Assembly: GCA_015055615.1 (NCBI GenBank)
Contig: SVHT01000002.1
Location: forward strand, 124,001-188,000
Origin: Clostridiales bacterium
GTDB lineage: Bacteria > Bacillota > Clostridia > Christensenellales > Borkfalkiaceae
Direction of reading: 5' to 3'
Length of the DNA: 64,000 nucleotides
Shown: positions 1-64,000 of the stretch, in pieces
Numbering within the stretch: position 1 is the first letter of the stretch
Layout of the letters: each line of letters starts with the position of its first letter
Translations under genes and position numbers: made by a program
The notes under the pieces: generated by a model
The model's database searches: none
What the model was told of the DNA's origin: nothing
The model's input: only the letters and a program-made list of their open reading frames with translations

Positions 1-15
1 AAAGGAGATAAAGCT

Positions 16-855
16 ATGTCGGAAAATTGTTCTCATAATTGTTCTAGCTGTTCGTCCAACTGTTCGTCCAGAAAGGAAGAAAGTTTGCTCAAACAGCCGC
101 ACAAAAAATCAAAAATTAAAAAAGTAATCGGCGTCGTCAGCGGTAAAGGCGGCGTGGGAAAATCACTCACGACCTCGTTGCTTGCCTCGTACGCGCAAAA
201 ACAAGGTCTGTCCGTGGGGATTATGGACGCGGATATTACCGGTCCCTCTATCCCGCACATGTTCGGCGTAACCGACCGTATGACGGGCGATGAAAAGGGT
301 ATCAACACGGTGCTTTCGCCGTCGGGCATGCAAATGGTTTCGATGAATTTATTGCTTGACGACGACACGTCCCCCGTCATTTGGCGTGGAATGGTGATTT
401 CAGGGACGGTTATGCAGTTCTGGACGGACGTGATTTGGAAGGACGTCGATTTGCTGTTTATCGATATGCCCCCTGGGACGGGCGACGTTCCTTTGACCGT
501 TTTTCAGAGTATTCCCATTTCGGGTATCGTCATCGTAACAACCCCCCAAGACCTTGTGAAAATGGTCGTGGAAAAAGCGGTAAATATGGCTCAAATTATG
601 CACGTTCCCGTGCTTGGGTTGGTGGAAAATATGAGTTATCTTACTTGCCCCGATTGTGGTAAAAAGATAGAGATTTTCGGGCGTAGCAAAGCGGAAGAAA
701 TCGCTACGGAATACGGTATTCCTGCGGTGGCAAAGATGCCGTTGGATGCAAACATTTCCAAGCTTGCGGACGCGGGCAGAATAGAAGATTACGACGGCGC
801 AGCGCTTTCCGCCGTGTTCCAATCCATTGAAAAAGCGCCTTCAAAAATGCAATAA
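16..855 (+). CDS. Mrp/NBP35-family P-loop ATPase (iron-sulfur cluster carrier)
   Basis: A 279-residue cytoplasmic ATPase of the Mrp/ApbC/NBP35 family, which binds and transfers Fe-S clusters. The deviant Walker A GKGGVGKS lies at residues 43-50, followed by DADITGPSIPH and by DMPPGTGD, both family hallmarks. A CPDC pair (C211, C214) fits the cluster-bridging CxxC of Mrp dimers. The first 20 residues are Cys-rich (C5, C9, C12, C16), like the N-terminal cluster-binding extension of NBP35-type proteins, so this is the long form. AAAGGAG sits just upstream of ATG 16. The MBL-fold gene starts 27 bp downstream, so the two may be co-transcribed. Family assignment is firm; the recipient apoproteins are unknown. 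Confidence 0.93.
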   Translation: MSENCSHNCSSCSSNCSSRKEESLLKQPHKKSKIKKVIGVVSGKGGVGKSLTTSLLASYAQKQGLSVGIMDADITGPSIPHMFGVTDRMTGDEKGINTVLSPSGMQMVSMNLLLDDDTSPVIWRGMVISGTVMQFWTDVIWKDVDLLFIDMPPGTGDVPLTVFQSIPISGIVIVTTPQDLVKMVVEKAVNMAQIMHVPVLGLVENMSYLTCPDCGKKIEIFGRSKAEEIATEYGIPAVAKMPLDANISKLADAGRIEDYDGAALSAVFQSIEKAPSKMQ

Positions 856-881
856 AATACTATATACGGAAGATAAACACG

Positions 882-1907
882 ATGGGATATCGAGCAGAGA
901 AACAAAAAACGGAGAGAAAAGGAAAAATTCTCAAACGAATTCTGCTCGGTATCCTTTTATTTTGCATTGTAGCGCTGTCAATTTTTTCGGCGATTGTACC
1001 GCCTGTCACATGGAAATACCATGTCAAATTGCCCAAAATTCCTCGCCGTGGTATCGGGGAATTGCGTATTCATTTTATTGACGTAGGACAAGGCGATTCA
1101 ACGTTGATAGAGTTCCCTGATGGAAAGGTTATGCTTATCGACGGTGGGAACGGTTCAAAAACGACGGAAAAGATGATTTTGCGCCGTTTAAATGCCCTAG
1201 ATATTGATGTAATTGACTATCTCGTCGTGACGCATACGGATGTTGACCATTGCGGAGGGCTGAACGAAGTGATAAAATACAAGGTCGTGCGGAACGCCTT
1301 TTTGCCGCATACAGAGGTGGCGGAGGGTAGCGAGTACGAGCGGTTGTTTCATACGCTAACCAAGAGTAACTGCGCTTGGACGTACACGTCGAGCAAAGTG
1401 GAAAATATTACGTCTGACAGCGAGCTTTATCCCTACCACGTAGCCTTTTTGTATCCACACGTCAGCGACGTGGACGAGAGTTTGGGCTCGGACGAAGGCG
1501 GATTGCAAGGCTCGGAAAACGACTCTTCGTCGGTCTTATATTTGGAATATGCGGGCATACGTACCTTGTTCACGGGGGATATATCGCACGAAATCGAAAC
1601 AAAGCTCGTAGAGAGCGATAAGCTTGATTTATATGAAAAAGTGGGCGCGTCCTTACAGGAATTAGACCTTTTAAAAGTGTCGCATCATGGCAGTAAAGAC
1701 GCTAGCTGTTTGGAATTTATAGAATATACATCCCCGAAAACAGCGGTGATTTCTTGTGGACTGAATAACATATACGGAAATCCCTCTCCCGTGGTGCTTG
1801 GCAGATTGAGCGACGTCGGGGCGCAGGTGTACCGTACGGACGTGCAAGGAAGTATCATGATTACGATTTCAAACAGCGGAGTTTCGTACGCCGTATGGGG
1901 AGTGTAA
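882..1907 (+). CDS. ComEC/Rec2-like MBL-fold hydrolase with one N-terminal membrane helix
   Basis: A 341-residue protein with a basic N-terminus, one hydrophobic segment (residues about 18-42) and an extracytoplasmic metallo-beta-lactamase domain. The opening FIDVGQGDSTLIEFPDG is the ComEC-type MBL signature, and HTDVDHCGG (H118, D120, D122, H123) is the metal-binding HxDxDH. A second block, FTGDIS followed by KVSHHGSKDAS, supplies the later metal ligands. The ComEC competence channel domain and OB domain are absent, so this is the stand-alone hydrolase seen in many Bacillota, sometimes annotated as a phosphodiesterase or nuclease. The SD is weak (GGAAG, 11 nt before ATG). DNA uptake should not be inferred from this gene alone. 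Confidence 0.85.
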   Translation: MGYRAEKQKTERKGKILKRILLGILLFCIVALSIFSAIVPPVTWKYHVKLPKIPRRGIGELRIHFIDVGQGDSTLIEFPDGKVMLIDGGNGSKTTEKMILRRLNALDIDVIDYLVVTHTDVDHCGGLNEVIKYKVVRNAFLPHTEVAEGSEYERLFHTLTKSNCAWTYTSSKVENITSDSELYPYHVAFLYPHVSDVDESLGSDEGGLQGSENDSSSVLYLEYAGIRTLFTGDISHEIETKLVESDKLDLYEKVGASLQELDLLKVSHHGSKDASCLEFIEYTSPKTAVISCGLNNIYGNPSPVVLGRLSDVGAQVYRTDVQGSIMITISNSGVSYAVWGV

Positions 1908-1935
1908 AAAACGCAAAAAGAAATCTCGTTTTTTG
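1906..1935 (+). terminator. Weak possible terminator after the MBL gene
   Basis: AAAAAACG (1906-1913) can pair with CGTTTTTT (1927-1934) across a 13-nt loop, overlapping the stop codon. The stem is almost all A:T, so termination would be weak. It fits the independent promoter of the next gene. Confidence 0.35.
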
Positions 1936-1947
1936 TAAAATTAGGTA

Positions 1948-1976
1948 TTTACATTTGGGAAAATGTGTGTTATAAT
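1948..1976 (+). promoter_or_regulatory. Promoter of the GH1 gene with a palindrome in the spacer
   Basis: TTTACA (1948-1953), a 17-nt spacer and TATAAT (1971-1976) form a near-consensus sigma-A promoter 33 nt before the start codon. ACATTT-GGGA-AAATGT (1951-1966) is an inverted repeat covering the end of the -35 and most of the spacer, a usual position for a repressor operator. A related arrangement precedes the gene at 33009. Confidence 0.7.
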
Positions 1977-2009
1977 ACAGCAAATCAAATATTTTTAGGA
2001 GAAGATAAA

Positions 2010-3320
2010 ATGGCATTTTCTAAGGATTTTCTTTGGGGCGCGGCAAGCGCAGCTCATCAGGTGGAAGGCGCGTATTTAGAAGACGGAAAAACGCTCAATA
2101 TTTGGGACGCGTTGGTAAAAGGGCACGTGGATAACGGCGAGGATGCTAAGGTGGCTTGCGATCATTATCACCGCTATAAAGAAGACGTAGCGTTGATGAA
2201 GAAGATCGGGCTGAAAAGCTATCGTTTTTCCATCAGTTGGGCTCGTATTTTTCCCGATGACAGCGGTAAGGTCAACGAAAAAGGCGTTCAATTCTATCAA
2301 AACCTCGTAGACGAACTGTTAAAGGCAAACATCGTACCGATGTGTACCCTCTATCATTGGGATATGCCCATGTGGTTTTTTGAAAAAGGCGGTTGGGAAA
2401 GCGTGGAAAGCGTGAACTATTTCGTGCAGTATGCCGAAGCCTGCGTAAAGGCGCTTTCGGACAAAATTGAATATTGGCTTACCTTTAACGAGCCCGAGTG
2501 TTTTATTCCTGCTGGACACGAAAGCGGCGCGCACGCTCCGTTTTTACAGCTTTCCGACGAGAGAGTAAAGGCAATCACCCGTCACGTTATGTTGGCGCAC
2601 GGCAGCGCGGTTATGAAGATGCGCGAAGTGGCAAAACGTCCAATTAAAATCAGCACGGCGCAGGCGGCATGCGTGACCTCGCCAGCGGACGAAACGCCAG
2701 AAGAAATTGAAAAGGCAAGGGTTTCCACGTTTGAGACGCCCAGACCGTATTTTTGCTCGTGGTGGGCGGATCCCGTATACCTTGGCAAGCGTCAGGTAGG
2801 GACGGATTATCTCAGCGACGAGGACTTAAAAATTATAAATCAGCCGTTGGATTTTTTTGCGTTTAACATGTACAATGCGGATGGTTACGGCGCGCCGAAA
2901 TACGAATCGAACCCCCGTGCGTATGCGGGCTACCCTCGTACGGCGATGGATTGGCATATCACGCCCGAATGTTTGTATTGGGGCGCGCGGTTCTGCTATG
3001 AAAGATACGGGTTGCCGATTATGATTACCGAAAACGGTATGGCGAATATCGATTTTAAAATGTTGGACGGCAAAGTGCACGATCCGCAACGTATCGATTA
3101 CGTGCATAGACATTTGCTTGGGCTTCGTCGCGCTACGGATGAAAATATCCCCGTAATAGGCTATCAATATTGGTCGATTATGGACAATTTTGAGTGGGCA
3201 AAGGGGTATACGCCTCGTTTCGGGTTGATTCACGTGCATTATCCGACGGGGGAAAGGACGTTAAAAGATTCGGCGTACGATTACGCAAAAATCATCAAAA
3301 CAAACGGCAAAAAATTGTAA
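2010..3320 (+). CDS. GH1 beta-glucosidase / 6-phospho-beta-glucosidase family
   Basis: A 436-residue cytoplasmic glycoside hydrolase of family GH1, which removes beta-linked glucosyl (or related) residues by a retaining mechanism. The N-terminus FLWGAASAAHQVEGA is the GH1 signature; the acid/base Glu is E161 in TFNEPE and the nucleophile is E341 in ITENGM. No signal peptide is present, so it acts on imported oligosaccharides. The start at 2010 is chosen because TAGGAG lies 8 nt upstream and the GH1 fold begins at once; an upstream in-frame start at 1965 would lie inside the promoter. It is monocistronic, with its own promoter and a strong terminator. Phosphorylated versus free substrate cannot be decided by eye; no PTS gene is nearby, which slightly favours free sugars. 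Confidence 0.93.
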   Translation: MAFSKDFLWGAASAAHQVEGAYLEDGKTLNIWDALVKGHVDNGEDAKVACDHYHRYKEDVALMKKIGLKSYRFSISWARIFPDDSGKVNEKGVQFYQNLVDELLKANIVPMCTLYHWDMPMWFFEKGGWESVESVNYFVQYAEACVKALSDKIEYWLTFNEPECFIPAGHESGAHAPFLQLSDERVKAITRHVMLAHGSAVMKMREVAKRPIKISTAQAACVTSPADETPEEIEKARVSTFETPRPYFCSWWADPVYLGKRQVGTDYLSDEDLKIINQPLDFFAFNMYNADGYGAPKYESNPRAYAGYPRTAMDWHITPECLYWGARFCYERYGLPIMITENGMANIDFKMLDGKVHDPQRIDYVHRHLLGLRRATDENIPVIGYQYWSIMDNFEWAKGYTPRFGLIHVHYPTGERTLKDSAYDYAKIIKTNGKKL

Positions 3321-3331
3321 TGATTGCGACA

Positions 3332-3369
3332 TGTCCCTTGGGTAAACGTTCCAAGGGACATATTTTTTG
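3332..3369 (+). terminator. Rho-independent terminator of the GH1 gene
   Basis: A perfect 10-bp stem, TGTCCCTTGG (3332-3341) with CCAAGGGACA (3351-3360), a 9-nt loop, then TATTTTTTG. Confidence 0.9.
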
Positions 3370-3401
3370 TTATAATTTTAATTGAAAAAAGAGAGGAAAA
3401 T

Positions 3402-3525
3402 ATGAACAAATTCGGTATGTTTATCCATTGAGGAATCTATGCGCCACCATGCCGTTCCTTTCCATTACCAATATGCCTTGCGACGAGTTTGAAAACGAAC
3501 CGCTTGTGATTGAGATTGAAGAATA
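3402..3525 (+). pseudogene. Relic of a GH29 alpha-L-fucosidase gene (nonsense plus large deletion)
   Basis: Behind a good SD (GAGAGG) and a TATAATTTT element, ATG 3402 opens MNKFGMFIH-stop-GIYA. The family signature is FGMFIHWGIYA, so the Trp codon TGG has become TGA at 3429-3431. After only a few more codons the frame shifts and the sequence reads ITNMPCDEFENEPLVIEIEE before TAA at 3523, which looks like the extreme C-terminal strand of a glycosidase. About 400 codons of catalytic domain are therefore missing. An intact GH29 gene lies at 38129. The N-terminal match is clear; the C-terminal assignment is less certain. Confidence 0.55.
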
Positions 3526-3541
3526 AAAAGTGAATAAAAAA

Positions 3542-3580
3542 ACGCAAAAAAACGCAGAACGTACGGATACGTTCTGCGTT
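3542..3580 (-). terminator. Terminator of the first araC-type gene
   Basis: A perfect 13-bp stem, AACGCAGAACGTA (3551-3563) with TACGTTCTGCGTT (3568-3580), and a CGGA loop. Read on the minus strand it is followed by TTTTTGCGTTTTTTT, so it ends the AraC gene; there is no T-run on the plus side. Confidence 0.85.
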
Positions 3581-3599
3581 TAATCCTTATTTTACGCCG

Positions 3600-4466
3600 T
3601 TAAGGTTTGTTTTGTGGTGTCTTTTTCATCCAAATTTCTTGTGGCGTTTTGCCGTAAAAAGACTTGCATGCGCGATAGAATGCGGTGTAGGTATTAAACC
3701 CGACTAATTGACTTACCTCGATGGGTTGGAGCCCTGAAATTAGATAGGCGTGCGCTGCCTGCAATCGCTTTTGCATAAGATACGTCTTGGGGGGTATGCC
3801 CATTTTCTTATTAAAAATCTCGTACAAATAGGACGGGCTGATAAACAGGGCGCTGGAAATTTCTTGAATATTTTTCAAATGCGGCCAATGGGTATCAATA
3901 TACGCCAAGGCGTTCTTCAAAATATTCTCCGCCGTATCAATCGAATTGTCTACGGAACTGTTACTCATCATACAGATATACAGCAATTCCTTAATCAAAG
4001 TCGTCCCCAGAGGGGCAAAGGATTTCACGGGCAGCATTTTTGCGTATTCTTTATACCGTTCAATCCACGGAAGCAGATGTTTGCGAATGTCGACGTTGAT
4101 GATACCTGCCGAGCCAAAAACCTCTCGCGCAAGTTCGTCAAGACTTCCATCTGCATTAAAGAAAATGACGGCGCGTTCGTAGGGGGTATCATCGATTACG
4201 GTGATACCGTAATAGGTCATAGCGGAATTAAAGCAAACGTCGCCAGGTTGTAAGACTTGTTCGCCCTCGTCCGTCACCATTTTACAGCCCCCGGAAAGGA
4301 AAATTAAAAGTTGGTGCTGTTCGCTGGTATGCCGTATAAAATTATGGGCTATGGGATCGAGTTGTTGCGGGTTTTTCGCCAACGAATGTGTAAACGATGC
4401 GTTATGAGAAAAAACCCATTCCTGTTTTTCCGGACCATAATACAATTGCTTGCTTTCTAGCGTCAT
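3600..4466 (-). CDS. AraC-family transcriptional regulator (cupin sensor plus two HTH)
   Basis: A 288-residue regulator. Residues about 10-150 form a cupin-like sugar-sensing domain (HQLLIFLSGGCKMVTDEGEQ, LQPGDVCFN). The C-terminal ~100 residues are the double HTH: LSSALFISPSYLYEIFNKKM, then VSQLVGFNTYTAFYRACKSFYGKTPQEIW. The start at 4466 is preferred because AAGGATGG precedes it and the promoter -10 ends about 28 nt upstream; longer starts would lie in the promoter. It is transcribed away from the lipoprotein/giant-protein cluster at 4.9-32.8 kb, so that cluster or the neighbouring GH1 is the likely target. Activator role is inferred from family habit only. Confidence 0.9.
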   Translation of the reverse strand: MTLESKQLYYGPEKQEWVFSHNASFTHSLAKNPQQLDPIAHNFIRHTSEQHQLLIFLSGGCKMVTDEGEQVLQPGDVCFNSAMTYYGITVIDDTPYERAVIFFNADGSLDELAREVFGSAGIINVDIRKHLLPWIERYKEYAKMLPVKSFAPLGTTLIKELLYICMMSNSSVDNSIDTAENILKNALAYIDTHWPHLKNIQEISSALFISPSYLYEIFNKKMGIPPKTYLMQKRLQAAHAYLISGLQPIEVSQLVGFNTYTAFYRACKSFYGKTPQEIWMKKTPQNKP

Positions 4467-4494
4467 ATCGTCACCATCCTTGCCTTGTAAGCGA

Positions 4495-4523
4495 ATTATA
4501 GCACGCGTCAAAACAAATTGCAA
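4495..4523 (-). promoter_or_regulatory. Promoter of the first araC-type gene
   Basis: On the minus strand TTGCAA (4523-4518), a 17-nt spacer and TATAAT (4500-4495) lie just upstream of the SD. Confidence 0.7.
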
Positions 4524-4650
4524 TACCCAATTTTTGTTTCTGGAAAAAACGCAATAGAATTTTGTAAAAAACGACATTGGTAATTGTTTTTTCCTGTTTT
4601 TGCCATATCATAGTGTAAGCATAACAAATAATGTGGGGTGGGTATTTCCA

Positions 4651-4882
4651 TGAAAGAGCAAAAGTGATTTGTTAAACTGTTTTTTTCGTGTTTGGGTTGC
4701 TGGTATTATTTTCCGTGGGTTGCAGTGACGATAACGAAAAAGGAAAAAATCCCGTTTTTCGTCCCCAAAATTACCCAAAAATTGAAAAAAAGGAATGCAA
4801 TTCCGTAAAAAAAACAATCACTTGTGTTGAAAAATACATTGACACATGCTGTTTTTTGTTATATAATATAGTAACACAATAG
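4651..4882 (+). pseudogene. Degraded small lipoprotein gene
   Basis: ATG 4651 begins MKEQK followed by TGA. Shifting one frame after an eight-T run restores FGLLVLFSVGCSDDNEKGKNP, a hydrophobic segment ending in a lipobox (FSVGC) and an Asp-rich mature start typical of the lipoproteins in this window. The remainder (to 4882) runs into the promoter of the next gene and reads as non-protein-like. A nonsense codon plus a frameshift in the signal peptide makes an inactivated lipoprotein the best reading. A shorter product starting at GTG 4688 is possible but has no visible SD. Confidence 0.45.
4839..4867 (+). promoter_or_regulatory. Consensus sigma-A promoter for the repeat lipoprotein and perhaps the giant-gene cluster
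   Basis: TTGACA (4839-4844), exactly 17 nt, TATAAT (4862-4867): both boxes match consensus. This is the last obvious promoter before the 45-codon ORF and the giant gene, so it may drive a long transcript. Confidence 0.8.
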
Positions 4883-4948
4883 GGGCGTATTATGCCATAT
4901 TGCGGGAAAGATGTGCTGAAAAATATCAAAAAAACCGAGAGGATAAGG

Positions 4949-5410
4949 ATGAAACGGATTTGCGTATTGATCATTTCGCTATTGCTTTTAATCGTTTTCG
5001 CTGCTTGTGCGGACAATAAAGGCAACAATACGAGCGGGAACAGCGTGCCCAACAGCGACGTGACTGAAAGCGTGGGCGACGAAGATAGCGTGAGCGATGA
5101 CGATAGCGTAAGTAACGACGATAGCGTGAGTAACGACGATAGCGTGAGTGATGACGATAGCGTGAGTAACGACGATAGCGTAAGTAACGACGATAGCGTG
5201 AGCGATGACGATAGCGTGAGTGATGACGATAGCGTGAGTGATGACGATAGCGTGAGTGATGGCGATAGCGTAAGTAACGACGATAGCGTAAGTAACGACG
5301 ATAGCGTAAGTAACGACGATAGCACGAGCGACGACAAAGACGATACGCAAAACTCGGGAACAATTACCGAAGGCAACGGTTGGGTAGACATCATATTCCC
5401 TCGGCCGTAA
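4949..5410 (+). CDS. Small lipoprotein made mostly of DDSVS(N/D) hexapeptide repeats
   Basis: A 153-residue predicted lipoprotein of unknown function. Residues 1-19 are a type II signal peptide (RICVLIISLLLLIVFAACAD; lipobox FAAC). After a short linker, residues 46-129 consist of 14 copies of a six-residue unit (DSVS plus two of D/N), encoded by an 18-bp tandem repeat. The tail is WVDIIFPRP. The repeat is strongly acidic and should be an extended stalk or cation-binding segment. ATG 4949 is chosen because GAGAGGATAAGG precedes it and the signal peptide starts there; an ORF from 4892 adds an unlikely N-terminus. No enzymatic domain is visible. The repeat keeps long reverse frames open; those are shadows. 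Confidence 0.75.
   Translation: MKRICVLIISLLLLIVFAACADNKGNNTSGNSVPNSDVTESVGDEDSVSDDDSVSNDDSVSNDDSVSDDDSVSNDDSVSNDDSVSDDDSVSDDDSVSDDDSVSDGDSVSNDDSVSNDDSVSNDDSTSDDKDDTQNSGTITEGNGWVDIIFPRP
5084..5335 (+). repeat. 18-bp tandem repeat, 14 units
   Basis: Fourteen in-frame units of the type GATAGCGTGAGTGACGAC, differing mostly at GTG/GTA and GAC/AAC/GAT positions. All units keep the reading frame, so copy-number change would alter stalk length without a frameshift. Confidence 0.95.
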
Positions 5411-5433
5411 CGAAAAAACGAAATATAACGAAA

Positions 5434-5609
5434 AATAACCCGCGGGTTATTTGCTGTTGGTACAGCAAATAAAACTGTTATCAAGCTTTGCTGAACGGGA
5501 AAACGTTCAACAGGCACGAGATAAATTAGGTAACAATGCACTCGGCTATGCAATTCGGCGTGGATATTCCACAAAGAAAAGCGTACCACCGTCGGTCAAA
5601 TCGACCGAC
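5434..5609 (+). ncRNA. Possible structured leader upstream of the 45-codon ORF and giant gene
   Basis: The 257-nt gap 5411-5667 contains an ordered set of short helices: a perfect 18-nt palindrome AATAACCCGCGGGTTATT (5434-5451), overlapping ATTTGCTGT/ACAGCAAAT (5449-5470, TGGT loop), TGAACG/CGTTCA (5492-5509), GTGGA/TCCAC (5560-5572) and GTCGGTC/GACCGAC (5591-5609). No run of T follows the last stem, so it is not a classical terminator. I do not recognise a known riboswitch consensus. The first two helices are mutually exclusive, which could allow switching. Covariation has not been tested. Confidence 0.4.
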
Positions 5610-5667
5610 TAGAAAAGAGCAAAAATTATAGGCCAGAAAAGTCACAGAGAAAAAGGAGGACTACAAA

Positions 5668-5805
5668 ATGGCAGGTAGTATCTTATTGGAGCAGGGGCTT
5701 TCAATTTATGAAACTCCGAAGATTGACGTGGTAGAGATTGCCACGCAGGACATCGTTACAACGAGCCCCGAAGGCGGCGACTCGTTCAATGGCGGTTGGA
5801 TTTAA
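5668..5805 (+). CDS. 45-residue small protein upstream of the giant secreted protein, unknown function
   Basis: ATG 5668 follows a near-perfect SD (AAAGGAGGA, 7 nt away) and runs 45 codons to TAA 5803. The product begins MAGSILLEQG, has an acidic middle (PKIDVVEIATQDIVTTSP) and ends GGDSFNGGWI; it has no signal peptide or transmembrane helix. Its stop is followed within 3 nt by the SD of the 3153-residue protein, so the two are probably translationally coupled. The 'IEV-E-A-EDI-TTS-GG' pattern resembles short orphan peptides I recall from Clostridia, but I cannot name a family. A peptide tag, chaperone-like factor or RiPP precursor are all possible. Confidence 0.65.
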   Translation: MAGSILLEQGLSIYETPKIDVVEIATQDIVTTSPEGGDSFNGGWI

Positions 5806-5825
5806 GGAAAGGAGGAACGGAAAAG

Positions 5826-8800
5826 ATGAAGAAAATTTTTAAGAAATTCGGTTTATCTTTGGCAGCTTTGGTTTGCGTAGCATGCGCAGGCTTTGGCATC
5901 GCGCTTAGTTCGTCCGAAAAGGCACAGGCTGCAAACGCAGTCGAATTGAACGCCGACAATTACTACATTGTTGGTGCGGGCGTTCGTCTTGTAAACGACG
6001 CCAACGGTTCGGGTATTCGTTTCCACACGAATCTTGACGTTGACGCTTACAGCGAAGTCGTTTCTTCGGGTACGTTGATTATTCCCGAAGTTCGTTGTGA
6101 CGGCGAGCTGACGTTGGACGATTTGAACAATCCGACGCAAACTAGACCTGCGCACATCGTAACGAAGGACGAAAAAGTAGACCTTTGGTACGACGCAGTT
6201 TATAACGACGTGACTTACAAGAGAACGACGGCGTATCTTTACGATATTCCCGAAACGGCTTACGGCGCGCGTATGGTTGCGGTTTCGTACGTAGAATACG
6301 CGAACGGCGACGTTGTCTACACGCCGATTAGCCCCGAAGTGTCTATGTCGGACGTAGCAACGATGGTGCTCAACAGCGAGTACGTCAGCGAAGAGACCAA
6401 AGCGCAAGTAGCTCCGTATATCGTGGACGACGTTAAGGTTAAGTACAATATGCCCGACGGTAGTGTGCAGACCGAAACGGTGGCATACGGTTCGAGAGTA
6501 AGCGGTCCTACATATGACGCAAACGTAAATGCTATTGCAAGCGCGACCGATCAATACGGCAACGAAATCAACCTTGCTAACTACGAGGCAACGTTGCCCG
6601 TAACGATTGATATCGAATTTGAAGCGGCTAAGATTGTTATTGCAGATAGCTCGATTACCGATACTAACAACCTTACCCTTTCGAGTAATGCGGCGGGCGT
6701 AACGGCTCCTGCTGGCTATAGCAGTGTAACCAACCTCTTCTCGGCAAGCGGTAACACGTGGTCGAGTAAGATTTTGGGTGATAGCGACTTTGCAAGTCAA
6801 AACCTTAATGCCTACAGCGAGGTTTGGTTTGCAATCATGATTGAAAACGGTCACTTCACGCAAACGGCTCCTACTTGGACGGATATCGACAGTGATTCCG
6901 CTAAAGTTTGGGTTGAGTTCCACTTGATTAGAGAAGCGGAAAGCACCTGGACGATTGAAATTTACAAAGACGGAACCCTTTGGGGTACGCAGACGGCTCA
7001 AAGCGGTACAACGATCGGGAATATTTTTAGCACCAGTAACGACGGTGGACGTATCGTTGTATATCAAAAGACGGACGGTACGAACTCCATTGCAGACGTA
7101 AACGTTTACGCTACGGAAGTTCGCGGTATATTCGATACGGGTATTAAAGATAACGCGGCGACGATTTGGAACCATATTTGGAACCCCCATTACTTCACGG
7201 GCGGTGGTTCACCGGAAGGCGCATATTCGGACGAAGAGGCACCTGCAGGTTTTGCGTATGTAAGCGAATATACCTGTTCGACTAAAGACTTTGGTGGCAA
7301 GTATGGTCACGTCAATGCAGCGGATATCAGCGGTTACAGCGACCTTTGGTATGCAATGAAGGTTGTAAACGTAACGGAAAACGGCGACGCGTATATCTAT
7401 CTCCAAGGCGCGCCTAATAGCGGTTATTATGGTAGTGAATGGGTATACGTTCATTATCATAACAACGGCGACGGTACTTGGACGAAGGATTACAGAACGG
7501 CTGACGGTTATTACAGTTCCGCAACGAATCATAATACGGGCATTACAGGTACGAAGTTGACCGACATAGTCGGTTGGAAATCTGGCGTTATGCAGGGTTC
7601 GTATCCCAGCGCGACGACGGGCAATACGTATACGGCATACTTCACCAACGTTATCGCACTTGATGCGAATGGCGACGCAATCGAATCTCCGAACCCTCCT
7701 TTCAGCGGTTCGACGGAATTTGATCCCGAAATCCCCACCAATGCAGTTGCGGTTCGTCACTATCCTTGGCGTGACGACAGATACACGAACGGCACAAACG
7801 AAGTGTTGACGGAGGGCGCACCCGAAGGGTTCTCCTCTGTATTGAAGCATACGTGGGAAGCGAGTAGAACGTCGGAATACACGTATTGTTTCGACACTAC
7901 GTTAGATATCACGAAATTCAGTGATTTGTATCTTGCAACGAAACAAGAAAACGGTACGCATATCTACGTTAAAAACAGCGGCGGGCACTATGCAGCCGGC
8001 GGTTGGTTGTACGCGCACTATACGCAGGTAAGTACGGGCGTTTGGAGCGTATCGTACAGAGCGGCTGACGGATACAGCAAGGACATCGCGCAGACGATTT
8101 CCGCAACCAACCTTAAGGCGTTGATTGACGGAAACCTCTACGGTCACGCAGATTCGGCGGGTATGGGTACGATTACCTACTGGACGGAAGTCCTCGGTGT
8201 TTCCGCTGTGCAGGACGAAAGAGTAATCTTCTCGGCGGTAGACGGCGCAATTAAGACTGATGACGCAGTAGGTGTTCCTGCTGGCTTTACCAGCGTGTAC
8301 AAGTACGAAAACTTTACGAAAGATAAGTTTGCGTCCTTTGATTTGGCGAACACGAAGTATGACACCATCAGCTTCGGTATGATTGCAGATAGAGACTTCA
8401 CCTTCAATGCGGGTTACAAATATACGATGCCCGATGAAGCAGAGGAAAGACCTACCACGTCTATTATGTACAACACGGGTAGTTATGCTCAAATGTATAA
8501 GGTAAACCTTACCAACAACCGCAACGGTAGTTGGACGGTAACGATGAACGTTAAACGTTGGGTATCTGCGCCTGCGGCGGGCGGTTCTTCCGCACAGATT
8601 GCTGATACGGAAACCTTCACGGCAACCGTAACGGGTAGCAGCCTTCAGACGATTATGCAGACGATTTTGACCCCGGCAAAGGGTTTGACGTTGTACGTAA
8701 CGGAAGTACGCGGTACGCACACGTGCGCGTCCTCTATTATTATATCTCTTGGCAACGGTCAGTTGCAAGAAGTCTGCGCAACCTGTGGCAAGCCTATGGC

Positions 8801-11800
8801 AGATCCCGTAGATTTTGAACACGGTATTGACCCTGAAGCGGTAATGGCAAACGACAGTATTTGGCGTGATAACAATTACGCGCTTAGCACGCCCGATCAA
8901 GAGGCTCCCGTTGGTTTCAACAACATTGAAATGTACAGATGGAACCATAACAGCGTGATCGTTAACGGAATGCCTTACGGTTCCACCAATAAAGATATGT
9001 CTTTGACCTGTCTTGACGAAGCGGATATTAGCGCTTACGACGAAGTATGGTTCGCGATGAAGAACGTAGGCGGTACGGGCTTCTACGTACGTAACGGCAG
9101 TAAGTATGAGGGCGAAGATTGGTTGTACTTCCATTTGGTAAAAGTGGATGACGCTTGGACGTTGTCCCTTAGCTCTCCCGACGGCTACGTTGCTACAAAC
9201 GTACAAACGGGTATCGTAGGCAATACGCTTAAAGACATTTTGCAATATCACGCAAGCACGGTTGAACAACCTTGGAACAGTGGTGCATATCCTACCAAGG
9301 CGGATGGCGATACCACGACGGACGTAAAGATTTACTTCACGGAAATTTTGGGTATTATCGGTTGCGAACATACCGCGGTAGAATACGTTTCCAACGGCGA
9401 CGGCACGCATAACGAAGTTTGCGATAACTGCGGTAAAGTATTGAATGCAAACGTAGCTTGTGCAGGCGGTAATGCTACTTGTACGAGCGCTCCTGTATGT
9501 ACGCTTTGTAACGAAGAATACGGTACGGCGCTTGGACATAAGAACGTAACCTGGAATTGGGGCGTTGCAACTTGTGGCGTCTGTGGCGAAGTCGCAGATA
9601 GGGCAGAAACGGTTGCGCCTAGCGCGATTATCGCTAGTTCTAACGCGAAACTTACGGTTTCGAACAACGCGGCGGGCGTAACGGCTCCCGCAGGCTTTAG
9701 CTCGGTTACCAACCTCTTCTCGGCAAACGGTAACACGTGGCCGAGCAAGATTTTGGGCGCTGCAGATTATGCGGCGGCTGATTTGAGCGCGTATGAAGAA
9801 GTTTGGTTTGCAATCGCAATCCAAAACGGTCACTTCACCAACACGGCAGACGGTTGGAAGAATCTTGACTCGGATGCTTCGTTGGTATGGATTAAGTTCC
9901 ATATGGTACAAACGTCGAGCGCAGTTTGGACGGTATCCATCTACGTAGGCGACGCATTGTACAAAACGTTTGAAAACAGACCTGGTAAAACGATTTATAA
10001 CCTTACCGAAAACAACAACAACGGTTTGAGATTGGTTATCTATCAACAGACGGACGGTACGAACTCCATTGCAGACGTAAACATTTACGCTACGGAAATT
10101 ATCGGTGTGTTTGACAACGGTATTTCCGAATATGCAACCAACGTTTGGGACCATATCTGGAATACGTACTACTTCACGGGCGGTGGTTCACCGGAAGGCG
10201 CATATTCGAACATGGCAGCTCCCGAAGGATTTAGCAAGGTAAGCGAATCTACCTGTTCGACTAAAGACTTTGCTGGCAGGTATGGTCACCTCAATGCAGC
10301 GGATATCAGCGCTTACAGCGATCTTTGGTATGCAATGAAGGTTGTAAACGTAACGGAAAACGGCGACGCGTATATCTATCTCCAAGGCGCGCCTGATAGC
10401 GGTTATAAGGGTAGTGAATGGGTATACGTTCATTATCATAACAACGGCGACGGTACTTGGACGAAGGATTACAGAACGGTTGACGGTTATTACAGTCCCG
10501 CAACGAACCATAATACGGGCATTACAGGTACGAAGTTGACCGACATAGTCGGTTGGAAATCTGGCGTTAACCAAGGTTCGTATCCTAGCGCGACGACGGG
10601 CAATACGTATACGGCATACTTCACCAACGTTATCGGCGTATTGTCATGCGACGGCGTTAACCACGGCGAAGACAAGATTGTTGCGAACGGTGACGGTACG
10701 CACGACGTACTCTGCCGTTGCGGCGCGGTTGTACAAGACAACGTACCTTGCTCGGGCGGGGAAGCAACCTGCCAGAGCGGCGCAATCTGTTTGTCTTGCG
10801 GTACCGAATATACCGCCGTTGCTGACCATACGGGTGGCGAGGCAACCTGTGAAAGCGGTCCCATCTGTACGGTATGCGGCGAAGAATACGGTGAAAAATT
10901 AGAACATACGGGTGGCGAAGCTACCTGTACGCAACAGGCGGTTTGTTCGATTTGCGGTCAGTCGTACGGCGAATTGCTTAGCCATAATCTTGTATTTGAA
11001 GACGGCGCAGTCGTAGGTCATTGTAGCGTCTGCGGTGAAGCGGTACTCAATATAGTCCCCACGTATGCAACCAAGGTATGGGACCATATTTGGAACTCGT
11101 ACTACTTCACGGGCGGTGGTGCCGCTGAAGGCGCATATGCGGACGGCGTAGCGGCTCCTGAGGGATTCTCGAAGGTAAGCTACTACGACTTCACCGACAG
11201 AAATTTCCCTAAGACGGGACATTTGAATAATTCCACGACCATCAGCAGCTACAGCGATTTGTATTTTGCAATGAAGGTTGTAAACGGTTCGGATATATAC
11301 CTTCAAGGTTGTCCTAATGCTGCACAGGGTTATACCGGCGGCAACTGGTTGTACGTACATATGTATCAGGCGAATGACGGTACGTGGTCGAAAGATTTCT
11401 ATGCAGCTGACGGTTTCGAATTTAAGGGCGTGCAGAAAGGTCTTACGGGCACGACGTTGCCTGCGTTGATGACGTGGGTAAGCGGCGTTAACACGGGTAG
11501 CTATCCTAGAGCTCTTGAAGGCGGCGCAACAACGGCAACGGCATACTTCACCGACGTTGTCGGCGTATTGAAGTGCGACGGCTCCAATCATACCGAAGAC
11601 AAGATGGTGTCGAACGGTAACGGTACGCATAACCTAGTTTGCCGTTGCGGCGAGGTTATAACCGCCAACATAGCATGTTCGGGTGGCGAAGCTACTTGTA
11701 CGGAGGCTGCGGTTTGCTCGGGCTGTAACGCACCTTACGGTTCTGCACTCGGTCATAACGGCGAATGGACGGTAAACGACGAATACTACTGTAATCGTTG

Positions 11801-14800
11801 CGATACCAACTTCGGCACGGTAAACACGAATCTTAACAAGCAGACGGTTGCATTGTTCACCAACGCATCGTCTATTACGGCAAACGCGGAAACGCCTTTG
11901 AGCGTTGATCTTTCCAGCGCAACCACGATGACGATGAACTTCGTAAGCGTGAAGTTGAACGGTAACGACTACGACGGCACGTTCGAAAACAACGTAGTGA
12001 CGATTAACGTTCTTCCTAGCAAAGTCTTCGGCGATTGCACGTTGGAAGTAGTGGTTAACGTTGAAGGTAAAGAATTCACAATCACGGTACCCGTTCTCGT
12101 TGTAACGAACAAGATTACGAACGCCCAAGGTATGTTGGATATGAAGTACGTACTTCGTGGCAAGACGAACGAGGCGAAGGTAGCGGACACGGCTAATCAG
12201 ACCGAAAACGTTATTATCTATCGCGGTGGCGATGGTGGCGCAGCGACGATGAACGGTGACGGGTATTACATGCTTGGAGACGACGTTTCCTTGGTGGCAG
12301 ACGGTGGTAGCAATACGGACGTATACGTATGGGGTACTAAGATTATTCCTTTCGTTGGTACGTTCGACGGTAACGGTCACGTTATCAACAACTTCGTGAA
12401 GACGAACTGGTTCAGCGGTCACGTATTGGAAGATACTTCCGTTACGGGTTCCTATGCAAACGAATTGGAAGGTTCGTTGTTCGGTGTTGTAAACGGTACG
12501 GTTAAGAACGTTGCGTTTACGAACGTTCAGCTTGGTATCTTCGCGAACATCGTACTCGACGGTACGGGCTACTTCGAAAACGTATACGTAGAAATCACCA
12601 ACTTGCATCATAACGCTAACGTGTACGTAGCACCTTTCTTCTGGCGTAATTCTGACACCAGCCACGGCGAGATGAAAAACGTTGTCTTCAACTTCAACAA
12701 CATCAACGCGTCGACTATTGCAACTGCGTCCACTCTTTACCCTGCGGCACTCGGTAAGTACTTCACGGCAGATAACGTAGCCGTTTACGGCTTCGATACG
12801 ACGTGGGTCAATGGTGACCGTGGTAACGTATACTATACAGACACAGCTGTAGACGGTAGCGAATACAACATCTACGTAAAATATACGGACGCTACGGAAA
12901 ACGGCGCTTCGTTCATGAAGGTTGCGCTCAGCGACGATATTTGGAAGATCGTTGGCGGTATTCCTTACCTCAAGAACGTGGAAGTAAGCGGCGAAGCGAC
13001 GAATCCTTCGGACAGCAACGACGCAGTTGCACCTGAGGGTGGCGCTGAGTACAGCCTCGTTTGGATGGGTAGCGGTTTAGCAGCGTATGAACCCGCGCAA
13101 TTTATCAAGGAAACAACCAACACGGCAGTTAGCGGTACGCTCGGTATCAACGCGGCAAATCTTAGCGGTGCAAATTGGTCTGATACGAAACAGATTATCG
13201 TTGGTTCGTATGATGCGTACGGCGACTACGTATCGGCAGAATTGACCGATAACGACGATTACGGTGTATACACGGTAGGCGAAACGATCTTCGTCCTTGC
13301 AGAAACGGATGAAGGCTTGATGTTTGCAGCACAGGAACTCTGCCGTCGCTTGTACGGTTGGAACCAGTATACCTACCTTGCATACGACTCCGGAGCAATT
13401 ACTTTCAATCAGATTGCCGCGATTGATGCGACAAACGTTGGCAACTATACCACGAGCATTACTTTCGCACAACGTTCTCCCGCAAACGACAATGGTTTGG
13501 GCACTCTTGAAAAGATCGACATGGGCTTCACGCCTGGTACGCCGTATATGTACCTTGTATCGATGCACAACTCGATGAACTACTTCGGCATAACGAGTAG
13601 CGACGAAGAAGCTGCACATGAGGATACTACGGCAATGACTTCTTGGTCTACGTGGAATTCGACGAGCTATCCTAATGCAACGATTGATTATGCGTTTGCA
13701 GACAGTGACACCCAGCTTTGCTACTTGGGTCATGGCGACCCGTCTACGTTCAGCGCAATGGTAGAACACGTAGTGAAGATTATTAAGGGTAAGAAGGCTG
13801 CCGTACCTGCGATGAAGGTTATCAACTTCATGGTAGAAGACAACAAAGACTACTGTACGTGCGATGCATGTAGCCAATTCTCGAACCCTGCGGTTACGCA
13901 GTTGCTCTTTGTGAACGCAGTGCAGAAGCAGTTGAATACGGATGGCGTTAACGTTGGTATCGAATACTTCGCATACAACGCATACTCGCCCGCTCCCGTC
14001 ATTTTGAGTAGCGAAGAAGCTAACCTTACCTCGATTGCAGGTACTCTGGGCTTGACGAGCGATCTCTATCAGACGGTAACGGTTACCTACGACGCTCCTA
14101 AGGATAAGGACGGTAACGACATTGGGTTGCAGGCGTCCGGTTACTACACGGCAAATACGGCTAAGGTTCTCAAGGCGGTAGAGGGTTCGCGTTTGTGGTG
14201 GACCAGCCACGAGGCTAACCACTCGTTCGAGCTTGAACACGTAGCAAACGCGCACATGTATCTTGCATTGCAGGCATGGATTGCAGCGGTCGGCGGTGAA
14301 AACATTGACGTATTCATGTATCAAGCGTCGTACAGAAACTACTTCTTCCCGTTGAATACTTGGGAATATCAGATTCTTTGGTATCAGTCGTTGAATAAAC
14401 TCGGCGTAAACAGCTATATGTTCAACCTTGGCGACGTACACAACAATGCTGATAAGCAAACTGCGTTCTCGGCGTTCAAGACGTACATCGACAGCCGTGC
14501 GCAGAAAGACTTGAACGTAACGTTTGATCAGTTGAAGGATGAGTTCTTCGGCGTGAACGGTTACTACGGCGCAGGCGGTCCTACGATGAGAACGTTCTTC
14601 GAAGAATTGGTATCGGTATACGAAAGCCATAAGCAAGACGAAGAGAAGCAGTTTGTTACAACGAATGCGTTTGCGGACAACACGAACACCTTGGGTATCT
14701 CGGATAACGGTGGTTATATTGCAAATTGGTGGTTGAACGACTTCAATCATTCGTCGAATCCGAATTACTACAGTTACGCTAGACAAGGTTTCTTCAACGG

Positions 14801-15287
14801 TTCTTACGGTTGGAATCTTACGTCTATGGTATTCGGCACTAGACAATCGAGCTACTCAAACGTAGCGCCCTCGACGAACGTATTCGTGTACGGAACGAAG
14901 ACGCAGCTTCAGACCTTGGAAGGTTGGTACACCTACTGTCAGACGGCGTTGGGCCAGGTAGAGGAAGGTTCCAAGTATGCAAAACGTATTCAGCTTGAAG
15001 CGCTTATGCCCGAATACATGTACCTTACGTACCATTCGACGTATACGATGGGTACGAGTAGCTCGGCTCCCAGCGTAACCTCGAACTTCCCTTCGAGCTC
15101 GGATGTATTCACGACGACCTCGTACCAAGACTTCTACAACCGCGTAGATGCTCTCGGTATGTTGAAGCCTAGTGAATTCTACGGATTCAACGCTGGCGGT
15201 GATGTACAGGCTACTTACGAGAAGCAAGTAATTGGTTGGAGCTACCGTTACATGTACGAGAATATGTTCAAGAACTGGGGCGTATAG
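5826..15287 (+). CDS. Giant secreted modular protein with eight repeat modules and C-terminal GH67N/DUF4838-like region
   Basis: A 3153-residue exported protein. Residues 1-36 are a signal peptide (to EKAQA-AN). Residues 37-270 form an N-terminal domain (VGAGVRLVNDANGSGIRFHT). Eight ~165-residue modules follow: about 272-438, 439-638, 639-795, 796-963, 997-1178, 1264-1430, 1431-1606 and 1746-1916. They share WFAMK, WLYxH, DGTW and YFTEVLG motifs. His/Cys segments (CxxC pairs such as CTLCNEEYG) lie at 964-996, 1179-1263, 1607-1745 and 1917-1998. Then come an Ig-like stretch (about 2000-2092), a beta-helix/GLUG-like region (FDGNGHVINNF, about 2092-2398) and a GH67N/DUF4838-type region (YCTCDACSQ, about 2399-3153). 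No LPXTG, SLH or C-terminal helix is seen. AAAGGAGG precedes ATG 5826. Enzymatic activity (possibly alpha-glucuronidase-like) is a guess from the domain family. Confidence 0.88.
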   Translation: MKKIFKKFGLSLAALVCVACAGFGIALSSSEKAQAANAVELNADNYYIVGAGVRLVNDANGSGIRFHTNLDVDAYSEVVSSGTLIIPEVRCDGELTLDDLNNPTQTRPAHIVTKDEKVDLWYDAVYNDVTYKRTTAYLYDIPETAYGARMVAVSYVEYANGDVVYTPISPEVSMSDVATMVLNSEYVSEETKAQVAPYIVDDVKVKYNMPDGSVQTETVAYGSRVSGPTYDANVNAIASATDQYGNEINLANYEATLPVTIDIEFEAAKIVIADSSITDTNNLTLSSNAAGVTAPAGYSSVTNLFSASGNTWSSKILGDSDFASQNLNAYSEVWFAIMIENGHFTQTAPTWTDIDSDSAKVWVEFHLIREAESTWTIEIYKDGTLWGTQTAQSGTTIGNIFSTSNDGGRIVVYQKTDGTNSIADVNVYATEVRGIFDTGIKDNAATIWNHIWNPHYFTGGGSPEGAYSDEEAPAGFAYVSEYTCSTKDFGGKYGHVNAADISGYSDLWYAMKVVNVTENGDAYIYLQGAPNSGYYGSEWVYVHYHNNGDGTWTKDYRTADGYYSSATNHNTGITGTKLTDIVGWKSGVMQGSYPSATTGNTYTAYFTNVIALDANGDAIESPNPPFSGSTEFDPEIPTNAVAVRHYPWRDDRYTNGTNEVLTEGAPEGFSSVLKHTWEASRTSEYTYCFDTTLDITKFSDLYLATKQENGTHIYVKNSGGHYAAGGWLYAHYTQVSTGVWSVSYRAADGYSKDIAQTISATNLKALIDGNLYGHADSAGMGTITYWTEVLGVSAVQDERVIFSAVDGAIKTDDAVGVPAGFTSVYKYENFTKDKFASFDLANTKYDTISFGMIADRDFTFNAGYKYTMPDEAEERPTTSIMYNTGSYAQMYKVNLTNNRNGSWTVTMNVKRWVSAPAAGGSSAQIADTETFTATVTGSSLQTIMQTILTPAKGLTLYVTEVRGTHTCASSIIISLGNGQLQEVCATCGKPMADPVDFEHGIDPEAVMANDSIWRDNNYALSTPDQEAPVGFNNIEMYRWNHNSVIVNGMPYGSTNKDMSLTCLDEADISAYDEVWFAMKNVGGTGFYVRNGSKYEGEDWLYFHLVKVDDAWTLSLSSPDGYVATNVQTGIVGNTLKDILQYHASTVEQPWNSGAYPTKADGDTTTDVKIYFTEILGIIGCEHTAVEYVSNGDGTHNEVCDNCGKVLNANVACAGGNATCTSAPVCTLCNEEYGTALGHKNVTWNWGVATCGVCGEVADRAETVAPSAIIASSNAKLTVSNNAAGVTAPAGFSSVTNLFSANGNTWPSKILGAADYAAADLSAYEEVWFAIAIQNGHFTNTADGWKNLDSDASLVWIKFHMVQTSSAVWTVSIYVGDALYKTFENRPGKTIYNLTENNNNGLRLVIYQQTDGTNSIADVNIYATEIIGVFDNGISEYATNVWDHIWNTYYFTGGGSPEGAYSNMAAPEGFSKVSESTCSTKDFAGRYGHLNAADISAYSDLWYAMKVVNVTENGDAYIYLQGAPDSGYKGSEWVYVHYHNNGDGTWTKDYRTVDGYYSPATNHNTGITGTKLTDIVGWKSGVNQGSYPSATTGNTYTAYFTNVIGVLSCDGVNHGEDKIVANGDGTHDVLCRCGAVVQDNVPCSGGEATCQSGAICLSCGTEYTAVADHTGGEATCESGPICTVCGEEYGEKLEHTGGEATCTQQAVCSICGQSYGELLSHNLVFEDGAVVGHCSVCGEAVLNIVPTYATKVWDHIWNSYYFTGGGAAEGAYADGVAAPEGFSKVSYYDFTDRNFPKTGHLNNSTTISSYSDLYFAMKVVNGSDIYLQGCPNAAQGYTGGNWLYVHMYQANDGTWSKDFYAADGFEFKGVQKGLTGTTLPALMTWVSGVNTGSYPRALEGGATTATAYFTDVVGVLKCDGSNHTEDKMVSNGNGTHNLVCRCGEVITANIACSGGEATCTEAAVCSGCNAPYGSALGHNGEWTVNDEYYCNRCDTNFGTVNTNLNKQTVALFTNASSITANAETPLSVDLSSATTMTMNFVSVKLNGNDYDGTFENNVVTINVLPSKVFGDCTLEVVVNVEGKEFTITVPVLVVTNKITNAQGMLDMKYVLRGKTNEAKVADTANQTENVIIYRGGDGGAATMNGDGYYMLGDDVSLVADGGSNTDVYVWGTKIIPFVGTFDGNGHVINNFVKTNWFSGHVLEDTSVTGSYANELEGSLFGVVNGTVKNVAFTNVQLGIFANIVLDGTGYFENVYVEITNLHHNANVYVAPFFWRNSDTSHGEMKNVVFNFNNINASTIATASTLYPAALGKYFTADNVAVYGFDTTWVNGDRGNVYYTDTAVDGSEYNIYVKYTDATENGASFMKVALSDDIWKIVGGIPYLKNVEVSGEATNPSDSNDAVAPEGGAEYSLVWMGSGLAAYEPAQFIKETTNTAVSGTLGINAANLSGANWSDTKQIIVGSYDAYGDYVSAELTDNDDYGVYTVGETIFVLAETDEGLMFAAQELCRRLYGWNQYTYLAYDSGAITFNQIAAIDATNVGNYTTSITFAQRSPANDNGLGTLEKIDMGFTPGTPYMYLVSMHNSMNYFGITSSDEEAAHEDTTAMTSWSTWNSTSYPNATIDYAFADSDTQLCYLGHGDPSTFSAMVEHVVKIIKGKKAAVPAMKVINFMVEDNKDYCTCDACSQFSNPAVTQLLFVNAVQKQLNTDGVNVGIEYFAYNAYSPAPVILSSEEANLTSIAGTLGLTSDLYQTVTVTYDAPKDKDGNDIGLQASGYYTANTAKVLKAVEGSRLWWTSHEANHSFELEHVANAHMYLALQAWIAAVGGENIDVFMYQASYRNYFFPLNTWEYQILWYQSLNKLGVNSYMFNLGDVHNNADKQTAFSAFKTYIDSRAQKDLNVTFDQLKDEFFGVNGYYGAGGPTMRTFFEELVSVYESHKQDEEKQFVTTNAFADNTNTLGISDNGGYIANWWLNDFNHSSNPNYYSYARQGFFNGSYGWNLTSMVFGTRQSSYSNVAPSTNVFVYGTKTQLQTLEGWYTYCQTALGQVEEGSKYAKRIQLEALMPEYMYLTYHSTYTMGTSSSAPSVTSNFPSSSDVFTTTSYQDFYNRVDALGMLKPSEFYGFNAGGDVQATYEKQVIGWSYRYMYENMFKNWGV
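7321..7651 (+). repeat. Near-identical intragenic repeat, copy 1
   Basis: This segment of the giant gene recurs almost base for base 2979 bp downstream (10300-10630). Most differences are single substitutions. The offset is 993 codons, so both copies are in frame. They encode the second half of modules 2 and 7. Confidence 0.9.
10300..10630 (+). repeat. Near-identical intragenic repeat, copy 2
   Basis: Partner of 7321-7651. The flanking modules (1 and 6) are also paralogous but more diverged at the DNA level, so this block looks recently duplicated or homogenised by gene conversion. Confidence 0.9.
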
Positions 15288-15616
15288 GTGTCCTAACGAC
15301 AGCGTGAAACCTTAGTGACAGAAAAGATGAAACCTCCTCCCTTTCCCGCAAGGGAAGGGGAGGCAGGAAAATTATTCTAACACACAACTGAATATAAGCA
15401 AAACTATGAAAACCTTGCTCTTCTTTAAAAGAGAAAGGGGAGTAAGGATTGCTTTGAAAACAACTGCGGCGTGTTGGCGACGGGCCGCACGCAAGAACTT
15501 CGCGCGGGGTATGAAAACGCGCGTAAAAGGGCGGTCTTTGTAAAAACACCGCAGAGTATATAGATTAAAATTTAATGAAAGAAAAAAATTTGTAATTAAT
15601 GTAAGGAGAAAAAAAT
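15288..15616 (+). other. 329-bp intergenic region with a GC-rich hairpin and a possible dispersed repeat
   Basis: CCTCCCTTTCCC (15336-15347) pairs with GGGAAGGGGAGG (15352-15363), with one G.U, around a GCAA tetraloop; there is no T-run, so it may be an attenuator or mRNA stabiliser rather than a terminator. The GC-rich stretch 15465-15555 contrasts with A/T-rich flanks and carries small inverted repeats (GCGGT/ACCGC at 15531-15552). No credible ORF is present. I see no clear promoter before the SD of the binding-protein gene. Confidence 0.45.
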
Positions 15617-17416
15617 ATGAGAAAGAAATCTTTGATGAGACTGTTATCTTTGTCTCTTTGTGCGTTTGCGGCAACGACCGCAGTGGCTTGTGGCGGTGGC
15701 GGCGGTGGCGTTGTCAACGGCGGTAATACCAGTGGCAGCAGCACCAGCACCAGCACTCCTACGCCCGACGTTGGCGACAGCAGCAGTGACGTTGGCGGTG
15801 GTGATACGGGCGGTGATAGCACGAGTTCTCAAAAAACGCAGCTTCGCGTATATCACTATAACGCAGGTTATGGTCAGGACTGGGTATACGAGCTGAAAGC
15901 TAACTTCGAAAAAATGATGGCGAACGTTTCGTTTGAAGAAAACAAAATGGGCGTAGAAGTAACCATTACCGGTGACATGAACCAGAGAAACGCTGAGGCT
16001 TGGCGTGCAGAACCTTACGACGTGCTGTTCTTGGAAGGTCCTTCGGAATTCTACGGTATGATGGAAAAGGGTGTTGTTGCGCCTTTGGATAGCATTATGA
16101 CGACGCCGAACCCTGACGATAACAATCAGACGATCGAAGAAAAAATGACGCAACAGCAAAGAGATGCGTACAATCTTAACGGGCATTACTATGGTATTCC
16201 CCACTATGCAGGACACTACGGGCTTATCTACAACAAAGATATGTTCGATCAAAGAAACTTCTATTTCGCAAAAGATAAATCTATGGGCGATTTCATTTCG
16301 GATACGAACCCCGAAAAGACGCTTGGTCCCGACGGTAAGACGGGTGTAATCGACGGTATCGATTATTCCACCGACGACGGTTTGCCTACGACGTATGAAG
16401 AATTCTTCTACCTTTGCGAAGAAATCAACGCAAACGGTATCGACCCGATTTGCTGGCCCGGTGAATATTATCATCAGCACACCATGCTGTTTATGGATAA
16501 CCTTATCGCTAACCACGAAGGTGCAGAACAGATGAACCTTAACTATAGCATGGAAGGTACCGCAACGGATTTGATTAAGCTTGACGCGTTCGGCAATATC
16601 GTATTCGATGCTGAGGGTAACCCCGTAATCGACGACCCTCTTGAAATTACTTCCGCTAACGCATACGAATTGGCGCGTCAGGAAGGTAGATATTATGCGC
16701 TCAAGTTCATGGAACAGCTTATGACCAATACCGACTATTTCAACGAAACGGATAGCTTGGAAGATGTCGGTAGATCGCATATCGAAATGCAGCAGATGTT
16801 CTTGGAAAACGGTAGCCTTGGTTACAGAGAAAACGCAATGCTTATGGACGGTGTTTGGTGGCAGATGGAAGCAACCGCAACCTTCAACAACATGTCCGCA
16901 ATCGACCAAAAATGGTCTAAAGACAACCGTCATTTCGGTTGGATGCCTTTGCCTCAGGCAACGCAGGAAGATGCAGACGCTATCGCAAACGGCGACAGAA
17001 AATCGGTATTCATCGACTATTTGAACGCAGTTGCTTGTATTAAATCGAATACGCCTTCCGAAGGTGTAAAAAATGCAGCTCTTCAATTCTTGAAGTATGC
17101 GTATACCGACGAAGCGCTTGCTAACTTCACCTATACCACGGGTACGACGATCGGCGTAGAATATTTGGACGCAGTAGATCGTGCTAAATTGACGCCTTAC
17201 GAAAGAACGTTGGTTGACTACCTTGAAAAATCGGAAATCGTATATCAGGTTTCGGGCAACAAATTCTATGCATCGAACATTGCAAACTTGACGCCTAGCA
17301 AGAGATACAGTATTCTTGGTTATCAAGGCGCAGCAGAAGCGTTCTACGTTGACGGTATAACGGCAGAATATTACTTTACGGCACATCAGGCGGGTTATAA
17401 AGGCTGCGCTTGGTAA
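15617..17416 (+). CDS. ABC importer substrate-binding lipoprotein (carbohydrate type)
   Basis: A 599-residue lipoprotein. Residues 1-24 are a signal peptide ending in lipobox AVAC (C25), followed by a Gly run and a Ser/Thr/Asp linker to about residue 72. The rest fits a family-1 extracellular solute-binding protein: QLRVYHYNAGYGQDWVYEL, EVTITGDMNQRNAEAW, YDVLFLEGPSEFY, then YYGIPHYAGHYGLIYNKDMF, the usual 'looks plausible, take it inside' strand. It lies 9 bp before two permease genes, forming a binding protein-permease-permease operon. SD AAGGAGA precedes ATG 15617. It is longer than most family members (about 430-550). Ligand unknown; neighbours suggest a plant or host glycan oligosaccharide. 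Confidence 0.9.
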   Translation: MRKKSLMRLLSLSLCAFAATTAVACGGGGGGVVNGGNTSGSSTSTSTPTPDVGDSSSDVGGGDTGGDSTSSQKTQLRVYHYNAGYGQDWVYELKANFEKMMANVSFEENKMGVEVTITGDMNQRNAEAWRAEPYDVLFLEGPSEFYGMMEKGVVAPLDSIMTTPNPDDNNQTIEEKMTQQQRDAYNLNGHYYGIPHYAGHYGLIYNKDMFDQRNFYFAKDKSMGDFISDTNPEKTLGPDGKTGVIDGIDYSTDDGLPTTYEEFFYLCEEINANGIDPICWPGEYYHQHTMLFMDNLIANHEGAEQMNLNYSMEGTATDLIKLDAFGNIVFDAEGNPVIDDPLEITSANAYELARQEGRYYALKFMEQLMTNTDYFNETDSLEDVGRSHIEMQQMFLENGSLGYRENAMLMDGVWWQMEATATFNNMSAIDQKWSKDNRHFGWMPLPQATQEDADAIANGDRKSVFIDYLNAVACIKSNTPSEGVKNAALQFLKYAYTDEALANFTYTTGTTIGVEYLDAVDRAKLTPYERTLVDYLEKSEIVYQVSGNKFYASNIANLTPSKRYSILGYQGAAEAFYVDGITAEYYFTAHQAGYKGCAW

Positions 17417-17425
17417 GGAGGCACT

Positions 17426-18367
17426 ATGGCAGCAAAGAAAGCGAGTTGGCAAAACAACGCGAAGAGTAGATTGTTCTACATAGCGTTGGTCATACTCCCG
17501 ACTGTACAATTTCTCCTCTTTTGGGTGTACGTAAACCTTAACTCCATTTTGTTGGCGTTTAAGGTTTATGAAAGCGGTGCAACCAGTATGGATCAATTTA
17601 AGTCGGGTTTTGCCAATTTTAAACATTGGTTTACGTCGAACTCTATTATCAAAGGTACGAGATATGGAATTCACGACGTAGCCCCTGCAATTTGGGTATC
17701 GCTCAAAACCTATCTTCTCGGTTTTATAACCAGTGTTCCCTTGGGGTTATTCTTCTCGTACTATATGTTCAAACGTATGCCTGGCGCGGGACTTTTCCGT
17801 ATCCTGCTTTTCTTGCCGTCGATATTATCGGCGGCGCCCCTTGCCTTGATTTTCTTGAACTTGACAAACGGGTTCTTGGGGGGCAAGGACGGATGGTTGC
17901 CGTTCTTAGGCTTTGGTTTAAAGGACAAAGAAAACTACTTTACCACGATGACGGTATTTGGGACCTTTATTAGTTTTGGGACCAGCGTATTGATGTATAC
18001 CAACAAAATGGACGCCATTGCGCCCGAGGTTATCGAATCGGCGCATTTGGACGGCGCAAACGGCGTAAAAGAATTCTGGTATATCGTATTGCCGCAGTCC
18101 TTCTCGATTGTTAAGGTATTCTTGATTACCAGCTTTGCCGGGGCGTTCTCTAACCCTGGTAACGCATACGTCTTGTTTGGTGTTAAGCAACAAACGAATA
18201 TTACGTCGGTAGGGTATCTATTATGGAACGGTGTCCGACATTCGGGCGTATCGATGTGGTTGATGGCTCCTTACGCGGCGTTTGGTTTGATTATTACGGC
18301 AATCGTTGTTCCCTTAACGTTCTTATTCCGTTGGGCGCTGAATAAGTATGCGTGGCAGGACGATTAA
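17426..18367 (+). CDS. ABC sugar importer permease, MalF/UgpA type
   Basis: A 313-residue inner-membrane permease with about six transmembrane helices. The cytoplasmic EAA loop reads EVIESAHLDGANGVKEFWYIVLPQS, which contacts the ATPase. The first helix begins at residue 15 (LFYIALVILPTVQFLLFWVYV). TAAGGAGG, overlapping the binding-protein stop, precedes ATG. It pairs with the MalG-type permease 12 bp downstream. No ATP-binding subunit is encoded in the operon, so a shared MsmX/UgpC-like ATPase elsewhere would be needed. Confidence 0.92.
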   Translation: MAAKKASWQNNAKSRLFYIALVILPTVQFLLFWVYVNLNSILLAFKVYESGATSMDQFKSGFANFKHWFTSNSIIKGTRYGIHDVAPAIWVSLKTYLLGFITSVPLGLFFSYYMFKRMPGAGLFRILLFLPSILSAAPLALIFLNLTNGFLGGKDGWLPFLGFGLKDKENYFTTMTVFGTFISFGTSVLMYTNKMDAIAPEVIESAHLDGANGVKEFWYIVLPQSFSIVKVFLITSFAGAFSNPGNAYVLFGVKQQTNITSVGYLLWNGVRHSGVSMWLMAPYAAFGLIITAIVVPLTFLFRWALNKYAWQDD

Positions 18368-18379
18368 GGAGGTGGAAAT

Positions 18380-19297
18380 ATGAGTCAAGATTCGAAAAAA
18401 AGAGATAAATTTTCACCCCTTACTATCATCATGTTGGTTATCTTGCTTTTCTATTGCGTGGCATTGCTCGCTATGCTGTACTGGGGTTTGTCGCAATCGT
18501 TCAAATCTGCGCGAGCCTATACGTACGACAAGATTTCGTTGCCGAAAAAAGGCACGTTATCGTTGGCGAATTACGTCGGCGTATTTAAGGTAATGAAGGC
18601 AGACTGGATAGGGGATAAGAGTATAGACGGCAGTTTTTCAGCCCTTATGATTAACACGTTGTTCTATGCAGTCGGCGCGGCGTTTGTAAACGTAGCGGTG
18701 ACCTGCTTGGTGGCGTATCTTACGGCAAGATATACGTATTTTTACTCGAAGATACTCTACACGATCGTCGTTATCGTTATGGTCGTTCCCGTTGTAGGCG
18801 CGCAGGCATCGGAAGTGCAGATGTTACGAATGATTAAGCTGTACGATACCCGTTGGGGTTTCCTCGCTTTGAAGGCAAGCTTTGTCGGCGGTGTGTATTT
18901 CTTGGTGTTCCACGCAGCGTTTGAAGGAATTCCTGATACGTATAGCGAAGCGGCAATGATGGACGGTGCGGGGCACTGGTGTATCATGTTGAAGATTTGT
19001 TTGCCGTTGGTACTCAACGTGTTCATGACGGTCTTTTTGATCACCTTTATCCAATATTGGAACGATTATAATTTGCCGTTAATTTATATGCCCCATTATC
19101 CTACGCTTTCGCGCTATATATTCTATTTGGGTAGTACGTCTAGCCCGATTAAAGCGATGGGTGAAAGCTTGAACGCCAACAGTAAAACGGTACAGTTGGC
19201 GGGGACGTTCGTATTGATGTTGCCGGTATTCACCATCTTTATTTTCTTGCATAAGAGATTGATGGGGAACCTTTCTGTCGGCGGTATCAAGGGTTAA
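18380..19297 (+). CDS. ABC sugar importer permease, MalG/UgpE type
   Basis: A 305-residue membrane protein with about six helices and a MalG-type EAA loop, TYSEAAMMDGAGHWCIMLKI followed by CLPL. Helix 1 is at residues about 15-38. SD AAGGAGGTGG precedes ATG 18380. It forms the heterodimeric translocation channel with the preceding permease. A large secreted protein follows 41 bp downstream in the same direction with no terminator between, so it is probably in the same transcript. Confidence 0.92.
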   Translation: MSQDSKKRDKFSPLTIIMLVILLFYCVALLAMLYWGLSQSFKSARAYTYDKISLPKKGTLSLANYVGVFKVMKADWIGDKSIDGSFSALMINTLFYAVGAAFVNVAVTCLVAYLTARYTYFYSKILYTIVVIVMVVPVVGAQASEVQMLRMIKLYDTRWGFLALKASFVGGVYFLVFHAAFEGIPDTYSEAAMMDGAGHWCIMLKICLPLVLNVFMTVFLITFIQYWNDYNLPLIYMPHYPTLSRYIFYLGSTSSPIKAMGESLNANSKTVQLAGTFVLMLPVFTIFIFLHKRLMGNLSVGGIKG

Positions 19298-19338
19298 GAA
19301 CACAAGTTTCAACAGTTAAATATTTAAGGAGATAGAAA

Positions 19339-22300
19339 ATGAAGAAAAAATTATGGATTTCGTCTGTATTGGCGGCTCTGTCCATAACCGCAGTGGCAAC
19401 GGGTATTGCGCTCAACGAAAAGCAAGATACCGGTATCATCACGGTAAACGCTGCGGAAAATTGGGAGATTGGCGATATAGACAATACCTATCTGTATGGT
19501 ACTTCGTTTGAAGTTCCCGCTGCAAAGGTTGAGGTGGGTGGCGAAATGGTAGACGCTGTGGCTACGGTCACCTATCCTAACGGCGTAGTAATTAAGACGG
19601 ATAACGTACCTTTGAACCAGGCAGGTTTGTATACGGTTAGTTATCGTGCGGTAGTAGGCAACGTGCACTACGTTGAAGAAAAATCGTTCAACGTAGAGAA
19701 CAGCGCTTATCTTGCGCAAAACGAAAATAGTACCGTTGAATACGGCACCTATACCAAATTCGGAGCAAACTCTGAAGGCTTGCTCGTACGTTTGGCGCCC
19801 AATGATACGCTTACCTTCTCGCAGCTTATTGACGTAGAAGATATTAGTGGCACGAATAGTATTATCGATTTGTTCGTGACGCCCAACGCAATGGCGGTTT
19901 ACGATTTTAGTAAGCTTGTTATCAGACTCACCGACGCGGTAGATCCGTCGGTATACGTACAGTATCAGCTGAGACGTTATAATGCGGAAGATCGTGCTTT
20001 TAACTGGGGTTACGTAGACGTTTCCTTCAACGGGCAGCCTTGGGTTGGTTATGAAAGGGGCTACCGCATCAACGGTTGGGGTTCGCCGATCTCCTTTACC
20101 TTCTATGCGGCAATGCATAAAGGCAATCAATGGTCGGGTGAAGTTGTAGAACGTACTCCTGACATCGATAAATGTAGAATTGTCTTCGATCCATTGACGA
20201 CGGAGGCAAGGGCGGGCAACGTACATATTGCTAACTTGAACAACCCCACGTTGTTCGAGCAGGAATGGAAGGGTTGGCCCAGCGGTAAAGTAAGATTGTC
20301 ATTGAAGGCAGAAGAAGTAAAATCGGAAACCGCAAACTTCTGTATAACGAAAGTAATGGGCATGGATGACCTGTCCAAGAATTCTTTCGTTGAAACGGAG
20401 GCTCCTTTGGTAAGCGTTTCTATGGCGGAAGATGAAATGCCCACGGGCGAAGTAGGAGCTGATTATCCCATCCCCATGGCAACGGCATTTGATATGTACT
20501 CGGGCGATTGTAATACGAAAGTCAGCGTTTACCGTGACTATGCAAGCGATACGCCCATTAGCGTAGGCGTTGTGAACGGTAAATTCAAGCCCACGGTTGC
20601 AGGTTGGCACACGATTGTTTACAAAGCAAAGGACGTTTTGGGCAACGAAGGCGAAACGATTCGTAACGTATACGTAGAAAACGACCTTGGCGACATCACC
20701 ATAACCTTGCCCGACGCAATGGTAACGGAAATTGCGCTCGGCGAATGGGTACCCGTAAATGCGGCAAGCTATACCGGCGACTGCGGTATTGCAAACATGA
20801 AGATTACGGCAAGCCTTGGCGAAGAAACGTACGAAATTACCGATGGTTTCCGTCCTGAAAAAGCAGGCGATTGGAAAGTTCAATACACGGTAACCGACTA
20901 CATTGGCAGAAGTGCTACGGCTGAATATACCGTAAAAGCAGAAGCGAAAGAGGGTTACGTTCTTTTGGACAAACTTACCCTTCCTAAGATTTTTGTGTCG
21001 GACAGTGAATACGTCCTTCCCGTGCTCTATGCAACGAGCTACGCGACGGGCGAAGCGGTTCGCACGCTTTGCGACGTTGTAGTCAGCGATAATAACGGTG
21101 ACACGACGTATACGGCTGGACAATCCTTTAAACCTTCCGTTGTAAACAACGGCGATATCGTAACGGTTTCCTATCAGTGCGACGGTTACGTTCTTGAAAC
21201 GAGAAAAATTCCCGCAATTTTGGTAAAAGACGAAAACGGTGGCTTTATCGTTCAGAATTATCTGTTCGGCGAAGGTTTCACGACCTCGTATATTGGGGAA
21301 AACGGTAGAAAATACAGCGCTGGTATCGAAGTTATCGCGGATAATGCATCCGAACTTTGTGGTTGGACGTTTGCAACGCCACAGATTATGAACAACTTCA
21401 AGTTGGAATTTGAGGGTATTGCAAATAAGACGAACTTTGAATCGTTGATTATCACGCTTACCGACTCGAAGAACGAAAATGAACAAATCAGCGTTGAATT
21501 GAAAGTAAGACCGAACGGTGCGACGGTTGTTGTCGGCGATAAGAGCGTTGATACGGAATCGGTAAATATGGCGGCGAACAAGGCGTATGCGCTTTCCTAC
21601 GCAAAAGGTAAGTTTAGTTTCGGCGGATTGAATATTGCTGCGGAAAAGACGGTGAACGGCGAAACGTTTAACGGATTCTCTTCCTCGCTTGCATACGTAC
21701 GTGTAGAAATGAAGAACGCAAGAAAGGGCGCAAGCTATAAATTGCGTAGTATTAACGAATCGAACATTTCTTGGAGAAACTTGGAAGTATTCGCGCCCAA
21801 CTTCGAAATTTTGGGTGATTTCGGTGGTAACCAGCTTTTGAATAGCGTATTCGACATTCCTACGGCAGTAGCAAACGACGTATTTGCGCCCAACGTAGAT
21901 TTGACGATGACGGTTACGGCACCCGACGGTTCGGTTGTTGTGGACAACGACGGCTTGGAATTGAAAGACGTCAAGACGGATAAAGTATATTCCATTACGA
22001 TGTCGCAATACGGTAAGTACAGCATTACGTATTCGACGACGGAAAGAGATTGGGTGGCATACAACACATTGAGCGTTACCAAAGCGGTATACGTTATCGA
22101 CGAAACGGCTCCCCAGGTAGTTTTCACCAACGCAACGCAGACGACGGCGAAGGTTGGCGACGTAATCGTATGTCCTAACGTAGTGTATAGAGATAACGTT
22201 ACGGCAACGGAAAACATTCGTATCTTGTCGGGCGTATACAATCCTTACGGCAAATTCCTTATGTTTGAAGGAGACGTAAACGCAATTGAATGCAAATACG

Positions 22301-22386
22301 AAGGCAACTATAAATTTATCGTTATGGTATACGATGAATTTGGTAACATGAGTTCCGTAACGCACACCGTTACGGTTACGAAGTGA
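19339..22386 (+). CDS. Large secreted protein with Ig-like domains, unknown function
   Basis: A 1015-residue exported protein that I cannot assign. Residues 1-38 are a signal peptide (WISSVLAALSITAVATGIAL; cleavage near VNA-AEN). Residues about 40-125 and 355-535 contain beta-strand patterns of bacterial Ig-like/cadherin-like folds (VSVYRDYASD, HTIVYKAKDVLGNEGETIRN, WKVQYTVTDYIGRSATAEYT). Residues 130-345 look like a jelly-roll or lectin-type domain. The C-terminal ~150 residues are another Ig-like pair (VYDEFGNMSSVTHTVTVTK). No cell-wall sorting signal, lipobox or C-terminal helix is present. It is flanked by the importer and a DUF4838 lipoprotein whose SD overlaps its stop (TGATAGGAGGT), which suggests one functional unit acting on the same glycan. 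Confidence 0.85.
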   Translation: MKKKLWISSVLAALSITAVATGIALNEKQDTGIITVNAAENWEIGDIDNTYLYGTSFEVPAAKVEVGGEMVDAVATVTYPNGVVIKTDNVPLNQAGLYTVSYRAVVGNVHYVEEKSFNVENSAYLAQNENSTVEYGTYTKFGANSEGLLVRLAPNDTLTFSQLIDVEDISGTNSIIDLFVTPNAMAVYDFSKLVIRLTDAVDPSVYVQYQLRRYNAEDRAFNWGYVDVSFNGQPWVGYERGYRINGWGSPISFTFYAAMHKGNQWSGEVVERTPDIDKCRIVFDPLTTEARAGNVHIANLNNPTLFEQEWKGWPSGKVRLSLKAEEVKSETANFCITKVMGMDDLSKNSFVETEAPLVSVSMAEDEMPTGEVGADYPIPMATAFDMYSGDCNTKVSVYRDYASDTPISVGVVNGKFKPTVAGWHTIVYKAKDVLGNEGETIRNVYVENDLGDITITLPDAMVTEIALGEWVPVNAASYTGDCGIANMKITASLGEETYEITDGFRPEKAGDWKVQYTVTDYIGRSATAEYTVKAEAKEGYVLLDKLTLPKIFVSDSEYVLPVLYATSYATGEAVRTLCDVVVSDNNGDTTYTAGQSFKPSVVNNGDIVTVSYQCDGYVLETRKIPAILVKDENGGFIVQNYLFGEGFTTSYIGENGRKYSAGIEVIADNASELCGWTFATPQIMNNFKLEFEGIANKTNFESLIITLTDSKNENEQISVELKVRPNGATVVVGDKSVDTESVNMAANKAYALSYAKGKFSFGGLNIAAEKTVNGETFNGFSSSLAYVRVEMKNARKGASYKLRSINESNISWRNLEVFAPNFEILGDFGGNQLLNSVFDIPTAVANDVFAPNVDLTMTVTAPDGSVVVDNDGLELKDVKTDKVYSITMSQYGKYSITYSTTERDWVAYNTLSVTKAVYVIDETAPQVVFTNATQTTAKVGDVIVCPNVVYRDNVTATENIRILSGVYNPYGKFLMFEGDVNAIECKYEGNYKFIVMVYDEFGNMSSVTHTVTVTK

Positions 22387-22401
22387 TAGGAGGTGTGCGC
22401 G

Positions 22402-24645
22402 ATGAAATTAAAAAAATTAGCAGCTAGCTTGTTGGCGTTTTCCTGTCTTTTCGCATGCGCATGCGGTGATAAGGGTGGAAACGGTGTCGTTATTGGTGGA
22501 AATAGTAGCGATATAACCAGCGACAGCAGCGATATCGTTAGCGGAAGTGATAGTGGCGATAACGGCGATAACGGTAATACGTCCATCGGTGGTATCCTTA
22601 CCGAACCGGAAATTCCCGTAACGTACGTAGAAGGCACTTTGCACGACGTACACGTAAATTACGATGAACCCGTTTCCGACTTTGTTGTAAACGGTCAGAC
22701 GAATTACACCATCGTCATCGGTGGCGCAGACAGAGGTAAGGCGTCCGGTCTTTTGACGGAAAACATATTTAAATCTTGTGGCGCAAATATATCGGCTATA
22801 AACATCTCCGAACTTACGGAATTTAATGCAAATTCGCAGTACATTTTCCTTGGTTGTGAAGAATTTTTTGCACAATGCGGTGGTGAAATGCCCGATTACG
22901 ACACGATTGGCGTAGCCGGTTATCAAATTAAAACGATAGATAAGAGTATATTCATTAATGCTTATACCCTCCATGGTTGGCAGATGGGTGCGATTGCGTT
23001 CTTGCGCGAAACAATCGGTTACGATATGTTGGGGGAAGATTTAGTCGTTTATGAAATGGACGGTGAAATGGGTAAGAAGATGCCCTATATGGATATTTTA
23101 GAACGTCCCGACTTCGATTATCGCATCAACAGCGGCGTGGCTACGCAAACGGAAATTTTCGGTATGGGTTATACGTACGTAGACCCCATCATGAGCACGG
23201 GCGAATCGTGGGTACATAACGTGTACGACTTCATTTCCCTCGAAGAAATGGATGAAAACCCTGACTGGGGTTCCAATGATGCGACGCGTTGGCAGCTTTG
23301 CTATACTTCGCGTGGTAACAAGGACTCCTACAAGAAGATGGTTCAACATATTGCGGACAAGATTATCATGCACTTAAAGGATCATCCCGATAAGGATACG
23401 ATGATAATAGGTCAGCACGATATCGGTGCTGGCACGCCGATGGTACAAAACTGTAACTGTGCCGCTTGTCAAGCAAGCTACGACTACTACGGTACGTTCG
23501 GTGCGGCGTGGTTGTCTCTTTGTAACCGTGCGTCTATCTTGGTAGACGAATACTTGAAGACGGACGATGCAATCGCATTCTTCGGCGAAGTAAAGAAATA
23601 CAACCTTTTGCAGCTCGTATATCATACGCAGGTAAACCCGCCTATTGAAGGTGACCAAAACGGTTATATCTACGACGAAAACGGTCATGGTACTCCTAAG
23701 GTAGAAATGTGGTTCAACAACGACGGTACGATGGAAGCGTGGGAAGACGCTTGGTCGGGCGAGGATGAACTCTCGACGGAAGAAGCGGCTGTAAAAGAAT
23801 GGTCGGATAGATACGAACGTCTGTACGCGGCACCCAACGTACACTATATGTACGCAACGTCGGGAGCGGACTGGACGCACTCCTACTTGGATATTGAAAA
23901 TTACGGCTGGATGAACATTGCAAAAGGCTGGGCGGGCGTTAACAGCCACAAGGAAGGCGATGACAGAGGTGGTAATTTCTTCATTTGGGCGTATGCCTTG
24001 AACTCCGAATTTTACCTCTATCCCTACAACTCCTTTGATACCAGCTGGGAAACGACGAGATTCTTCAAGCAGCTTGGCGCGAAGTATATATTCTGGCAAG
24101 GTCTGTATCAAAACAAGAACAACTCAGGCTTTACCAAGCTTCGTAACTATTTGGACTCGAAGGTAGAATTTGACGTAAACGCAGACTATGAGTACTACGT
24201 AAACAAATTCTTCAAGTACTATTACGGCGTAGGTGGCGAATATTTGCAGCGTTTCTTCGACGAAGTACAGGCGCATTGCCGTTGGATTGAAGTAAACAAT
24301 AAAGTAAACGGTGGTATCCACAACAATCGACTCGGCTATGCAGAAAACTGGCCCGAAGGCACGATTAAGAGCTGGATAGATTTGTTGGCAGACGCGTATG
24401 ACGCAGTGGAACAAGAATACAAGGTAAGCGATCCTGAAAAGTATGAAGTTTACAAAAAGCATATTATGATTGAAGAACTTTTCCCCGTTTACGTACAGTG
24501 TACCACGTATGCAGCCTCGTATGCAGAGGCGGAATTGAAGGCAAAACGTAAAGCATTCTTGGAAAACTTCTACGCGCTTGGGAATGCTATCCACGCAGAA
24601 GGCCGTTTGATGACGATCATCACGGATGCTTGGGATTTGGACTAA
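22402..24645 (+). CDS. DUF4838-family lipoprotein with GH67 N-terminal-like domain
   Basis: A 747-residue lipoprotein. The signal peptide (LKKLAASLLAFSCLFACAC) ends at Cys 18 or 20, followed by a Ser/Asp/Gly stalk to about residue 65. Residues about 75-215 resemble the alpha-glucuronidase N-terminal domain (YTIVIGGADRGKASGLL, QYIFLGCEEF, AFLRETIGYDML). Residues about 225-600 fit DUF4838, including the characteristic CNCAACQASYDYYG, GQHDIG and a Trp-rich region. ATG 22402 is chosen because TAGGAGGT precedes it by 7 nt; a GTG nine bases earlier lies on that SD. The giant gene at 5826 ends in the same domain pair, so the cluster encodes two paralogues. Glycosidase activity is plausible but not shown by any motif I can verify. 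Confidence 0.82.
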   Translation: MKLKKLAASLLAFSCLFACACGDKGGNGVVIGGNSSDITSDSSDIVSGSDSGDNGDNGNTSIGGILTEPEIPVTYVEGTLHDVHVNYDEPVSDFVVNGQTNYTIVIGGADRGKASGLLTENIFKSCGANISAINISELTEFNANSQYIFLGCEEFFAQCGGEMPDYDTIGVAGYQIKTIDKSIFINAYTLHGWQMGAIAFLRETIGYDMLGEDLVVYEMDGEMGKKMPYMDILERPDFDYRINSGVATQTEIFGMGYTYVDPIMSTGESWVHNVYDFISLEEMDENPDWGSNDATRWQLCYTSRGNKDSYKKMVQHIADKIIMHLKDHPDKDTMIIGQHDIGAGTPMVQNCNCAACQASYDYYGTFGAAWLSLCNRASILVDEYLKTDDAIAFFGEVKKYNLLQLVYHTQVNPPIEGDQNGYIYDENGHGTPKVEMWFNNDGTMEAWEDAWSGEDELSTEEAAVKEWSDRYERLYAAPNVHYMYATSGADWTHSYLDIENYGWMNIAKGWAGVNSHKEGDDRGGNFFIWAYALNSEFYLYPYNSFDTSWETTRFFKQLGAKYIFWQGLYQNKNNSGFTKLRNYLDSKVEFDVNADYEYYVNKFFKYYYGVGGEYLQRFFDEVQAHCRWIEVNNKVNGGIHNNRLGYAENWPEGTIKSWIDLLADAYDAVEQEYKVSDPEKYEVYKKHIMIEELFPVYVQCTTYAASYAEAELKAKRKAFLENFYALGNAIHAEGRLMTIITDAWDLD

Positions 24646-24663
24646 TGGAAGGAGGAGAATAAA

Positions 24664-27600
24664 ATGAAGAAAATGAAAACATTACTTTTGACTCTTGCCC
24701 TTAGTTGTACGTTTGCTGCGACGATGGCGGCGGTTGGTTGCGGTGAGGACGGCGCAGTTTTGCCGCCTCCCAGCACCGATTCTAGCGTTGGTTCTAACGA
24801 TAGCGTTGGTTCTAACGATAGCGTTGATTCCAGTGTGGATAGCGGTTCGAGCGATAGCTCGGATTGGTTTGCCGGTCTGGATGAAAATCCCATCAGCATT
24901 CGTTTTACAACTTCTTATGTGGATGTAAAGCAATACGAAACCATAGACCTTGGTTGTGTTGTAAAAGGTACGACGAAAGCGGCAGTGCTTGAATCCTCTG
25001 ACGAATCGGTTGCTACGGTAGATGCAAACGGTATCGTTACGACGTACGGCAAATTGGGCGAAGCAACGATTACGGCGACGGTAGAAGGCATCAGTGCGAC
25101 GTGTACCGTTAAGGTAATAGAATCCGCTTTCGCACCCGTCATCGTATTGAACTCGAACGAGTACACGGTTGAAACGGGGGATACCTTGGAATTCAACGTT
25201 TCGGCTGAATGGAACAATATCGAGCTTGCGGAGGATATTGATTACGCAGTATCGTTCGCGCAGGATTCGCAAGGAGCAACGTCTGAAATCAGCGTGGAAG
25301 GTAACGTTGTGAAGGTTGTTGCCGGCGAAAACGCTGAAAGCTTTGACTTAATTGTTTCTGCAACGATTCGTGGTGTTTATACCAACGCTCGCATTACGGT
25401 CAACGTGGTTGGACAAACGTTAAAATTGCAATCGACGACCGCTGACTTCAAGCCCGAAATGGGTCAGTACGTAGCGAATATATACGCGACGGGCGAATAT
25501 GGCGACGTGAACAGTATTCCTCTCTCTTTTGTTGCGACGAAAGGCGGAAAAGAAGTAGCGGCGAATATCTCTTGGGAGATAAAAAGCACTACTCTTGAAT
25601 ATGCACTTGCTAGCGGCGAGGACGGCAACGCAGTTGCAATCGAAGACGGCAATATCGTAGGTAAAAAGAGAGGTTCCGCTATCCTTGTAGGTACGGCGGA
25701 ATTCGAAGGCGAAACGGCGACGGTAGAAATCCTTTGCAACGTAGAAGCAGTAGAAGTGCATTTGGAAGATAAAATCGATCCGATTGAAATAGCAAACCTC
25801 AAAACGTTTAATACGACGTCGTCGTTAATCGGTAGTTTGAAAAATGCAGAAATTCACGGCAGAGAAGTACACGACCGTATTGCGAAAACCAACGACGGTC
25901 GCGCAAGAGTTCAATTCTCGTCGAAGAATTTCCCTTCTACGGCAAAAGAATTGGGCGAGCAGCAGCTCGTTTTGAACACCGACCTCGTTCGCTATACGAT
26001 GGACGTGGAAATTTATACCATGGTTATCAACGACGCGACTGAACTTGACGCGATGAGAACGATGGCGGATACGGGCGAAACGGAGCTCAATTACAGATAC
26101 AACCAAATCAAACCTTCGCAGTATTTCGACGGATACTTTGTTTTGGGCAACGATATTGCTTATAACAAAGAAATCATGTCTATGACGGATACGGGTTCCG
26201 TATGGTGGTGTCAAGGTACGACGGATGACCATACCAGAGGGTTTAGAGGTGTATTCGACGGTAAAGGCTATAACATTGACGGTGTGACGGTGGGTTCGAA
26301 ACATCCTTCTGGTTCCGCTAAAGAAAGCGGTGGTATCTTCGGTTATCTTTCCAAGGAAGGTATCGTAAAGAACGTATCCTTTACCAACGCAGTATTGTGC
26401 GCAAATAACGGTTTTATTTGCTCGATGGGCGACGGTACGATTGAAAACGTAAGTATTTCGTACAAGAAAATCGGTGGCGACAAGGCAACGGAAAGCGTTA
26501 ATCCGACGAATAGTCTTGACGACATCCGTACGATGGGTTCGTTCTTCTCGTATAAAGCCGGTTCCAATGCAACGGTAAGAAACTGTCTTGTTGACGCATC
26601 TGCGGCAGATATCACGGAAGAAAAGGGTGTATTCAAAGGCACGAAGACCTACAACATCAACTTGATTGGTAAAGCGAAGAACATTAGCAACGTAATCGCA
26701 ATTTGTCCTAATCAGAAAGTTTTGGATACGTCGGGCGCTGATGTTAAGAAACTCAACTACGTAGAAATGTCGCAAGAAATCGAGATATTCAATAAATTCG
26801 ATTCGACTATTTGGACGACGGTTGAAAATATCCCTATGTTCGTGAACCAGGCGGAAAATCTTGACGTTAACGCGGAAGTTGGTTTCCTTAACGTGAAAGA
26901 CACGTTAGTGGCGGGCTTTGAAATGCTTATTCTTCCCAGCAATCCTTACGTACAGATTGAATTGGCGGAATTGCAAGGCGTTACGTACGAAAACAACTTG
27001 CTCAAAGCAACGGAAGAGGCGTTTACCAAGACGGCAGTGCTTACGGTAACCTCTTTGTTCAACCCTGAAATCACGGCGACGCACGAGGTTTATATTGACA
27101 GCTACGGCGAAGCAGTAGGCGTTCCCGGTGGTGGGTTTGCTACGGTAACGCACCAGAATAACGTCCTTACGCTGGGCGATAACAGCTGGATGGGCGATAC
27201 GAATTACGTATACATCGGCTCGGATGTTATCAGTATTGGCGATGGCGCAGAAAGCGTTGTTGTTGACATGGAAAAGCTTGTTTGGGGTGAACAAACCGTG
27301 ACGGTTGTCATGGTCAAGAATGGCGAAAGAACGCATTTTGACCTTACGTTGAACAAGTGGTTCGAGTCTGATGATTTTGCGAACAGCGAAGTCGTAGCCG
27401 ACCACGTATTCCACCAAGTACGTAGAGAAAACGGTAATACTAAGCTGGTGGAAGTTGCAGAAATTCCTGAAAACATCAAGGTGTCTGAAGACTATGAAAA
27501 CGTAACCAGAATGGACAGCTATACGCAGTGGACTTCGGCGTTAGGTAGAGAATTCTTCAACGATCAAGATGTCAGCGAGTATACAGATCTTTGGTTTGGC

Positions 27601-27921
27601 GTTGCAATTACCAACGGTCGTTTCATTTCGCAAGCGCAAGAAGTTCCCGCATCGTGGGTATATTTCCACTTCGTACAGGTAGTAGACGGCGAATGGGTTG
27701 CGGAAGTAACCATTGGCGGAAAATTATACAAGACGGAATTCAATATCGAAGGTACGAAGGTGCAAGATCTCCTTTACCGCGGTGGTTGGGCAACCGGTTT
27801 CTTGTGGTATAATAACAACGTAGGCGAAGATGACGTAAGCGAAGAAAAGCCGACCAGCATGTTTACGACGGAAATCCGTGGCGTAAAGAAAGCGGCAGAA
27901 GGCGCAGGAACGGAAGCATAA
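24664..27921 (+). CDS. Modular surface lipoprotein with Big_2 domain, GLUG/beta-helix region and C-terminal shared module
   Basis: A 1085-residue lipoprotein. The signal peptide ends in lipobox AAVGC; the stalk contains tandem SNDSVG repeats. Residues about 75-155 form a Big_2 Ig-like domain (ESSDESVATVDANGIVTTYG, ATITATVEG), followed by two further Ig-like stretches to about 365. Residues about 480-700 are a GLUG/beta-helix-like region (FRGVFDGKGYNIDGVTVG, GGIFGYLSKEGIVKNVSFTN) like that in the giant at 5826. Residues about 920-1075 are one copy of the shared ~165-aa module (LWFGVAITNGRF, SWVYFHFVQ, FTTEIRG). GGAAGGAGGAG precedes ATG, 18 bp after the previous stop. The likely role is a binding or scaffold protein at the cell surface. 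Confidence 0.85.
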   Translation: MKKMKTLLLTLALSCTFAATMAAVGCGEDGAVLPPPSTDSSVGSNDSVGSNDSVDSSVDSGSSDSSDWFAGLDENPISIRFTTSYVDVKQYETIDLGCVVKGTTKAAVLESSDESVATVDANGIVTTYGKLGEATITATVEGISATCTVKVIESAFAPVIVLNSNEYTVETGDTLEFNVSAEWNNIELAEDIDYAVSFAQDSQGATSEISVEGNVVKVVAGENAESFDLIVSATIRGVYTNARITVNVVGQTLKLQSTTADFKPEMGQYVANIYATGEYGDVNSIPLSFVATKGGKEVAANISWEIKSTTLEYALASGEDGNAVAIEDGNIVGKKRGSAILVGTAEFEGETATVEILCNVEAVEVHLEDKIDPIEIANLKTFNTTSSLIGSLKNAEIHGREVHDRIAKTNDGRARVQFSSKNFPSTAKELGEQQLVLNTDLVRYTMDVEIYTMVINDATELDAMRTMADTGETELNYRYNQIKPSQYFDGYFVLGNDIAYNKEIMSMTDTGSVWWCQGTTDDHTRGFRGVFDGKGYNIDGVTVGSKHPSGSAKESGGIFGYLSKEGIVKNVSFTNAVLCANNGFICSMGDGTIENVSISYKKIGGDKATESVNPTNSLDDIRTMGSFFSYKAGSNATVRNCLVDASAADITEEKGVFKGTKTYNINLIGKAKNISNVIAICPNQKVLDTSGADVKKLNYVEMSQEIEIFNKFDSTIWTTVENIPMFVNQAENLDVNAEVGFLNVKDTLVAGFEMLILPSNPYVQIELAELQGVTYENNLLKATEEAFTKTAVLTVTSLFNPEITATHEVYIDSYGEAVGVPGGGFATVTHQNNVLTLGDNSWMGDTNYVYIGSDVISIGDGAESVVVDMEKLVWGEQTVTVVMVKNGERTHFDLTLNKWFESDDFANSEVVADHVFHQVRRENGNTKLVEVAEIPENIKVSEDYENVTRMDSYTQWTSALGREFFNDQDVSEYTDLWFGVAITNGRFISQAQEVPASWVYFHFVQVVDGEWVAEVTIGGKLYKTEFNIEGTKVQDLLYRGGWATGFLWYNNNVGEDDVSEEKPTSMFTTEIRGVKKAAEGAGTEA

Positions 27922-28035
27922 AAAACAGCCGAAAAATCGGCAAAAATAATGGAAACGCGGTGGCGGCGGAACGAATAGCTCCGTCGTCCCTGCGTGGATA
28001 TAAAAAAGAAAAAATATTAAATTGGAGGGAAAAAT

Positions 28036-31000
28036 ATGACAAAAATGAAGAAAGTGTTATTGCTTGCTTTGTCTCTTGCTATGTCGGCAACGTTGTTTGC
28101 AGCATGTGGCAAAGACAACGGCGGTATCATTATCCCCGATTCTTCTACGTCTGTTGACGGCGGGTCCACGGATACTAGCGATTCCGTAGACGACAGCAAC
28201 TCCGTAGACGACAGCGACGGTAGTGACGATTCGTCCTCGGGTGAACCCGGTGTAACGAAATACACGTTCACGAAGATTGACGGTAACCCCAGAGATCCCA
28301 ACGCTGTGCTTTATACGGGAGAATTGGAGGCAGGCGAAACGCTTGACCTTACGCCGCCCGCAGAAACCGAAGGCAAGACGTTCAGCGGTTGGATTGACGT
28401 TGAAGGCAACCCGTTTGAAGGCACGACGATGCCCGAGGATCACTTGGCTCTGTATGCAACCTGGGAAATCACGCCGTACACGGTAACGATTAAGCAGGAC
28501 GGCCAAGAAGATAAGGTGCTTACGTTCGGTGTGCAACAGGATATCAACAAGGATATTATTGGCCTTGATACGATTGGTTGGAATGTAGAACTGGCTCTTC
28601 CCGAAGCGACGGATGACACTAGCTATGCATTTGCAGAAGAGTTGCCCGAAACGTGGGAATTGAAAAACTACGAATTCACGATCGTTGCAACGACGACGAA
28701 GTACACGTTCACGAAGATTGACGGCAACCCCAGAGATCCTAACGCTACGATTATTATGGAAAAGCTGGAAGTAGGCGCAGAGCTTGATTTGACGGCACCC
28801 GCAGCCGTTGAAGGTAAAGTATTCAAGGGCTGGGTAGACGGCGAAGGTAACGTATACGAAGGCGCGACGATGCCCGAAGAACACTTGACGTTGTACGCTG
28901 ATTGGGAAATTACGCCGTACACGGTAACGCTTAAATTGGACGGCGAAGATTACAAGACGTTCAAATTCGGCGTAGAATCCGATTACAATGACCTTGAAAA
29001 CCAGATTATCGGCAGAAACGAGCTCTCGTTCGTATTGGAAGGCGAACTTCCCGCGGCGGAAGGCGAAACCTACTACGAATTTGCAGAAGAACTTCCCGAG
29101 GCTTGGGGTTTACAGGACTACACGATTGAAATCGTTTCGAAAGTAAAGACGTACACCTTCACGAAAATTGACGGCAACCCTAGAATGGGCGGTGCTGTAA
29201 CGCAGGTTGAATTGAAAGCAGGCGACGCGCTTGACCTTTCTGCCCCCGCAGAAGTTGAAGGCAAAGTGTTCAACGGTTGGGTAGACGGCGAAGGTAACGT
29301 ATATGAAGGTACGGAAATGCCCAACGAAGAATTAACGTTGTATGCAGATTGGACGATTACGCCGTATACGGTAACGCTTAAATTGGACGGCGAAGATTAC
29401 AAAACGCTTACGTTCGGTGTAGAAGACGATTACACAGATCTTGAAAACCAGATTATTGGCATCAAGTCGATTGGTTTCGTTATTGAAGGCGAAATTCCCG
29501 AAGACACCAGAACGACGGTTTATACGGTAGAACTTCCCGAAGAATGGGCTTTGCAAGATTACGAAATCGAAATTACGGCCGAAAAAATTGACGACGAAGA
29601 CTTGGCGAGCTCGGTAAGCCTTTGGGATCGTTTGAACGCAACGATTACCGACGCAACGGGCGCAACCAAAACGAACAAAGACAACTATTGGGACGGTACG
29701 GAAAAATCGGTAACGGTTGAAAACCAGAAAGAAGTAACCAATGGTTCGGACTTTGCAAACAAACTCACGTTTGATTACAACAGATATTCCGAAGAAGAAA
29801 AGGCTGCTGGTAAAGCTTCGTATTCTGCTTGGAAAGGCGAAATGTGGGTAGGCTTTAAGGTTGCCGCAAACGGTATTGACCTTACCAATTACGAACTCGT
29901 TTTCGATATGAAGGGCGAAAACCTTAACACGAGCATTATCGCTTATGCGGTTAAGAACGGTAGCGACGGCGTTGACTTCGTAATGGGCGCGCATACGACG
30001 TTCAAACAGGCAGATATGGTAGACCTTGGCGACGGTTGGTATCGTTGGACGGTAACCGTAGATTGCAAGACGGCGGCAGGCAAAGCGGCAGATTATATCA
30101 TTTTGTCCCTTGACAACGCCCCTGATACGAGCAAGGAAACGGTTGTATACATCGACAACATGTCCTTAAACGAAGTATTCTACTATACGGCGAAATTGGA
30201 CGTTGACGGTGTAGTAACCGAAGAAACGATTAGAGGCGGCAGCGAATATACGCCCGCAATCCCTGAAAAGGACGGTTACGAATTCACTGGTTGGGTAGAC
30301 GCAGAAGGTAACGAAGTTACGACGCCTATCGCCGTAGACGGCGACGTTGCACTCTTTGCTACGTGGAAGAAACTTCCCATCGCTTTGACGGAATACAAAT
30401 CGGTGGCTATCGACCTTGGTCAGGCTGACTTTGACATTGTTTCCTTCACGGGTAAAGCTGGTACGTATAAGATTGCCACGGGTAACTATCTGAGACCGGT
30501 TACGATTGTTGATGGTCAAGTTGGCGAAGACATTACGGAATTCACCTTGACGGAAGACGGCGAAACGTATACCTTCGGTATTGCATATGGCGACGATGGT
30601 AACGAATGGTACACGACGGGTTCGGTTATCGTTACCGGTGTGCACGATGAACTTCGTCCTTATTTTTGGAGAGACGACAAATACGCGCTTACCGTTAATT
30701 CGGCAGAACCTGCACCCGCAGGCTTTACGAAGGTAAGCGAATTCAACTGGGGCAACAACGCAACGCTTGACGGCAATGGCATACCTTGGTCGCAGGGAGC
30801 AAAAGACTTCCCTTGCCATATCATCAGCGAGCAAGATATCAGCGCATACAAAGATATTTGGTTTGCAATGAAGCTGGTAGAAGGTAAGTCTTTCTACGTA
30901 CGCGGTGGCGATGAGTATTTGGGTACGGCATGGTTGTATTTCCACTTCCAGCAGGAAGAAGGCGGTACGTGGGCTCTGTCCTTGTATTCGGCAGACGGTA

Positions 31001-32793
31001 CGTACGTTAGAGAAAACGTGCAGACGGGCCTTGTAGGTTCGAACTTGCAAGTTTTGATGAGATACGGCGGTAATAGTGGCGCATATCCCACCAGAGACGT
31101 AACCAACCTTAAAACGATGGTTTACATAACCGAAGTATTGACGGATATACCTCCTTACGATCCCGAAGTTTCGGCAGAAGCAACCCAGCTTTCCGACTCT
31201 GCGTTTAAAACGGACGGCGCTACTGGCCTCGTAGAAATGGAAACGGTTACGGAAGCAGTTCCCAACGGCTTTAACAGCGTAAAAGGTTACTACACGGAAG
31301 GTAAGACTTGGGGTAGTTACATTTTGAACACAAACGATATGTGCGGTGAAACGATTAGCGCGAAATCTGAGCTTTGGTTTGCAATGAAGATTCAAAACGG
31401 TCAAATTTCCGAAACGCCCAGCTATGCTACGGTTGACGGATATAACGCAGATCCTTGGGTATACTTCCATATGACGCAGGCAAGCGATAAGACGTGGACG
31501 ATGGAAATCACTTGCAACGGCAATGTTTGGAAGACGATGTCTAATCAGACCGGCTTGACCTTTGGGCAACTCCTTGATACTTCCACCGACGGTAGCCGTA
31601 TCGTTATCTATCAGAACAGAGAGAACCTTGGCGAGCCCGTATATATCTACACGACGGAAATTATGTCTGTGGATAAGCCCTTAGAACCTTTCGATACGCA
31701 AATCGACGCAGAGGCTACGGTTGCATTTGACCACGTTTGGAATCCGTATTACTTCACGGGCGGCGGTCAACCCGAAGGTGCGTACGCTGACGTAACGGCA
31801 CCCGAAGGGTTCTCGAAGGTAAGCTATTATAACTTTACCGATGCTAACTTCCCCAAAGTTGGACATCTTAACGCAGAAAACCTTAACCAATTCAGCAAAG
31901 TTTACTTTGCAATGAAGGCGGTAAACGCTAGAGATATCTATTTGCAGGGTCATCCCGACCAGTGCTATGCGGGCACCGATTGGTTGTACGTATACATGAC
32001 GAAGGCAGAAGACGGTACTTGGACGAAGTCCTTCAGATCGCCCGACGGTTTCGAGTGGATTGACGGTCAGAAGAATCTTACCGGTACGACGTTGGCTAAG
32101 CTTATGCCTTGGGTATCAGGCGTTAACACGGGTAGCTATCCCAGAGCTATTGAAGGCGGCGCAACAACGGCAACGGCATACTTCACCGAAATCTTGGCGG
32201 TTAAGGATCCCTACAAGCCTACGATTTCTGCAGACGCAGTAAAAGTTTACGACAGCATTTGGCGCGCTGACGACTATGCGCTTAGCGCAACGACGGACGA
32301 AGCTGCACCCGCAGGCTTTACGATGGTTGAGGAATACGATTGGCTCCACAACACGACGATGGTAGACGATAAGACGGGTACGGGCAATACGATTCCTTAC
32401 GGTTCTAATGCAAACGATATGCCTTTGACTTGTCTTGACGAAGCGGATATGAGCAACCTTAACGAATTTTGGTTTGCAATGAAACTTAAAGGTGGCGATG
32501 GCTTCTACGTACGCGGTAGCGCCAAATATACGGGTGGTCAGTGGTTGTACTTCCACGGCACGCGCGCAGAAGACGGTACGTGGACGTTGGAACTTACTTC
32601 GCAGGACTACTTCACGGTTACGCAGACGGGTATCGCAAAAGAACTCTTGAAAGATATCATTCTCTATCACGCGAAATCCGAAACAGAACCTTGGGATGGT
32701 GGCGCATATCCTACCAAGACGGCGGACAGCGAAACGGCTATCGTATACTTCACCGAAGTTTACGGTATCCAGAAAACGGTTGCCGCTGAGTAA
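28036..32793 (+). CDS. Modular surface lipoprotein with Flg_new/InlB-type repeats and four shared modules
   Basis: A 1585-residue lipoprotein with lipobox FAAC and an Asp/Ser stalk (to about residue 72). Three ~148-residue repeats follow (about 74-223, 224-369, 370-510). Each carries a Flg_new/Listeria-Bacteroides-type motif (FxGWVDGEGNVYEGTxMP, TLYADWEITPYTV). Residues about 515-710 look like a carbohydrate-binding beta-sandwich (WVGFKVAANGIDLTNYELVF, GWYRWTVTVDC), followed by a fourth Flg_new unit (about 715-780). Four copies of the shared ~165-aa module end the protein (about 870-1040, 1044-1215, 1220-1393, 1394-1585). GGAGGG lies 6 nt before ATG 28036. No catalytic motif is seen; a multivalent glycan-binding role is inferred. 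Confidence 0.86.
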   Translation: MTKMKKVLLLALSLAMSATLFAACGKDNGGIIIPDSSTSVDGGSTDTSDSVDDSNSVDDSDGSDDSSSGEPGVTKYTFTKIDGNPRDPNAVLYTGELEAGETLDLTPPAETEGKTFSGWIDVEGNPFEGTTMPEDHLALYATWEITPYTVTIKQDGQEDKVLTFGVQQDINKDIIGLDTIGWNVELALPEATDDTSYAFAEELPETWELKNYEFTIVATTTKYTFTKIDGNPRDPNATIIMEKLEVGAELDLTAPAAVEGKVFKGWVDGEGNVYEGATMPEEHLTLYADWEITPYTVTLKLDGEDYKTFKFGVESDYNDLENQIIGRNELSFVLEGELPAAEGETYYEFAEELPEAWGLQDYTIEIVSKVKTYTFTKIDGNPRMGGAVTQVELKAGDALDLSAPAEVEGKVFNGWVDGEGNVYEGTEMPNEELTLYADWTITPYTVTLKLDGEDYKTLTFGVEDDYTDLENQIIGIKSIGFVIEGEIPEDTRTTVYTVELPEEWALQDYEIEITAEKIDDEDLASSVSLWDRLNATITDATGATKTNKDNYWDGTEKSVTVENQKEVTNGSDFANKLTFDYNRYSEEEKAAGKASYSAWKGEMWVGFKVAANGIDLTNYELVFDMKGENLNTSIIAYAVKNGSDGVDFVMGAHTTFKQADMVDLGDGWYRWTVTVDCKTAAGKAADYIILSLDNAPDTSKETVVYIDNMSLNEVFYYTAKLDVDGVVTEETIRGGSEYTPAIPEKDGYEFTGWVDAEGNEVTTPIAVDGDVALFATWKKLPIALTEYKSVAIDLGQADFDIVSFTGKAGTYKIATGNYLRPVTIVDGQVGEDITEFTLTEDGETYTFGIAYGDDGNEWYTTGSVIVTGVHDELRPYFWRDDKYALTVNSAEPAPAGFTKVSEFNWGNNATLDGNGIPWSQGAKDFPCHIISEQDISAYKDIWFAMKLVEGKSFYVRGGDEYLGTAWLYFHFQQEEGGTWALSLYSADGTYVRENVQTGLVGSNLQVLMRYGGNSGAYPTRDVTNLKTMVYITEVLTDIPPYDPEVSAEATQLSDSAFKTDGATGLVEMETVTEAVPNGFNSVKGYYTEGKTWGSYILNTNDMCGETISAKSELWFAMKIQNGQISETPSYATVDGYNADPWVYFHMTQASDKTWTMEITCNGNVWKTMSNQTGLTFGQLLDTSTDGSRIVIYQNRENLGEPVYIYTTEIMSVDKPLEPFDTQIDAEATVAFDHVWNPYYFTGGGQPEGAYADVTAPEGFSKVSYYNFTDANFPKVGHLNAENLNQFSKVYFAMKAVNARDIYLQGHPDQCYAGTDWLYVYMTKAEDGTWTKSFRSPDGFEWIDGQKNLTGTTLAKLMPWVSGVNTGSYPRAIEGGATTATAYFTEILAVKDPYKPTISADAVKVYDSIWRADDYALSATTDEAAPAGFTMVEEYDWLHNTTMVDDKTGTGNTIPYGSNANDMPLTCLDEADMSNLNEFWFAMKLKGGDGFYVRGSAKYTGGQWLYFHGTRAEDGTWTLELTSQDYFTVTQTGIAKELLKDIILYHAKSETEPWDGGAYPTKTADSETAIVYFTEVYGIQKTVAAE

Positions 32794-32854
32794 TTCCCTC
32801 TACGTAGTTTTTCCGTGAGAAACGCGGAAAAATGAAAACTAAAAACTAAAACGG

Positions 32855-32898
32855 CGTACCCATCTGCGGGCAAAAGCGGATGGGTACGTTTGTTTTTA
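32855..32898 (+). terminator. Strong terminator closing the giant-protein cluster
   Basis: A 13-bp stem, CGTACCCATCTGC (32855-32867) with GCGGATGGGTACG (32876-32888) and one G.U, then TTTGTTTTT. Confidence 0.88.
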
Positions 32899-32941
32899 TA
32901 TTTTACTTGAAAAAAAGCAATACTTTTTGTGCATTTTGCTA

Positions 32942-32970
32942 TTTACATTTAGAGAAAAATGTATTATAAT
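32942..32970 (+). promoter_or_regulatory. Promoter of the isomerase-fucosidase operon with a palindrome in the spacer
   Basis: TTTACA (32942-32947), a 17-nt spacer, TATAAT (32965-32970). ACATTT-AGAGAA-AAATGT (32945-32962) is an inverted repeat in the spacer, resembling the one before the GH1 gene at 1951-1966 apart from a centre two bases longer. Confidence 0.72.
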
Positions 32971-33008
32971 ATGGATAATAAAACCAAAACTTTTAAAAGG
33001 GACGTAGT

Positions 33009-33782
33009 ATGAAAGAAATCGGTTTGAATTTATACTCAGTTAGAAACTTAATCGGCACGGAAGAGGAGCTCATTGATACGGCGAAAAAGCTGAAAGAAAT
33101 GGGATATTCTTTCTTTCAATATTCGGGCGCGACGTTTGATACCAAGCGTATCAAGCGTATGGTAGACGAGGTAGGTACGCCCGTTCGTTTGACGCACATG
33201 GATAAAAACCGTCTTTTGACGGAAACGGAAAAGGTGTGCGAAGAAAACCTGTACTTCGGCAATACCAATATCGGTCTTGGCGCTATGTCGGCGGATATTA
33301 TCAACGACGAGAAACAGTGCAAAGAATATATCGAAAAATATAATAAAGCGGGCGAAATTATGCGCAAATACGGCTGTCAGTTCTATTGGCATCACCATAA
33401 TTTCGAGTTTATTCAATACAACGGTCAGACGGTTATGGATTTCGTTATCGATAACGCGCCGTATATCAATTTCACGCTTGATACCTATTGGTTGCAACTC
33501 GGTGGCATGAACGTTATCGAGTATCTTGAAAGATTGAAGGGACGTATCGGTTGCGTACATCTTAAAGATTACAAGACGAAATATAACACGGAAAATTGGA
33601 AATACGAGCCGGAAATTGAATCGGTTGGCTACGGCGTTATGAACTTCCAATCGATCATCAATAAAATGCGCGAAGTAGGCGTGCAGCATTATTTCGTGGA
33701 ACAAGACAACGCGGCGGATTATCCTGATACGTTGCATCAAGTCGAAAGAAGTATTAAATACTTGAAGGAGAATATTAAATAA
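33009..33782 (+). CDS. Sugar-phosphate isomerase/epimerase-family TIM-barrel protein
   Basis: A 257-residue cytoplasmic protein of the xylose-isomerase-like TIM-barrel superfamily (AP endonuclease 2 fold). Motifs include YSVRNLIG at the N-terminus, FYWHHHNFEF and FTLDTYWLQLGG near the middle (metal-binding His/Glu/Asp), HLKDYK and a late FVEQDN. Such enzymes isomerise or epimerise sugars and often work with Gfo/Idh/MocA oxidoreductases; the next gene is one and starts 2 bp after this stop. AAAAGGGA precedes ATG. It is first in a six-gene operon of glycan-processing genes. Substrate unknown. Confidence 0.88.
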   Translation: MKEIGLNLYSVRNLIGTEEELIDTAKKLKEMGYSFFQYSGATFDTKRIKRMVDEVGTPVRLTHMDKNRLLTETEKVCEENLYFGNTNIGLGAMSADIINDEKQCKEYIEKYNKAGEIMRKYGCQFYWHHHNFEFIQYNGQTVMDFVIDNAPYINFTLDTYWLQLGGMNVIEYLERLKGRIGCVHLKDYKTKYNTENWKYEPEIESVGYGVMNFQSIINKMREVGVQHYFVEQDNAADYPDTLHQVERSIKYLKENIK

Positions 33783-33784
33783 TT

Positions 33785-34972
33785 ATGGAAAAAATTCGTT
33801 TTGGTATTATTGGTTTGGGTAACCAAGGTTGCTCGTATATGTTTAACATTTTTGACGCTGATCAGGTAGAGAACGGCGTCGTTACGGCGGTTTGCGACAA
33901 CAATCCCGCAAAATTGGAAAACGTGAAGGCAAACACGAAGAACGAAAACGTTGCGTACTTTGCAGATTATATCGAAATGCTTGATTCGGGACTTTGCGAC
34001 GCGATTTTGGTTGAAACGCCGCACTATTTCCACCCCGAAATGGTTATGGAATGTTTAAAGCGCGGTATTCACGTAATCTGCGAAAAACCCGCAGGCGTTT
34101 ACACCAAGCACGTTAAGGAAATGAACGAGGCGGCGAAAAAGAGCAACGCGCATTTTGCGATGATGTTCAACCAGCGTACCAACTGTGTATATAGAAAGAT
34201 GAAGGAGATGATTGCAGACGGCGCGATTGGCGATTTGCAGCGTGTTTCGTGGATTATCACCAACTGGTTTAGAACGCAGTTTTATTACGACAACGGTAGC
34301 TGGCGCGCAACGTGGGCTGGCGAAGGCGGCGGCGTACTCATCAATCAATGCCCTCACCAAATCGACCTCGTAAGCTGGGTAATTGGCGAAATGCCCGTTT
34401 CCGTCAATGCGTTCTGCAAATACGGCAAGTGGCACGATATCGAGGTAGAGGACGAAGTTACGGCGTATTTTGAATACGCTAACGGCGCGTCGGGTACGTT
34501 TATCACGACGACGGGCGAAACGCCGGGTACCAACCGTTTTGAGGTTTCGGGGACGAAAGGTAAACTCCTTTGCGAAGAAGATAAATTGATTTGGTATAAG
34601 AACGAATCGGACAGCCAAGAATGGGTTAAGAACTCTAAAACTACGTGGGAACGCCCGAAGTGGGAAGTTATCGAAGTGGAAACGGACGGCAAAAACCCTC
34701 AGCACGCGGGTATCATCAACAACTTTGCAAACGCGTTGCTTGGCAAGGAAGAATTCTTTGTGGACGGCTTGGAAGGTATCAACGGCGTAGAACTTATGAA
34801 CGCAATCGAGCTTTCCGGTTGGCAGAATGGTGCAAAGGTTTGCTTGCCCGTAGATGAAGATTTGTATTTGGAAGAACTCAACAAGCGTCGCGCAACTTCG
34901 CGTTTGAAGGTGGGCAACGACGACTACGTGCAAAATACGGCGGGGTCTTACGGCTCGAAGGAAAAGAAATAA
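33785..34972 (+). CDS. Gfo/Idh/MocA-family NAD(P)-dependent oxidoreductase
   Basis: A 395-residue enzyme. The N-terminal Rossmann fold has IIGLGNQGCSYMF, and HVICEKPAGVYTKHVKEM is the conserved EKP motif with the catalytic Lys. GGGVLINQCPHQIDLVSWVIG carries the downstream catalytic His/Asp region, and the C-terminal alpha/beta domain has the usual GTFITTTGETPGTNRFEVSG pattern. It oxidises or reduces a sugar or sugar derivative; with the preceding isomerase it could interconvert keto- and hydroxy-sugars. It begins 2 bp after the isomerase stop; AAGGAG lies within the end of that gene. A second, shorter paralogue is at 43449. Confidence 0.92.
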   Translation: MEKIRFGIIGLGNQGCSYMFNIFDADQVENGVVTAVCDNNPAKLENVKANTKNENVAYFADYIEMLDSGLCDAILVETPHYFHPEMVMECLKRGIHVICEKPAGVYTKHVKEMNEAAKKSNAHFAMMFNQRTNCVYRKMKEMIADGAIGDLQRVSWIITNWFRTQFYYDNGSWRATWAGEGGGVLINQCPHQIDLVSWVIGEMPVSVNAFCKYGKWHDIEVEDEVTAYFEYANGASGTFITTTGETPGTNRFEVSGTKGKLLCEEDKLIWYKNESDSQEWVKNSKTTWERPKWEVIEVETDGKNPQHAGIINNFANALLGKEEFFVDGLEGINGVELMNAIELSGWQNGAKVCLPVDEDLYLEELNKRRATSRLKVGNDDYVQNTAGSYGSKEKK

Positions 34973-35050
34973 GGAAAAAACTAGGCGGTGTGTATTTGTG
35001 TATGCACCGCCAAAAAATTAAGGAAAGATTGTATATTGGAGGACGAAAAT

Positions 35051-36973
35051 ATGGCGAACAACTTTAAATGGAGTGGCATAGATAAACGCTGTGTGCATTT
35101 GGACTTTCATACCTCGGAATTGATCGAAGGTATCGGCTCCAAATTTAGCCGCAAGGAATTTGCGGATATGCTTAGAAAGACGGGGCTGGATTCTATCACG
35201 TTATTTGCAAAATGCCATCATGGTTGTTTCTATTATAAGGACAGTAAATTTTTTGTGCATCCGCACCTTGCTTGCGATTTGTTGGACGAGCAGATCGCGG
35301 CGTGTAAAGACGCAGGTGTGTCCGCTAAGATATATATTTCCGCAGGTTTTGACGAGCATATCGCAAAGGAACACCCCGAGTGGTTGTTCTGCTATGACGA
35401 TTTTAACCCCGCTGGGCCTAATCAATTCCGCAGACTTTGCTTTAATACGCCTTATTTGGAAGTCTTAAAGGAACAAACGCGCGAAGTCGTTAGAAAGTAT
35501 AAACCCGACGGCGTATTTTTTGATATCGTGGCGAATTGGCCGTGTTTTTGCAAAAACTGCCTTTCGGATATGAAGAAAAAGGGGCTTGACCCCGAAAGCG
35601 ACGCCGACCGCTGGAAGATGTCCGTGGACGTTATGAACCATTACTTCGACGAAATGGAAAAATGCGTGCACGAAATCAGTCCCGAAACGGTGGTATTCCA
35701 AAACAGCGGCGGTTTTGAAATCGGCGCGCGCAGTAAAATTGATTGCTGCGACCAGTTAGAGCTTGAATCCCTGCCCACGGGCGGTTGGGGCTACGACCAC
35801 TTCCCGATGATGATGTCGTATATTCGCAGAGCAGGTAAAAATTGTATTGGTATGACGGGTAAATTCCACCGCGCATGGGGGGAATTCGGCGGTTATAAAT
35901 ATAAGGAAGCGCTCCGTTACGAGGCGGCGCAGAATTTGACCTTCGGCGCGGGTATGAATATCGGCGACCAGCTCCACCCCAGCGGAAAATTGGACGATTT
36001 CACGTACGAAATGGTTGCGGAAACGATGCAATTTATGCGCGAAAGAGAACCGTTTGTCGGCGGTAACTATTTGGCGGAAATGGCAATGTTCACGCCCACG
36101 GACGAGGGTGGCGGGCGAACGGGCGCGGCGCGTATTCTCTTTGAGGGTAAATATCTTTTCGACGTAATCGACGAATACGAACTCGAAAACGGCTATCCGC
36201 TTATTGTGGTTGCGCAAGATATCGCGCTGAGCGACAAGGTGGTTGCGTCCTTGAAAAAACACGCGAAAAAAGGCGGTAAAATCTTGGCGGTTGGCAAAGC
36301 GGCGAAATCCTTGGCGGAAAACGGCGTAGATTTGGGCTTTGTCGGTATGGACGAAGATTCTCTCGTTCCCGGATATTTCGTCGCAAAATACCCCGTTAAA
36401 GCGGCTAATAAAACCCCTTTGGTTGTGTACGGCAACGTTTACAACGTGCAAGCGACGGGCGAAGTGCTTGCGGATAAGCTTTCCCCGTACTTTACGCGCG
36501 AAGGGGAGCGGTTCTGTTCGCACGCGCAAACCCCTTGCGATTACGAAAAGGTTTCGCCTGCAATCACGCAGGGCAAGGACGGTATTGCGGTGGCGGCGGA
36601 TTTATTCGCGCTGTACGAAAAGGACGGCGCTATGACGGCGAAGGTATTGCTTTTACCGCTTGTAGATAAACTGCTTGGAGAAAAGCGTGTGCAAACGAAT
36701 TTGCCTTCGACGGGTAAAGTTACCTTGTGGGAACGCGAGAATTCGTATATCATGCATCTTTGCTATGCAAATATTATTGCTCGTGGTAAGACGGAAGTTG
36801 TGGAAGATATCGTAACCCTTTCTTCCGTGAAAGTGTCGGTAAAACTCGACAAACCTAAGAAAGTTTTGTTGCAACCCCAAGGCGAAGAAATTCCGTTTAC
36901 CTACGAAAACGGCAGAGTATGTTTTGAACTCAAAGATTTTAACTGCTACGCGGCGGTGGAATTTGTAAAATAA
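35051..36973 (+). CDS. GHL6/GH151-like glycoside hydrolase with beta-galactosidase-trimerisation-like domain
   Basis: A 640-residue cytoplasmic protein with an N-terminal TIM-barrel (residues about 8-345): CVHLDFHTSEL, KCHHGCFYY, KIYISAGFDEH, PDGVFFDIVANWPCFCKNC and VFQNSGGFEIGAR. This fits hypothetical glycosyl hydrolase 6 proteins, some of which are placed with GH151 alpha-L-fucosidases; that link is from memory. Residues about 370-545 resemble the flavodoxin-like trimerisation domain of GH42 enzymes, followed by a small beta domain. TTGGAGGA precedes ATG 35051; a longer frame from 34988 would skip this SD. The neighbouring GH29 fucosidase supports a fucoside substrate. Exact specificity is uncertain. 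Confidence 0.72.
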   Translation: MANNFKWSGIDKRCVHLDFHTSELIEGIGSKFSRKEFADMLRKTGLDSITLFAKCHHGCFYYKDSKFFVHPHLACDLLDEQIAACKDAGVSAKIYISAGFDEHIAKEHPEWLFCYDDFNPAGPNQFRRLCFNTPYLEVLKEQTREVVRKYKPDGVFFDIVANWPCFCKNCLSDMKKKGLDPESDADRWKMSVDVMNHYFDEMEKCVHEISPETVVFQNSGGFEIGARSKIDCCDQLELESLPTGGWGYDHFPMMMSYIRRAGKNCIGMTGKFHRAWGEFGGYKYKEALRYEAAQNLTFGAGMNIGDQLHPSGKLDDFTYEMVAETMQFMREREPFVGGNYLAEMAMFTPTDEGGGRTGAARILFEGKYLFDVIDEYELENGYPLIVVAQDIALSDKVVASLKKHAKKGGKILAVGKAAKSLAENGVDLGFVGMDEDSLVPGYFVAKYPVKAANKTPLVVYGNVYNVQATGEVLADKLSPYFTREGERFCSHAQTPCDYEKVSPAITQGKDGIAVAADLFALYEKDGAMTAKVLLLPLVDKLLGEKRVQTNLPSTGKVTLWERENSYIMHLCYANIIARGKTEVVEDIVTLSSVKVSVKLDKPKKVLLQPQGEEIPFTYENGRVCFELKDFNCYAAVEFVK

Positions 36974-36985
36974 GAAGGGATTTTT

Positions 36986-38092
36986 ATGTTGGATAAAAAC
37001 GCTGTGTTGGCAAAAGAGTTGGAAAAACGTAAGCTACCCGATTTACTGACGGCGCAAAACGGCGAAAAGGTAACGACGGTAGAGCGTTGGGAAAGCGAAA
37101 TGCGCCCCTATTGGAAGAATATTATTTTGGAGCATTGTTACGGCAAAACGCCCGTATACGTGCAACCGAAAATCCAAACGAAAATCAACGAAATCGACTT
37201 TGCGGGGAAGGCGGTATGGGAAACCGTTTCGTTTACCTTTGCGGTGAACGGTAAGGAGCATACCGTACCTACGCAGTTGATTTATCCCGTTGGCGCGAAG
37301 AACGTTCCGTTTTTTGTGTATCTTAATTTCCGCCCCGATATTCCCGACAGATACCTTCCCGTGGAAGAGATTATCGACAACGGTTTTGGGATTTTTAGCG
37401 TGTGTTATAACGACGTTACGACGGACAACGGCGATTTTACGAACGGGCTTGCGGGGCTTTTTGAAGACGAAACGCGCGCGCCCAACGCGACGGGTAAAAT
37501 CCGTTATTGGTCGTATATGGCATCGCGTATGATGGATTATTTACAGACGCGCGAAGAAGCGGATAAAAGCGCAATCGGCGTCGCGGGACATTCTCGCCTT
37601 GGCAAAACGGCGCTTTTAACGGGCGCTTTGGACGAACGTTTTGCGTTTGTCTGCACCAACGATTCAGGTTGCTCGGGCGCGGCGCTTACGCGTGGGAGAT
37701 GCGAGGGTGGCGAACCTGTCGAGGTCATTTGCCGCGTGTTCCCGTATTGGTTCTGTCCGACCTATCATACGTACGTGGGCAGAGAGGACGAAATGCCTTT
37801 CGACCACCACGCGTTGGTGGCTTTGGTTGCCCCTCGCGCGGTGTATATCGGTGGAGCAATCGAGGACGTGTGGGCGGATAACGACAATCAATTTTTGGCG
37901 GGGGTTGCAGCGTCGGAAATTTGGGAAATGTACGGCAAAGTCGGTATGGTTTCGCCCGACAGATTGCCCGTTGAGGGCGATACGTGGACGGACGGAAACG
38001 TGGGGTTCCATTTGCGCAAGGGCAAACATTATCACAGTCGTACCGATTGGTTGATCTATATGGATGCCGTCAAAAAATTATTAAAAAAATAA
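36986..38092 (+). CDS. CE15-like (glucuronoyl esterase family) alpha/beta hydrolase
   Basis: A 368-residue alpha/beta hydrolase without a signal peptide. The nucleophile elbow is GVAGHSRLGKTALLTGA (S203), followed by FVCTNDSGCSGAALTRG, both characteristic of bacterial CE15 proteins. A later DHHALVALVAPRAVYIGGA with catalytic His-region KHYHSRTDW fits the family. CE15 enzymes cleave esters between glucuronic acid and lignin alcohols; cytoplasmic, non-exported members may act on other acylated sugars. It starts 12 bp after the GHL6 gene with GAAGGG as SD. Esterase fold is firm, substrate inferred. Confidence 0.78.
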   Translation: MLDKNAVLAKELEKRKLPDLLTAQNGEKVTTVERWESEMRPYWKNIILEHCYGKTPVYVQPKIQTKINEIDFAGKAVWETVSFTFAVNGKEHTVPTQLIYPVGAKNVPFFVYLNFRPDIPDRYLPVEEIIDNGFGIFSVCYNDVTTDNGDFTNGLAGLFEDETRAPNATGKIRYWSYMASRMMDYLQTREEADKSAIGVAGHSRLGKTALLTGALDERFAFVCTNDSGCSGAALTRGRCEGGEPVEVICRVFPYWFCPTYHTYVGREDEMPFDHHALVALVAPRAVYIGGAIEDVWADNDNQFLAGVAASEIWEMYGKVGMVSPDRLPVEGDTWTDGNVGFHLRKGKHYHSRTDWLIYMDAVKKLLKK

Positions 38093-38128
38093 GTTGGTTT
38101 GCCAAGTTTAGGCAAAAAGGAGAAGAAT

Positions 38129-39406
38129 ATGAAAGTGAAACCTACGAAAGGTCAGATAGAGTTTTTAAGTTGGGAATTCGGCGTGTTTTTCCACTTTGGT
38201 ATTCGTAGCTTTTATCCAGGTCACGTCGATTGGGATGGGTTGGAAATGGACGCGAGCGCGTTTAACCCCGATAAGCTTGACTGCGAAGAATGGGTAAAGA
38301 TGGCAAAGGACGTGGGGGCGACGTACGCGATTTTGACGACCAAACACCACGACGGGTTTGCTCTTTGGCCCTCGAAATATTCCTCGTACAGCGTGGCGCA
38401 AACGCCGTGGAAAGACGGTAAGGGCGACGTGGTGCGCGAGTTTGTGGACGCTTGTCGCAAGTACGGTATCAAGGTTGGCTTGTACTATTCGCCCGCGCAA
38501 TGGGGCTCGCACGCCATTAAGTTTGAAAACGGCAAGGAATACGACGACTATTTTATCAACCAAATCAGCGAATTGCTTGGTGGGTACGGTAAAATTGATT
38601 ATCTTTGGTTTGACGGTTGCGGTTCGGAAGGGCACGAATACGATAAAAAGCGTATCGTTGCGGAAATTTTCCGTTTACAGCCCGAAATTCAAACCTTCTG
38701 CGATCCCGAATGGATGCCCTGCGTTCGTTGGGTAGGGAACGAGGACGGTTATGCCTCTTTGGATAACCCCTTGGCGGTGTCTGCTTGGGATTTTTCCGAG
38801 CTTACGGGCAAGAGCGTAGAGCTTTCGCAGACGTACTGTTTACCGGCAGAATGCGATTGCAAGCTCCGCAGTACGTGGTTTTACGATAACAACGAGGATA
38901 CGATTAAATCCTTGGACGAATTGTTTGGTATGTACGAGGCTTCGGTGGGGCACGGGTCGAACTTTTTGCTCAACGTAGGACCCGATAACCACGGTCAAAT
39001 CAACGCGCAGGACAAGGCGCGTATGCTCGAACTTGGAGAGAAGATTAAGGAAACGTACGGCAATCCTGCCAACGATTACGGCGAAATGGTCAAGGACGGA
39101 GACGCTTATTCGGTTACGCGCCCTGATTTTGAGGCGTTTTTAAAAGACGCGGGCAAGTCAAAGCCCGTCAACCGTATCGTGATTACGGAAGATATTACGG
39201 ACGGTCAGGCGGTAAAGGGCTTTAAGGTGTACGTGCATCTGCCCCGTTACAGAAACAAGCGTATTTTGGCGTATATCGGCGCGACAATCGGCAACAAGGT
39301 CATTTGTCAAATTCCAACCGTATGCCCCTCGAAGATTACGGTGGAAATTACAGACAGCGACGGCGAACACAAAATTAAGGACATAAAAGCATATTTAGCA
39401 AAATAG
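38129..39406 (+). CDS. GH29 alpha-L-fucosidase
   Basis: A 425-residue cytoplasmic GH29 enzyme that hydrolyses terminal alpha-L-fucose by retention. Family motifs are FGVFFHFGIRSFYPG (the usual HWG is HFG here), LTTKHHDGFALWPSKYSSY and YLWFDGCG with nucleophile D162. SFLLNVGPDNHG-type text (NFLLNVGPDNHGQI) completes the signature. The C-terminal ~90 residues form the usual small beta-sandwich. AAAAGGAGA precedes ATG 38129; ten extra codons from 38099 are unlikely. A dead GH29 relic lies at 3402. No signal peptide, so it works on imported oligosaccharides. Confidence 0.93.
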   Translation: MKVKPTKGQIEFLSWEFGVFFHFGIRSFYPGHVDWDGLEMDASAFNPDKLDCEEWVKMAKDVGATYAILTTKHHDGFALWPSKYSSYSVAQTPWKDGKGDVVREFVDACRKYGIKVGLYYSPAQWGSHAIKFENGKEYDDYFINQISELLGGYGKIDYLWFDGCGSEGHEYDKKRIVAEIFRLQPEIQTFCDPEWMPCVRWVGNEDGYASLDNPLAVSAWDFSELTGKSVELSQTYCLPAECDCKLRSTWFYDNNEDTIKSLDELFGMYEASVGHGSNFLLNVGPDNHGQINAQDKARMLELGEKIKETYGNPANDYGEMVKDGDAYSVTRPDFEAFLKDAGKSKPVNRIVITEDITDGQAVKGFKVYVHLPRYRNKRILAYIGATIGNKVICQIPTVCPSKITVEITDSDGEHKIKDIKAYLAK

Positions 39407-39421
39407 AAAAAGGTGAAAATT

Positions 39422-40099
39422 ATGGCAGAAACAGTAAAAACTTTTGAATTCAACGGCTATACGGGTACGGTGATTATCCCCGAAAACCCCAATGGAAAAT
39501 GGGTTTGGAAAACGGAATTTTTGTATGCGTTCGACCAAGCGGAACGCGCTTTGGTGGACGAGGGCTATACCCGCGTCAATTACGCAATCTGCGACAAATA
39601 CGGCAGTTATAACGCCGTTCGTTTGATGCATAAATTTTACGACTACGTTGTGAAAGAATTTAATTTGGATAAAAAGTGCTCGCTGTTTGGGTTCAGCCGT
39701 GGCGGTTTGTACGCGTTTAACTTTGCGCTTTTTTATCCCGAGTGCGTGGAAAAGGTGTACTTGGACGCGCCCGTTTTGGATATGAAAACTTGGCCTTATG
39801 CGGGTAGCGTAGAGCAAGGGCAGATGTTTGAAGAATACGGCTTGAACGCAGACACGCTCCGCACCTTTAAGGGCAATCCCATTGATAATTTGGACGAATT
39901 TTTCTCGCTCGATCTACCTCTTATATTGGTCGCAGGCGGTAGTGACGAAGTGGTTCCTTTTGAAAAAAATTCGGGGAAATTAATCGAATATTGCAAGACA
40001 AAGGGTATCGAGATTACGTCGATTGTAAAACCCGAGTGTTTGCATCATCCGCACTCGCTCGACGACGTAACGCCGATTGTGGAATTCATTAAAAAATAA
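39422..40099 (+). CDS. Alpha/beta hydrolase
   Basis: A 225-residue alpha/beta hydrolase with nucleophile elbow LFGFSRGGLYAFNFAL (S92), LILVAGGSDEVVPFEKNSGK (acid Asp) and HHPHSLDD at the end (catalytic His). It is the last gene of the fucosidase operon, after AAAGGTG and 15 bp behind the fucosidase. It is smaller than typical carbohydrate esterases (about 270) but complete. Removal of acyl groups from an imported sugar is plausible from context only. Confidence 0.85.
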   Translation: MAETVKTFEFNGYTGTVIIPENPNGKWVWKTEFLYAFDQAERALVDEGYTRVNYAICDKYGSYNAVRLMHKFYDYVVKEFNLDKKCSLFGFSRGGLYAFNFALFYPECVEKVYLDAPVLDMKTWPYAGSVEQGQMFEEYGLNADTLRTFKGNPIDNLDEFFSLDLPLILVAGGSDEVVPFEKNSGKLIEYCKTKGIEITSIVKPECLHHPHSLDDVTPIVEFIKK

Positions 40100-40176
40100 G
40101 CCTAATTTGCGTAAACGGCAACGTGATTGCCCCCAAGGGCGAGCGTATGCAGATTACCGTTGTTTTGGGCGAATAA
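40093..40176 (+). pseudogene. Possible C-terminal relic of a lost gene
   Basis: Immediately after the hydrolase stop, one frame reads ICVNGNVIAPKGERMQITVVLGE and then TAA at 40174. The peptide has ordered beta-strand character and a clean stop but no start codon or SD of its own, so it may be the 3' end of a deleted enzyme gene. Short length makes this tentative. Confidence 0.3.
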
Positions 40177-40190
40177 CTATCTCAAAATTA

Positions 40191-40226
40191 AAAACCGCTC
40201 TGCGTGAAGTTGCGCAGAGCGGTTTT
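40191..40226. terminator. Bidirectional terminator between convergent genes
   Basis: A perfect 14-bp stem, AAAACCGCTCTGCG (40191-40204) with CGCAGAGCGGTTTT (40213-40226), with A-run and T-run flanks. It ends both the operon above and the minus-strand AraC gene. Confidence 0.9.
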
Positions 40227-40237
40227 ATAATGCAAAA

Positions 40238-40984
40238 CTACGGTTTTTGTAAAAAAATACTGTATTGTTTACGATACGCTAAGGGGGATAGCCCCACGTT
40301 TTTCTTGAAAGTACGTGAAAAGAAATTGTAATCGGGAAAACCGCTTTCAAGCGCCACCGTCTTCAAATCGTCGGCGGTATCGCGTAGCAGTCTTTGCGCC
40401 ATTTGTAAGCGAGTATCAATGACGTAACGGATGATGGATACCCCCGTTTCCGCCTTGAAAATTTTTTCGACGTAGGGGACGGAAAAGAAAACGTGTTGCG
40501 CCACGTCCGCAAGCGTAATTTTTTCACGGAGATGGGTGTGAACGTAATTCTTTATCCGTTGTACCAATTCGTTCTCATCTTTTAACGCCGATTGATAACG
40601 GAGTTCCTCCATAAGCGCACGGAATAAAAAGAGAAGACGGGGTTCGGATAAATTCCGCGTTGTTTTCCAAGCTTCGTCGTAAGCGGAAATAATATGCAAC
40701 GCAACGTTGGAGAGTAGTCCTTTGGAAACCAGCGGTAAAAAATCGTAGTCGTCTTCATAAAAATTAAAGCTGACGTATTGCGAGTTTTTCACTTCGTCGC
40801 GGGTGCGAACCGTGCCTTTGGGCTGAAAGATAATATCCCCGCTATGTAATTCTACGCGCACGCCGTTGACGTGATAGACCATTTCGCCGTCCAAAAGGAC
40901 GGTCAAAGCGTGAAAGGGGAGCTTTAATTCTACCAAGGGAATAACGGTGTCGTAATCGTGTCGGTTGTAATAATAAAATTCCAT
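40238..40984 (-). CDS. AraC-family transcriptional regulator, divergent from GH31
   Basis: A 248-residue regulator with an N-terminal cupin (LTVLLDGEMVYHVNGVRVEL, LHSGDIIFQPKGT) and a C-terminal double HTH (ITLADVAQHVFFSVPYVEKI, then TVALESGFPDYNFFSRTFKK and GLSPLAYR). It is transcribed away from the GH31 gene with a 127-bp shared control region, so it likely regulates GH31 and the downstream oxidoreductase. The start has no visible SD, so expression may be weak or leaderless. It is about 40 residues shorter than the first AraC protein. Confidence 0.9.
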   Translation of the reverse strand: MEFYYYNRHDYDTVIPLVELKLPFHALTVLLDGEMVYHVNGVRVELHSGDIIFQPKGTVRTRDEVKNSQYVSFNFYEDDYDFLPLVSKGLLSNVALHIISAYDEAWKTTRNLSEPRLLFLFRALMEELRYQSALKDENELVQRIKNYVHTHLREKITLADVAQHVFFSVPYVEKIFKAETGVSIIRYVIDTRLQMAQRLLRDTADDLKTVALESGFPDYNFFSRTFKKNVGLSPLAYRKQYSIFLQKP

Positions 40985-40994
40985 AATAATAAAA

Positions 40995-41096
40995 TAGTGC
41001 TAAAAATTTGAATAAAAATACCAGATATGCCATTGTTTTTGTATTGTTTAGTGCTATAATATATAGTATAATCAAAAACAAAACGCTTGTCAAGCG
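40995..41096. promoter_or_regulatory. Divergent araC/GH31 control region
   Basis: For GH31, TTGTTT (41033-41038), 16 nt, TATAAT (41055-41060). TAGTGCTA occurs twice in direct orientation (40995-41002, 41049-41056), 54 bp apart, one overlapping the -10: candidate AraC sites. A 13-bp palindrome CGCTTGTCAAGCG (41084-41096), LacI-operator-like, sits just before the GH31 SD. Confidence 0.5.
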
Positions 41097-41111
41097 AATA
41101 AGGAGAAAACT

Positions 41112-43310
41112 ATGTTGCAACTTAAAAAAATTGGGGAGAGCGGTTATCGGGTAACCACGGAAAACGGACACGCAAGCATGCTGACGAGATATGGCTTTTT
41201 GCGGGACGAACTTTCGCGTACGTACGCGCCTTGTAGGGCGGAAATTACGGAAAACGGCGTGCGTTTTCAAAGCGGAAAGCGCGACGTTGCGGTCGCGGTA
41301 AAAAATATGAACGGCGGTGGGTTTGAACTCAAAATTCCCTTGCGTGATAAGGAGCGTTTGTTCGGTATGGGGGATGCCAACCGTGACAGCGTGATGATTC
41401 GAGGCAAGACGCTCAACGTATGGGTTGCCAACGTAGCGTCTTACGGGCCGATGCCCGTGGTACTCAGCTCGGACGGTTGGGCGATTATCGTCAATTCTAC
41501 CTATTATCAAAAATTCGATCTTGGCGAAAGCGATAAAGACACGTTGATTATTTCGGTGACAGGGGGGACGGCAGATTTTTATTTGCTTTCCGCCGATACT
41601 TTGCTCGATATGGTGCAGGCGATTACGGATATCACGGGCAAGCCGACGATGTTGCCCGCCTTTGGGTACGGCTTGACGTTTGTCGAAAGCGAGCAACTGA
41701 TGAACGCCCGTCAACTTCTGACAGACGTGCGCATGATGCGTGATCGCGGGATTCCTTGCGACGTATTCGGGTTGGAACCGTCGTGGATGAGCCAGCATTA
41801 CGATTTGTCTACCGAGAAAGAGTGGGATAAGGAGCGTTTTTGGATGCCCCATTGGTTGCCCGAAAACACGGCGAGCCACCGTACGTTTATGGGACCGATG
41901 CGCTTTATGGGTATGCAGCTTTCCCTTTGGCTTTGCGAGGATTACGACTTATTTTACGAAGAGGATCGCAACGAGATTGTGGGCGGGGCAATCGAGTATC
42001 AAACGCAGGATTCGGATGAGGAAAATTTCAAGAAAAACGTAGATTTTGCAGACGCGCATATACAAGGCGTAAAAAAATTGGACGTAATCACGAAAGAGGA
42101 CGAGCCGTGGTTTGAGCATCTGAAAAAATTTGTGGATAACGGCGTGGCGTGCTTTAAGTTGGACGGATATACGCAAGTCATGCCACATCCCGACCGTCTT
42201 TGGGCGAAAAAGTACTTGGATAACGAAGTGCACAACGTCTATTGCGTGACGTTGGCGAAACAGATGAAAGAAGGATTTCAAAAACACACGGACAGACGCG
42301 GTTTGATTTATACGTCGGGCGCATACGTCGGCACGCAAAAATACGCGGCGACGTGGGCAGGGGACACGGGCGGCGGGCCCAGAACCCTGGTGGCGTGTCT
42401 TAACTACGCTATGTGTGGGCATACGAACACCACTTGCGATATGGATATTTTGGATACGAAAGCAATCCATTACGCCTTTCTTTCCACGTGGACGCAGATC
42501 TGTTCTTGGGCGTATTATTTCCAGCCTTGGTTCTTGCCTCCCGAAATCGAGCAGACGATTAAAAACTATTCGTTGCTCCGTTCTTCGCTCTTTCCGTATA
42601 TCTACTCGGCGGCGCACAATGCGTCGGTTAGCGGTATTCCCGTTATGCGTCCTTTGCCGATGTTGTATAGCGACACCGACCACTACGACGACGTGCATAA
42701 CGCGTATATGCTCGGGGATTCTCTTTACGTCGGCGCGTTCGATATGCATTTGAAATTGCCCGAGGGAGAGTGGGTGGATTATTTCACAGGTAAAATATAT
42801 CAAGGGGACGTGGAGTACGAAATTGCGGACGGCTACGCAGGGGCGTTGCTTGTCAAAAAAGGCTCGGTTTTTGTGACTATGGAACCGCAACAATATATTT
42901 TGGAAAAAGAACACGACTATATCGTTCGGGTGTATACGGGTGGTAACGGAGCGTTCTCGCTGTACGAAGACGACGCTTTTACTTACGATTACGAAAAGGG
43001 CGGTTACGCGCAAACCCGCTTTACTTGGACGGAAGAGGGAACGGGCGGTACGTTGGCGGTATACCGTCGCCAAGGCGACTTTTCGGGTAGACCGAATAAT
43101 GGGCACGACCGTATCAACAATTCGATACCGAAGATTGACGGAATTAAGCCCGTTCGGGATATGGCGGTGCGCATTTACGGCAAGACGCCGAAATCCGTTT
43201 GTCTTGGCGAAAAAGAAATTGCATTTACCGTTTGCGACGGATATATCGAGTTTACCGTAACGGCAGACTTGCACGAACAGAGCGATTTGTTCTACAAAGT
43301 GGCTTATTGA
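41112..43310 (+). CDS. GH31 family glycoside hydrolase
   Basis: A 732-residue cytoplasmic enzyme of family GH31 (alpha-glucosidases, alpha-xylosidases and relatives). Residues 1-200 form the N-terminal beta-sandwich (LFGMGDANRDSVMIRGK). The barrel has ACFKLDGYTQ with nucleophile D351 and WAGDTGGG with acid/base D418. The C-terminal beta domains contain GSVFVTMEPQQYI and FSLYEDDAFTYDYEKG. The WMPHWLP/EPSWM environment does not match the classic alpha-glucosidase pattern closely, so another alpha-linked sugar is possible. AAGGAG precedes ATG 41112. It is transcribed away from the AraC gene and ends with TGA. Confidence 0.92.
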   Translation: MLQLKKIGESGYRVTTENGHASMLTRYGFLRDELSRTYAPCRAEITENGVRFQSGKRDVAVAVKNMNGGGFELKIPLRDKERLFGMGDANRDSVMIRGKTLNVWVANVASYGPMPVVLSSDGWAIIVNSTYYQKFDLGESDKDTLIISVTGGTADFYLLSADTLLDMVQAITDITGKPTMLPAFGYGLTFVESEQLMNARQLLTDVRMMRDRGIPCDVFGLEPSWMSQHYDLSTEKEWDKERFWMPHWLPENTASHRTFMGPMRFMGMQLSLWLCEDYDLFYEEDRNEIVGGAIEYQTQDSDEENFKKNVDFADAHIQGVKKLDVITKEDEPWFEHLKKFVDNGVACFKLDGYTQVMPHPDRLWAKKYLDNEVHNVYCVTLAKQMKEGFQKHTDRRGLIYTSGAYVGTQKYAATWAGDTGGGPRTLVACLNYAMCGHTNTTCDMDILDTKAIHYAFLSTWTQICSWAYYFQPWFLPPEIEQTIKNYSLLRSSLFPYIYSAAHNASVSGIPVMRPLPMLYSDTDHYDDVHNAYMLGDSLYVGAFDMHLKLPEGEWVDYFTGKIYQGDVEYEIADGYAGALLVKKGSVFVTMEPQQYILEKEHDYIVRVYTGGNGAFSLYEDDAFTYDYEKGGYAQTRFTWTEEGTGGTLAVYRRQGDFSGRPNNGHDRINNSIPKIDGIKPVRDMAVRIYGKTPKSVCLGEKEIAFTVCDGYIEFTVTADLHEQSDLFYKVAY

Positions 43311-43364
43311 GGATAAACGGATAAAAAAGTTCGTTTTGTTATACGAAAAAATGAATAATGGATA

Positions 43365-43393
43365 TTGACTTTTCCCTACAAAAGATGTATGAT
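43365..43393 (+). promoter_or_regulatory. Promoter of the second oxidoreductase gene
   Basis: TTGACT (43365-43370), 17 nt, TATGAT (43388-43393), about 55 nt before the start codon. Confidence 0.65.
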
Positions 43394-43448
43394 ATATGTA
43401 AAATATATCACCCTGCAATAAGGGCGTGTAAATTAGGAGAAAAGAGAA

Positions 43449-44408
43449 ATGAAAGTTGCCGTAATCGGGTTGGGCGTGATTGGGCACGTGCACATGGAAG
43501 TCCTTACGGAAATGCAACAAACTGTCGTGGCGGTCTGCGACGTAGACGAAAGTAAATTTGCCGAATATCCTACGGCGAAAGGGTACGTTGATTATAAAAA
43601 AATGATAGACGAGGTTCGTCCCGACGTCGTACACGTTTGCACCCCCCACTATTTGCACGCAGAAATGGTAGTGTATGCCTTGGACAAAGGGGTAAACGTG
43701 CTCTGCGAAAAGCCTTTGTGTATCAGCCGTGACGAGATAGAACAAATCTTGTCGGCGGAAAAGCGGTCGACGGCGCAGCTTGGCGTTGTTTTGCAAAACC
43801 GCTATAATCCCGCAAACGTATATGCAAAAGAACAGCTTGGAAACGACTACGCGACGGGCGGTTACGGGCATATGATTTGGAACAGAACCGAGGCGTATTA
43901 CGCGCAAGCGGCGTGGCGTGGTACGAAAGATATGGAAGGCGGCGGGGTATTGATAAACCAAGCGTTGCATACGCTGGATTTGATGCAATATTTCTGTGGC
44001 GAACCCGATCAGGTCGTTGCGTCCATCAGCAATCTTACCCTTAAAAACGTAATTGAAGTGGAAGACACGGCAAGCGCGCTGTATTCGGGTAAAGGGAATT
44101 TTACGTTTTTTGCGACGAACGGCAGTAAGGTTGATTTTTTGCCCGAGATAATGTTGTATACAAAAGACGGATATATGCGCATTATGGGGAATTGCGTTTT
44201 GCATAACGACCAGTTGAAACGCTTTGACGAATCCCAAAAGGTTTATGGTAAAGGCTGTTACGGCGCGGGGCACAGCGGTTTGTTCACGCATTTCTACGAC
44301 TGTTTGGAAAAGGGCGAAAAATTCCCGATTGACGGCACGGAAGGCTCGAAAGTTATCAAGATGATTTTGGCTACGTACGAGAGTAACGGCAATAAAATTG
44401 ACATTTAA
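43449..44408 (+). CDS. Gfo/Idh/MocA-family oxidoreductase (second paralogue)
   Basis: A 319-residue NAD(P)-dependent sugar dehydrogenase-type enzyme. VIGLGVIGHVHMEVL is the nucleotide-binding start; VLCEKPLCISRDEIEQIL carries the EKP Lys; GGGVLINQALHTLDLMQYF is the second catalytic region. It is about 75 residues shorter than the paralogue at 33785, mainly in the C-terminal domain. TAGGAG precedes ATG. A surface-protein gene follows after 19 bp, so the two may be co-transcribed. Confidence 0.9.
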   Translation: MKVAVIGLGVIGHVHMEVLTEMQQTVVAVCDVDESKFAEYPTAKGYVDYKKMIDEVRPDVVHVCTPHYLHAEMVVYALDKGVNVLCEKPLCISRDEIEQILSAEKRSTAQLGVVLQNRYNPANVYAKEQLGNDYATGGYGHMIWNRTEAYYAQAAWRGTKDMEGGGVLINQALHTLDLMQYFCGEPDQVVASISNLTLKNVIEVEDTASALYSGKGNFTFFATNGSKVDFLPEIMLYTKDGYMRIMGNCVLHNDQLKRFDESQKVYGKGCYGAGHSGLFTHFYDCLEKGEKFPIDGTEGSKVIKMILATYESNGNKIDI

Positions 44409-44427
44409 AACGTAAGGGGCGAAAATT

Positions 44428-45393
44428 ATGAAAAAGATTTGGGCAGGAATCGTGGCAACGCTCTGCGTTGGCGTGGTTGCGGGAGCGATGACAACCAATG
44501 CGGTGACGGCGAGCGCGGCGCCCTCGTTGTTTTACGAGCGGGTTGCTTTGGACAATCCGCCTGCTTGCGCGCTGACGTTGGAAGAATTGAAAGTGAAAAA
44601 CATGACGTATTGGGAGTATTGTCGGGTAGACGACGAATACGACGCTTGGTACTTCATGGCTGAGGGAGGCGCGACGGAAAGGACCAATCCGGAAATTCGC
44701 TTTGTTGTAGACGGTGTGCAGACGGTAACAAAACCGTACGACCTTCCGCCTATGACGGTTGGGGCGTTCTCGTTTGACTATTGTATCGTCAACGATAGTC
44801 CCAGCGGCGTTGCGGATTTGGCAGATAAACCCTATATCGTGCAAATTCTCGGCGCGGACGGTACGTATCCGATTATCGAGGTGGACGTGGAAGAAGACGG
44901 GGATTGGCATACCGTTTCGGTAGATAGTGATACCGCGTTCTACGGTGCGCTCGGCACACCTGTGCGCACGTATGGCGAATTTAACGATCAATTTTGTGGT
45001 TTTTTGTTTAAAATGGGCTGTCTTGACGGCGAATTCATGATTAAGGATATTGTTTTGTACGACGTTGACGGGAACGTGATAGAGCCCGAGGTGGAGGTTC
45101 CCGATTTGGACGAGGACTCTGCGGATAGCGATCTTTCCAACGATATTTCGGACGAGAGCGAGCAAGATAGTGAGGTTGTAGACAGCATACAAAACGACAG
45201 CGTATCGAGTGACAGCGTATCCAGCGATAATGCGTCGGGCGACAGCGTAGAAAGCGATAAAGCGTCAAGTACACCAATTGTTTTTCCCGTAAAGAAAAAA
45301 GGTTGCGGTTCGTTTGGCGTAGGGGCAATGACCTTGGGTGCATTGGCGATGGCTGGCGTAGTGCTTAGCGTTGGCAAGCGGAAGAGAAAATAA
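44428..45393 (+). CDS. Exported surface protein with Cys-containing C-terminal sorting-like signal
   Basis: A 321-residue exported protein of unknown function. A signal peptide covers residues 1-29 (AGIVATLCVGVVAGAM; VTASA-AP). Residues about 30-215 look like a beta-sandwich, possibly sugar-binding (GAFSFDYCIVNDSPSG, FMIKDIVLYDVDGNV). Residues about 218-282 are a Ser/Asp/Glu-rich stalk. The last 33 residues are KKKGCGS, a Gly/Ala/Val-rich helix, then GKRKRK: a tripartite signal with an invariant-looking Cys ahead of the helix, unlike LPXTG. That layout recalls MYXO-CTERM/GlyGly-CTERM signals processed by rhombosortase-like enzymes; the analogy is mine. AAGGGGCG precedes ATG. Confidence 0.75.
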   Translation: MKKIWAGIVATLCVGVVAGAMTTNAVTASAAPSLFYERVALDNPPACALTLEELKVKNMTYWEYCRVDDEYDAWYFMAEGGATERTNPEIRFVVDGVQTVTKPYDLPPMTVGAFSFDYCIVNDSPSGVADLADKPYIVQILGADGTYPIIEVDVEEDGDWHTVSVDSDTAFYGALGTPVRTYGEFNDQFCGFLFKMGCLDGEFMIKDIVLYDVDGNVIEPEVEVPDLDEDSADSDLSNDISDESEQDSEVVDSIQNDSVSSDSVSSDNASGDSVESDKASSTPIVFPVKKKGCGSFGVGAMTLGALAMAGVVLSVGKRKRK

Positions 45394-45407
45394 TAAATAA
45401 TGAGGCA

Positions 45408-45434
45408 AAAAAGCACGGACAATCCGTGCTTTTT
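45408..45434 (+). terminator. Terminator after the surface-protein gene
   Basis: AAAAAGCACGGA (45408-45419) and TCCGTGCTTTTT (45423-45434) form a perfect stem with a CAA loop and T-run. Confidence 0.9.
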
Positions 45435-45482
45435 AATTGTTTGTTTTTTGTAAAATCAATTTCTAAAATTGCGTTCAAAAGA

Positions 45483-45512
45483 TTGTACTTTTTTTACCCT
45501 TTGTGCTATAAT
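45483..45512 (+). promoter_or_regulatory. Promoter of the SASA esterase gene
   Basis: TTGTAC (45483-45488), 18 nt, TATAAT (45507-45512). The expected transcription start near 45519 makes ATG 45539 the better start codon. Confidence 0.6.
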
Positions 45513-45538
45513 GTATAAAAATGAAAAGGGTGTATGCT

Positions 45539-46333
45539 ATGAATTTTTCTAACGTAAAATTTGATATTGTTATTCAGGCGGGGCAGTCCAATTCCGAGGG
45601 GTGCGGGCTTGGTCCCGTTACGAAAGAACTGATACCTTCCCCCAACGCTTTTTATCTGTATGCGGAAAAGACGGTGACGGTTGTAGACGACAATTTGATT
45701 ATTGATTTTCACGACAAGCCTTTTGTTATTGAACAGGCAAAAGAGCGAGGCGAGGGCGACAATAAGCTCGGCGATTTCTCGTTGACCTTTGCGGAAGAGT
45801 ACGAAAAGGCGGGCTTGCTTGCGTCGGATAGAAAATTGCTGATTATCCGTGCGGGGGTAGGCGGAGCAGGCTTTCAGAAGAAACATTGGGGTTTGCAGGA
45901 TTGTCTGTATTTAAAACTGTTAGAGCTGATTAACTACGCCCTTTCGCTCAACAAAGAAAACCGTGTGGTGGCGTTTTTGTGGCACCAGGGCGAGCACGAC
46001 GCCTTTGAAAAGAATACGCCCGAAAATTACAAAAAACAGCTTTCTGCGCTCTTGAACGGCGTACGCGCTTGCGTGGGCGAAAAAATTCCCTTTATCGCAG
46101 GGGAGTTTGTCAATGATTGGAAGAGCAAAAACATCGACATTTGCGCGCCGATTTTACAGGTAATTCGCGAAGTAACAGCCGAAAACGGCAACGGCGGTTT
46201 TGTGGAAACGGGCGACCTTTTGTCCAACGACCAAAAGCACGGAAACGGCGACGATATTCATTTCTGCCGAGAAAGCTTACATATTCTCGGTCGTCGGTAT
46301 TTTGCGGAATATAAACGTATCATTGGTAACTAA
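45539..46333 (+). CDS. Sialate O-acetylesterase-like SGNH hydrolase (SASA domain)
   Basis: A 264-residue cytoplasmic esterase. IVIQAGQSNSEGCGLGP has the GQSN nucleophile block and FLWHQGEHDAF the HQGE block of the SASA/CE6-type family, which removes O-acetyl groups from sialic acid or xylan-type sugars. DDIHFCRESLHILGRRYF carries the final DxxH-type catalytic pair. ATG 45539 is preferred over 45521 because AAAAGGG lies 8 nt upstream and the earlier codon would sit at the transcript end. An HD-domain gene follows 10 bp later. Consistent with deacetylation of imported glycans; substrate not determined. Confidence 0.85.
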   Translation: MNFSNVKFDIVIQAGQSNSEGCGLGPVTKELIPSPNAFYLYAEKTVTVVDDNLIIDFHDKPFVIEQAKERGEGDNKLGDFSLTFAEEYEKAGLLASDRKLLIIRAGVGGAGFQKKHWGLQDCLYLKLLELINYALSLNKENRVVAFLWHQGEHDAFEKNTPENYKKQLSALLNGVRACVGEKIPFIAGEFVNDWKSKNIDICAPILQVIREVTAENGNGGFVETGDLLSNDQKHGNGDDIHFCRESLHILGRRYFAEYKRIIGN

Positions 46334-46343
46334 GGCGGGAGCT

Positions 46344-46937
46344 ATGGCAACGAAACGGCTGGAAGACCAAATTCGGTTTATTTTGGAAATCGACAAAGAG
46401 AAAAACGTCCTTCGTCAAACGCATATCAGCGGTTTTACAAGACAGGAAAACGACGCGGAACACGCATGGCATATGGCGACGATGGTGTATCTTTTAAAAG
46501 AGTACGCCAACGAAGAATTCGACGTTGCCAAAGCGATGATGATGGCGCTTATCCACGACGTGGTAGAGATAGACGCAGGGGACGCGTACGCGTACGACGC
46601 GCAGGCGCTCGCCACGCAAAAAGAAAAGGAAGAGAGGGCGGCGGAGCGAATTTTCGGGTTATTGCCCGATGACCAACGCGACGAATTGCGGGCGCTGTTC
46701 GAGGAGTTTGAAGAGGGAAAAACGCCTGAGGCAAAATTTGCCAAGGCTATGGATAATTTTCAGCCGTTGCTACTCAACGATTATAACGACGGCGGGGATT
46801 GGCGGGAACACAGCGTATGCAAAACGCAGGTAGAAAATCGTCAAAAGCGCACCAAGCTCGGCTCGGAAACACTTTGGCAACACACGCAAACGTTGATTGA
46901 AAAGAACGTGCAAAAAGGGAATATCAAAGACGAATAA
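46344..46937 (+). CDS. HD-domain hydrolase (HD_3, YfbR-like)
   Basis: A 197-residue phosphohydrolase. NDAEHAWHMATMVYLL and MALIHDVVEIDAGDAYAYDA contain the metal-binding H...HD...D of HD-superfamily nucleotidases; family members often dephosphorylate 5'-deoxynucleotides. ATG 46344 follows GGCGGGA; a long frame from 46200 overlaps the esterase and is not credible. Its last codons and terminator are part of a 48-bp sequence repeated 603 bp downstream. Confidence 0.87.
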   Translation: MATKRLEDQIRFILEIDKEKNVLRQTHISGFTRQENDAEHAWHMATMVYLLKEYANEEFDVAKAMMMALIHDVVEIDAGDAYAYDAQALATQKEKEERAAERIFGLLPDDQRDELRALFEEFEEGKTPEAKFAKAMDNFQPLLLNDYNDGGDWREHSVCKTQVENRQKRTKLGSETLWQHTQTLIEKNVQKGNIKDE

Positions 46938-46973
46938 AAAATAAAGCCACCCAAAAAAGGGTGGCTTTTTCGT
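46926..46973. repeat. Direct repeat, left copy, containing a bidirectional terminator
   Basis: 48 bp starting AAAGACGAATAA (end of the HD gene) and including the stem GCCACCC/GGGTGGC with A- and T-runs. The right copy at 47529-47575 is identical except in the loop. It terminates the HD gene and the minus-strand XRE gene. Confidence 0.9.
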
Positions 46974-46985
46974 TTTTACATACTC

Positions 46986-47195
46986 CTATTTTATGCCAAG
47001 GATTTCGTTGGCATCCACATCTAACACGGCGCAAAGATTGGCAAACGTGTCCAACGCAGGCATTTTATTTTGATGTAAATATTGTCCAATGGCTTGTTGA
47101 CATACGCCAATCTTCTTCGCTAATTCGGTTTGTGTTAGGTGGCTTTGTTTAATTGCGGCGATAAGCCTTTCGCGGATTTCTTCCAAAGTTATCAT
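46986..47195 (-). CDS. XRE-family HTH regulator (69 aa)
   Basis: A 69-residue Cro/C1-type DNA-binding protein: LTQTELAKKIGVCQQAIGQY followed by ALDTFANLCAVLDVDANEIL is a complete HTH_3 domain with almost nothing else. AAGGAG precedes the start on the minus strand. It is divergent from a 74-residue gene across a region with three regularly spaced operator-like palindromes, so it probably represses both itself and that gene. Gene plus partner are bounded by direct repeats. Confidence 0.9.
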   Translation of the reverse strand: MITLEEIRERLIAAIKQSHLTQTELAKKIGVCQQAIGQYLHQNKMPALDTFANLCAVLDVDANEILGIK

Positions 47196-47219
47196 GTTTT
47201 TTAACTCCTTTTTTATATT

Positions 47220-47297
47220 TTACCACCAATACTAGTAAAAATGCTTGACTTACTAGCATTGCTAGTGATATTATATTGTTACTGACAATGATAGTAA
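47220..47297. promoter_or_regulatory. Divergent promoters with three XRE operator-like sites
   Basis: Plus promoter: TTGACT (47245-47250), 18 nt, TATTAT (47269-47274). Sites: TTACTAGCATTGCTAGTGA (47250-47268), filling that spacer; TTACTGACAATGATAGTAA (47279-47297) just downstream; and on the minus strand TTACTAGTATTGGTGGTAA (47238-47220), overlapping a TAAAAT (47222-47217) -10 for the XRE gene. Centres lie at 47229, 47259 and 47288, about three helical turns apart. Confidence 0.7.
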
Positions 47298-47315
47298 AAC
47301 AAAAGAGGTGTAATT

Positions 47316-47540
47316 ATGCCAAAAGGAAAAGTGGTAAAAACTAAAGTGGCGTTAGAGTGGTATTTTGCAAGTTGGTATTTTGAATTGTTATCATATATGA
47401 TCCAAGGGGAACTTGTCGCTGACGAACATTTCCAAAGATTATACAAAGAACTAAACGAATACATAGGCAAAAGGATAGAACCGTCTGCGACGGGGGATAT
47501 CGTAGATACGTATGTTATAATCGAACAGAAAGACGAATAA
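47316..47540 (+). CDS. 74-residue protein of unknown function, partner of XRE
   Basis: ATG 47316 follows AGAGGTG at proper spacing and a good promoter. The product is aromatic-rich near the start (LEWYFASWYFELLSYMI), predicted helical, then charged, ending EQKDE. There is no signal peptide and no clear transmembrane helix. I recognise no family. Divergence from an XRE repressor resembles toxin/antitoxin or phage-derived control pairs, but the divergent order is unlike most toxin-antitoxin operons. Its last 3 codons belong to the direct repeat shared with the HD gene. Confidence 0.7.
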   Translation: MPKGKVVKTKVALEWYFASWYFELLSYMIQGELVADEHFQRLYKELNEYIGKRIEPSATGDIVDTYVIIEQKDE

Positions 47541-47575
47541 AAAATAAAGCCACCCCAAAAGGGTGGCTTTTTCGT
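47529..47575. repeat. Direct repeat, right copy, containing a bidirectional terminator
   Basis: Right partner of 46926-46973 (603 bp apart). The stem GCCACCCC/GGGTGGC ends the 74-aa gene and the minus-strand purC. Confidence 0.9.
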
Positions 47576-47591
47576 GCCGTAAAGTATCCGA

Positions 47592-48275
47592 TTATCTTTC
47601 GTTAATCATTTTGGTGAGCGCAACGGGATCCACGATTTTACCGTCCTTGTAAACGCGCATATTGCCCGACGCGATTTCGTCAATCAAAATAACTTCGCCG
47701 TTGTTATAACCGAATTCAAACTTGATATCCCAAAGGTCACAACCAATCGTCTTCAAATCGTCCGCAACGACTTTCGTAATTTTCAAGGTCTGTTCTTTCA
47801 TGGAATTGAACATTTCCATGCTCATAACGCCGAGTGCTGCAAGACCTTCCGCGGTAACGAGGGGGTCGCCCTTTTCGTCGTTTTTAAAGGTGCATTCTAC
47901 GTAGCCGCCTTCCAAGGGAGTGCCGTTTTCGATATATTCGCCGTATCTGCGGATAAAGCTACCCGTAGCAACCAAGCGGCAGATAACTTCCAAACCGTGA
48001 CCGAATACCGTAGCGGGCAGAACTTCCATCGTAGCGTTTTCGATGTCCGCGGAAACGTAGTGGGTTTTAATGCCTGCTTTTTTCAGCATTTCAAAATAGT
48101 AAACGGAGGATTTCAAGTTTGCCTTACCGATGCCTTCGATGGTAAGACCGACGGTGTTTTCACCGGGATCGAACACGCCGTCTTTGCCCGTGCAATCGTC
48201 CTTGAACTTCAAAAGCACGTTGCCGTTGTCAAGTTTGTAAACGTCTTTGGTTTTGCCTGTGTAGATTTTTTCCAT
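47592..48275 (-). CDS. purC: Phosphoribosylaminoimidazole-succinocarboxamide synthase
   Basis: A 227-residue SAICAR synthetase, the ATP-dependent step of purine synthesis that joins aspartate to [13 protein letters not shown] at the N-terminus is the nucleotide-binding Gly/Lys segment; [17 protein letters not shown] and [20 protein letters not shown] are the two PurC signatures. AGAGG precedes the start. It stands alone, without other pur genes, behind its own promoter. Length is typical of the bacterial short form. Confidence 0.96.
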
Positions 48276-48356
48276 TTTATAAAACCTCTTTATTTAAGAA
48301 TTGCAAGATTAGGGCGTCGGCGTTCTGCATAGGGCGTGCGCCGAATTCCAAAAAAC

Positions 48357-48385
48357 ATTATAACAAATTTATTTTGATTTTTCAA
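48357..48385 (-). promoter_or_regulatory. purC promoter
   Basis: Minus strand TTGAAA (48385-48380), 17 nt, TATAAT (48362-48357). It leaves a leader of about 75 nt with a CGGCG/CGCCG hairpin near 48318-48343 and no recognisable purine riboswitch. Confidence 0.65.
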
Positions 48386-48517
48386 TAATATGAAAGCCGT
48401 TCTGTAAAAAAAATTTAAAAAATTTTCATTTTTTTTGTTGACGGAAAGGGACGGGTGTTTTAAAAAAGCCTTGCAAGAAAAAATGCGGGGATTTTTTCTG
48501 TTTTGTAAACAAAACAC

Positions 48518-48546
48518 TTTACAAGGAAGGGATTTTGCGTTATAAT
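48518..48546 (+). promoter_or_regulatory. Promoter of the methyltransferase-pseudouridine synthase pair
   Basis: TTTACA (48518-48523), 17 nt, TATAAT (48541-48546). The 340-bp divergent gap 48276-48615 otherwise holds only A/T-rich sequence and the purC promoter. Confidence 0.7.
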
Positions 48547-48615
48547 ATGTAGGTATAATCGTCTTATTATGTCTTATTGCGCGCTTTGGGCGCCGAGGCA
48601 AAACAAGGGAAAAGT

Positions 48616-49497
48616 ATGAAAATTTCGCAAAATTGGAAAGATTATTCGATTATCGCTACGGGCGACGGATATAAATTGGAGCGTTGGAAAGACGTGTACC
48701 TGCTCCGTCCCGACCCGCAGGTGATTTGGGCTGCGCAGACCGATTTGTTTGCCTATCCAAAGCTGAACGCCTATTATAAGCGTAGCGAAAAGGGCGGCGG
48801 CGGTTGGAAAATTTTGCGTCCCTTCCCAGACGAATGGAATATTTCCTACGACGAATTAGATATCCGTTTCAAAATCAAACCGATGGGCTTTAAGCACACG
48901 GGGTTGTTCCCCGAACAGGCGGTTAATTGGGAGCGCATGACCGATTTGATTAAAAATGCGGGCAGACCGATTAAGGTCTTGAACTTGTTTGCATATACGG
49001 GTGGCGCGACGGTGGCTTGCGCCAAGGCGGGCGCGCAGGTAACGCACGTGGACGCGGCGAAAGGCATGGTGGAGCGTGCAGGCGAAAACGCAAGGCTTTC
49101 GGGTATCGATACGGGAATTCGCTATATCGTGGACGATTGTTTGAAATTCGTACAGCGTGAAATTCGCCGCGGTAACAAATACGACGCCATTATTATGGAC
49201 CCGCCCTCTTACGGCAGAGGTCCTAACGGCGAAATGTGGAAGATTGAAAACGATTTGTATAAATTCGTCGAGCTTTGTTCCAAAGTGCTTTGCGACAATC
49301 CCTTGTTCGTGCTGATTAACAGTTATACGACGGGGTTACAGCCGATGGTTTTGCAAAATATTTTACAGCTGACTTTAAAGGATTTCCACGGGAAAGTGGA
49401 GGCGTATGAAGTCGGTATTAAGACGGAAGAGGGGATATCCCTTCCTTGCGGCGCAGGAGGTATGTTTATCAATGACGGAAACGAAAGCAATGCCTGA
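48616..49497 (+). CDS. Class I SAM-dependent rRNA methyltransferase (RlmI/RlmK-like)
   Basis: A 293-residue methyltransferase. VLNLFAYTGGATVACAKAGA is motif I, VTHVDAAKGMVERA motif II and IIMDPPSYGRG the catalytic motif of 23S rRNA m5C or m7G methyltransferases of the RlmI/RlmL type. The N-terminal ~110 residues lack a PUA domain, so it is a shortened form. AAGGGA lies before ATG 48616; upstream codons from TTG 48577 are not needed. It overlaps the RluA-type gene by 26 bp, pointing to translational coupling of two RNA-modification enzymes. Confidence 0.88.
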   Translation: MKISQNWKDYSIIATGDGYKLERWKDVYLLRPDPQVIWAAQTDLFAYPKLNAYYKRSEKGGGGWKILRPFPDEWNISYDELDIRFKIKPMGFKHTGLFPEQAVNWERMTDLIKNAGRPIKVLNLFAYTGGATVACAKAGAQVTHVDAAKGMVERAGENARLSGIDTGIRYIVDDCLKFVQREIRRGNKYDAIIMDPPSYGRGPNGEMWKIENDLYKFVELCSKVLCDNPLFVLINSYTTGLQPMVLQNILQLTLKDFHGKVEAYEVGIKTEEGISLPCGAGGMFINDGNESNA

Positions 49498-50188
49498 ATT
49501 GAATATCTTGTATGAGGACAACCATATCATCGTGGTATTAAAACCGCAGATGGTGGCTTGCTGTCCTGACGAAAGCAAGGACGATAACTTGCTCGATATG
49601 GTAAAGCAATATATCAAGGTCCGCTATGAAAAACCGGGCAACGTATACGTTGGCTTGGTGCACCGATTGGATCGTCCTACGGGTGGCGTTATGGTGTACG
49701 CGAAAACGAGCAAGGCGGCGGCCCGTCTTACCGAAGGTTTACAGTCGGGGGATTTTGAGAAAAAATATCTTGCGGTGCTCTGCGGTGCGCCCGATACGGA
49801 GCGCGGAACGCTTTGCAATTATCTTCGCAAAAACACCGTAAACAATATGGTGTATATCTGTACTCCCTCCGAAGAGGGGGCAAAATATGCCGAGCTCGAT
49901 TATAAAATTGTAGAGGACAAGAGTAAATACTCTTTGGTAGAGGTGCGATTGCATACGGGCAGAACCCATCAGATTCGCGTACAAATGGCGGGTATTTCCC
50001 ATCCCATTTACGGGGATATGCGTTATGGCGGGGCGCTTGCGCAGAAAGGCAAGCTTGCCTTGTGGGCGTATTCGCTTTCCTTCTTGCATCCAATTACTAA
50101 GGAAAGATTAAAATTTATTGCTTTGCCTCCCGAAACGGACACGCCTTGGAAGGCGTTCGACCTGTCAAAAGCGATAGAAATTAAGTGA
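49472..50188 (+). CDS. RluA-family pseudouridine synthase
   Basis: A 238-residue enzyme isomerising uridine in RNA. VHRLDRPTGGVMVYAK contains catalytic D67, and RTHQIRVQMAGISHPIYGD is the second family block. No S4 domain is present. ATG 49472 is selected because AGGAGG (49455-49460), inside the end of the methyltransferase gene, is placed for it; ATG 49490 is an alternative. It is one of two RluA paralogues in the window. rRNA versus tRNA target not determinable by eye. Confidence 0.92.
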   Translation: MTETKAMPELNILYEDNHIIVVLKPQMVACCPDESKDDNLLDMVKQYIKVRYEKPGNVYVGLVHRLDRPTGGVMVYAKTSKAAARLTEGLQSGDFEKKYLAVLCGAPDTERGTLCNYLRKNTVNNMVYICTPSEEGAKYAELDYKIVEDKSKYSLVEVRLHTGRTHQIRVQMAGISHPIYGDMRYGGALAQKGKLALWAYSLSFLHPITKERLKFIALPPETDTPWKAFDLSKAIEIK

Positions 50189-50235
50189 AATTTTGATAAA
50201 AAGTGAAAAATACGGCAAATCCCCTTAAAATGCGT

Positions 50236-50264
50236 TTGACAAAAGGGGGATTTCGGTGTAAAAT
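50236..50264 (+). promoter_or_regulatory. Promoter of the 850-aa surface protein
   Basis: TTGACA (50236-50241), 17 nt, TAAAAT (50259-50264). An inverted repeat AAATCCCC/GGGGATTT (50218-50253) brackets the -35, so it may act as operator or, less likely, terminator of the gene before. Confidence 0.7.
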
Positions 50265-50324
50265 AGATAAGTACGATATTGCAACCTAAAGGGTTTGCAA
50301 ATACTCTAAAAGGCAAAGGTTCTT

Positions 50325-52877
50325 ATGAAAAAGACGAACAAAAAACTGATTACATTGTTGCTTAGCGGTATGTTGGGCGTAGCGGCGCTCGGCGTAGGTC
50401 TTATGAAGACGGACGTTGTATCTGCAGAGGAAACGGCGACGACGCCTACGGCGAAAACGTATAAGTTGGTCGACATTTTCTCTTCCAGCGATTCCAGCGT
50501 GATTGACGCAGAAAAGAAAAATGCGGACGATACGGCTGAAACGGCTAAATTCTCGTTGAGCAAAGGCGATAAAGTAGAATTCCGTCGTAATCTTGCGCTC
50601 AAATGGTTTGACAAAGCGGAAGGGGCTAGCGAAGAGCAGGCGCAGTACTTCTCGATGAAGTTTGCGTTCAAAAATACCAACTTTGACGAGCTGTCTATCG
50701 TAATGGAGAGCGAATCGACCACGGCAAACGAAGAGAGCAAAGCCGTAAACAAGGTCACCTTTACCAAGACGGAAGGCAGCGAAGATCTTACCGTTTTTGT
50801 AAACGGTGTAGAATACGCCACAAAAATTGCGGCGACGGACGATATGACGCTTACCCTTTCGGAAACGAGCGGCGCGGAATACGGTACGTACAACGTTTTG
50901 CTCAACAATACGAAAATTGGCGAATTTACCAATATCGGCGCAAATTACGCGGCGTATACCAAAGATAAGATGGTTCCGCTCACGATTATTTCCGAAAAGA
51001 AAGAGGGGGCGGCTACGGCGGCAGACGCGGTTGTTTATCTGTACGAATTGAACAACCAAAGCTTTGACAATATCGTCACCGAAAAATCGGGCGATAAGGA
51101 CGTGAAGAAGGTCCCCGACGATGCGGCGCCCGTTATCGTTATCAACGACAAAATTGCAGACGGTTTGTTAATCGGTACGGCGTTTGCTTATTATGCGCCC
51201 ACCGTTATCGACGTTATGCCTAGCAGTGATTCCAAGATTACGAAGAGAGAGTTCTATCAATGGAACCCTGCGGATACTGCCGTAACGTACAATACGGAAA
51301 TGAAATCGTCTCACTATTTCATGGATACGACGTATTACCTTGCAGGTGGCACGGCGTACGCAACGGAAGAGGCGGCAAAGGCGTCCGGTCAGGCGTATAC
51401 CCCGACGACGGTTTATAAAACAAACTTAAACGAAAACGGCGAAAATGCAGAATATCTTTCGGTAAAATATACCGTTCAAGACGATTCCATGGAAGATGCC
51501 AAGACGACGAAGGTGTACGAACTCGCTTGGTATGCCGAAGACAGCGCTAAGGAAGATAAGAACGGTACGGACTACGTTTATTTGAACAAGAAAAACGAGG
51601 GCGCGTACTATACGTATATTGCGCTTGACGACGCAAACCGTAAAAACGTGGTTGCAGACCAAGCGGACTTTGATACAGCGGTTGCGAACTACCAGGCGGC
51701 GCTTGCAAACGTAGCGGAATCTTCGACTGCTAGCGTAGGCAGTAACTCGTATTTCAACTTCCCGTCGTTGGCATGGTTTATTAACGACAACAACGGTTAT
51801 CGCAATTTGAAATTTGTAATCTGCTACAAATCGCCTTCTTCGACGAGCACGAAGAGCACGTCCTTGCTCGAATATAACAAGATTCGTCTTTCGATGACGG
51901 AAGAAGGGTATTACGAATGTAAGATATACGCGGTAGACGCTGCCAACAACAGCATGAAGTACTACCTCGACGGCGAATTGGTAACGGTAAACTCGACGAA
52001 TATTTGGGATATTGAAGAAATTCCTACCTTCTCGTACACGATTACCAGAAAGGGCGTATCGATAAAAACGGATAACGACTTGGCGTCTAAGAGAACGGAC
52101 GACGTTGAGTTCAACGGCAAGTACAGCGGTTTCAGCGATCCTACCGTTATCGGTATGAGTAGCAAAAAGAGCGCGTATGCTCTTTACAAAATCGATACGA
52201 GTATCTACAACGACAAGCTTGATGCAAATGCAACGCAGTTGTCGCACTCTATCTTGACGAGCGTTACGTATGCAACGATCAAGACGGAAATCGACAAGCG
52301 TTTGGCAAATCAAGACGAATTGAACGAAATTCTGAAAGAAGGCGACTATTTCAGCCTCTATTTGGATATTTATGTGGAAAGACTTGCGATTGCGCTTGGT
52401 ATCAACAAAGACCATGCGAAATTTGCGCAAACGAAGCAAGACTTGAAGGATTGCTTTGTACGCATCGACGCATACGACAGCTCCATTACCGAAAACGATT
52501 TGGGTTGGGATACCAACAAGTTTAAGTGGAACGCTTCCAGCAAATCGTTTGAAGCGGTAGAAAGATGCGAATATATTATCTTCGCCGACTACTACGAAAA
52601 AGACCTTGCAACGCAGCGTATTGCGGCGTATAAGGTAATTGAGGTCGAAGCGGAAGAAGACGTCAACTATATCAAGACGAAGTGGATTGACAACAAAGAC
52701 AACGTTACGTCGTTGATTTTGTTCTCGATTGCGGGCGTAATGTTCGTTATGATTATCATCTTGCTTTTGGTTAAACCCTCGGAAGAAACGTTGGATGACG
52801 TAGAAGAGGAAGCTGACGAAAAGAAAGACAAAAAGAAAAACAAGAAAAACAAGAAAAACAAGAAAAACCGTAAATAA
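50325..52877 (+). CDS. Large exported protein anchored by a C-terminal membrane helix, unknown function
   Basis: An 850-residue protein with a signal peptide (LITLLLSGMLGVAALGVGLM; cleavage near VSA-EE), about 760 extracytoplasmic residues, one C-terminal helix (about 796-817, ILFSIAGVMFVMIIILLLV) and a cytoplasmic tail that is first acidic (EETLDDVEEEADE) and then a Lys/Asn run (KKNKKN repeated). The ectodomain begins lectin-like (YFSMKFAFKNTNFDELSIVM) and contains an Ig-like middle. No enzyme motif is visible. It is monocistronic, with a strong promoter and terminator. SD is weak (AAAGG). The type I membrane topology is unusual among this window's surface proteins, which are mostly lipoproteins. 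Confidence 0.8.
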   Translation: MKKTNKKLITLLLSGMLGVAALGVGLMKTDVVSAEETATTPTAKTYKLVDIFSSSDSSVIDAEKKNADDTAETAKFSLSKGDKVEFRRNLALKWFDKAEGASEEQAQYFSMKFAFKNTNFDELSIVMESESTTANEESKAVNKVTFTKTEGSEDLTVFVNGVEYATKIAATDDMTLTLSETSGAEYGTYNVLLNNTKIGEFTNIGANYAAYTKDKMVPLTIISEKKEGAATAADAVVYLYELNNQSFDNIVTEKSGDKDVKKVPDDAAPVIVINDKIADGLLIGTAFAYYAPTVIDVMPSSDSKITKREFYQWNPADTAVTYNTEMKSSHYFMDTTYYLAGGTAYATEEAAKASGQAYTPTTVYKTNLNENGENAEYLSVKYTVQDDSMEDAKTTKVYELAWYAEDSAKEDKNGTDYVYLNKKNEGAYYTYIALDDANRKNVVADQADFDTAVANYQAALANVAESSTASVGSNSYFNFPSLAWFINDNNGYRNLKFVICYKSPSSTSTKSTSLLEYNKIRLSMTEEGYYECKIYAVDAANNSMKYYLDGELVTVNSTNIWDIEEIPTFSYTITRKGVSIKTDNDLASKRTDDVEFNGKYSGFSDPTVIGMSSKKSAYALYKIDTSIYNDKLDANATQLSHSILTSVTYATIKTEIDKRLANQDELNEILKEGDYFSLYLDIYVERLAIALGINKDHAKFAQTKQDLKDCFVRIDAYDSSITENDLGWDTNKFKWNASSKSFEAVERCEYIIFADYYEKDLATQRIAAYKVIEVEAEEDVNYIKTKWIDNKDNVTSLILFSIAGVMFVMIIILLLVKPSEETLDDVEEEADEKKDKKKNKKNKKNKKNRK

Positions 52878-52888
52878 TCAACGGTAAC

Positions 52889-52921
52889 AAAAAAGGACGG
52901 TGACAACATCGTCCTTTTTTT
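52889..52921 (+). terminator. Terminator of the 850-aa gene
   Basis: AAAAAAGGACG (52889-52899) with CGTCCTTTTTT (52910-52920) and a 10-nt loop, followed by further T. Confidence 0.88.
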
Positions 52922-52931
52922 TGTGATTTAC

Positions 52932-52960
52932 TTGCGTTTTCGCGCTCTATCCGTTATAAT
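52932..52960 (+). promoter_or_regulatory. Promoter of the second pseudouridine synthase
   Basis: TTGCGT (52932-52937), 17 nt, TATAAT (52955-52960), 21 nt before ATG 52982. Confidence 0.65.
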
Positions 52961-52981
52961 AATAATGTAAGGAGTATCAGC

Positions 52982-53803
52982 ATGTTACAGCTTGTATCGG
53001 ACAAACCGCAGACCTTAAAAGAATTTACCGAAAACAACTACGCCCAAGCGGCGTTTTTTTGGAATATTCTGTTAAAGAACAAGGATATCCGCGTCAACGG
53101 CGTGCGTGTCGGCGGGGATATGCTCTTGCAGGCAGGGGATACGGTTTGCTATTATTTAACGGCAAAACAAGCGGAAAAATTGGCGTTTTATCCCGTGTAT
53201 CGCGATGAAAACGTGCTGATTATCGACAAGGAAAGCGGCGTCAATTCCGAGGCGGTTTTTGCAGCTCTTGCAAGAGAACAAGTCTGCTATTTTATCCACC
53301 GTTTGGATAGAAATACGAAGGGCTTGATGGTGTTTGCCTTAAACGAAAAGACGGAAAAAGCGTTGCTTGCGGCGTTTAAGGAAAAGAGGGTGGAAAAGCG
53401 GTATCACGCCCTTTGTTTAGGCTCGCTTCCAAAATCGGAAGAGGTGCTGACGGCGTACTTAAAAAAGGACGGCGATAGGGCGCAAGTCAAAGTGTTTTCG
53501 AAAGAGGTTGCGGGCTCGGAAAAGATTGTCACGGAATACCGCGTGTTAGAGAAAACGGACGGGTTGACAAGGGTAGAAGTCGTTTTGCATACGGGCAAAA
53601 CCCACCAAATCCGCGCGCATTTGGCGTACATCGGTTGCCCCATCGTCGGGGATATGAAATACGGCAATACCGCGAAAAATAAGGCGTTAAAGGTGTCCCG
53701 CCAATGCTTGGTGGCAAAGCGTTTGCGTTTCCAATTAAACGGCGAATTGTCCTATTTAAACGCCAAAGAATTTTGCTCCCGTTTCAAGGCGGAGCTGATA
53801 TAA
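52982..53803 (+). CDS. RluA/RluD-type pseudouridine synthase with N-terminal S4-like domain
   Basis: A 273-residue enzyme. Residues about 1-60 are an S4-like RNA-binding domain (LLKNKDIRVNGVRVGGDMLL, AGDTVCYYL). FIHRLDRNTKGLMVFA has catalytic D109; KTHQIRAHLAYIGCPIVGDM is the second signature. It differs from the paralogue at 49472 by having S4, so the targets should differ. TAAGGAG precedes ATG. Convergent with the XRE gene; both share the hairpin at 53855-53886. Confidence 0.92.
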   Translation: MLQLVSDKPQTLKEFTENNYAQAAFFWNILLKNKDIRVNGVRVGGDMLLQAGDTVCYYLTAKQAEKLAFYPVYRDENVLIIDKESGVNSEAVFAALAREQVCYFIHRLDRNTKGLMVFALNEKTEKALLAAFKEKRVEKRYHALCLGSLPKSEEVLTAYLKKDGDRAQVKVFSKEVAGSEKIVTEYRVLEKTDGLTRVEVVLHTGKTHQIRAHLAYIGCPIVGDMKYGNTAKNKALKVSRQCLVAKRLRFQLNGELSYLNAKEFCSRFKAELI

Positions 53804-53854
53804 AAGCGGAAAGTAAGACATTATTATATCATCTAAGAATCGACAAAAACGTAT

Positions 53855-53886
53855 AGTAGCGAACGTATATAAAAACGTTCGCTACT
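53855..53886. terminator. Bidirectional terminator overlapping the XRE stop codon
   Basis: A perfect 12-bp stem, AGTAGCGAACGT (53855-53866) with ACGTTCGCTACT (53875-53886), T-run on the plus side and TTTTT after ATACG on the minus side. Confidence 0.85.
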
Positions 53887-54094
53887 GTTTTTCTATGATG
53901 CCGTCTGTCAATTCCTCAAAAGTAATGTCGAAAACCTTCAAGATTTTTAAAACGTTATACAGAGAAGGTTCGACTTTGTCGCACTCCCATTCGCTTACCC
54001 GTTGTTGCGTGGTTTTCATCCTTATGGCAAAATCTTTTTGACTGATTTTATTTAATTTTCTAAAATATTTTAAGTTTTCTCCAAATGTTTTCAT
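53882..54094 (-). CDS. XRE-family HTH regulator (70 aa)
   Basis: A 70-residue Cro/C1-type repressor: ISQKDFAIRMKTTQQRVSEW and PSLYNVLKILKVFDITFEEL form an HTH_3 domain. It is divergent from an SGNH-hydrolase lipoprotein across a region with two operator-like palindromes 29 bp apart. No SD precedes its ATG, and a TAGAAT -10 (54106-54101, minus strand) ends only 6 nt before the ATG, so the mRNA may be leaderless. It is not a close copy of the other XRE protein, but the same gene plan is used. Confidence 0.9.
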   Translation of the reverse strand: MKTFGENLKYFRKLNKISQKDFAIRMKTTQQRVSEWECDKVEPSLYNVLKILKVFDITFEELTDGIIEKQ

Positions 54095-54105
54095 AGAAAT
54101 ATTCT

Positions 54106-54156
54106 ACACTAAACAGCGTGTTTTTATTTGACATACACTAAAATTAGTGTTATTAT
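54106..54156. promoter_or_regulatory. Divergent XRE/lipoprotein control region with paired operators
   Basis: Plus promoter: TTGACA (54128-54133), 17 nt, TATTAT (54151-54156), with ACACTA-AAAT-TAGTGT (54135-54150) filling the spacer. A second, less perfect site ACACTAAACAGCGTGT (54106-54121) occupies the spacer of the XRE promoter. Centres are 29 bp apart. Confidence 0.7.
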
Positions 54157-54187
54157 ATTTATATTCTATAAAACGGAGAGAACTTGT

Positions 54188-55966
54188 ATGAAAAAATTTT
54201 TAACCATATTATGCAGTATTACTTTACTCTGCGGGCTTGTTGCTTGCGGTAAAGACGCAGATACGGTGATTTATATGCAACCAAGCTCTGAAAGCTCGCA
54301 GCAAATTTCCGACGATGAAAAGGCGGTACAGTTGCTTGCACCCAAAGGGCTGAGGGACGATAACGGTATTTTGAAGTGGGGCATTGTAGAAAATGCGTCG
54401 GGGTATTTGGTTACCGTTGGCGCGGAAGAATTTCAAGTTTTTGCCAATTTTATGAACTTGGACGACTTGAATTTGTCTAACGGAAACTATGAAGTGAAGG
54501 TGTGCGCGCTCGGCAATGGGCGATACACCTCTTCTGCATACAGCGACGCGATTACCATTACGATTGCGAAAGAGGTTATAAGCGAAACGACCTATCCGTT
54601 GGAAACGCCCGTAAATTTGAGCTGTGAAAACGACGTTTTAAGATGGGATATCGTAAACAATGCTTCGGGATACGTGGTCGCGCTTGGGGCGGACGAATTT
54701 AAAACGCCCACTAACTTTTTAAACTTAGAGTACGTCAACGTTGCCAACGGAACGTATGAGGCGAAGGTGTGCGCGGTAGGCGGTGGACAGTTTACCCCGT
54801 CTTCGTACAGCGAAACAATTACAATTACGGTGGAAAAAGAAGAGAACGTTGTCGCAGGTATTCAGACCCAAGGGGGTAAAAATCAATTTGACCTCTCAAA
54901 GGCGACGGGTGGATATTTGGTGGATGGAAGCGGTTACGTGGCAGAGAGCGAGTGGTACGTGACGTCCGATTTTATCCCCGTAACGGCGGGGGAAAGCGTA
55001 GCGATTACGGGGACAACCAATCGTTTTTTGGCGTATACCGAAGACAAAACGCCAATCGCGGAAAGCTACGAAAATCTTGGCTCTGGAGAAATCAATAAGA
55101 TTTACGAGCCGACGGTTGACGGGTTTATCCGTATAAGTATACAAGCGGCCAATATGCACAACGTTATGATTGCGTATTCGGACGTTTGCAGCGTATACGA
55201 ACCTGTGCGTAACGTGATAGAAAGTGGCGTTTATCTCAACGAAACGCAAATTCAAGAGCAAATCGTGCCCGTGGCGGGCAACGTGCTTTATGGCAAAAAA
55301 TGGGTGGCATGCGGGGATAGCTTTACGGCAGGCGATTTCACTAACGCGCCCGCGGGCGAGCAAAACACCTTTACCGACCAGCCGTATTTTGGCAAGAATA
55401 AGGTATATCCTTTCTTTATAGGCCGCAGAAACAGTATGCGTATTGTCAACGAGGCTGTTTCCGGCTCCACCATGGCAAAATCGGGGGCTGGGGCGGGATA
55501 TTTCTCGGCAGAAAACGGTAGGTATACGCAAATTCCCGCTGATACAGATTATATTACGCTGTGGTTTGGTATCAACGATGAACACCATAACGTACCCATT
55601 GGGGAAATTGACGACGCTACGAACGAAACCTTTTACGGCGCGTGGAACGTGGTTATGGAATACCTTATTACAAATCACCCCAAGGCAAAAATCGGCATTG
55701 TCATCACCAACGGCTGTTTAAATACCGCATATCCTAAGGCGACGAGGGATATTGCGCGCAGATGGGGCGTGGGCTACTTAGATATAAACGGGGATTACAA
55801 AGTGCCTTTGATGTTGCGTGTGTCCGAAAAGACGGAAATTCCCGATTCCGTACATCAACTGATAACAAAAAGACAGAGCGTATTGTACGGCACAAACGGT
55901 CACCCCAACGCAGCCGCGCACGAGTATCAAAGCACCTTTATCGAAGCGTGGTTGCGAACGTTATAA
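54188..55966 (+). CDS. SGNH/GDSL-hydrolase lipoprotein with two fibronectin III-like domains
   Basis: A 592-residue lipoprotein (lipobox LVAC). Residues about 45-125 and 137-217 are a tandem pair of FnIII-like domains (LKWGIVENASGYLVTVG; LRWDIVNNASGYVVALG). Residues about 225-360 look like a beta-sandwich that senses or binds ligand. The catalytic SGNH domain follows: WVACGDSFTAGDF (S378), LWFGINDEHHN (N463), NGHPNAAAHEYQ (H572 or H578). Such enzymes deacylate carbohydrates or lipids at the cell surface. ATG 54188 follows GGAGAG; a frame from 54128 would start at the -35. Control by the divergent XRE repressor is inferred from the operator in its promoter. Confidence 0.87.
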   Translation: MKKFLTILCSITLLCGLVACGKDADTVIYMQPSSESSQQISDDEKAVQLLAPKGLRDDNGILKWGIVENASGYLVTVGAEEFQVFANFMNLDDLNLSNGNYEVKVCALGNGRYTSSAYSDAITITIAKEVISETTYPLETPVNLSCENDVLRWDIVNNASGYVVALGADEFKTPTNFLNLEYVNVANGTYEAKVCAVGGGQFTPSSYSETITITVEKEENVVAGIQTQGGKNQFDLSKATGGYLVDGSGYVAESEWYVTSDFIPVTAGESVAITGTTNRFLAYTEDKTPIAESYENLGSGEINKIYEPTVDGFIRISIQAANMHNVMIAYSDVCSVYEPVRNVIESGVYLNETQIQEQIVPVAGNVLYGKKWVACGDSFTAGDFTNAPAGEQNTFTDQPYFGKNKVYPFFIGRRNSMRIVNEAVSGSTMAKSGAGAGYFSAENGRYTQIPADTDYITLWFGINDEHHNVPIGEIDDATNETFYGAWNVVMEYLITNHPKAKIGIVITNGCLNTAYPKATRDIARRWGVGYLDINGDYKVPLMLRVSEKTEIPDSVHQLITKRQSVLYGTNGHPNAAAHEYQSTFIEAWLRTL

Positions 55967-56014
55967 TTTTTTTGAACAGAGTTGTCTATTATGTAAAAAT
56001 ATGAGGCGATAAGA

Positions 56015-56051
56015 CGAAAAGCGTTTCCTTTTAGCAAGGAAACGCTTTTCG
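56015..56051 (+). terminator. Terminator of the SGNH lipoprotein gene
   Basis: A perfect 16-bp stem, CGAAAAGCGTTTCCTT (56015-56030) with AAGGAAACGCTTTTCG (56036-56051), TTAGC loop. Confidence 0.88.
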
Positions 56052-56084
56052 ATTAAAAAAATTGTAAAAACCTATGCAAAACAG

Positions 56085-56113
56085 TTGTAAATGTCATAAA
56101 AAAATGTTACAAT
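56085..56113 (+). promoter_or_regulatory. Promoter of the fakA-fakB operon
   Basis: TTGTAA (56085-56090), 17 nt, TACAAT (56108-56113). Confidence 0.6.
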
Positions 56114-56155
56114 TAATATGTGAAGAAATGTAGTAAAAACGGAGAGGTGTTTGCT

Positions 56156-57838
56156 GTGTTAAACGAAAGAAAAACGATTGACGGCGAATTGTTTAATAAA
56201 ATGATCTTAGGCGGCGTAGCAAATTTGCGCGCAAACTTGCAAGAGGTCAATGATCTTAACGTTTTCCCGATTCCCGACGGCGATACGGGCGAAAATATGT
56301 ATCTTACCCTGCAAGGCGGTTTGGACCAACTGCAAGCGTGCAAAGGCGAGACGTTGGCGGAAAAATCGCAGGCGATGTCGCAAGGTATGCTCCTTGGCGC
56401 AAGGGGGAATTCGGGCGTTATTCTCTCGCAGCTTTTCTACGGACTTGCGGAAGGCTTGGCGGGTTTAGAAACGGCAGATTTACGGCAGTTTGGCAGCGCG
56501 TTAAAAATGGGCGTTAAATGCGCGTACGGCGCGGTTGCGCACCCCGTTGAAGGCACGATTTTGACGGTTGCGCGCGAAGCGGTAGAAAACGCTTGTCAAA
56601 AGTTTGACGCGGATATGACCGTGCAAGAATTTTTCGCAGGGTATCTTTACGAAATGAAAAAATCGTTGGAAAAGACTCCCGATTTGTTGGCGGTGCTCAA
56701 AGAGGCAGGCGTTATTGACAGCGGCGGCGCAGGGCTCGTGTATATTACCGAGGGATTCTGCAAAACCTTGGGTGGCGAGGAATTGGAAAACGAATTATCC
56801 GTGGCAGAAAGTAGCGCTAAAAAGGCGTTGGACCTTTCCAAATTCAACGAAAACACCGTAATGGTTTACGGCTATTGCACCGAATTTTTGTTGCAATTAC
56901 AAACGAGTAAAACAGACGTAAACAACTTTGATTTAGAGGGATTGAAAGCGTTTTTGGAATCGGTTGGCGATTCGGTCGTGGCGTTCCAAACGGGTACGAT
57001 TATCAAAATTCACGTACACACGCTGACGCCTTGGGTCGTTATGAAGGAATGCCAAAACTATGGCGAATTCTTGACGATAAAAATTGAAAATATGACTTTG
57101 CAGCACAACGAAACGGTCAAGGAAGAAAAGCCCGCGCATGCTCAAAAGGAGATTAAAAAACCCAAACGCGCGCGCAGAAAGTATGCGCTCGTTACCGTAG
57201 CAACGGGCGACGGGCTGAAAAAGACCTTTTTGGAAATGGGCGCAGACTACGTAATTTGCGGCGGGCAGACCAACAACCCGTCCTCCGAAGATTTCGTACA
57301 AGCGTTTGACGAAGTCAATGCCGATCACATTTTTGTATTGCCCAACAATGGCAACGTCATTTTGGCGGCAAATCAGGCGGCGAAAATCTATGCCGATTCA
57401 AAGGTTCACGTTATCGAAACGAAGAATATCGGACAGGGTTATTCCGCGCTTTCTATGCTCGATTACAGCGCAGACGACGTGGACGAAATCAAACAGTCCC
57501 TTTTGGAGAGTATTCAAAATACCGTTACGGGTATGGTCGCAAGGTCGGTACGTGATACCGCGCTGAACGGCGTAAACATTAAAAAAGACGAATATATGGG
57601 CTTTACTGACAAGACGATGTTGGTATGCGTGCCTAATAAAGTTGACGCGCTTTGCGCGTTGACGGAAAAGCTGAACGTTGGCGAAAAGGAATATTTCTTG
57701 GTTTCCTACGGCAAAGAGGCAACGGAAGCCGAAAAGGAAAGTTTCCGCGCGTACGTTTCGGATAAATATCCTATGGTGGAATTTTATGAAATTGACGGGG
57801 GGCAAGACGTGTACGATTTCTTGCTGATCGTAGAATAA
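56156..57838 (+). CDS. fakA: DAK2-domain fatty acid kinase subunit FakA
   Basis: A 560-residue kinase subunit that phosphorylates FakB-bound fatty acids for phospholipid synthesis. The N-terminal DhaL/DAK2 domain has FPIPDGDTGENMYLT and GARGNSGVILSQL (ATP and Mg binding) and DSGGAGLVY; the middle and C-terminal FakA domains follow after a Lys-rich linker (about 325-345). GTG 56156 is chosen because GGAGAGG lies 8 nt upstream; an earlier GTG at 56120 sits near the transcript start. fakB follows after 15 bp, matching the known partnership. Confidence 0.92.
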   Translation: MLNERKTIDGELFNKMILGGVANLRANLQEVNDLNVFPIPDGDTGENMYLTLQGGLDQLQACKGETLAEKSQAMSQGMLLGARGNSGVILSQLFYGLAEGLAGLETADLRQFGSALKMGVKCAYGAVAHPVEGTILTVAREAVENACQKFDADMTVQEFFAGYLYEMKKSLEKTPDLLAVLKEAGVIDSGGAGLVYITEGFCKTLGGEELENELSVAESSAKKALDLSKFNENTVMVYGYCTEFLLQLQTSKTDVNNFDLEGLKAFLESVGDSVVAFQTGTIIKIHVHTLTPWVVMKECQNYGEFLTIKIENMTLQHNETVKEEKPAHAQKEIKKPKRARRKYALVTVATGDGLKKTFLEMGADYVICGGQTNNPSSEDFVQAFDEVNADHIFVLPNNGNVILAANQAAKIYADSKVHVIETKNIGQGYSALSMLDYSADDVDEIKQSLLESIQNTVTGMVARSVRDTALNGVNIKKDEYMGFTDKTMLVCVPNKVDALCALTEKLNVGEKEYFLVSYGKEATEAEKESFRAYVSDKYPMVEFYEIDGGQDVYDFLLIVE

Positions 57839-57853
57839 ATTAGAGGTGAAAAA

Positions 57854-58753
57854 ATGAAAAAATACGTGATTGTTAGTGATTCTTGTTGCGATTTGAGTAA
57901 GGAACTCCGCGAAAAGTACGATATCGACTATATTCCGATGCACTTTTCCTACGAGGGGAAAGACTATGCCGCGGATATAGATTGGAAGGAGCTTTCCTTT
58001 AAAGATTTCTATGCGGAAATGCGCGCGGGGAAACGTATGATTACTTCGCAGGTAAACGCGCCGCAATATCGTGAGGTTTTTGAGAAATATATTGCAGACG
58101 GCTACGATATCTTGTCGATTTCTTGTTCGTCTGCGCTTTCCAATTCGGTAAAAGCAAGCTATATGGTACGCGATGAACTGCTTCAAAAGTATCCCGAAAG
58201 CAAAATCGTATGCGTGGACAGCTTGTCCTCTTGCTATGGTTTGGGCTTAATTTGTATCCGCGCGGCAGAACTTCGCGCAGAGGGCAAAACGATTGAAGAA
58301 ACGGCGGCTTGGTTGGAAGAAAACAAGCTGACGGTCAACCAGGAATGTACGCCTGAAAGCTTGACGTATTTGAAGAAAGCGGGCAGAGTAAGCGCAATGA
58401 GCGCCTTCTTCGGCGGGTTGCTCAGCGTAAAACCGATTTTGATTTCGGACGTAAACGGTCAGAACGCCGCGGTGGAAAAGGTAAAGGGCAGAATGACGTC
58501 GATTAAACGTCTTGCGGAACGCGTTAAGGAAGAATACGTGCGCGTGCCCCATCAAAGAATTGTCGTTGTGCACGCAGATTGTGAAAACGATGCAAACACG
58601 TTGAAGAATTTGGTGGCGGAAGCGCTTGCAGGGGAGGACGTTACGATTGATATGGGTTACATCGGTCCCATCATCGGCGCGTCGGCGGGCCCTGGTACGC
58701 TTGCCGTATATTTCTACGGAAAAGAAGTTACTTTTAATTCTAAGGCAAACTAA
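57854..58753 (+). CDS. fakB: DegV-family fatty-acid-binding protein FakB
   Basis: A 299-residue DegV protein that carries a fatty acid to FakA. IVSDSCCDLS at the N-terminus, ITSQVNAPQYREVFEKY and SISCSSALSNSVKASY are the DegV lipid-phosphate-binding blocks; VSAMSAFFGGLLSVKPIL is also characteristic. It follows fakA by 15 bp with AGAGGTG as SD. The PlsC-like gene downstream fits a phospholipid neighbourhood. Confidence 0.92.
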   Translation: MKKYVIVSDSCCDLSKELREKYDIDYIPMHFSYEGKDYAADIDWKELSFKDFYAEMRAGKRMITSQVNAPQYREVFEKYIADGYDILSISCSSALSNSVKASYMVRDELLQKYPESKIVCVDSLSSCYGLGLICIRAAELRAEGKTIEETAAWLEENKLTVNQECTPESLTYLKKAGRVSAMSAFFGGLLSVKPILISDVNGQNAAVEKVKGRMTSIKRLAERVKEEYVRVPHQRIVVVHADCENDANTLKNLVAEALAGEDVTIDMGYIGPIIGASAGPGTLAVYFYGKEVTFNSKAN

Positions 58754-58754
58754 A

Positions 58755-58790
58755 AAAGGGAGCGGCTTTCAACAGTCGCTTTTCTTATGC
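58755..58790 (+). terminator. Probable terminator after fakB
   Basis: AGCGGCT pairs with AGTCGCT (one G.U) across TTCAAC, followed by TTTTCTT; moderate strength. Confidence 0.55.
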
Positions 58791-58813
58791 GAAAGTTATT
58801 TTCTACATTTTAC

Positions 58814-58842
58814 TTTACAAACGCGGAAAAATGTGATATAAT
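58814..58842 (+). promoter_or_regulatory. Promoter of the acyltransferase-like gene
   Basis: TTTACA (58814-58819), 17 nt, TATAAT (58837-58842). Confidence 0.7.
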
Positions 58843-58899
58843 ATAACAATGAAATAAAAAGTCGCGTCGATTAAGGCGCGAACAAAGGAGAAAGTAATT

Positions 58900-59745
58900 T
58901 TGGAAAAGAGAACGGAAACACAAGAAACGGTTGTCTCACAAAAGAAGAAAAAGGAACCGAAGGAATTTAAAGTTCCCAGCCGCAGAAAACCGATTTATAA
59001 GGTTTTTCAGCAGGTTATGAAACTGCTGTATAAAAAACCGACGATTATTAACCTTGCAGGGGAGCTGGCAGACAAGAGTATCGTGGTTGCCAATCACTCG
59101 GCAAAGAGCGGACCTCCCGCTTTGGATATGTACTATCCCAAATTTACGGTAAAATGGGGCGCGCACGAAATGCTTGGAAATTATTCCAGCAGAAAGGCGT
59201 ATCTTCGCGATATTTTGTATATTAAAAAATGCGGTAAAAAGCCGGGGTTTGCAACGTCGTTCAAGGCGGGTGTAATGGCGTTTTTCTCTTTGCGTATTTA
59301 CAGAGGGATGCGTATTATGCCTACCTATCAGGACGGGCGTTTTGCAACCACCTTGCGCAACAGCGTACAGGTCCTTGACGCAAATATGTCCGTTATGGTT
59401 TATCCTGAAAACTCTAACAACGGCTATAAAGACGTTTTGACGGAATGTTTCCCCGGGTTTGTAATGCTTGCGGAAAAATACTACCGCCAAAAGGGTGAAG
59501 ATTTACCGATTTATCCCGTGCATTACAGCATCAAAAAGCGGATTATGGTTATCGGAAAACCTCTGTACGTACAAGATATGGTAAAGGAAGGCTTGGATAG
59601 ATACCAAATCGCGCAACGCTATTGCGAGGCAATCAATCAGTTGTATTTTGACCACGTGCAAAACGCACCGGAAAAAGGTAGAAAAAAGAAAGACAAAAAG
59701 GCAAAAAAGGCGGAGCAAAAGCAGCAATCCGCTGAAAATAAATAA
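58900..59745 (+). CDS. PlsC-like lysophospholipid acyltransferase with non-canonical motif I
   Basis: A 281-residue protein with the outline of 1-acylglycerol-3-phosphate acyltransferases: VVANHSAKSGPPALDMY (motif I), FFSLRIYRGMRIMP (motif II) and VMVYPENSNNGYKDVL (motif III, with Glu). Canonical motif I is HxxxxD, but here H66 is followed at +5 by G71, and the nearest Asp is D76. The basic N-terminus (KKKKEPKEFKVPSRRKP) and Lys-rich tail may hold it to the membrane surface. It starts with TTG 58900 after AAGGAG; no better start is visible. Acyltransferase function is therefore probable, not certain. Confidence 0.75.
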   Translation: MEKRTETQETVVSQKKKKEPKEFKVPSRRKPIYKVFQQVMKLLYKKPTIINLAGELADKSIVVANHSAKSGPPALDMYYPKFTVKWGAHEMLGNYSSRKAYLRDILYIKKCGKKPGFATSFKAGVMAFFSLRIYRGMRIMPTYQDGRFATTLRNSVQVLDANMSVMVYPENSNNGYKDVLTECFPGFVMLAEKYYRQKGEDLPIYPVHYSIKKRIMVIGKPLYVQDMVKEGLDRYQIAQRYCEAINQLYFDHVQNAPEKGRKKKDKKAKKAEQKQQSAENK

Positions 59746-59766
59746 CATACAAATAAGGAAGACGGT

Positions 59767-61161
59767 ATGAGTACGTATATTAAGGACAATTTTTTATTGA
59801 CGAATAAAACTGCGGAAAAATTATATTTCGGTTATGCCAAAGATATGCCGATTTTCGACTATCATTGTCATCTGCCCGAAAAGCAAATTCTGGAAAATAA
59901 GACCTTTAACGACGTGTACGAAGTTTGGCTTGCAGGCGACCATTACAAATGGCGTTTGATGCGCAACTACGGCGTGAACGAAGAATATATCACGGGCAAT
60001 AAATCGAACAAAGAAAAATTTATTGCATATTGTACCGCGCTCGGCACGGCGTTTGGCAACCCTTTGTACCATTGGTCGCAGGTAGAACTCAAAGAGTTCT
60101 TTAATTGTGAACTCGAAATCAATGCGGAAAACGCCGAGCTTATTTGGGATTGGTGTAACGAATATATTCGCTTGAATAACGTTACCCCTCAAAGGCTGAT
60201 TGAACAGTCCAACGTTACCCATATTTTCACGACGAACGAAGTATTCGACGACCTTTCCACGTTCACGAAAATCGCGGAAAAAGGATATAAATTCAAGGTA
60301 ATTCCCGCTTTCCGTGGGGACAAAATTATGAACGTCGACGCAGTTGGATATTGCGACCAGCTTGCAAAATTAGAGGCGTTGACGCAGCCGATTAACAGTA
60401 TTGACGATTTGATGACGGCGCTTGAAACCCGCTTGCAGGCGTTTATTGCGGTAGGCACGACGGCGAGCGACATCTCCGTGGAAAGAGTATATCCCGTCCC
60501 GACGGCAGACGAAGCTAACGCCGTACTTTGCAAGGTAAAGGCGGGGGGCGTACCGACGGAAACCGAGGCGGAAATTTTCAAGGGCTACCTTACGTACGCG
60601 CTCATGAAAATGTACGCGCGCTATAACATTTCGACGGAATTGCACGTGGGGGCAATGCGTAATAACAATACGCAAATGCTCAAAAAGCTCGGCTTGGATA
60701 CGGGTTACGATTCGATATCGGATGAAAACAGCATCAAGACGATGTCTAGACTTTTCGATAAACTCAACGACGAAAACCTTCTGCCTAAGACCATCGTGTT
60801 CAATCTCAACCCGAAGATGAACGCGGAAATTATGACCTTAATCGGCGCTTTCCAGAGCGACGAGGCACGCGGTAAAATGCAATACGGTCCCGCTTGGTGG
60901 TTCTTGGATAACAAAGTCGGTATGGAAAAGCACTTGCTCGATTTGACGGCAACGGGGCATATTGCGGCGTTTGTCGGTATGTTGACGGACAGCCGTTCGT
61001 TGCTTTCTTATCCTCGTCATCACTACTTCCGTCGTATTTTGTGTAATTATCTTGGAAGCATGATGGAAAAGGGCGAAATGACGCAAAACGAGGCGCTTGT
61101 AGGCAAAGTCGTGCAAGATATTTGCTATCATAACTCGATTGCTTATTTCAGAATGAAGTAA
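59767..61161 (+). CDS. uxaC: Uronate isomerase
   Basis: A 464-residue cytoplasmic enzyme converting glucuronate to fructuronate (and galacturonate to tagaturonate). FDYHCHLPEKQIL holds metal ligands H33 and H35; VIPAFRGDKIMN, LHVGAMRNNNT and SRSLLSYPRHHYFRRIL are UxaC signatures. The length matches the family. AAGGAAGACGGT precedes ATG, 21 bp after the acyltransferase gene. No uxuA/uxuB/kdgK gene is nearby. It supports uronic acids among the sugars released by the glycan-processing genes upstream. Confidence 0.95.
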   Translation: MSTYIKDNFLLTNKTAEKLYFGYAKDMPIFDYHCHLPEKQILENKTFNDVYEVWLAGDHYKWRLMRNYGVNEEYITGNKSNKEKFIAYCTALGTAFGNPLYHWSQVELKEFFNCELEINAENAELIWDWCNEYIRLNNVTPQRLIEQSNVTHIFTTNEVFDDLSTFTKIAEKGYKFKVIPAFRGDKIMNVDAVGYCDQLAKLEALTQPINSIDDLMTALETRLQAFIAVGTTASDISVERVYPVPTADEANAVLCKVKAGGVPTETEAEIFKGYLTYALMKMYARYNISTELHVGAMRNNNTQMLKKLGLDTGYDSISDENSIKTMSRLFDKLNDENLLPKTIVFNLNPKMNAEIMTLIGAFQSDEARGKMQYGPAWWFLDNKVGMEKHLLDLTATGHIAAFVGMLTDSRSLLSYPRHHYFRRILCNYLGSMMEKGEMTQNEALVGKVVQDICYHNSIAYFRMK

Positions 61162-61205
61162 AACTATAATAAAACGGTGGAGATACGTATGTTATACGTT
61201 GCCAC

Positions 61206-61235
61206 AAAAAAGGGACGGAGTACCGTCCTTTTTTA
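61206..61235 (+). terminator. Terminator of uxaC
   Basis: AAAAAGGGACGG (61206-61218 region) with CCGTCCTTTTTTT (61223-61234), AGTA loop. Confidence 0.9.
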
Positions 61236-61312
61236 TTATCCATGTATTTTATTGTAAAAGCGCAAAAAAGAAGAAAAATCTTACAAAAACCGCCGTTTTT
61301 CCCGCTGTTTGG

Positions 61313-61342
61313 TTGACAGACTTCCGTCTTTTATGATATAAT
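61313..61342 (+). promoter_or_regulatory. Promoter of the symporter-CoA ligase operon
   Basis: TTGACA (61313-61318), 18 nt, TATAAT (61337-61342). Confidence 0.75.
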
Positions 61343-61407
61343 CATAAAAATCGATACAAAAATACAAAAAAATCGAAAAAATCAATCGAGTGAGGGAGAT
61401 TGAAAAA

Positions 61408-62955
61408 ATGGCGTTTGATTACGTGATATTGGCGATATACGCGCTGAGTATGGTAGGGATTGCGATTTACACCCGAAAGCGTTCGTCGTCGGTAAACGAC
61501 TTCTTATTGGCGGGCAAAGGACTGAACGGTTGGATGACGGCGTTTGCTTACGGCACGACGTATTTCTCGGCGGTTATTTTCATTGGTTACGCAGGGAATT
61601 TTGGTAAAAAATACGGCTTGGCCGCTACGTGGATTGGGATAGGGAACGCCATTATCGGTTCTTTGTTTGCTTGGCTCGTGCTTGCAAAACGCACCAAAAA
61701 GATGACGACCCGTCTGTCGGCGAAAACCATGCCTGAATTTTTTGAAAAACGGTACGGCAGTCAGCGCTTAAAACTCGTTTCGGCGGTCATTATATTCCTG
61801 TTTTTAATTCCCTATTCTGCGTCCGTATACAACGGGCTGAGCTCGCTGTTCACGATTGTGTTCGGACTTCCGGGTTGGATAATCATGGTGGCGCTGGCGG
61901 CACTCACGGCGTTGTATCTCTTCTTCGGCGGATATTTCGCAACGGCGCTCTCCGACTTTATTCAAGGCATTATTATGCTGATTGGCGTGGTTGCGATGGT
62001 GTTCTGCTTTATGAACCACAATAACGTTAATTGGAATTTGCAGGAGCTTGTCAACACAAAGGGATTGGGTTGGTTTACCTTTTCCAGCTCGAATAAGGGA
62101 TTGTACGGCAACACCGTTTCTCTGCTGTCTTTGGTTATGCTTACGTCGTTCGGCGTATGGGCGTTGCCACAGACGATACATAAATATTACGCAGTCCGCG
62201 ATGACAAAGCCATTATGCAAGGTACGGTGGTAAGCACGTTGTTTGCGCTCATTATCGGCTTTGGCGCGTATTTCACGGGCGCGCTGTCCTATTACTTCTC
62301 TGGTGAACTTGCGGGGGTGGCAGGGGACAACGTGATTCCGCACATGATAAAAATCGTTATTCCTACGGGGCTTGTCGGGGTACTTGCCGTGCTGATTTTA
62401 TCGGCGAGTATGTCCACCCTCTCGTCGGTATCCCTTGCGTCTGCGTCCGTCGTTGCCGTGGATATTTACAAAGGCAAAATCAACAAAAATGCGTCCGATA
62501 AACGTGTGAATTGGACAATGAAAATTCTCTGTCTTGTATTTGTGGCAATCTCGGTTGTGTTGGCAATTTTAAACGAACAGTTTGAAATTTCCGCCATTGC
62601 TTATCTCATGGGGCTTAGTTGGGGTGTTTTGGCGGGTTGTTTTATGGGCCCGTACGTGCTCGGTCTGCTTTGGAAAAAGGTAACCCGCCCGGCGGTATGG
62701 GCGTCGATTATCGGTACGCTCGTACTTACGGTTGCCCTCATATTTTTCTTCGGCTACCATAAAAACGGTTTCAACGCCACCTTTGGTTTGGCGTTAAAGG
62801 ACGGTATCGGTTGTTCGCCTATGATTGGCGTCATCTGTATGGCGTATTCCATGATTGTGACGTTCTTGGTTAGCCTGTGCACAAGAAAACCCGAGGAAAA
62901 AATTCTGTCCGTTGCATTTACTTCAAAAAACATAAACGAAAAGGAAAACGTATGA
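61408..62955 (+). CDS. Sodium:solute symporter (SSS family)
   Basis: A 515-residue transporter with about 13 hydrophobic helices. FAYGTTYFSAVIFIGYAG and GIGNAIIGSLFAWLVLAKR match the core of SSS proteins (Na+-coupled uptake of sugars, organic acids, amino acids). A characteristic ILSASMSTLSSVSLASASVV segment lies near residue 335. ATG 61408 follows AGGGAG at 10 nt; GTG 61390 is an alternative. Its stop overlaps the start of the CoA-ligase gene (ATGA), so the two are coupled and the imported solute may be the ligase substrate, for example an aromatic acid. Confidence 0.88.
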   Translation: MAFDYVILAIYALSMVGIAIYTRKRSSSVNDFLLAGKGLNGWMTAFAYGTTYFSAVIFIGYAGNFGKKYGLAATWIGIGNAIIGSLFAWLVLAKRTKKMTTRLSAKTMPEFFEKRYGSQRLKLVSAVIIFLFLIPYSASVYNGLSSLFTIVFGLPGWIIMVALAALTALYLFFGGYFATALSDFIQGIIMLIGVVAMVFCFMNHNNVNWNLQELVNTKGLGWFTFSSSNKGLYGNTVSLLSLVMLTSFGVWALPQTIHKYYAVRDDKAIMQGTVVSTLFALIIGFGAYFTGALSYYFSGELAGVAGDNVIPHMIKIVIPTGLVGVLAVLILSASMSTLSSVSLASASVVAVDIYKGKINKNASDKRVNWTMKILCLVFVAISVVLAILNEQFEISAIAYLMGLSWGVLAGCFMGPYVLGLLWKKVTRPAVWASIIGTLVLTVALIFFFGYHKNGFNATFGLALKDGIGCSPMIGVICMAYSMIVTFLVSLCTRKPEEKILSVAFTSKNINEKENV

Positions 62956-64000
62956 TTTGGTCTAAGGAAGAAACCCTCCCTCGCGCGGAGATGGAACAAT
63001 TACAGCTCGCAAGATTAAAGGAAACGGTGGCAAGGGTATATGAAAAAGTACCCTATTACCGTGCCAAAATGCAAGAAAAGGGACTTGCGCCCGAAGATAT
63101 TAAGACGTTGGACGACTTAAAGAAACTCCCGTTTACGACCAAGCAGGATATGCGCGCCACCTATCCGTTCGGCTTGTTTGCCGTGGAAAAAGACGAGCTC
63201 GTGCGTATCCACGCCAGCTCTGGGACGACGGGTAAACCGACGGTTGTAGGCTATACGCAAGGGGATTTGGAAACGTGGACGGATTGCGTTTCCCGTATCG
63301 CTTGCATGGGTGGAGCGACGAAAAAGGACGTAGCGCAGATTTGTTTTGGCTACGGTATGTTCACGGGCGCGTTCGGTCTGCATTACGGCTTGGAAAAAAT
63401 CGGCGCGGCAATCGTGCCCTCGTCCACGGGTAACACCGAAAAACAGTTGATGTTTATGCAAGATTTCGGCACGTCCTTGCTCGTGGCAACGCCGTCGTAT
63501 GCTCTGCGTATCGCGGAAGTGGCGCAAAGCTTAGGGATTGACCCGAAAAAAGATTTAAAGGTAAAAACGGCATTGGTAGGGAGCGAACTACTCACCGACG
63601 CTATGCGTGAGGAAATGCACGCCGTATGGGGGGAGGACGTGCGCATTACGTCTAACTACGGTATGAGCGAATTGATGGGACCCGGTGTTTCGGGCGAATG
63701 CTTAGAGCATTGCGGTATGCACATCAACGAGGACTACTTTATCCCCGAAATTATCGACAGCGAAACGGGCGAGGTTTTGCCCGCAGGGGAAAAGGGCGAG
63801 CTTGTCATCACGTGTATCAAAAAAGAGGGCTTGCCTCTTATACGGTATCGGACGAAAGACGTCACCCGCCTCTTTTACGAGCCTTGCGCTTGTGGCAGAA
63901 CGACCTGTCGTATGGAAAATCCCTCGGGGCGTAGCGACGATATGCTCAAAATTCGCGGTGTCAACGTATTCCCCGGTCAGATTGAGGAAGTGGTGCTTTC
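62952..64000 (+). CDS. Phenylacetate-CoA ligase, cut by the window end
   Basis: The reading frame is open from ATG 62952 to the window end (349 codons seen of about 430). It is an adenylate-forming enzyme of the PaaK type: VRIHASSGTTGKPTVVGYT is the AMP-binding loop, SNYGMSELMGPGVSGEC the second conserved block, and LIRYRTKDVTRLFYEPCACG with later DDMLKIRGVNVFPGQIEEVV is typical of the C-terminal part. AAAAGG precedes it within the symporter gene, with ATGA overlap. In anaerobic gut bacteria PaaK homologues activate phenylacetate or related aromatic acids; the exact substrate is unknown. Confidence 0.92.
   Translation, partial: MIWSKEETLPRAEMEQLQLARLKETVARVYEKVPYYRAKMQEKGLAPEDIKTLDDLKKLPFTTKQDMRATYPFGLFAVEKDELVRIHASSGTTGKPTVVGYTQGDLETWTDCVSRIACMGGATKKDVAQICFGYGMFTGAFGLHYGLEKIGAAIVPSSTGNTEKQLMFMQDFGTSLLVATPSYALRIAEVAQSLGIDPKKDLKVKTALVGSELLTDAMREEMHAVWGEDVRITSNYGMSELMGPGVSGECLEHCGMHINEDYFIPEIIDSETGEVLPAGEKGELVITCIKKEGLPLIRYRTKDVTRLFYEPCACGRTTCRMENPSGRSDDMLKIRGVNVFPGQIEEVVL

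Follow-up and report, generated by a model that had tools for sequence, protein, structure and literature searches.

Gene content of the locus and its three module-bearing proteins

The window analysed here, a stretch of 64,000 nucleotides, carries a glycan-degrading gene neighbourhood with an ABC importer, confirming the adjoining sugar importer of a preliminary description of this DNA. The genes are arranged in the order AraC regulator (minus strand), giant exported protein, solute-binding lipoprotein, two permeases, a 1015-aa exported protein, a DUF4838 protein and two lipoproteins, LA and LB; these are followed by AP_endonuc_2-type, Gfo/Idh/MocA dehydrogenase, GHL6, CE15, GH29, esterase and GH31 genes. 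The features are as follows.

5826..15287, +, giant exported protein, 3153 aa: signal peptide, N-terminal domain, eight modules with Cys-rich linkers, beta-helix-like stretch, C-terminal DUF4838 region (signal peptide and beta-helix by eye)
6633..7133, +, module G1, subtype B (alignment, leave-one-out, tree)
7164..7661, +, module G2, subtype F, HIWN (86% amino acid and 90% DNA identity to G7)
7731..8207, +, module G3, subtype C, WRDD (alignment, leave-one-out, tree)
8202..8723, +, module G4, subtype D, divergent (occupies this slot in every one of the five intact giants)
8841..9359, +, module G5, subtype E, slot 5 (synonymous divergence low across four species)
9612..10112, +, module G6, subtype B (alignment, leave-one-out)
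10143..10640, +, module G7, subtype F (alignment, leave-one-out)
11076..11573, +, module G8, subtype F (68% to LB3; structure modelled)
13692..14009, +, DUF4838 match in the giant, aa 2623-2728 (E 5.5e-9, 36.1 bits against a cut-off of 26.6)
15617..17416, +, solute-binding-type lipoprotein (NgcE-like match of 48 bits, far below the curated cut-off of 399.65)
17426..18367, +, ABC permease (BPD_transp_1)
18380..19297, +, ABC permease (BPD_transp_1)
19339..22386, +, exported 1015-aa protein (Ig-like match slightly below cut-off; syntenic in G023)
22393..24645, +, DUF4838 protein, 750 aa (E 6.7e-18, 65.3 bits against a cut-off of 26.6; lipoprotein by eye)
24664..27921, +, LA lipoprotein, 1085 aa: beta-helix-like scaffold (by eye), module at the C-terminus
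27406..27891, +, module LA1 (leave-one-out)
28036..32793, +, LB lipoprotein, 1585 aa: Flg_new repeats, then four modules
30649..31155, +, module LB1, subtype C2 (alignment, leave-one-out, clade)
31189..31677, +, module LB2, subtype B (leave-one-out, clade)
31723..32208, +, module LB3, subtype F (leave-one-out, clade)
32227..32775, +, module LB4, subtype E (leave-one-out, clade)
32853..32890, +, terminator-like hairpin 3' of LB, 15 pairs (matched by consensus only; the region has 16 sites of this kind, shuffled sequences 18.4)
33009..40099, +, downstream enzyme genes: AP_endonuc_2-type, Gfo/Idh/MocA, GHL6/GH29-like, CE15, GH29, alpha/beta esterase (family matches)
41112..43310, +, GH31 enzyme (family match)

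A promoter-like site before the gene downstream of LB is likewise a consensus match only, with totals not above those of shuffled sequences. Just upstream of the giant, a small lipoprotein made mostly of DDSVS/NDDSVS repeats is encoded at 4892-5410 (+), and the ORF on the opposite strand at 4771-5589 is antisense to it and probably no gene.

Signal peptides and lipoboxes, read by eye, agree with the export proposed for all three module-bearing proteins, and no SLH anchor domain was found in the genome. The giant's linkers between G4 and G8 are rich in cysteine, with CxxC motifs (12 CxxC in the whole giant frame) and a 60-nt repeat (D5), and are possibly metal-binding or disulfide-bonded. In LB, a second unnamed sandwich-like stretch precedes the modules (29566-30225, aa about 511-730) and is present in three of the five LB-like ORFs examined; kinship of this stretch with the module was ruled out by hhalign (probability 0.6%).

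One module family, its spread and its predicted fold

Translation of the ORFs at 5826-15287, 24664-27921 and 28036-32793 gave eight, one and four module copies, respectively. The original count of 13 therefore holds for the window, and a 14th copy lies outside it on contig C1 of the same genome (C1:47812-48306; L049:9806-10336, minus strand), in a small lipoprotein with LRR-like repeats flanked by NAD-synthetase-like and sugar-epimerase-like genes (repeats and gene names by eye). Similar single-module frames of 422-490 aa occur in the genomes G023, G437, G441 and G446; their modules group with the C1 copy in a clade of five.

All 13 stretches align as a single domain, as had been proposed, with a common core of P-x-G-F, D-[IL]-S-x-Y, [VL]-[WY]-F-A-x-K, W-[LV]-Y-x-H, an invariant W and a terminal Y-x-T-E-V-x-G. 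While the shared core stood, the ending first given as YFTEVLG is in fact Y-x-T-[ED]-[VI]-x-G, with the Y in 83 and the T in 84 of 86 copies; the size of about 165 residues is typical, within a real spread of about 150 to 181. In a leave-one-out analysis, the profile of the other twelve copies was used to score the left-out copy and 1000 shuffles of it, and 12 of the 13 copies scored 55-165 bits, the top shuffle over all 13 sets reaching 15.5. The exception, G4 (8202-8723), scored 14.8 bits, above the 10.5 that its own shuffles reached at best but below the 15.5 of the best shuffle of another copy. G4 was accepted as a member because of its relatives: slot 4 holds a D-type module in all five intact giants and in a truncated one, and these six group together in a supported clade (100/98). 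A separate model of G4, from an alignment that included other copies, showed the same strand order (pLDDT 77.2, pTM 0.75).

A search of the fetched contigs returned 27 ORFs with 91 domain rows in total, of which 86 were near full length. These 86 rows were kept for the tree, the five covering fewer than 100 profile positions being dropped; 46 of the 83 inner branches were well supported, and clade letters were assigned by hand. The subtypes originally distinguished by their openings correspond to clades in this tree, and the copies constitute one homologous family.

The failure of the first reading to recognise a Pfam family was borne out. None of the 13 window copies exceeded a curated score in Pfam-A (chance matches to two families, best E 0.036) or NCBIfam (best E 0.07), and profile searches of PDB sequences gave no match, likewise with a 48-copy profile. 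PDB sequence matches to a retinoic-acid-binding protein, BH3703 and Protein L (E 0.09-0.28) were partial and had no link in context, and were rejected. No sequence match was found to the known CBM families present in Pfam or PDB. Searches of viral contigs, of plasmids and phages (with one module, LB3, as the query) and of Rfam gave no useful match, and none of the open-access titles and abstract openings listed describes the module, which has no name to search by. The module is a real domain family, undescribed as far as the searched libraries reach, and is most likely CBM-like.

The beta-sandwich originally suggested for the module was supported by a predicted structure model of G8 (11076..11573), with about ten strands (pLDDT 89.8, pTM 0.87); this model supersedes a Chou-Fasman average of 25% strand and 6% helix. 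Among the 50 entries listed by VIA-align, which we grouped ourselves, there were 14 GH43 enzymes (C-terminal part), 14 legume-type lectins, four sialidases, four GH16, three GH131, three PL14, two DUF1080, two ERGIC-53, two SPRY, one amylase complex and one phage tailspike. Most of these listed neighbours belong to the broad concanavalin-A-like lectin/glucanase fold, to which we take legume lectins, GH16, the GH43 C-terminal domain and DUF1080 to belong. The TtX122 domains of Teredinibacter (PDB 8q2a, 8q29 and 8q28), titled as of unknown function, filled five of the first 20 Foldseek rows at E 0.02-0.1 and TM below 0.4, and are a lead only. In view of the many lectin- and glucanase-type sandwiches among the structural neighbours, it is possible, if doubtful, that the module belongs distantly to a known CBM or concanavalin-A-like family but escaped the profile searches; the lack of any sequence match in Pfam, NCBIfam and PDB, and scores against solved structures that are near background, argue against this reading. 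Across the 86 copies, several conserved residues alternate with buried ones: E/D61 (70 copies), W/Y63 (61), K67 (65), Y93 (56), H95 (59), Y157 (83) and T159 (84).

A wide occurrence in Clostridia, as entertained in the preliminary description, was rejected. The module was found in seven of 57 genomes of one genus, the source genome included, and also in a second genus within that family; in the family sample it occurred in 5 of 201 genomes and 2 of 18 genera. In the second genus, an LA homologue (41% over 664 aa) ends in a module and adjoins an AP_endonuc_2-type gene, a three-module frame is also present, and another genome gave one short weak match. The order and phylum samples yielded 1/396 and 1/398 genomes, the source genome each time; these figures refer to sampled genomes, and in the order sample 9 of the 17 own-genome first-look candidates were scored. 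A divergent profile (A6, E <= 0.01) matched 5/396 genomes in the order and 3/291 in the class, again including the source genome; all five other genomes matched were inspected, and their partial, low-scoring alignments were taken as chance. One contig scan with a single degenerate peptide pattern located three loci, in MAGs of Clostridia recovered from roe deer caecum and sheep colon.

Cluster conservation and the slot-ordered arrays

The cluster is syntenic in G023, where the order is kept from AraC through LB and continues with AP_endonuc_2-type, dehydrogenase, GH31 and GHL6 genes; no CE15 or esterase match was found in this genome, and a weak GH29 match lies elsewhere in it. Between the window and G023, surface and importer genes share 36-57% identity and the regulator 58-59%, against 74-84% for the four downstream genes, and at locus L037 the corresponding values are 86-92% for downstream genes and 58% for LB. 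A fifth module of the LB homologue at this locus (G441 C17, about 3534-3752) is broken by a stop codon and looks decayed.

All six LA homologues at 51% identity or above (five genomes, the source genome included) carry the module, and G437 and G034 harbor modules with no LA homologue at that identity. None of ten fetched LA-like paralogues (27-33% by blastp) carries it, their ends being beta-helix-like by eye; thus, the module appears to replace another C-terminal domain in LA. At all ten loci, the gene immediately upstream of the LA-like gene encodes DUF4838 (L131-L140; seven called by Pfam scan of the neighbouring ORF, and L132, L133 and L136 by genus-search coordinates), which, with the module absent, indicates that DUF4838 and the LA-like lipoprotein form a recurring pair. 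DUF4838 is not tied to the module, being present in 43 of 57 genus genomes. It is also expanded in the genus, with eight matches in the source genome and 22 in G013, some in frames above 1500 aa; these counts may include several pieces of one protein. DUF4838 and modules also share a chain in the giant of G446 (L039). In a second architecture, a 1602-aa frame of G034 that is truncated at the contig end, seven modules precede a DUF4838 region, and a 2198-aa frame in G437 joins modules to BspA-type LRR_5 repeats.

Subtypes have preferred slots in the giants, and modules have been duplicated and exchanged. By clade letters the giant of G023 reads A-B-C-D-E-B-F and that of the window B-F-C-D-E-B-F-F; relative to G023, G441 differs at slots 2 and 3, G446 at slot 3, and G437 at slots 2, 6 and 7, while all five intact giants have D in slot 4 and E in slot 5. 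Within the window giant, G2 and G7 share 86% protein and 90% DNA identity and G1 and G6 share 57% and 64%, with stretches of both pairs recurring 2979 bases apart, from which we infer an internal duplication. G8, 68% like LB3, groups with LB3 and an LB copy of G441.

In pairwise comparisons of the giants of the window, G023, G446 and G441, identity is 77-86% in slot 5, 73-81% in slot 6 and 48-57% over the C-terminal 830 residues; between G437 and the others, the values are 56-60% for slot 5, 31-34% for slot 6 and 41-46% for the C-terminal region. Overall, slot 5 is closer than the C-terminal 830 residues in 10 of 10 giant pairs and slot 6 in 6 of 10. A block inside the C-terminal region (window giant aa about 2781-2940) is conserved at 65-86%, as much as slots 5 and 6. 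In a dN/dS comparison of the same four giants (G437 and slots 1, 2 and 8 left out), the dS of slot 5 was 0.37-0.56, against 1.48-2.26 in the C-terminal region and 1.04-1.60 in the N-terminal part, by the NG86 method, which is crude at these distances and was applied to pairs that are not independent. Equal four-fold sites, summed over six pairs, amounted to 284 of 364 in slot 5 against 406 of 871, and the low-dS tract roughly coincides with the borders of module 5. These data suggest that the slot-5 module was recently exchanged between species, the alternative being synonymous constraint. For slot 6, dN in the four species was low (0.135-0.181) relative to dS (0.76-1.25), which is indicative of purifying selection.

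The modules could also be mainly structural, as stalks or spacers that keep catalytic and scaffold domains clear of the cell wall and aid surface-protein assembly. The position of the array between the giant's N-terminal and DUF4838 regions, the duplication and shuffling of modules and the lack of a ligand-specific match would fit such a role; however, the fixed slots of subtypes D and E, the closeness of slot 5 in all giant pairs and of slot 6 in most, and the single copies capping LA and small lipoproteins, where a stalk is implausible, make it unlikely.

Proposed function of the modules

With regard to substrate, the product of the CE15 gene matched PDB entry 8q6s_A (E 1.7e-65) and the glucuronoyl esterase OtCE15A (E 9.1e-54). 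Relatives in CE15 are active on plant glucuronoyl esters, and this match therefore points to a plant polymer. Both DUF4838 regions of the cluster, in the giant and in the 750-aa protein, pass the profile cut-off, and the 750-aa protein gave no useful match against the PDB. A table of PMC9870897 lists DUF4838 as GH163, and a statement in PMC10154615 describes a GH163 enzyme that strips LacNAc antennae off mammalian complex N-glycans. The DUF4838 region, in the giants and in the second architecture, is an enzyme-like part attached to the array and distinct from the repeat, and its assignment here to GH163 is putative. As is expected of a CBM, the module is a discrete domain linked to carbohydrate-active enzymes, with DUF4838 in the chain and CE15, GH29, GH31 and the importer in the cluster.

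From the fold class and this context, we consider it probable that the module is a new family working like a carbohydrate-binding module in multivalent glycan capture at the cell surface, possibly with specificities that differ by subtype. Each copy would be a beta-sandwich of about 165 residues; arrays of seven to eight copies precede the DUF4838 (GH163-type) region of the secreted giant, four to five sit on LB, and a single copy caps LA, encoded beside the second DUF4838 protein. The arrays may hold a branched polymer at the surface through many weak contacts of differing specificity, while the enzymes would cut the held polymer and the adjacent ABC importer would take up the pieces. Beta-sandwich CBMs in general are likewise independent sandwiches of about 165 aa that are repeated in extracellular proteins and surface lipoproteins of carbohydrate clusters; the module differs in lacking a family-level sequence match, in its occurrence, among the genomes sampled, within a single bacterial family and in its arrays of up to eight copies with slot-specific subtypes.

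That the modules are instead adhesins for host mucin glycoproteins or other bacteria, with arrays diversifying under host or competitor pressure and not for feeding, appears quite improbable. The low identity of the surface and importer block to G023 relative to the four downstream genes, the N-glycan activity described for a GH163 enzyme in PMC10154615 and the BspA-type repeats of the G437 frame are in keeping with adhesion; however, divergence is as rapid in the importer genes as in the surface genes, the modules sit within a sugar-uptake and enzyme cluster, and the CE15 match points to a plant polymer. A speculative extension of the CBM-like reading, which we hold only tentatively, is that the arrays act as a surface "reader array" of ordered lectin-like modules of the new family, each slot tuned to a different part of one complex glycan, and that recombination swaps modules between slots, cluster proteins and species, so that a species might retune its diet while the enzymes behind change much less.

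Through the present analysis, the surface machinery of uncultured gut Clostridia whose relatives come from sheep and roe deer gains an unnamed domain family, for which a confident structure model and an alignment of 86 near-full-length copies are now available. The analysis also points to DUF4838 and the LA-like lipoprotein as a recurring surface pair in the genus. If the modules bind sugars, they would constitute a new family of CBMs and offer a naturally occurring series of related binders that fall into distinct subtypes. The main interest lies in the slot-ordered, exchangeable array, as slot-wise exchange frames a testable question, namely whether gut bacteria shift their glycan specificity by swapping single modules.
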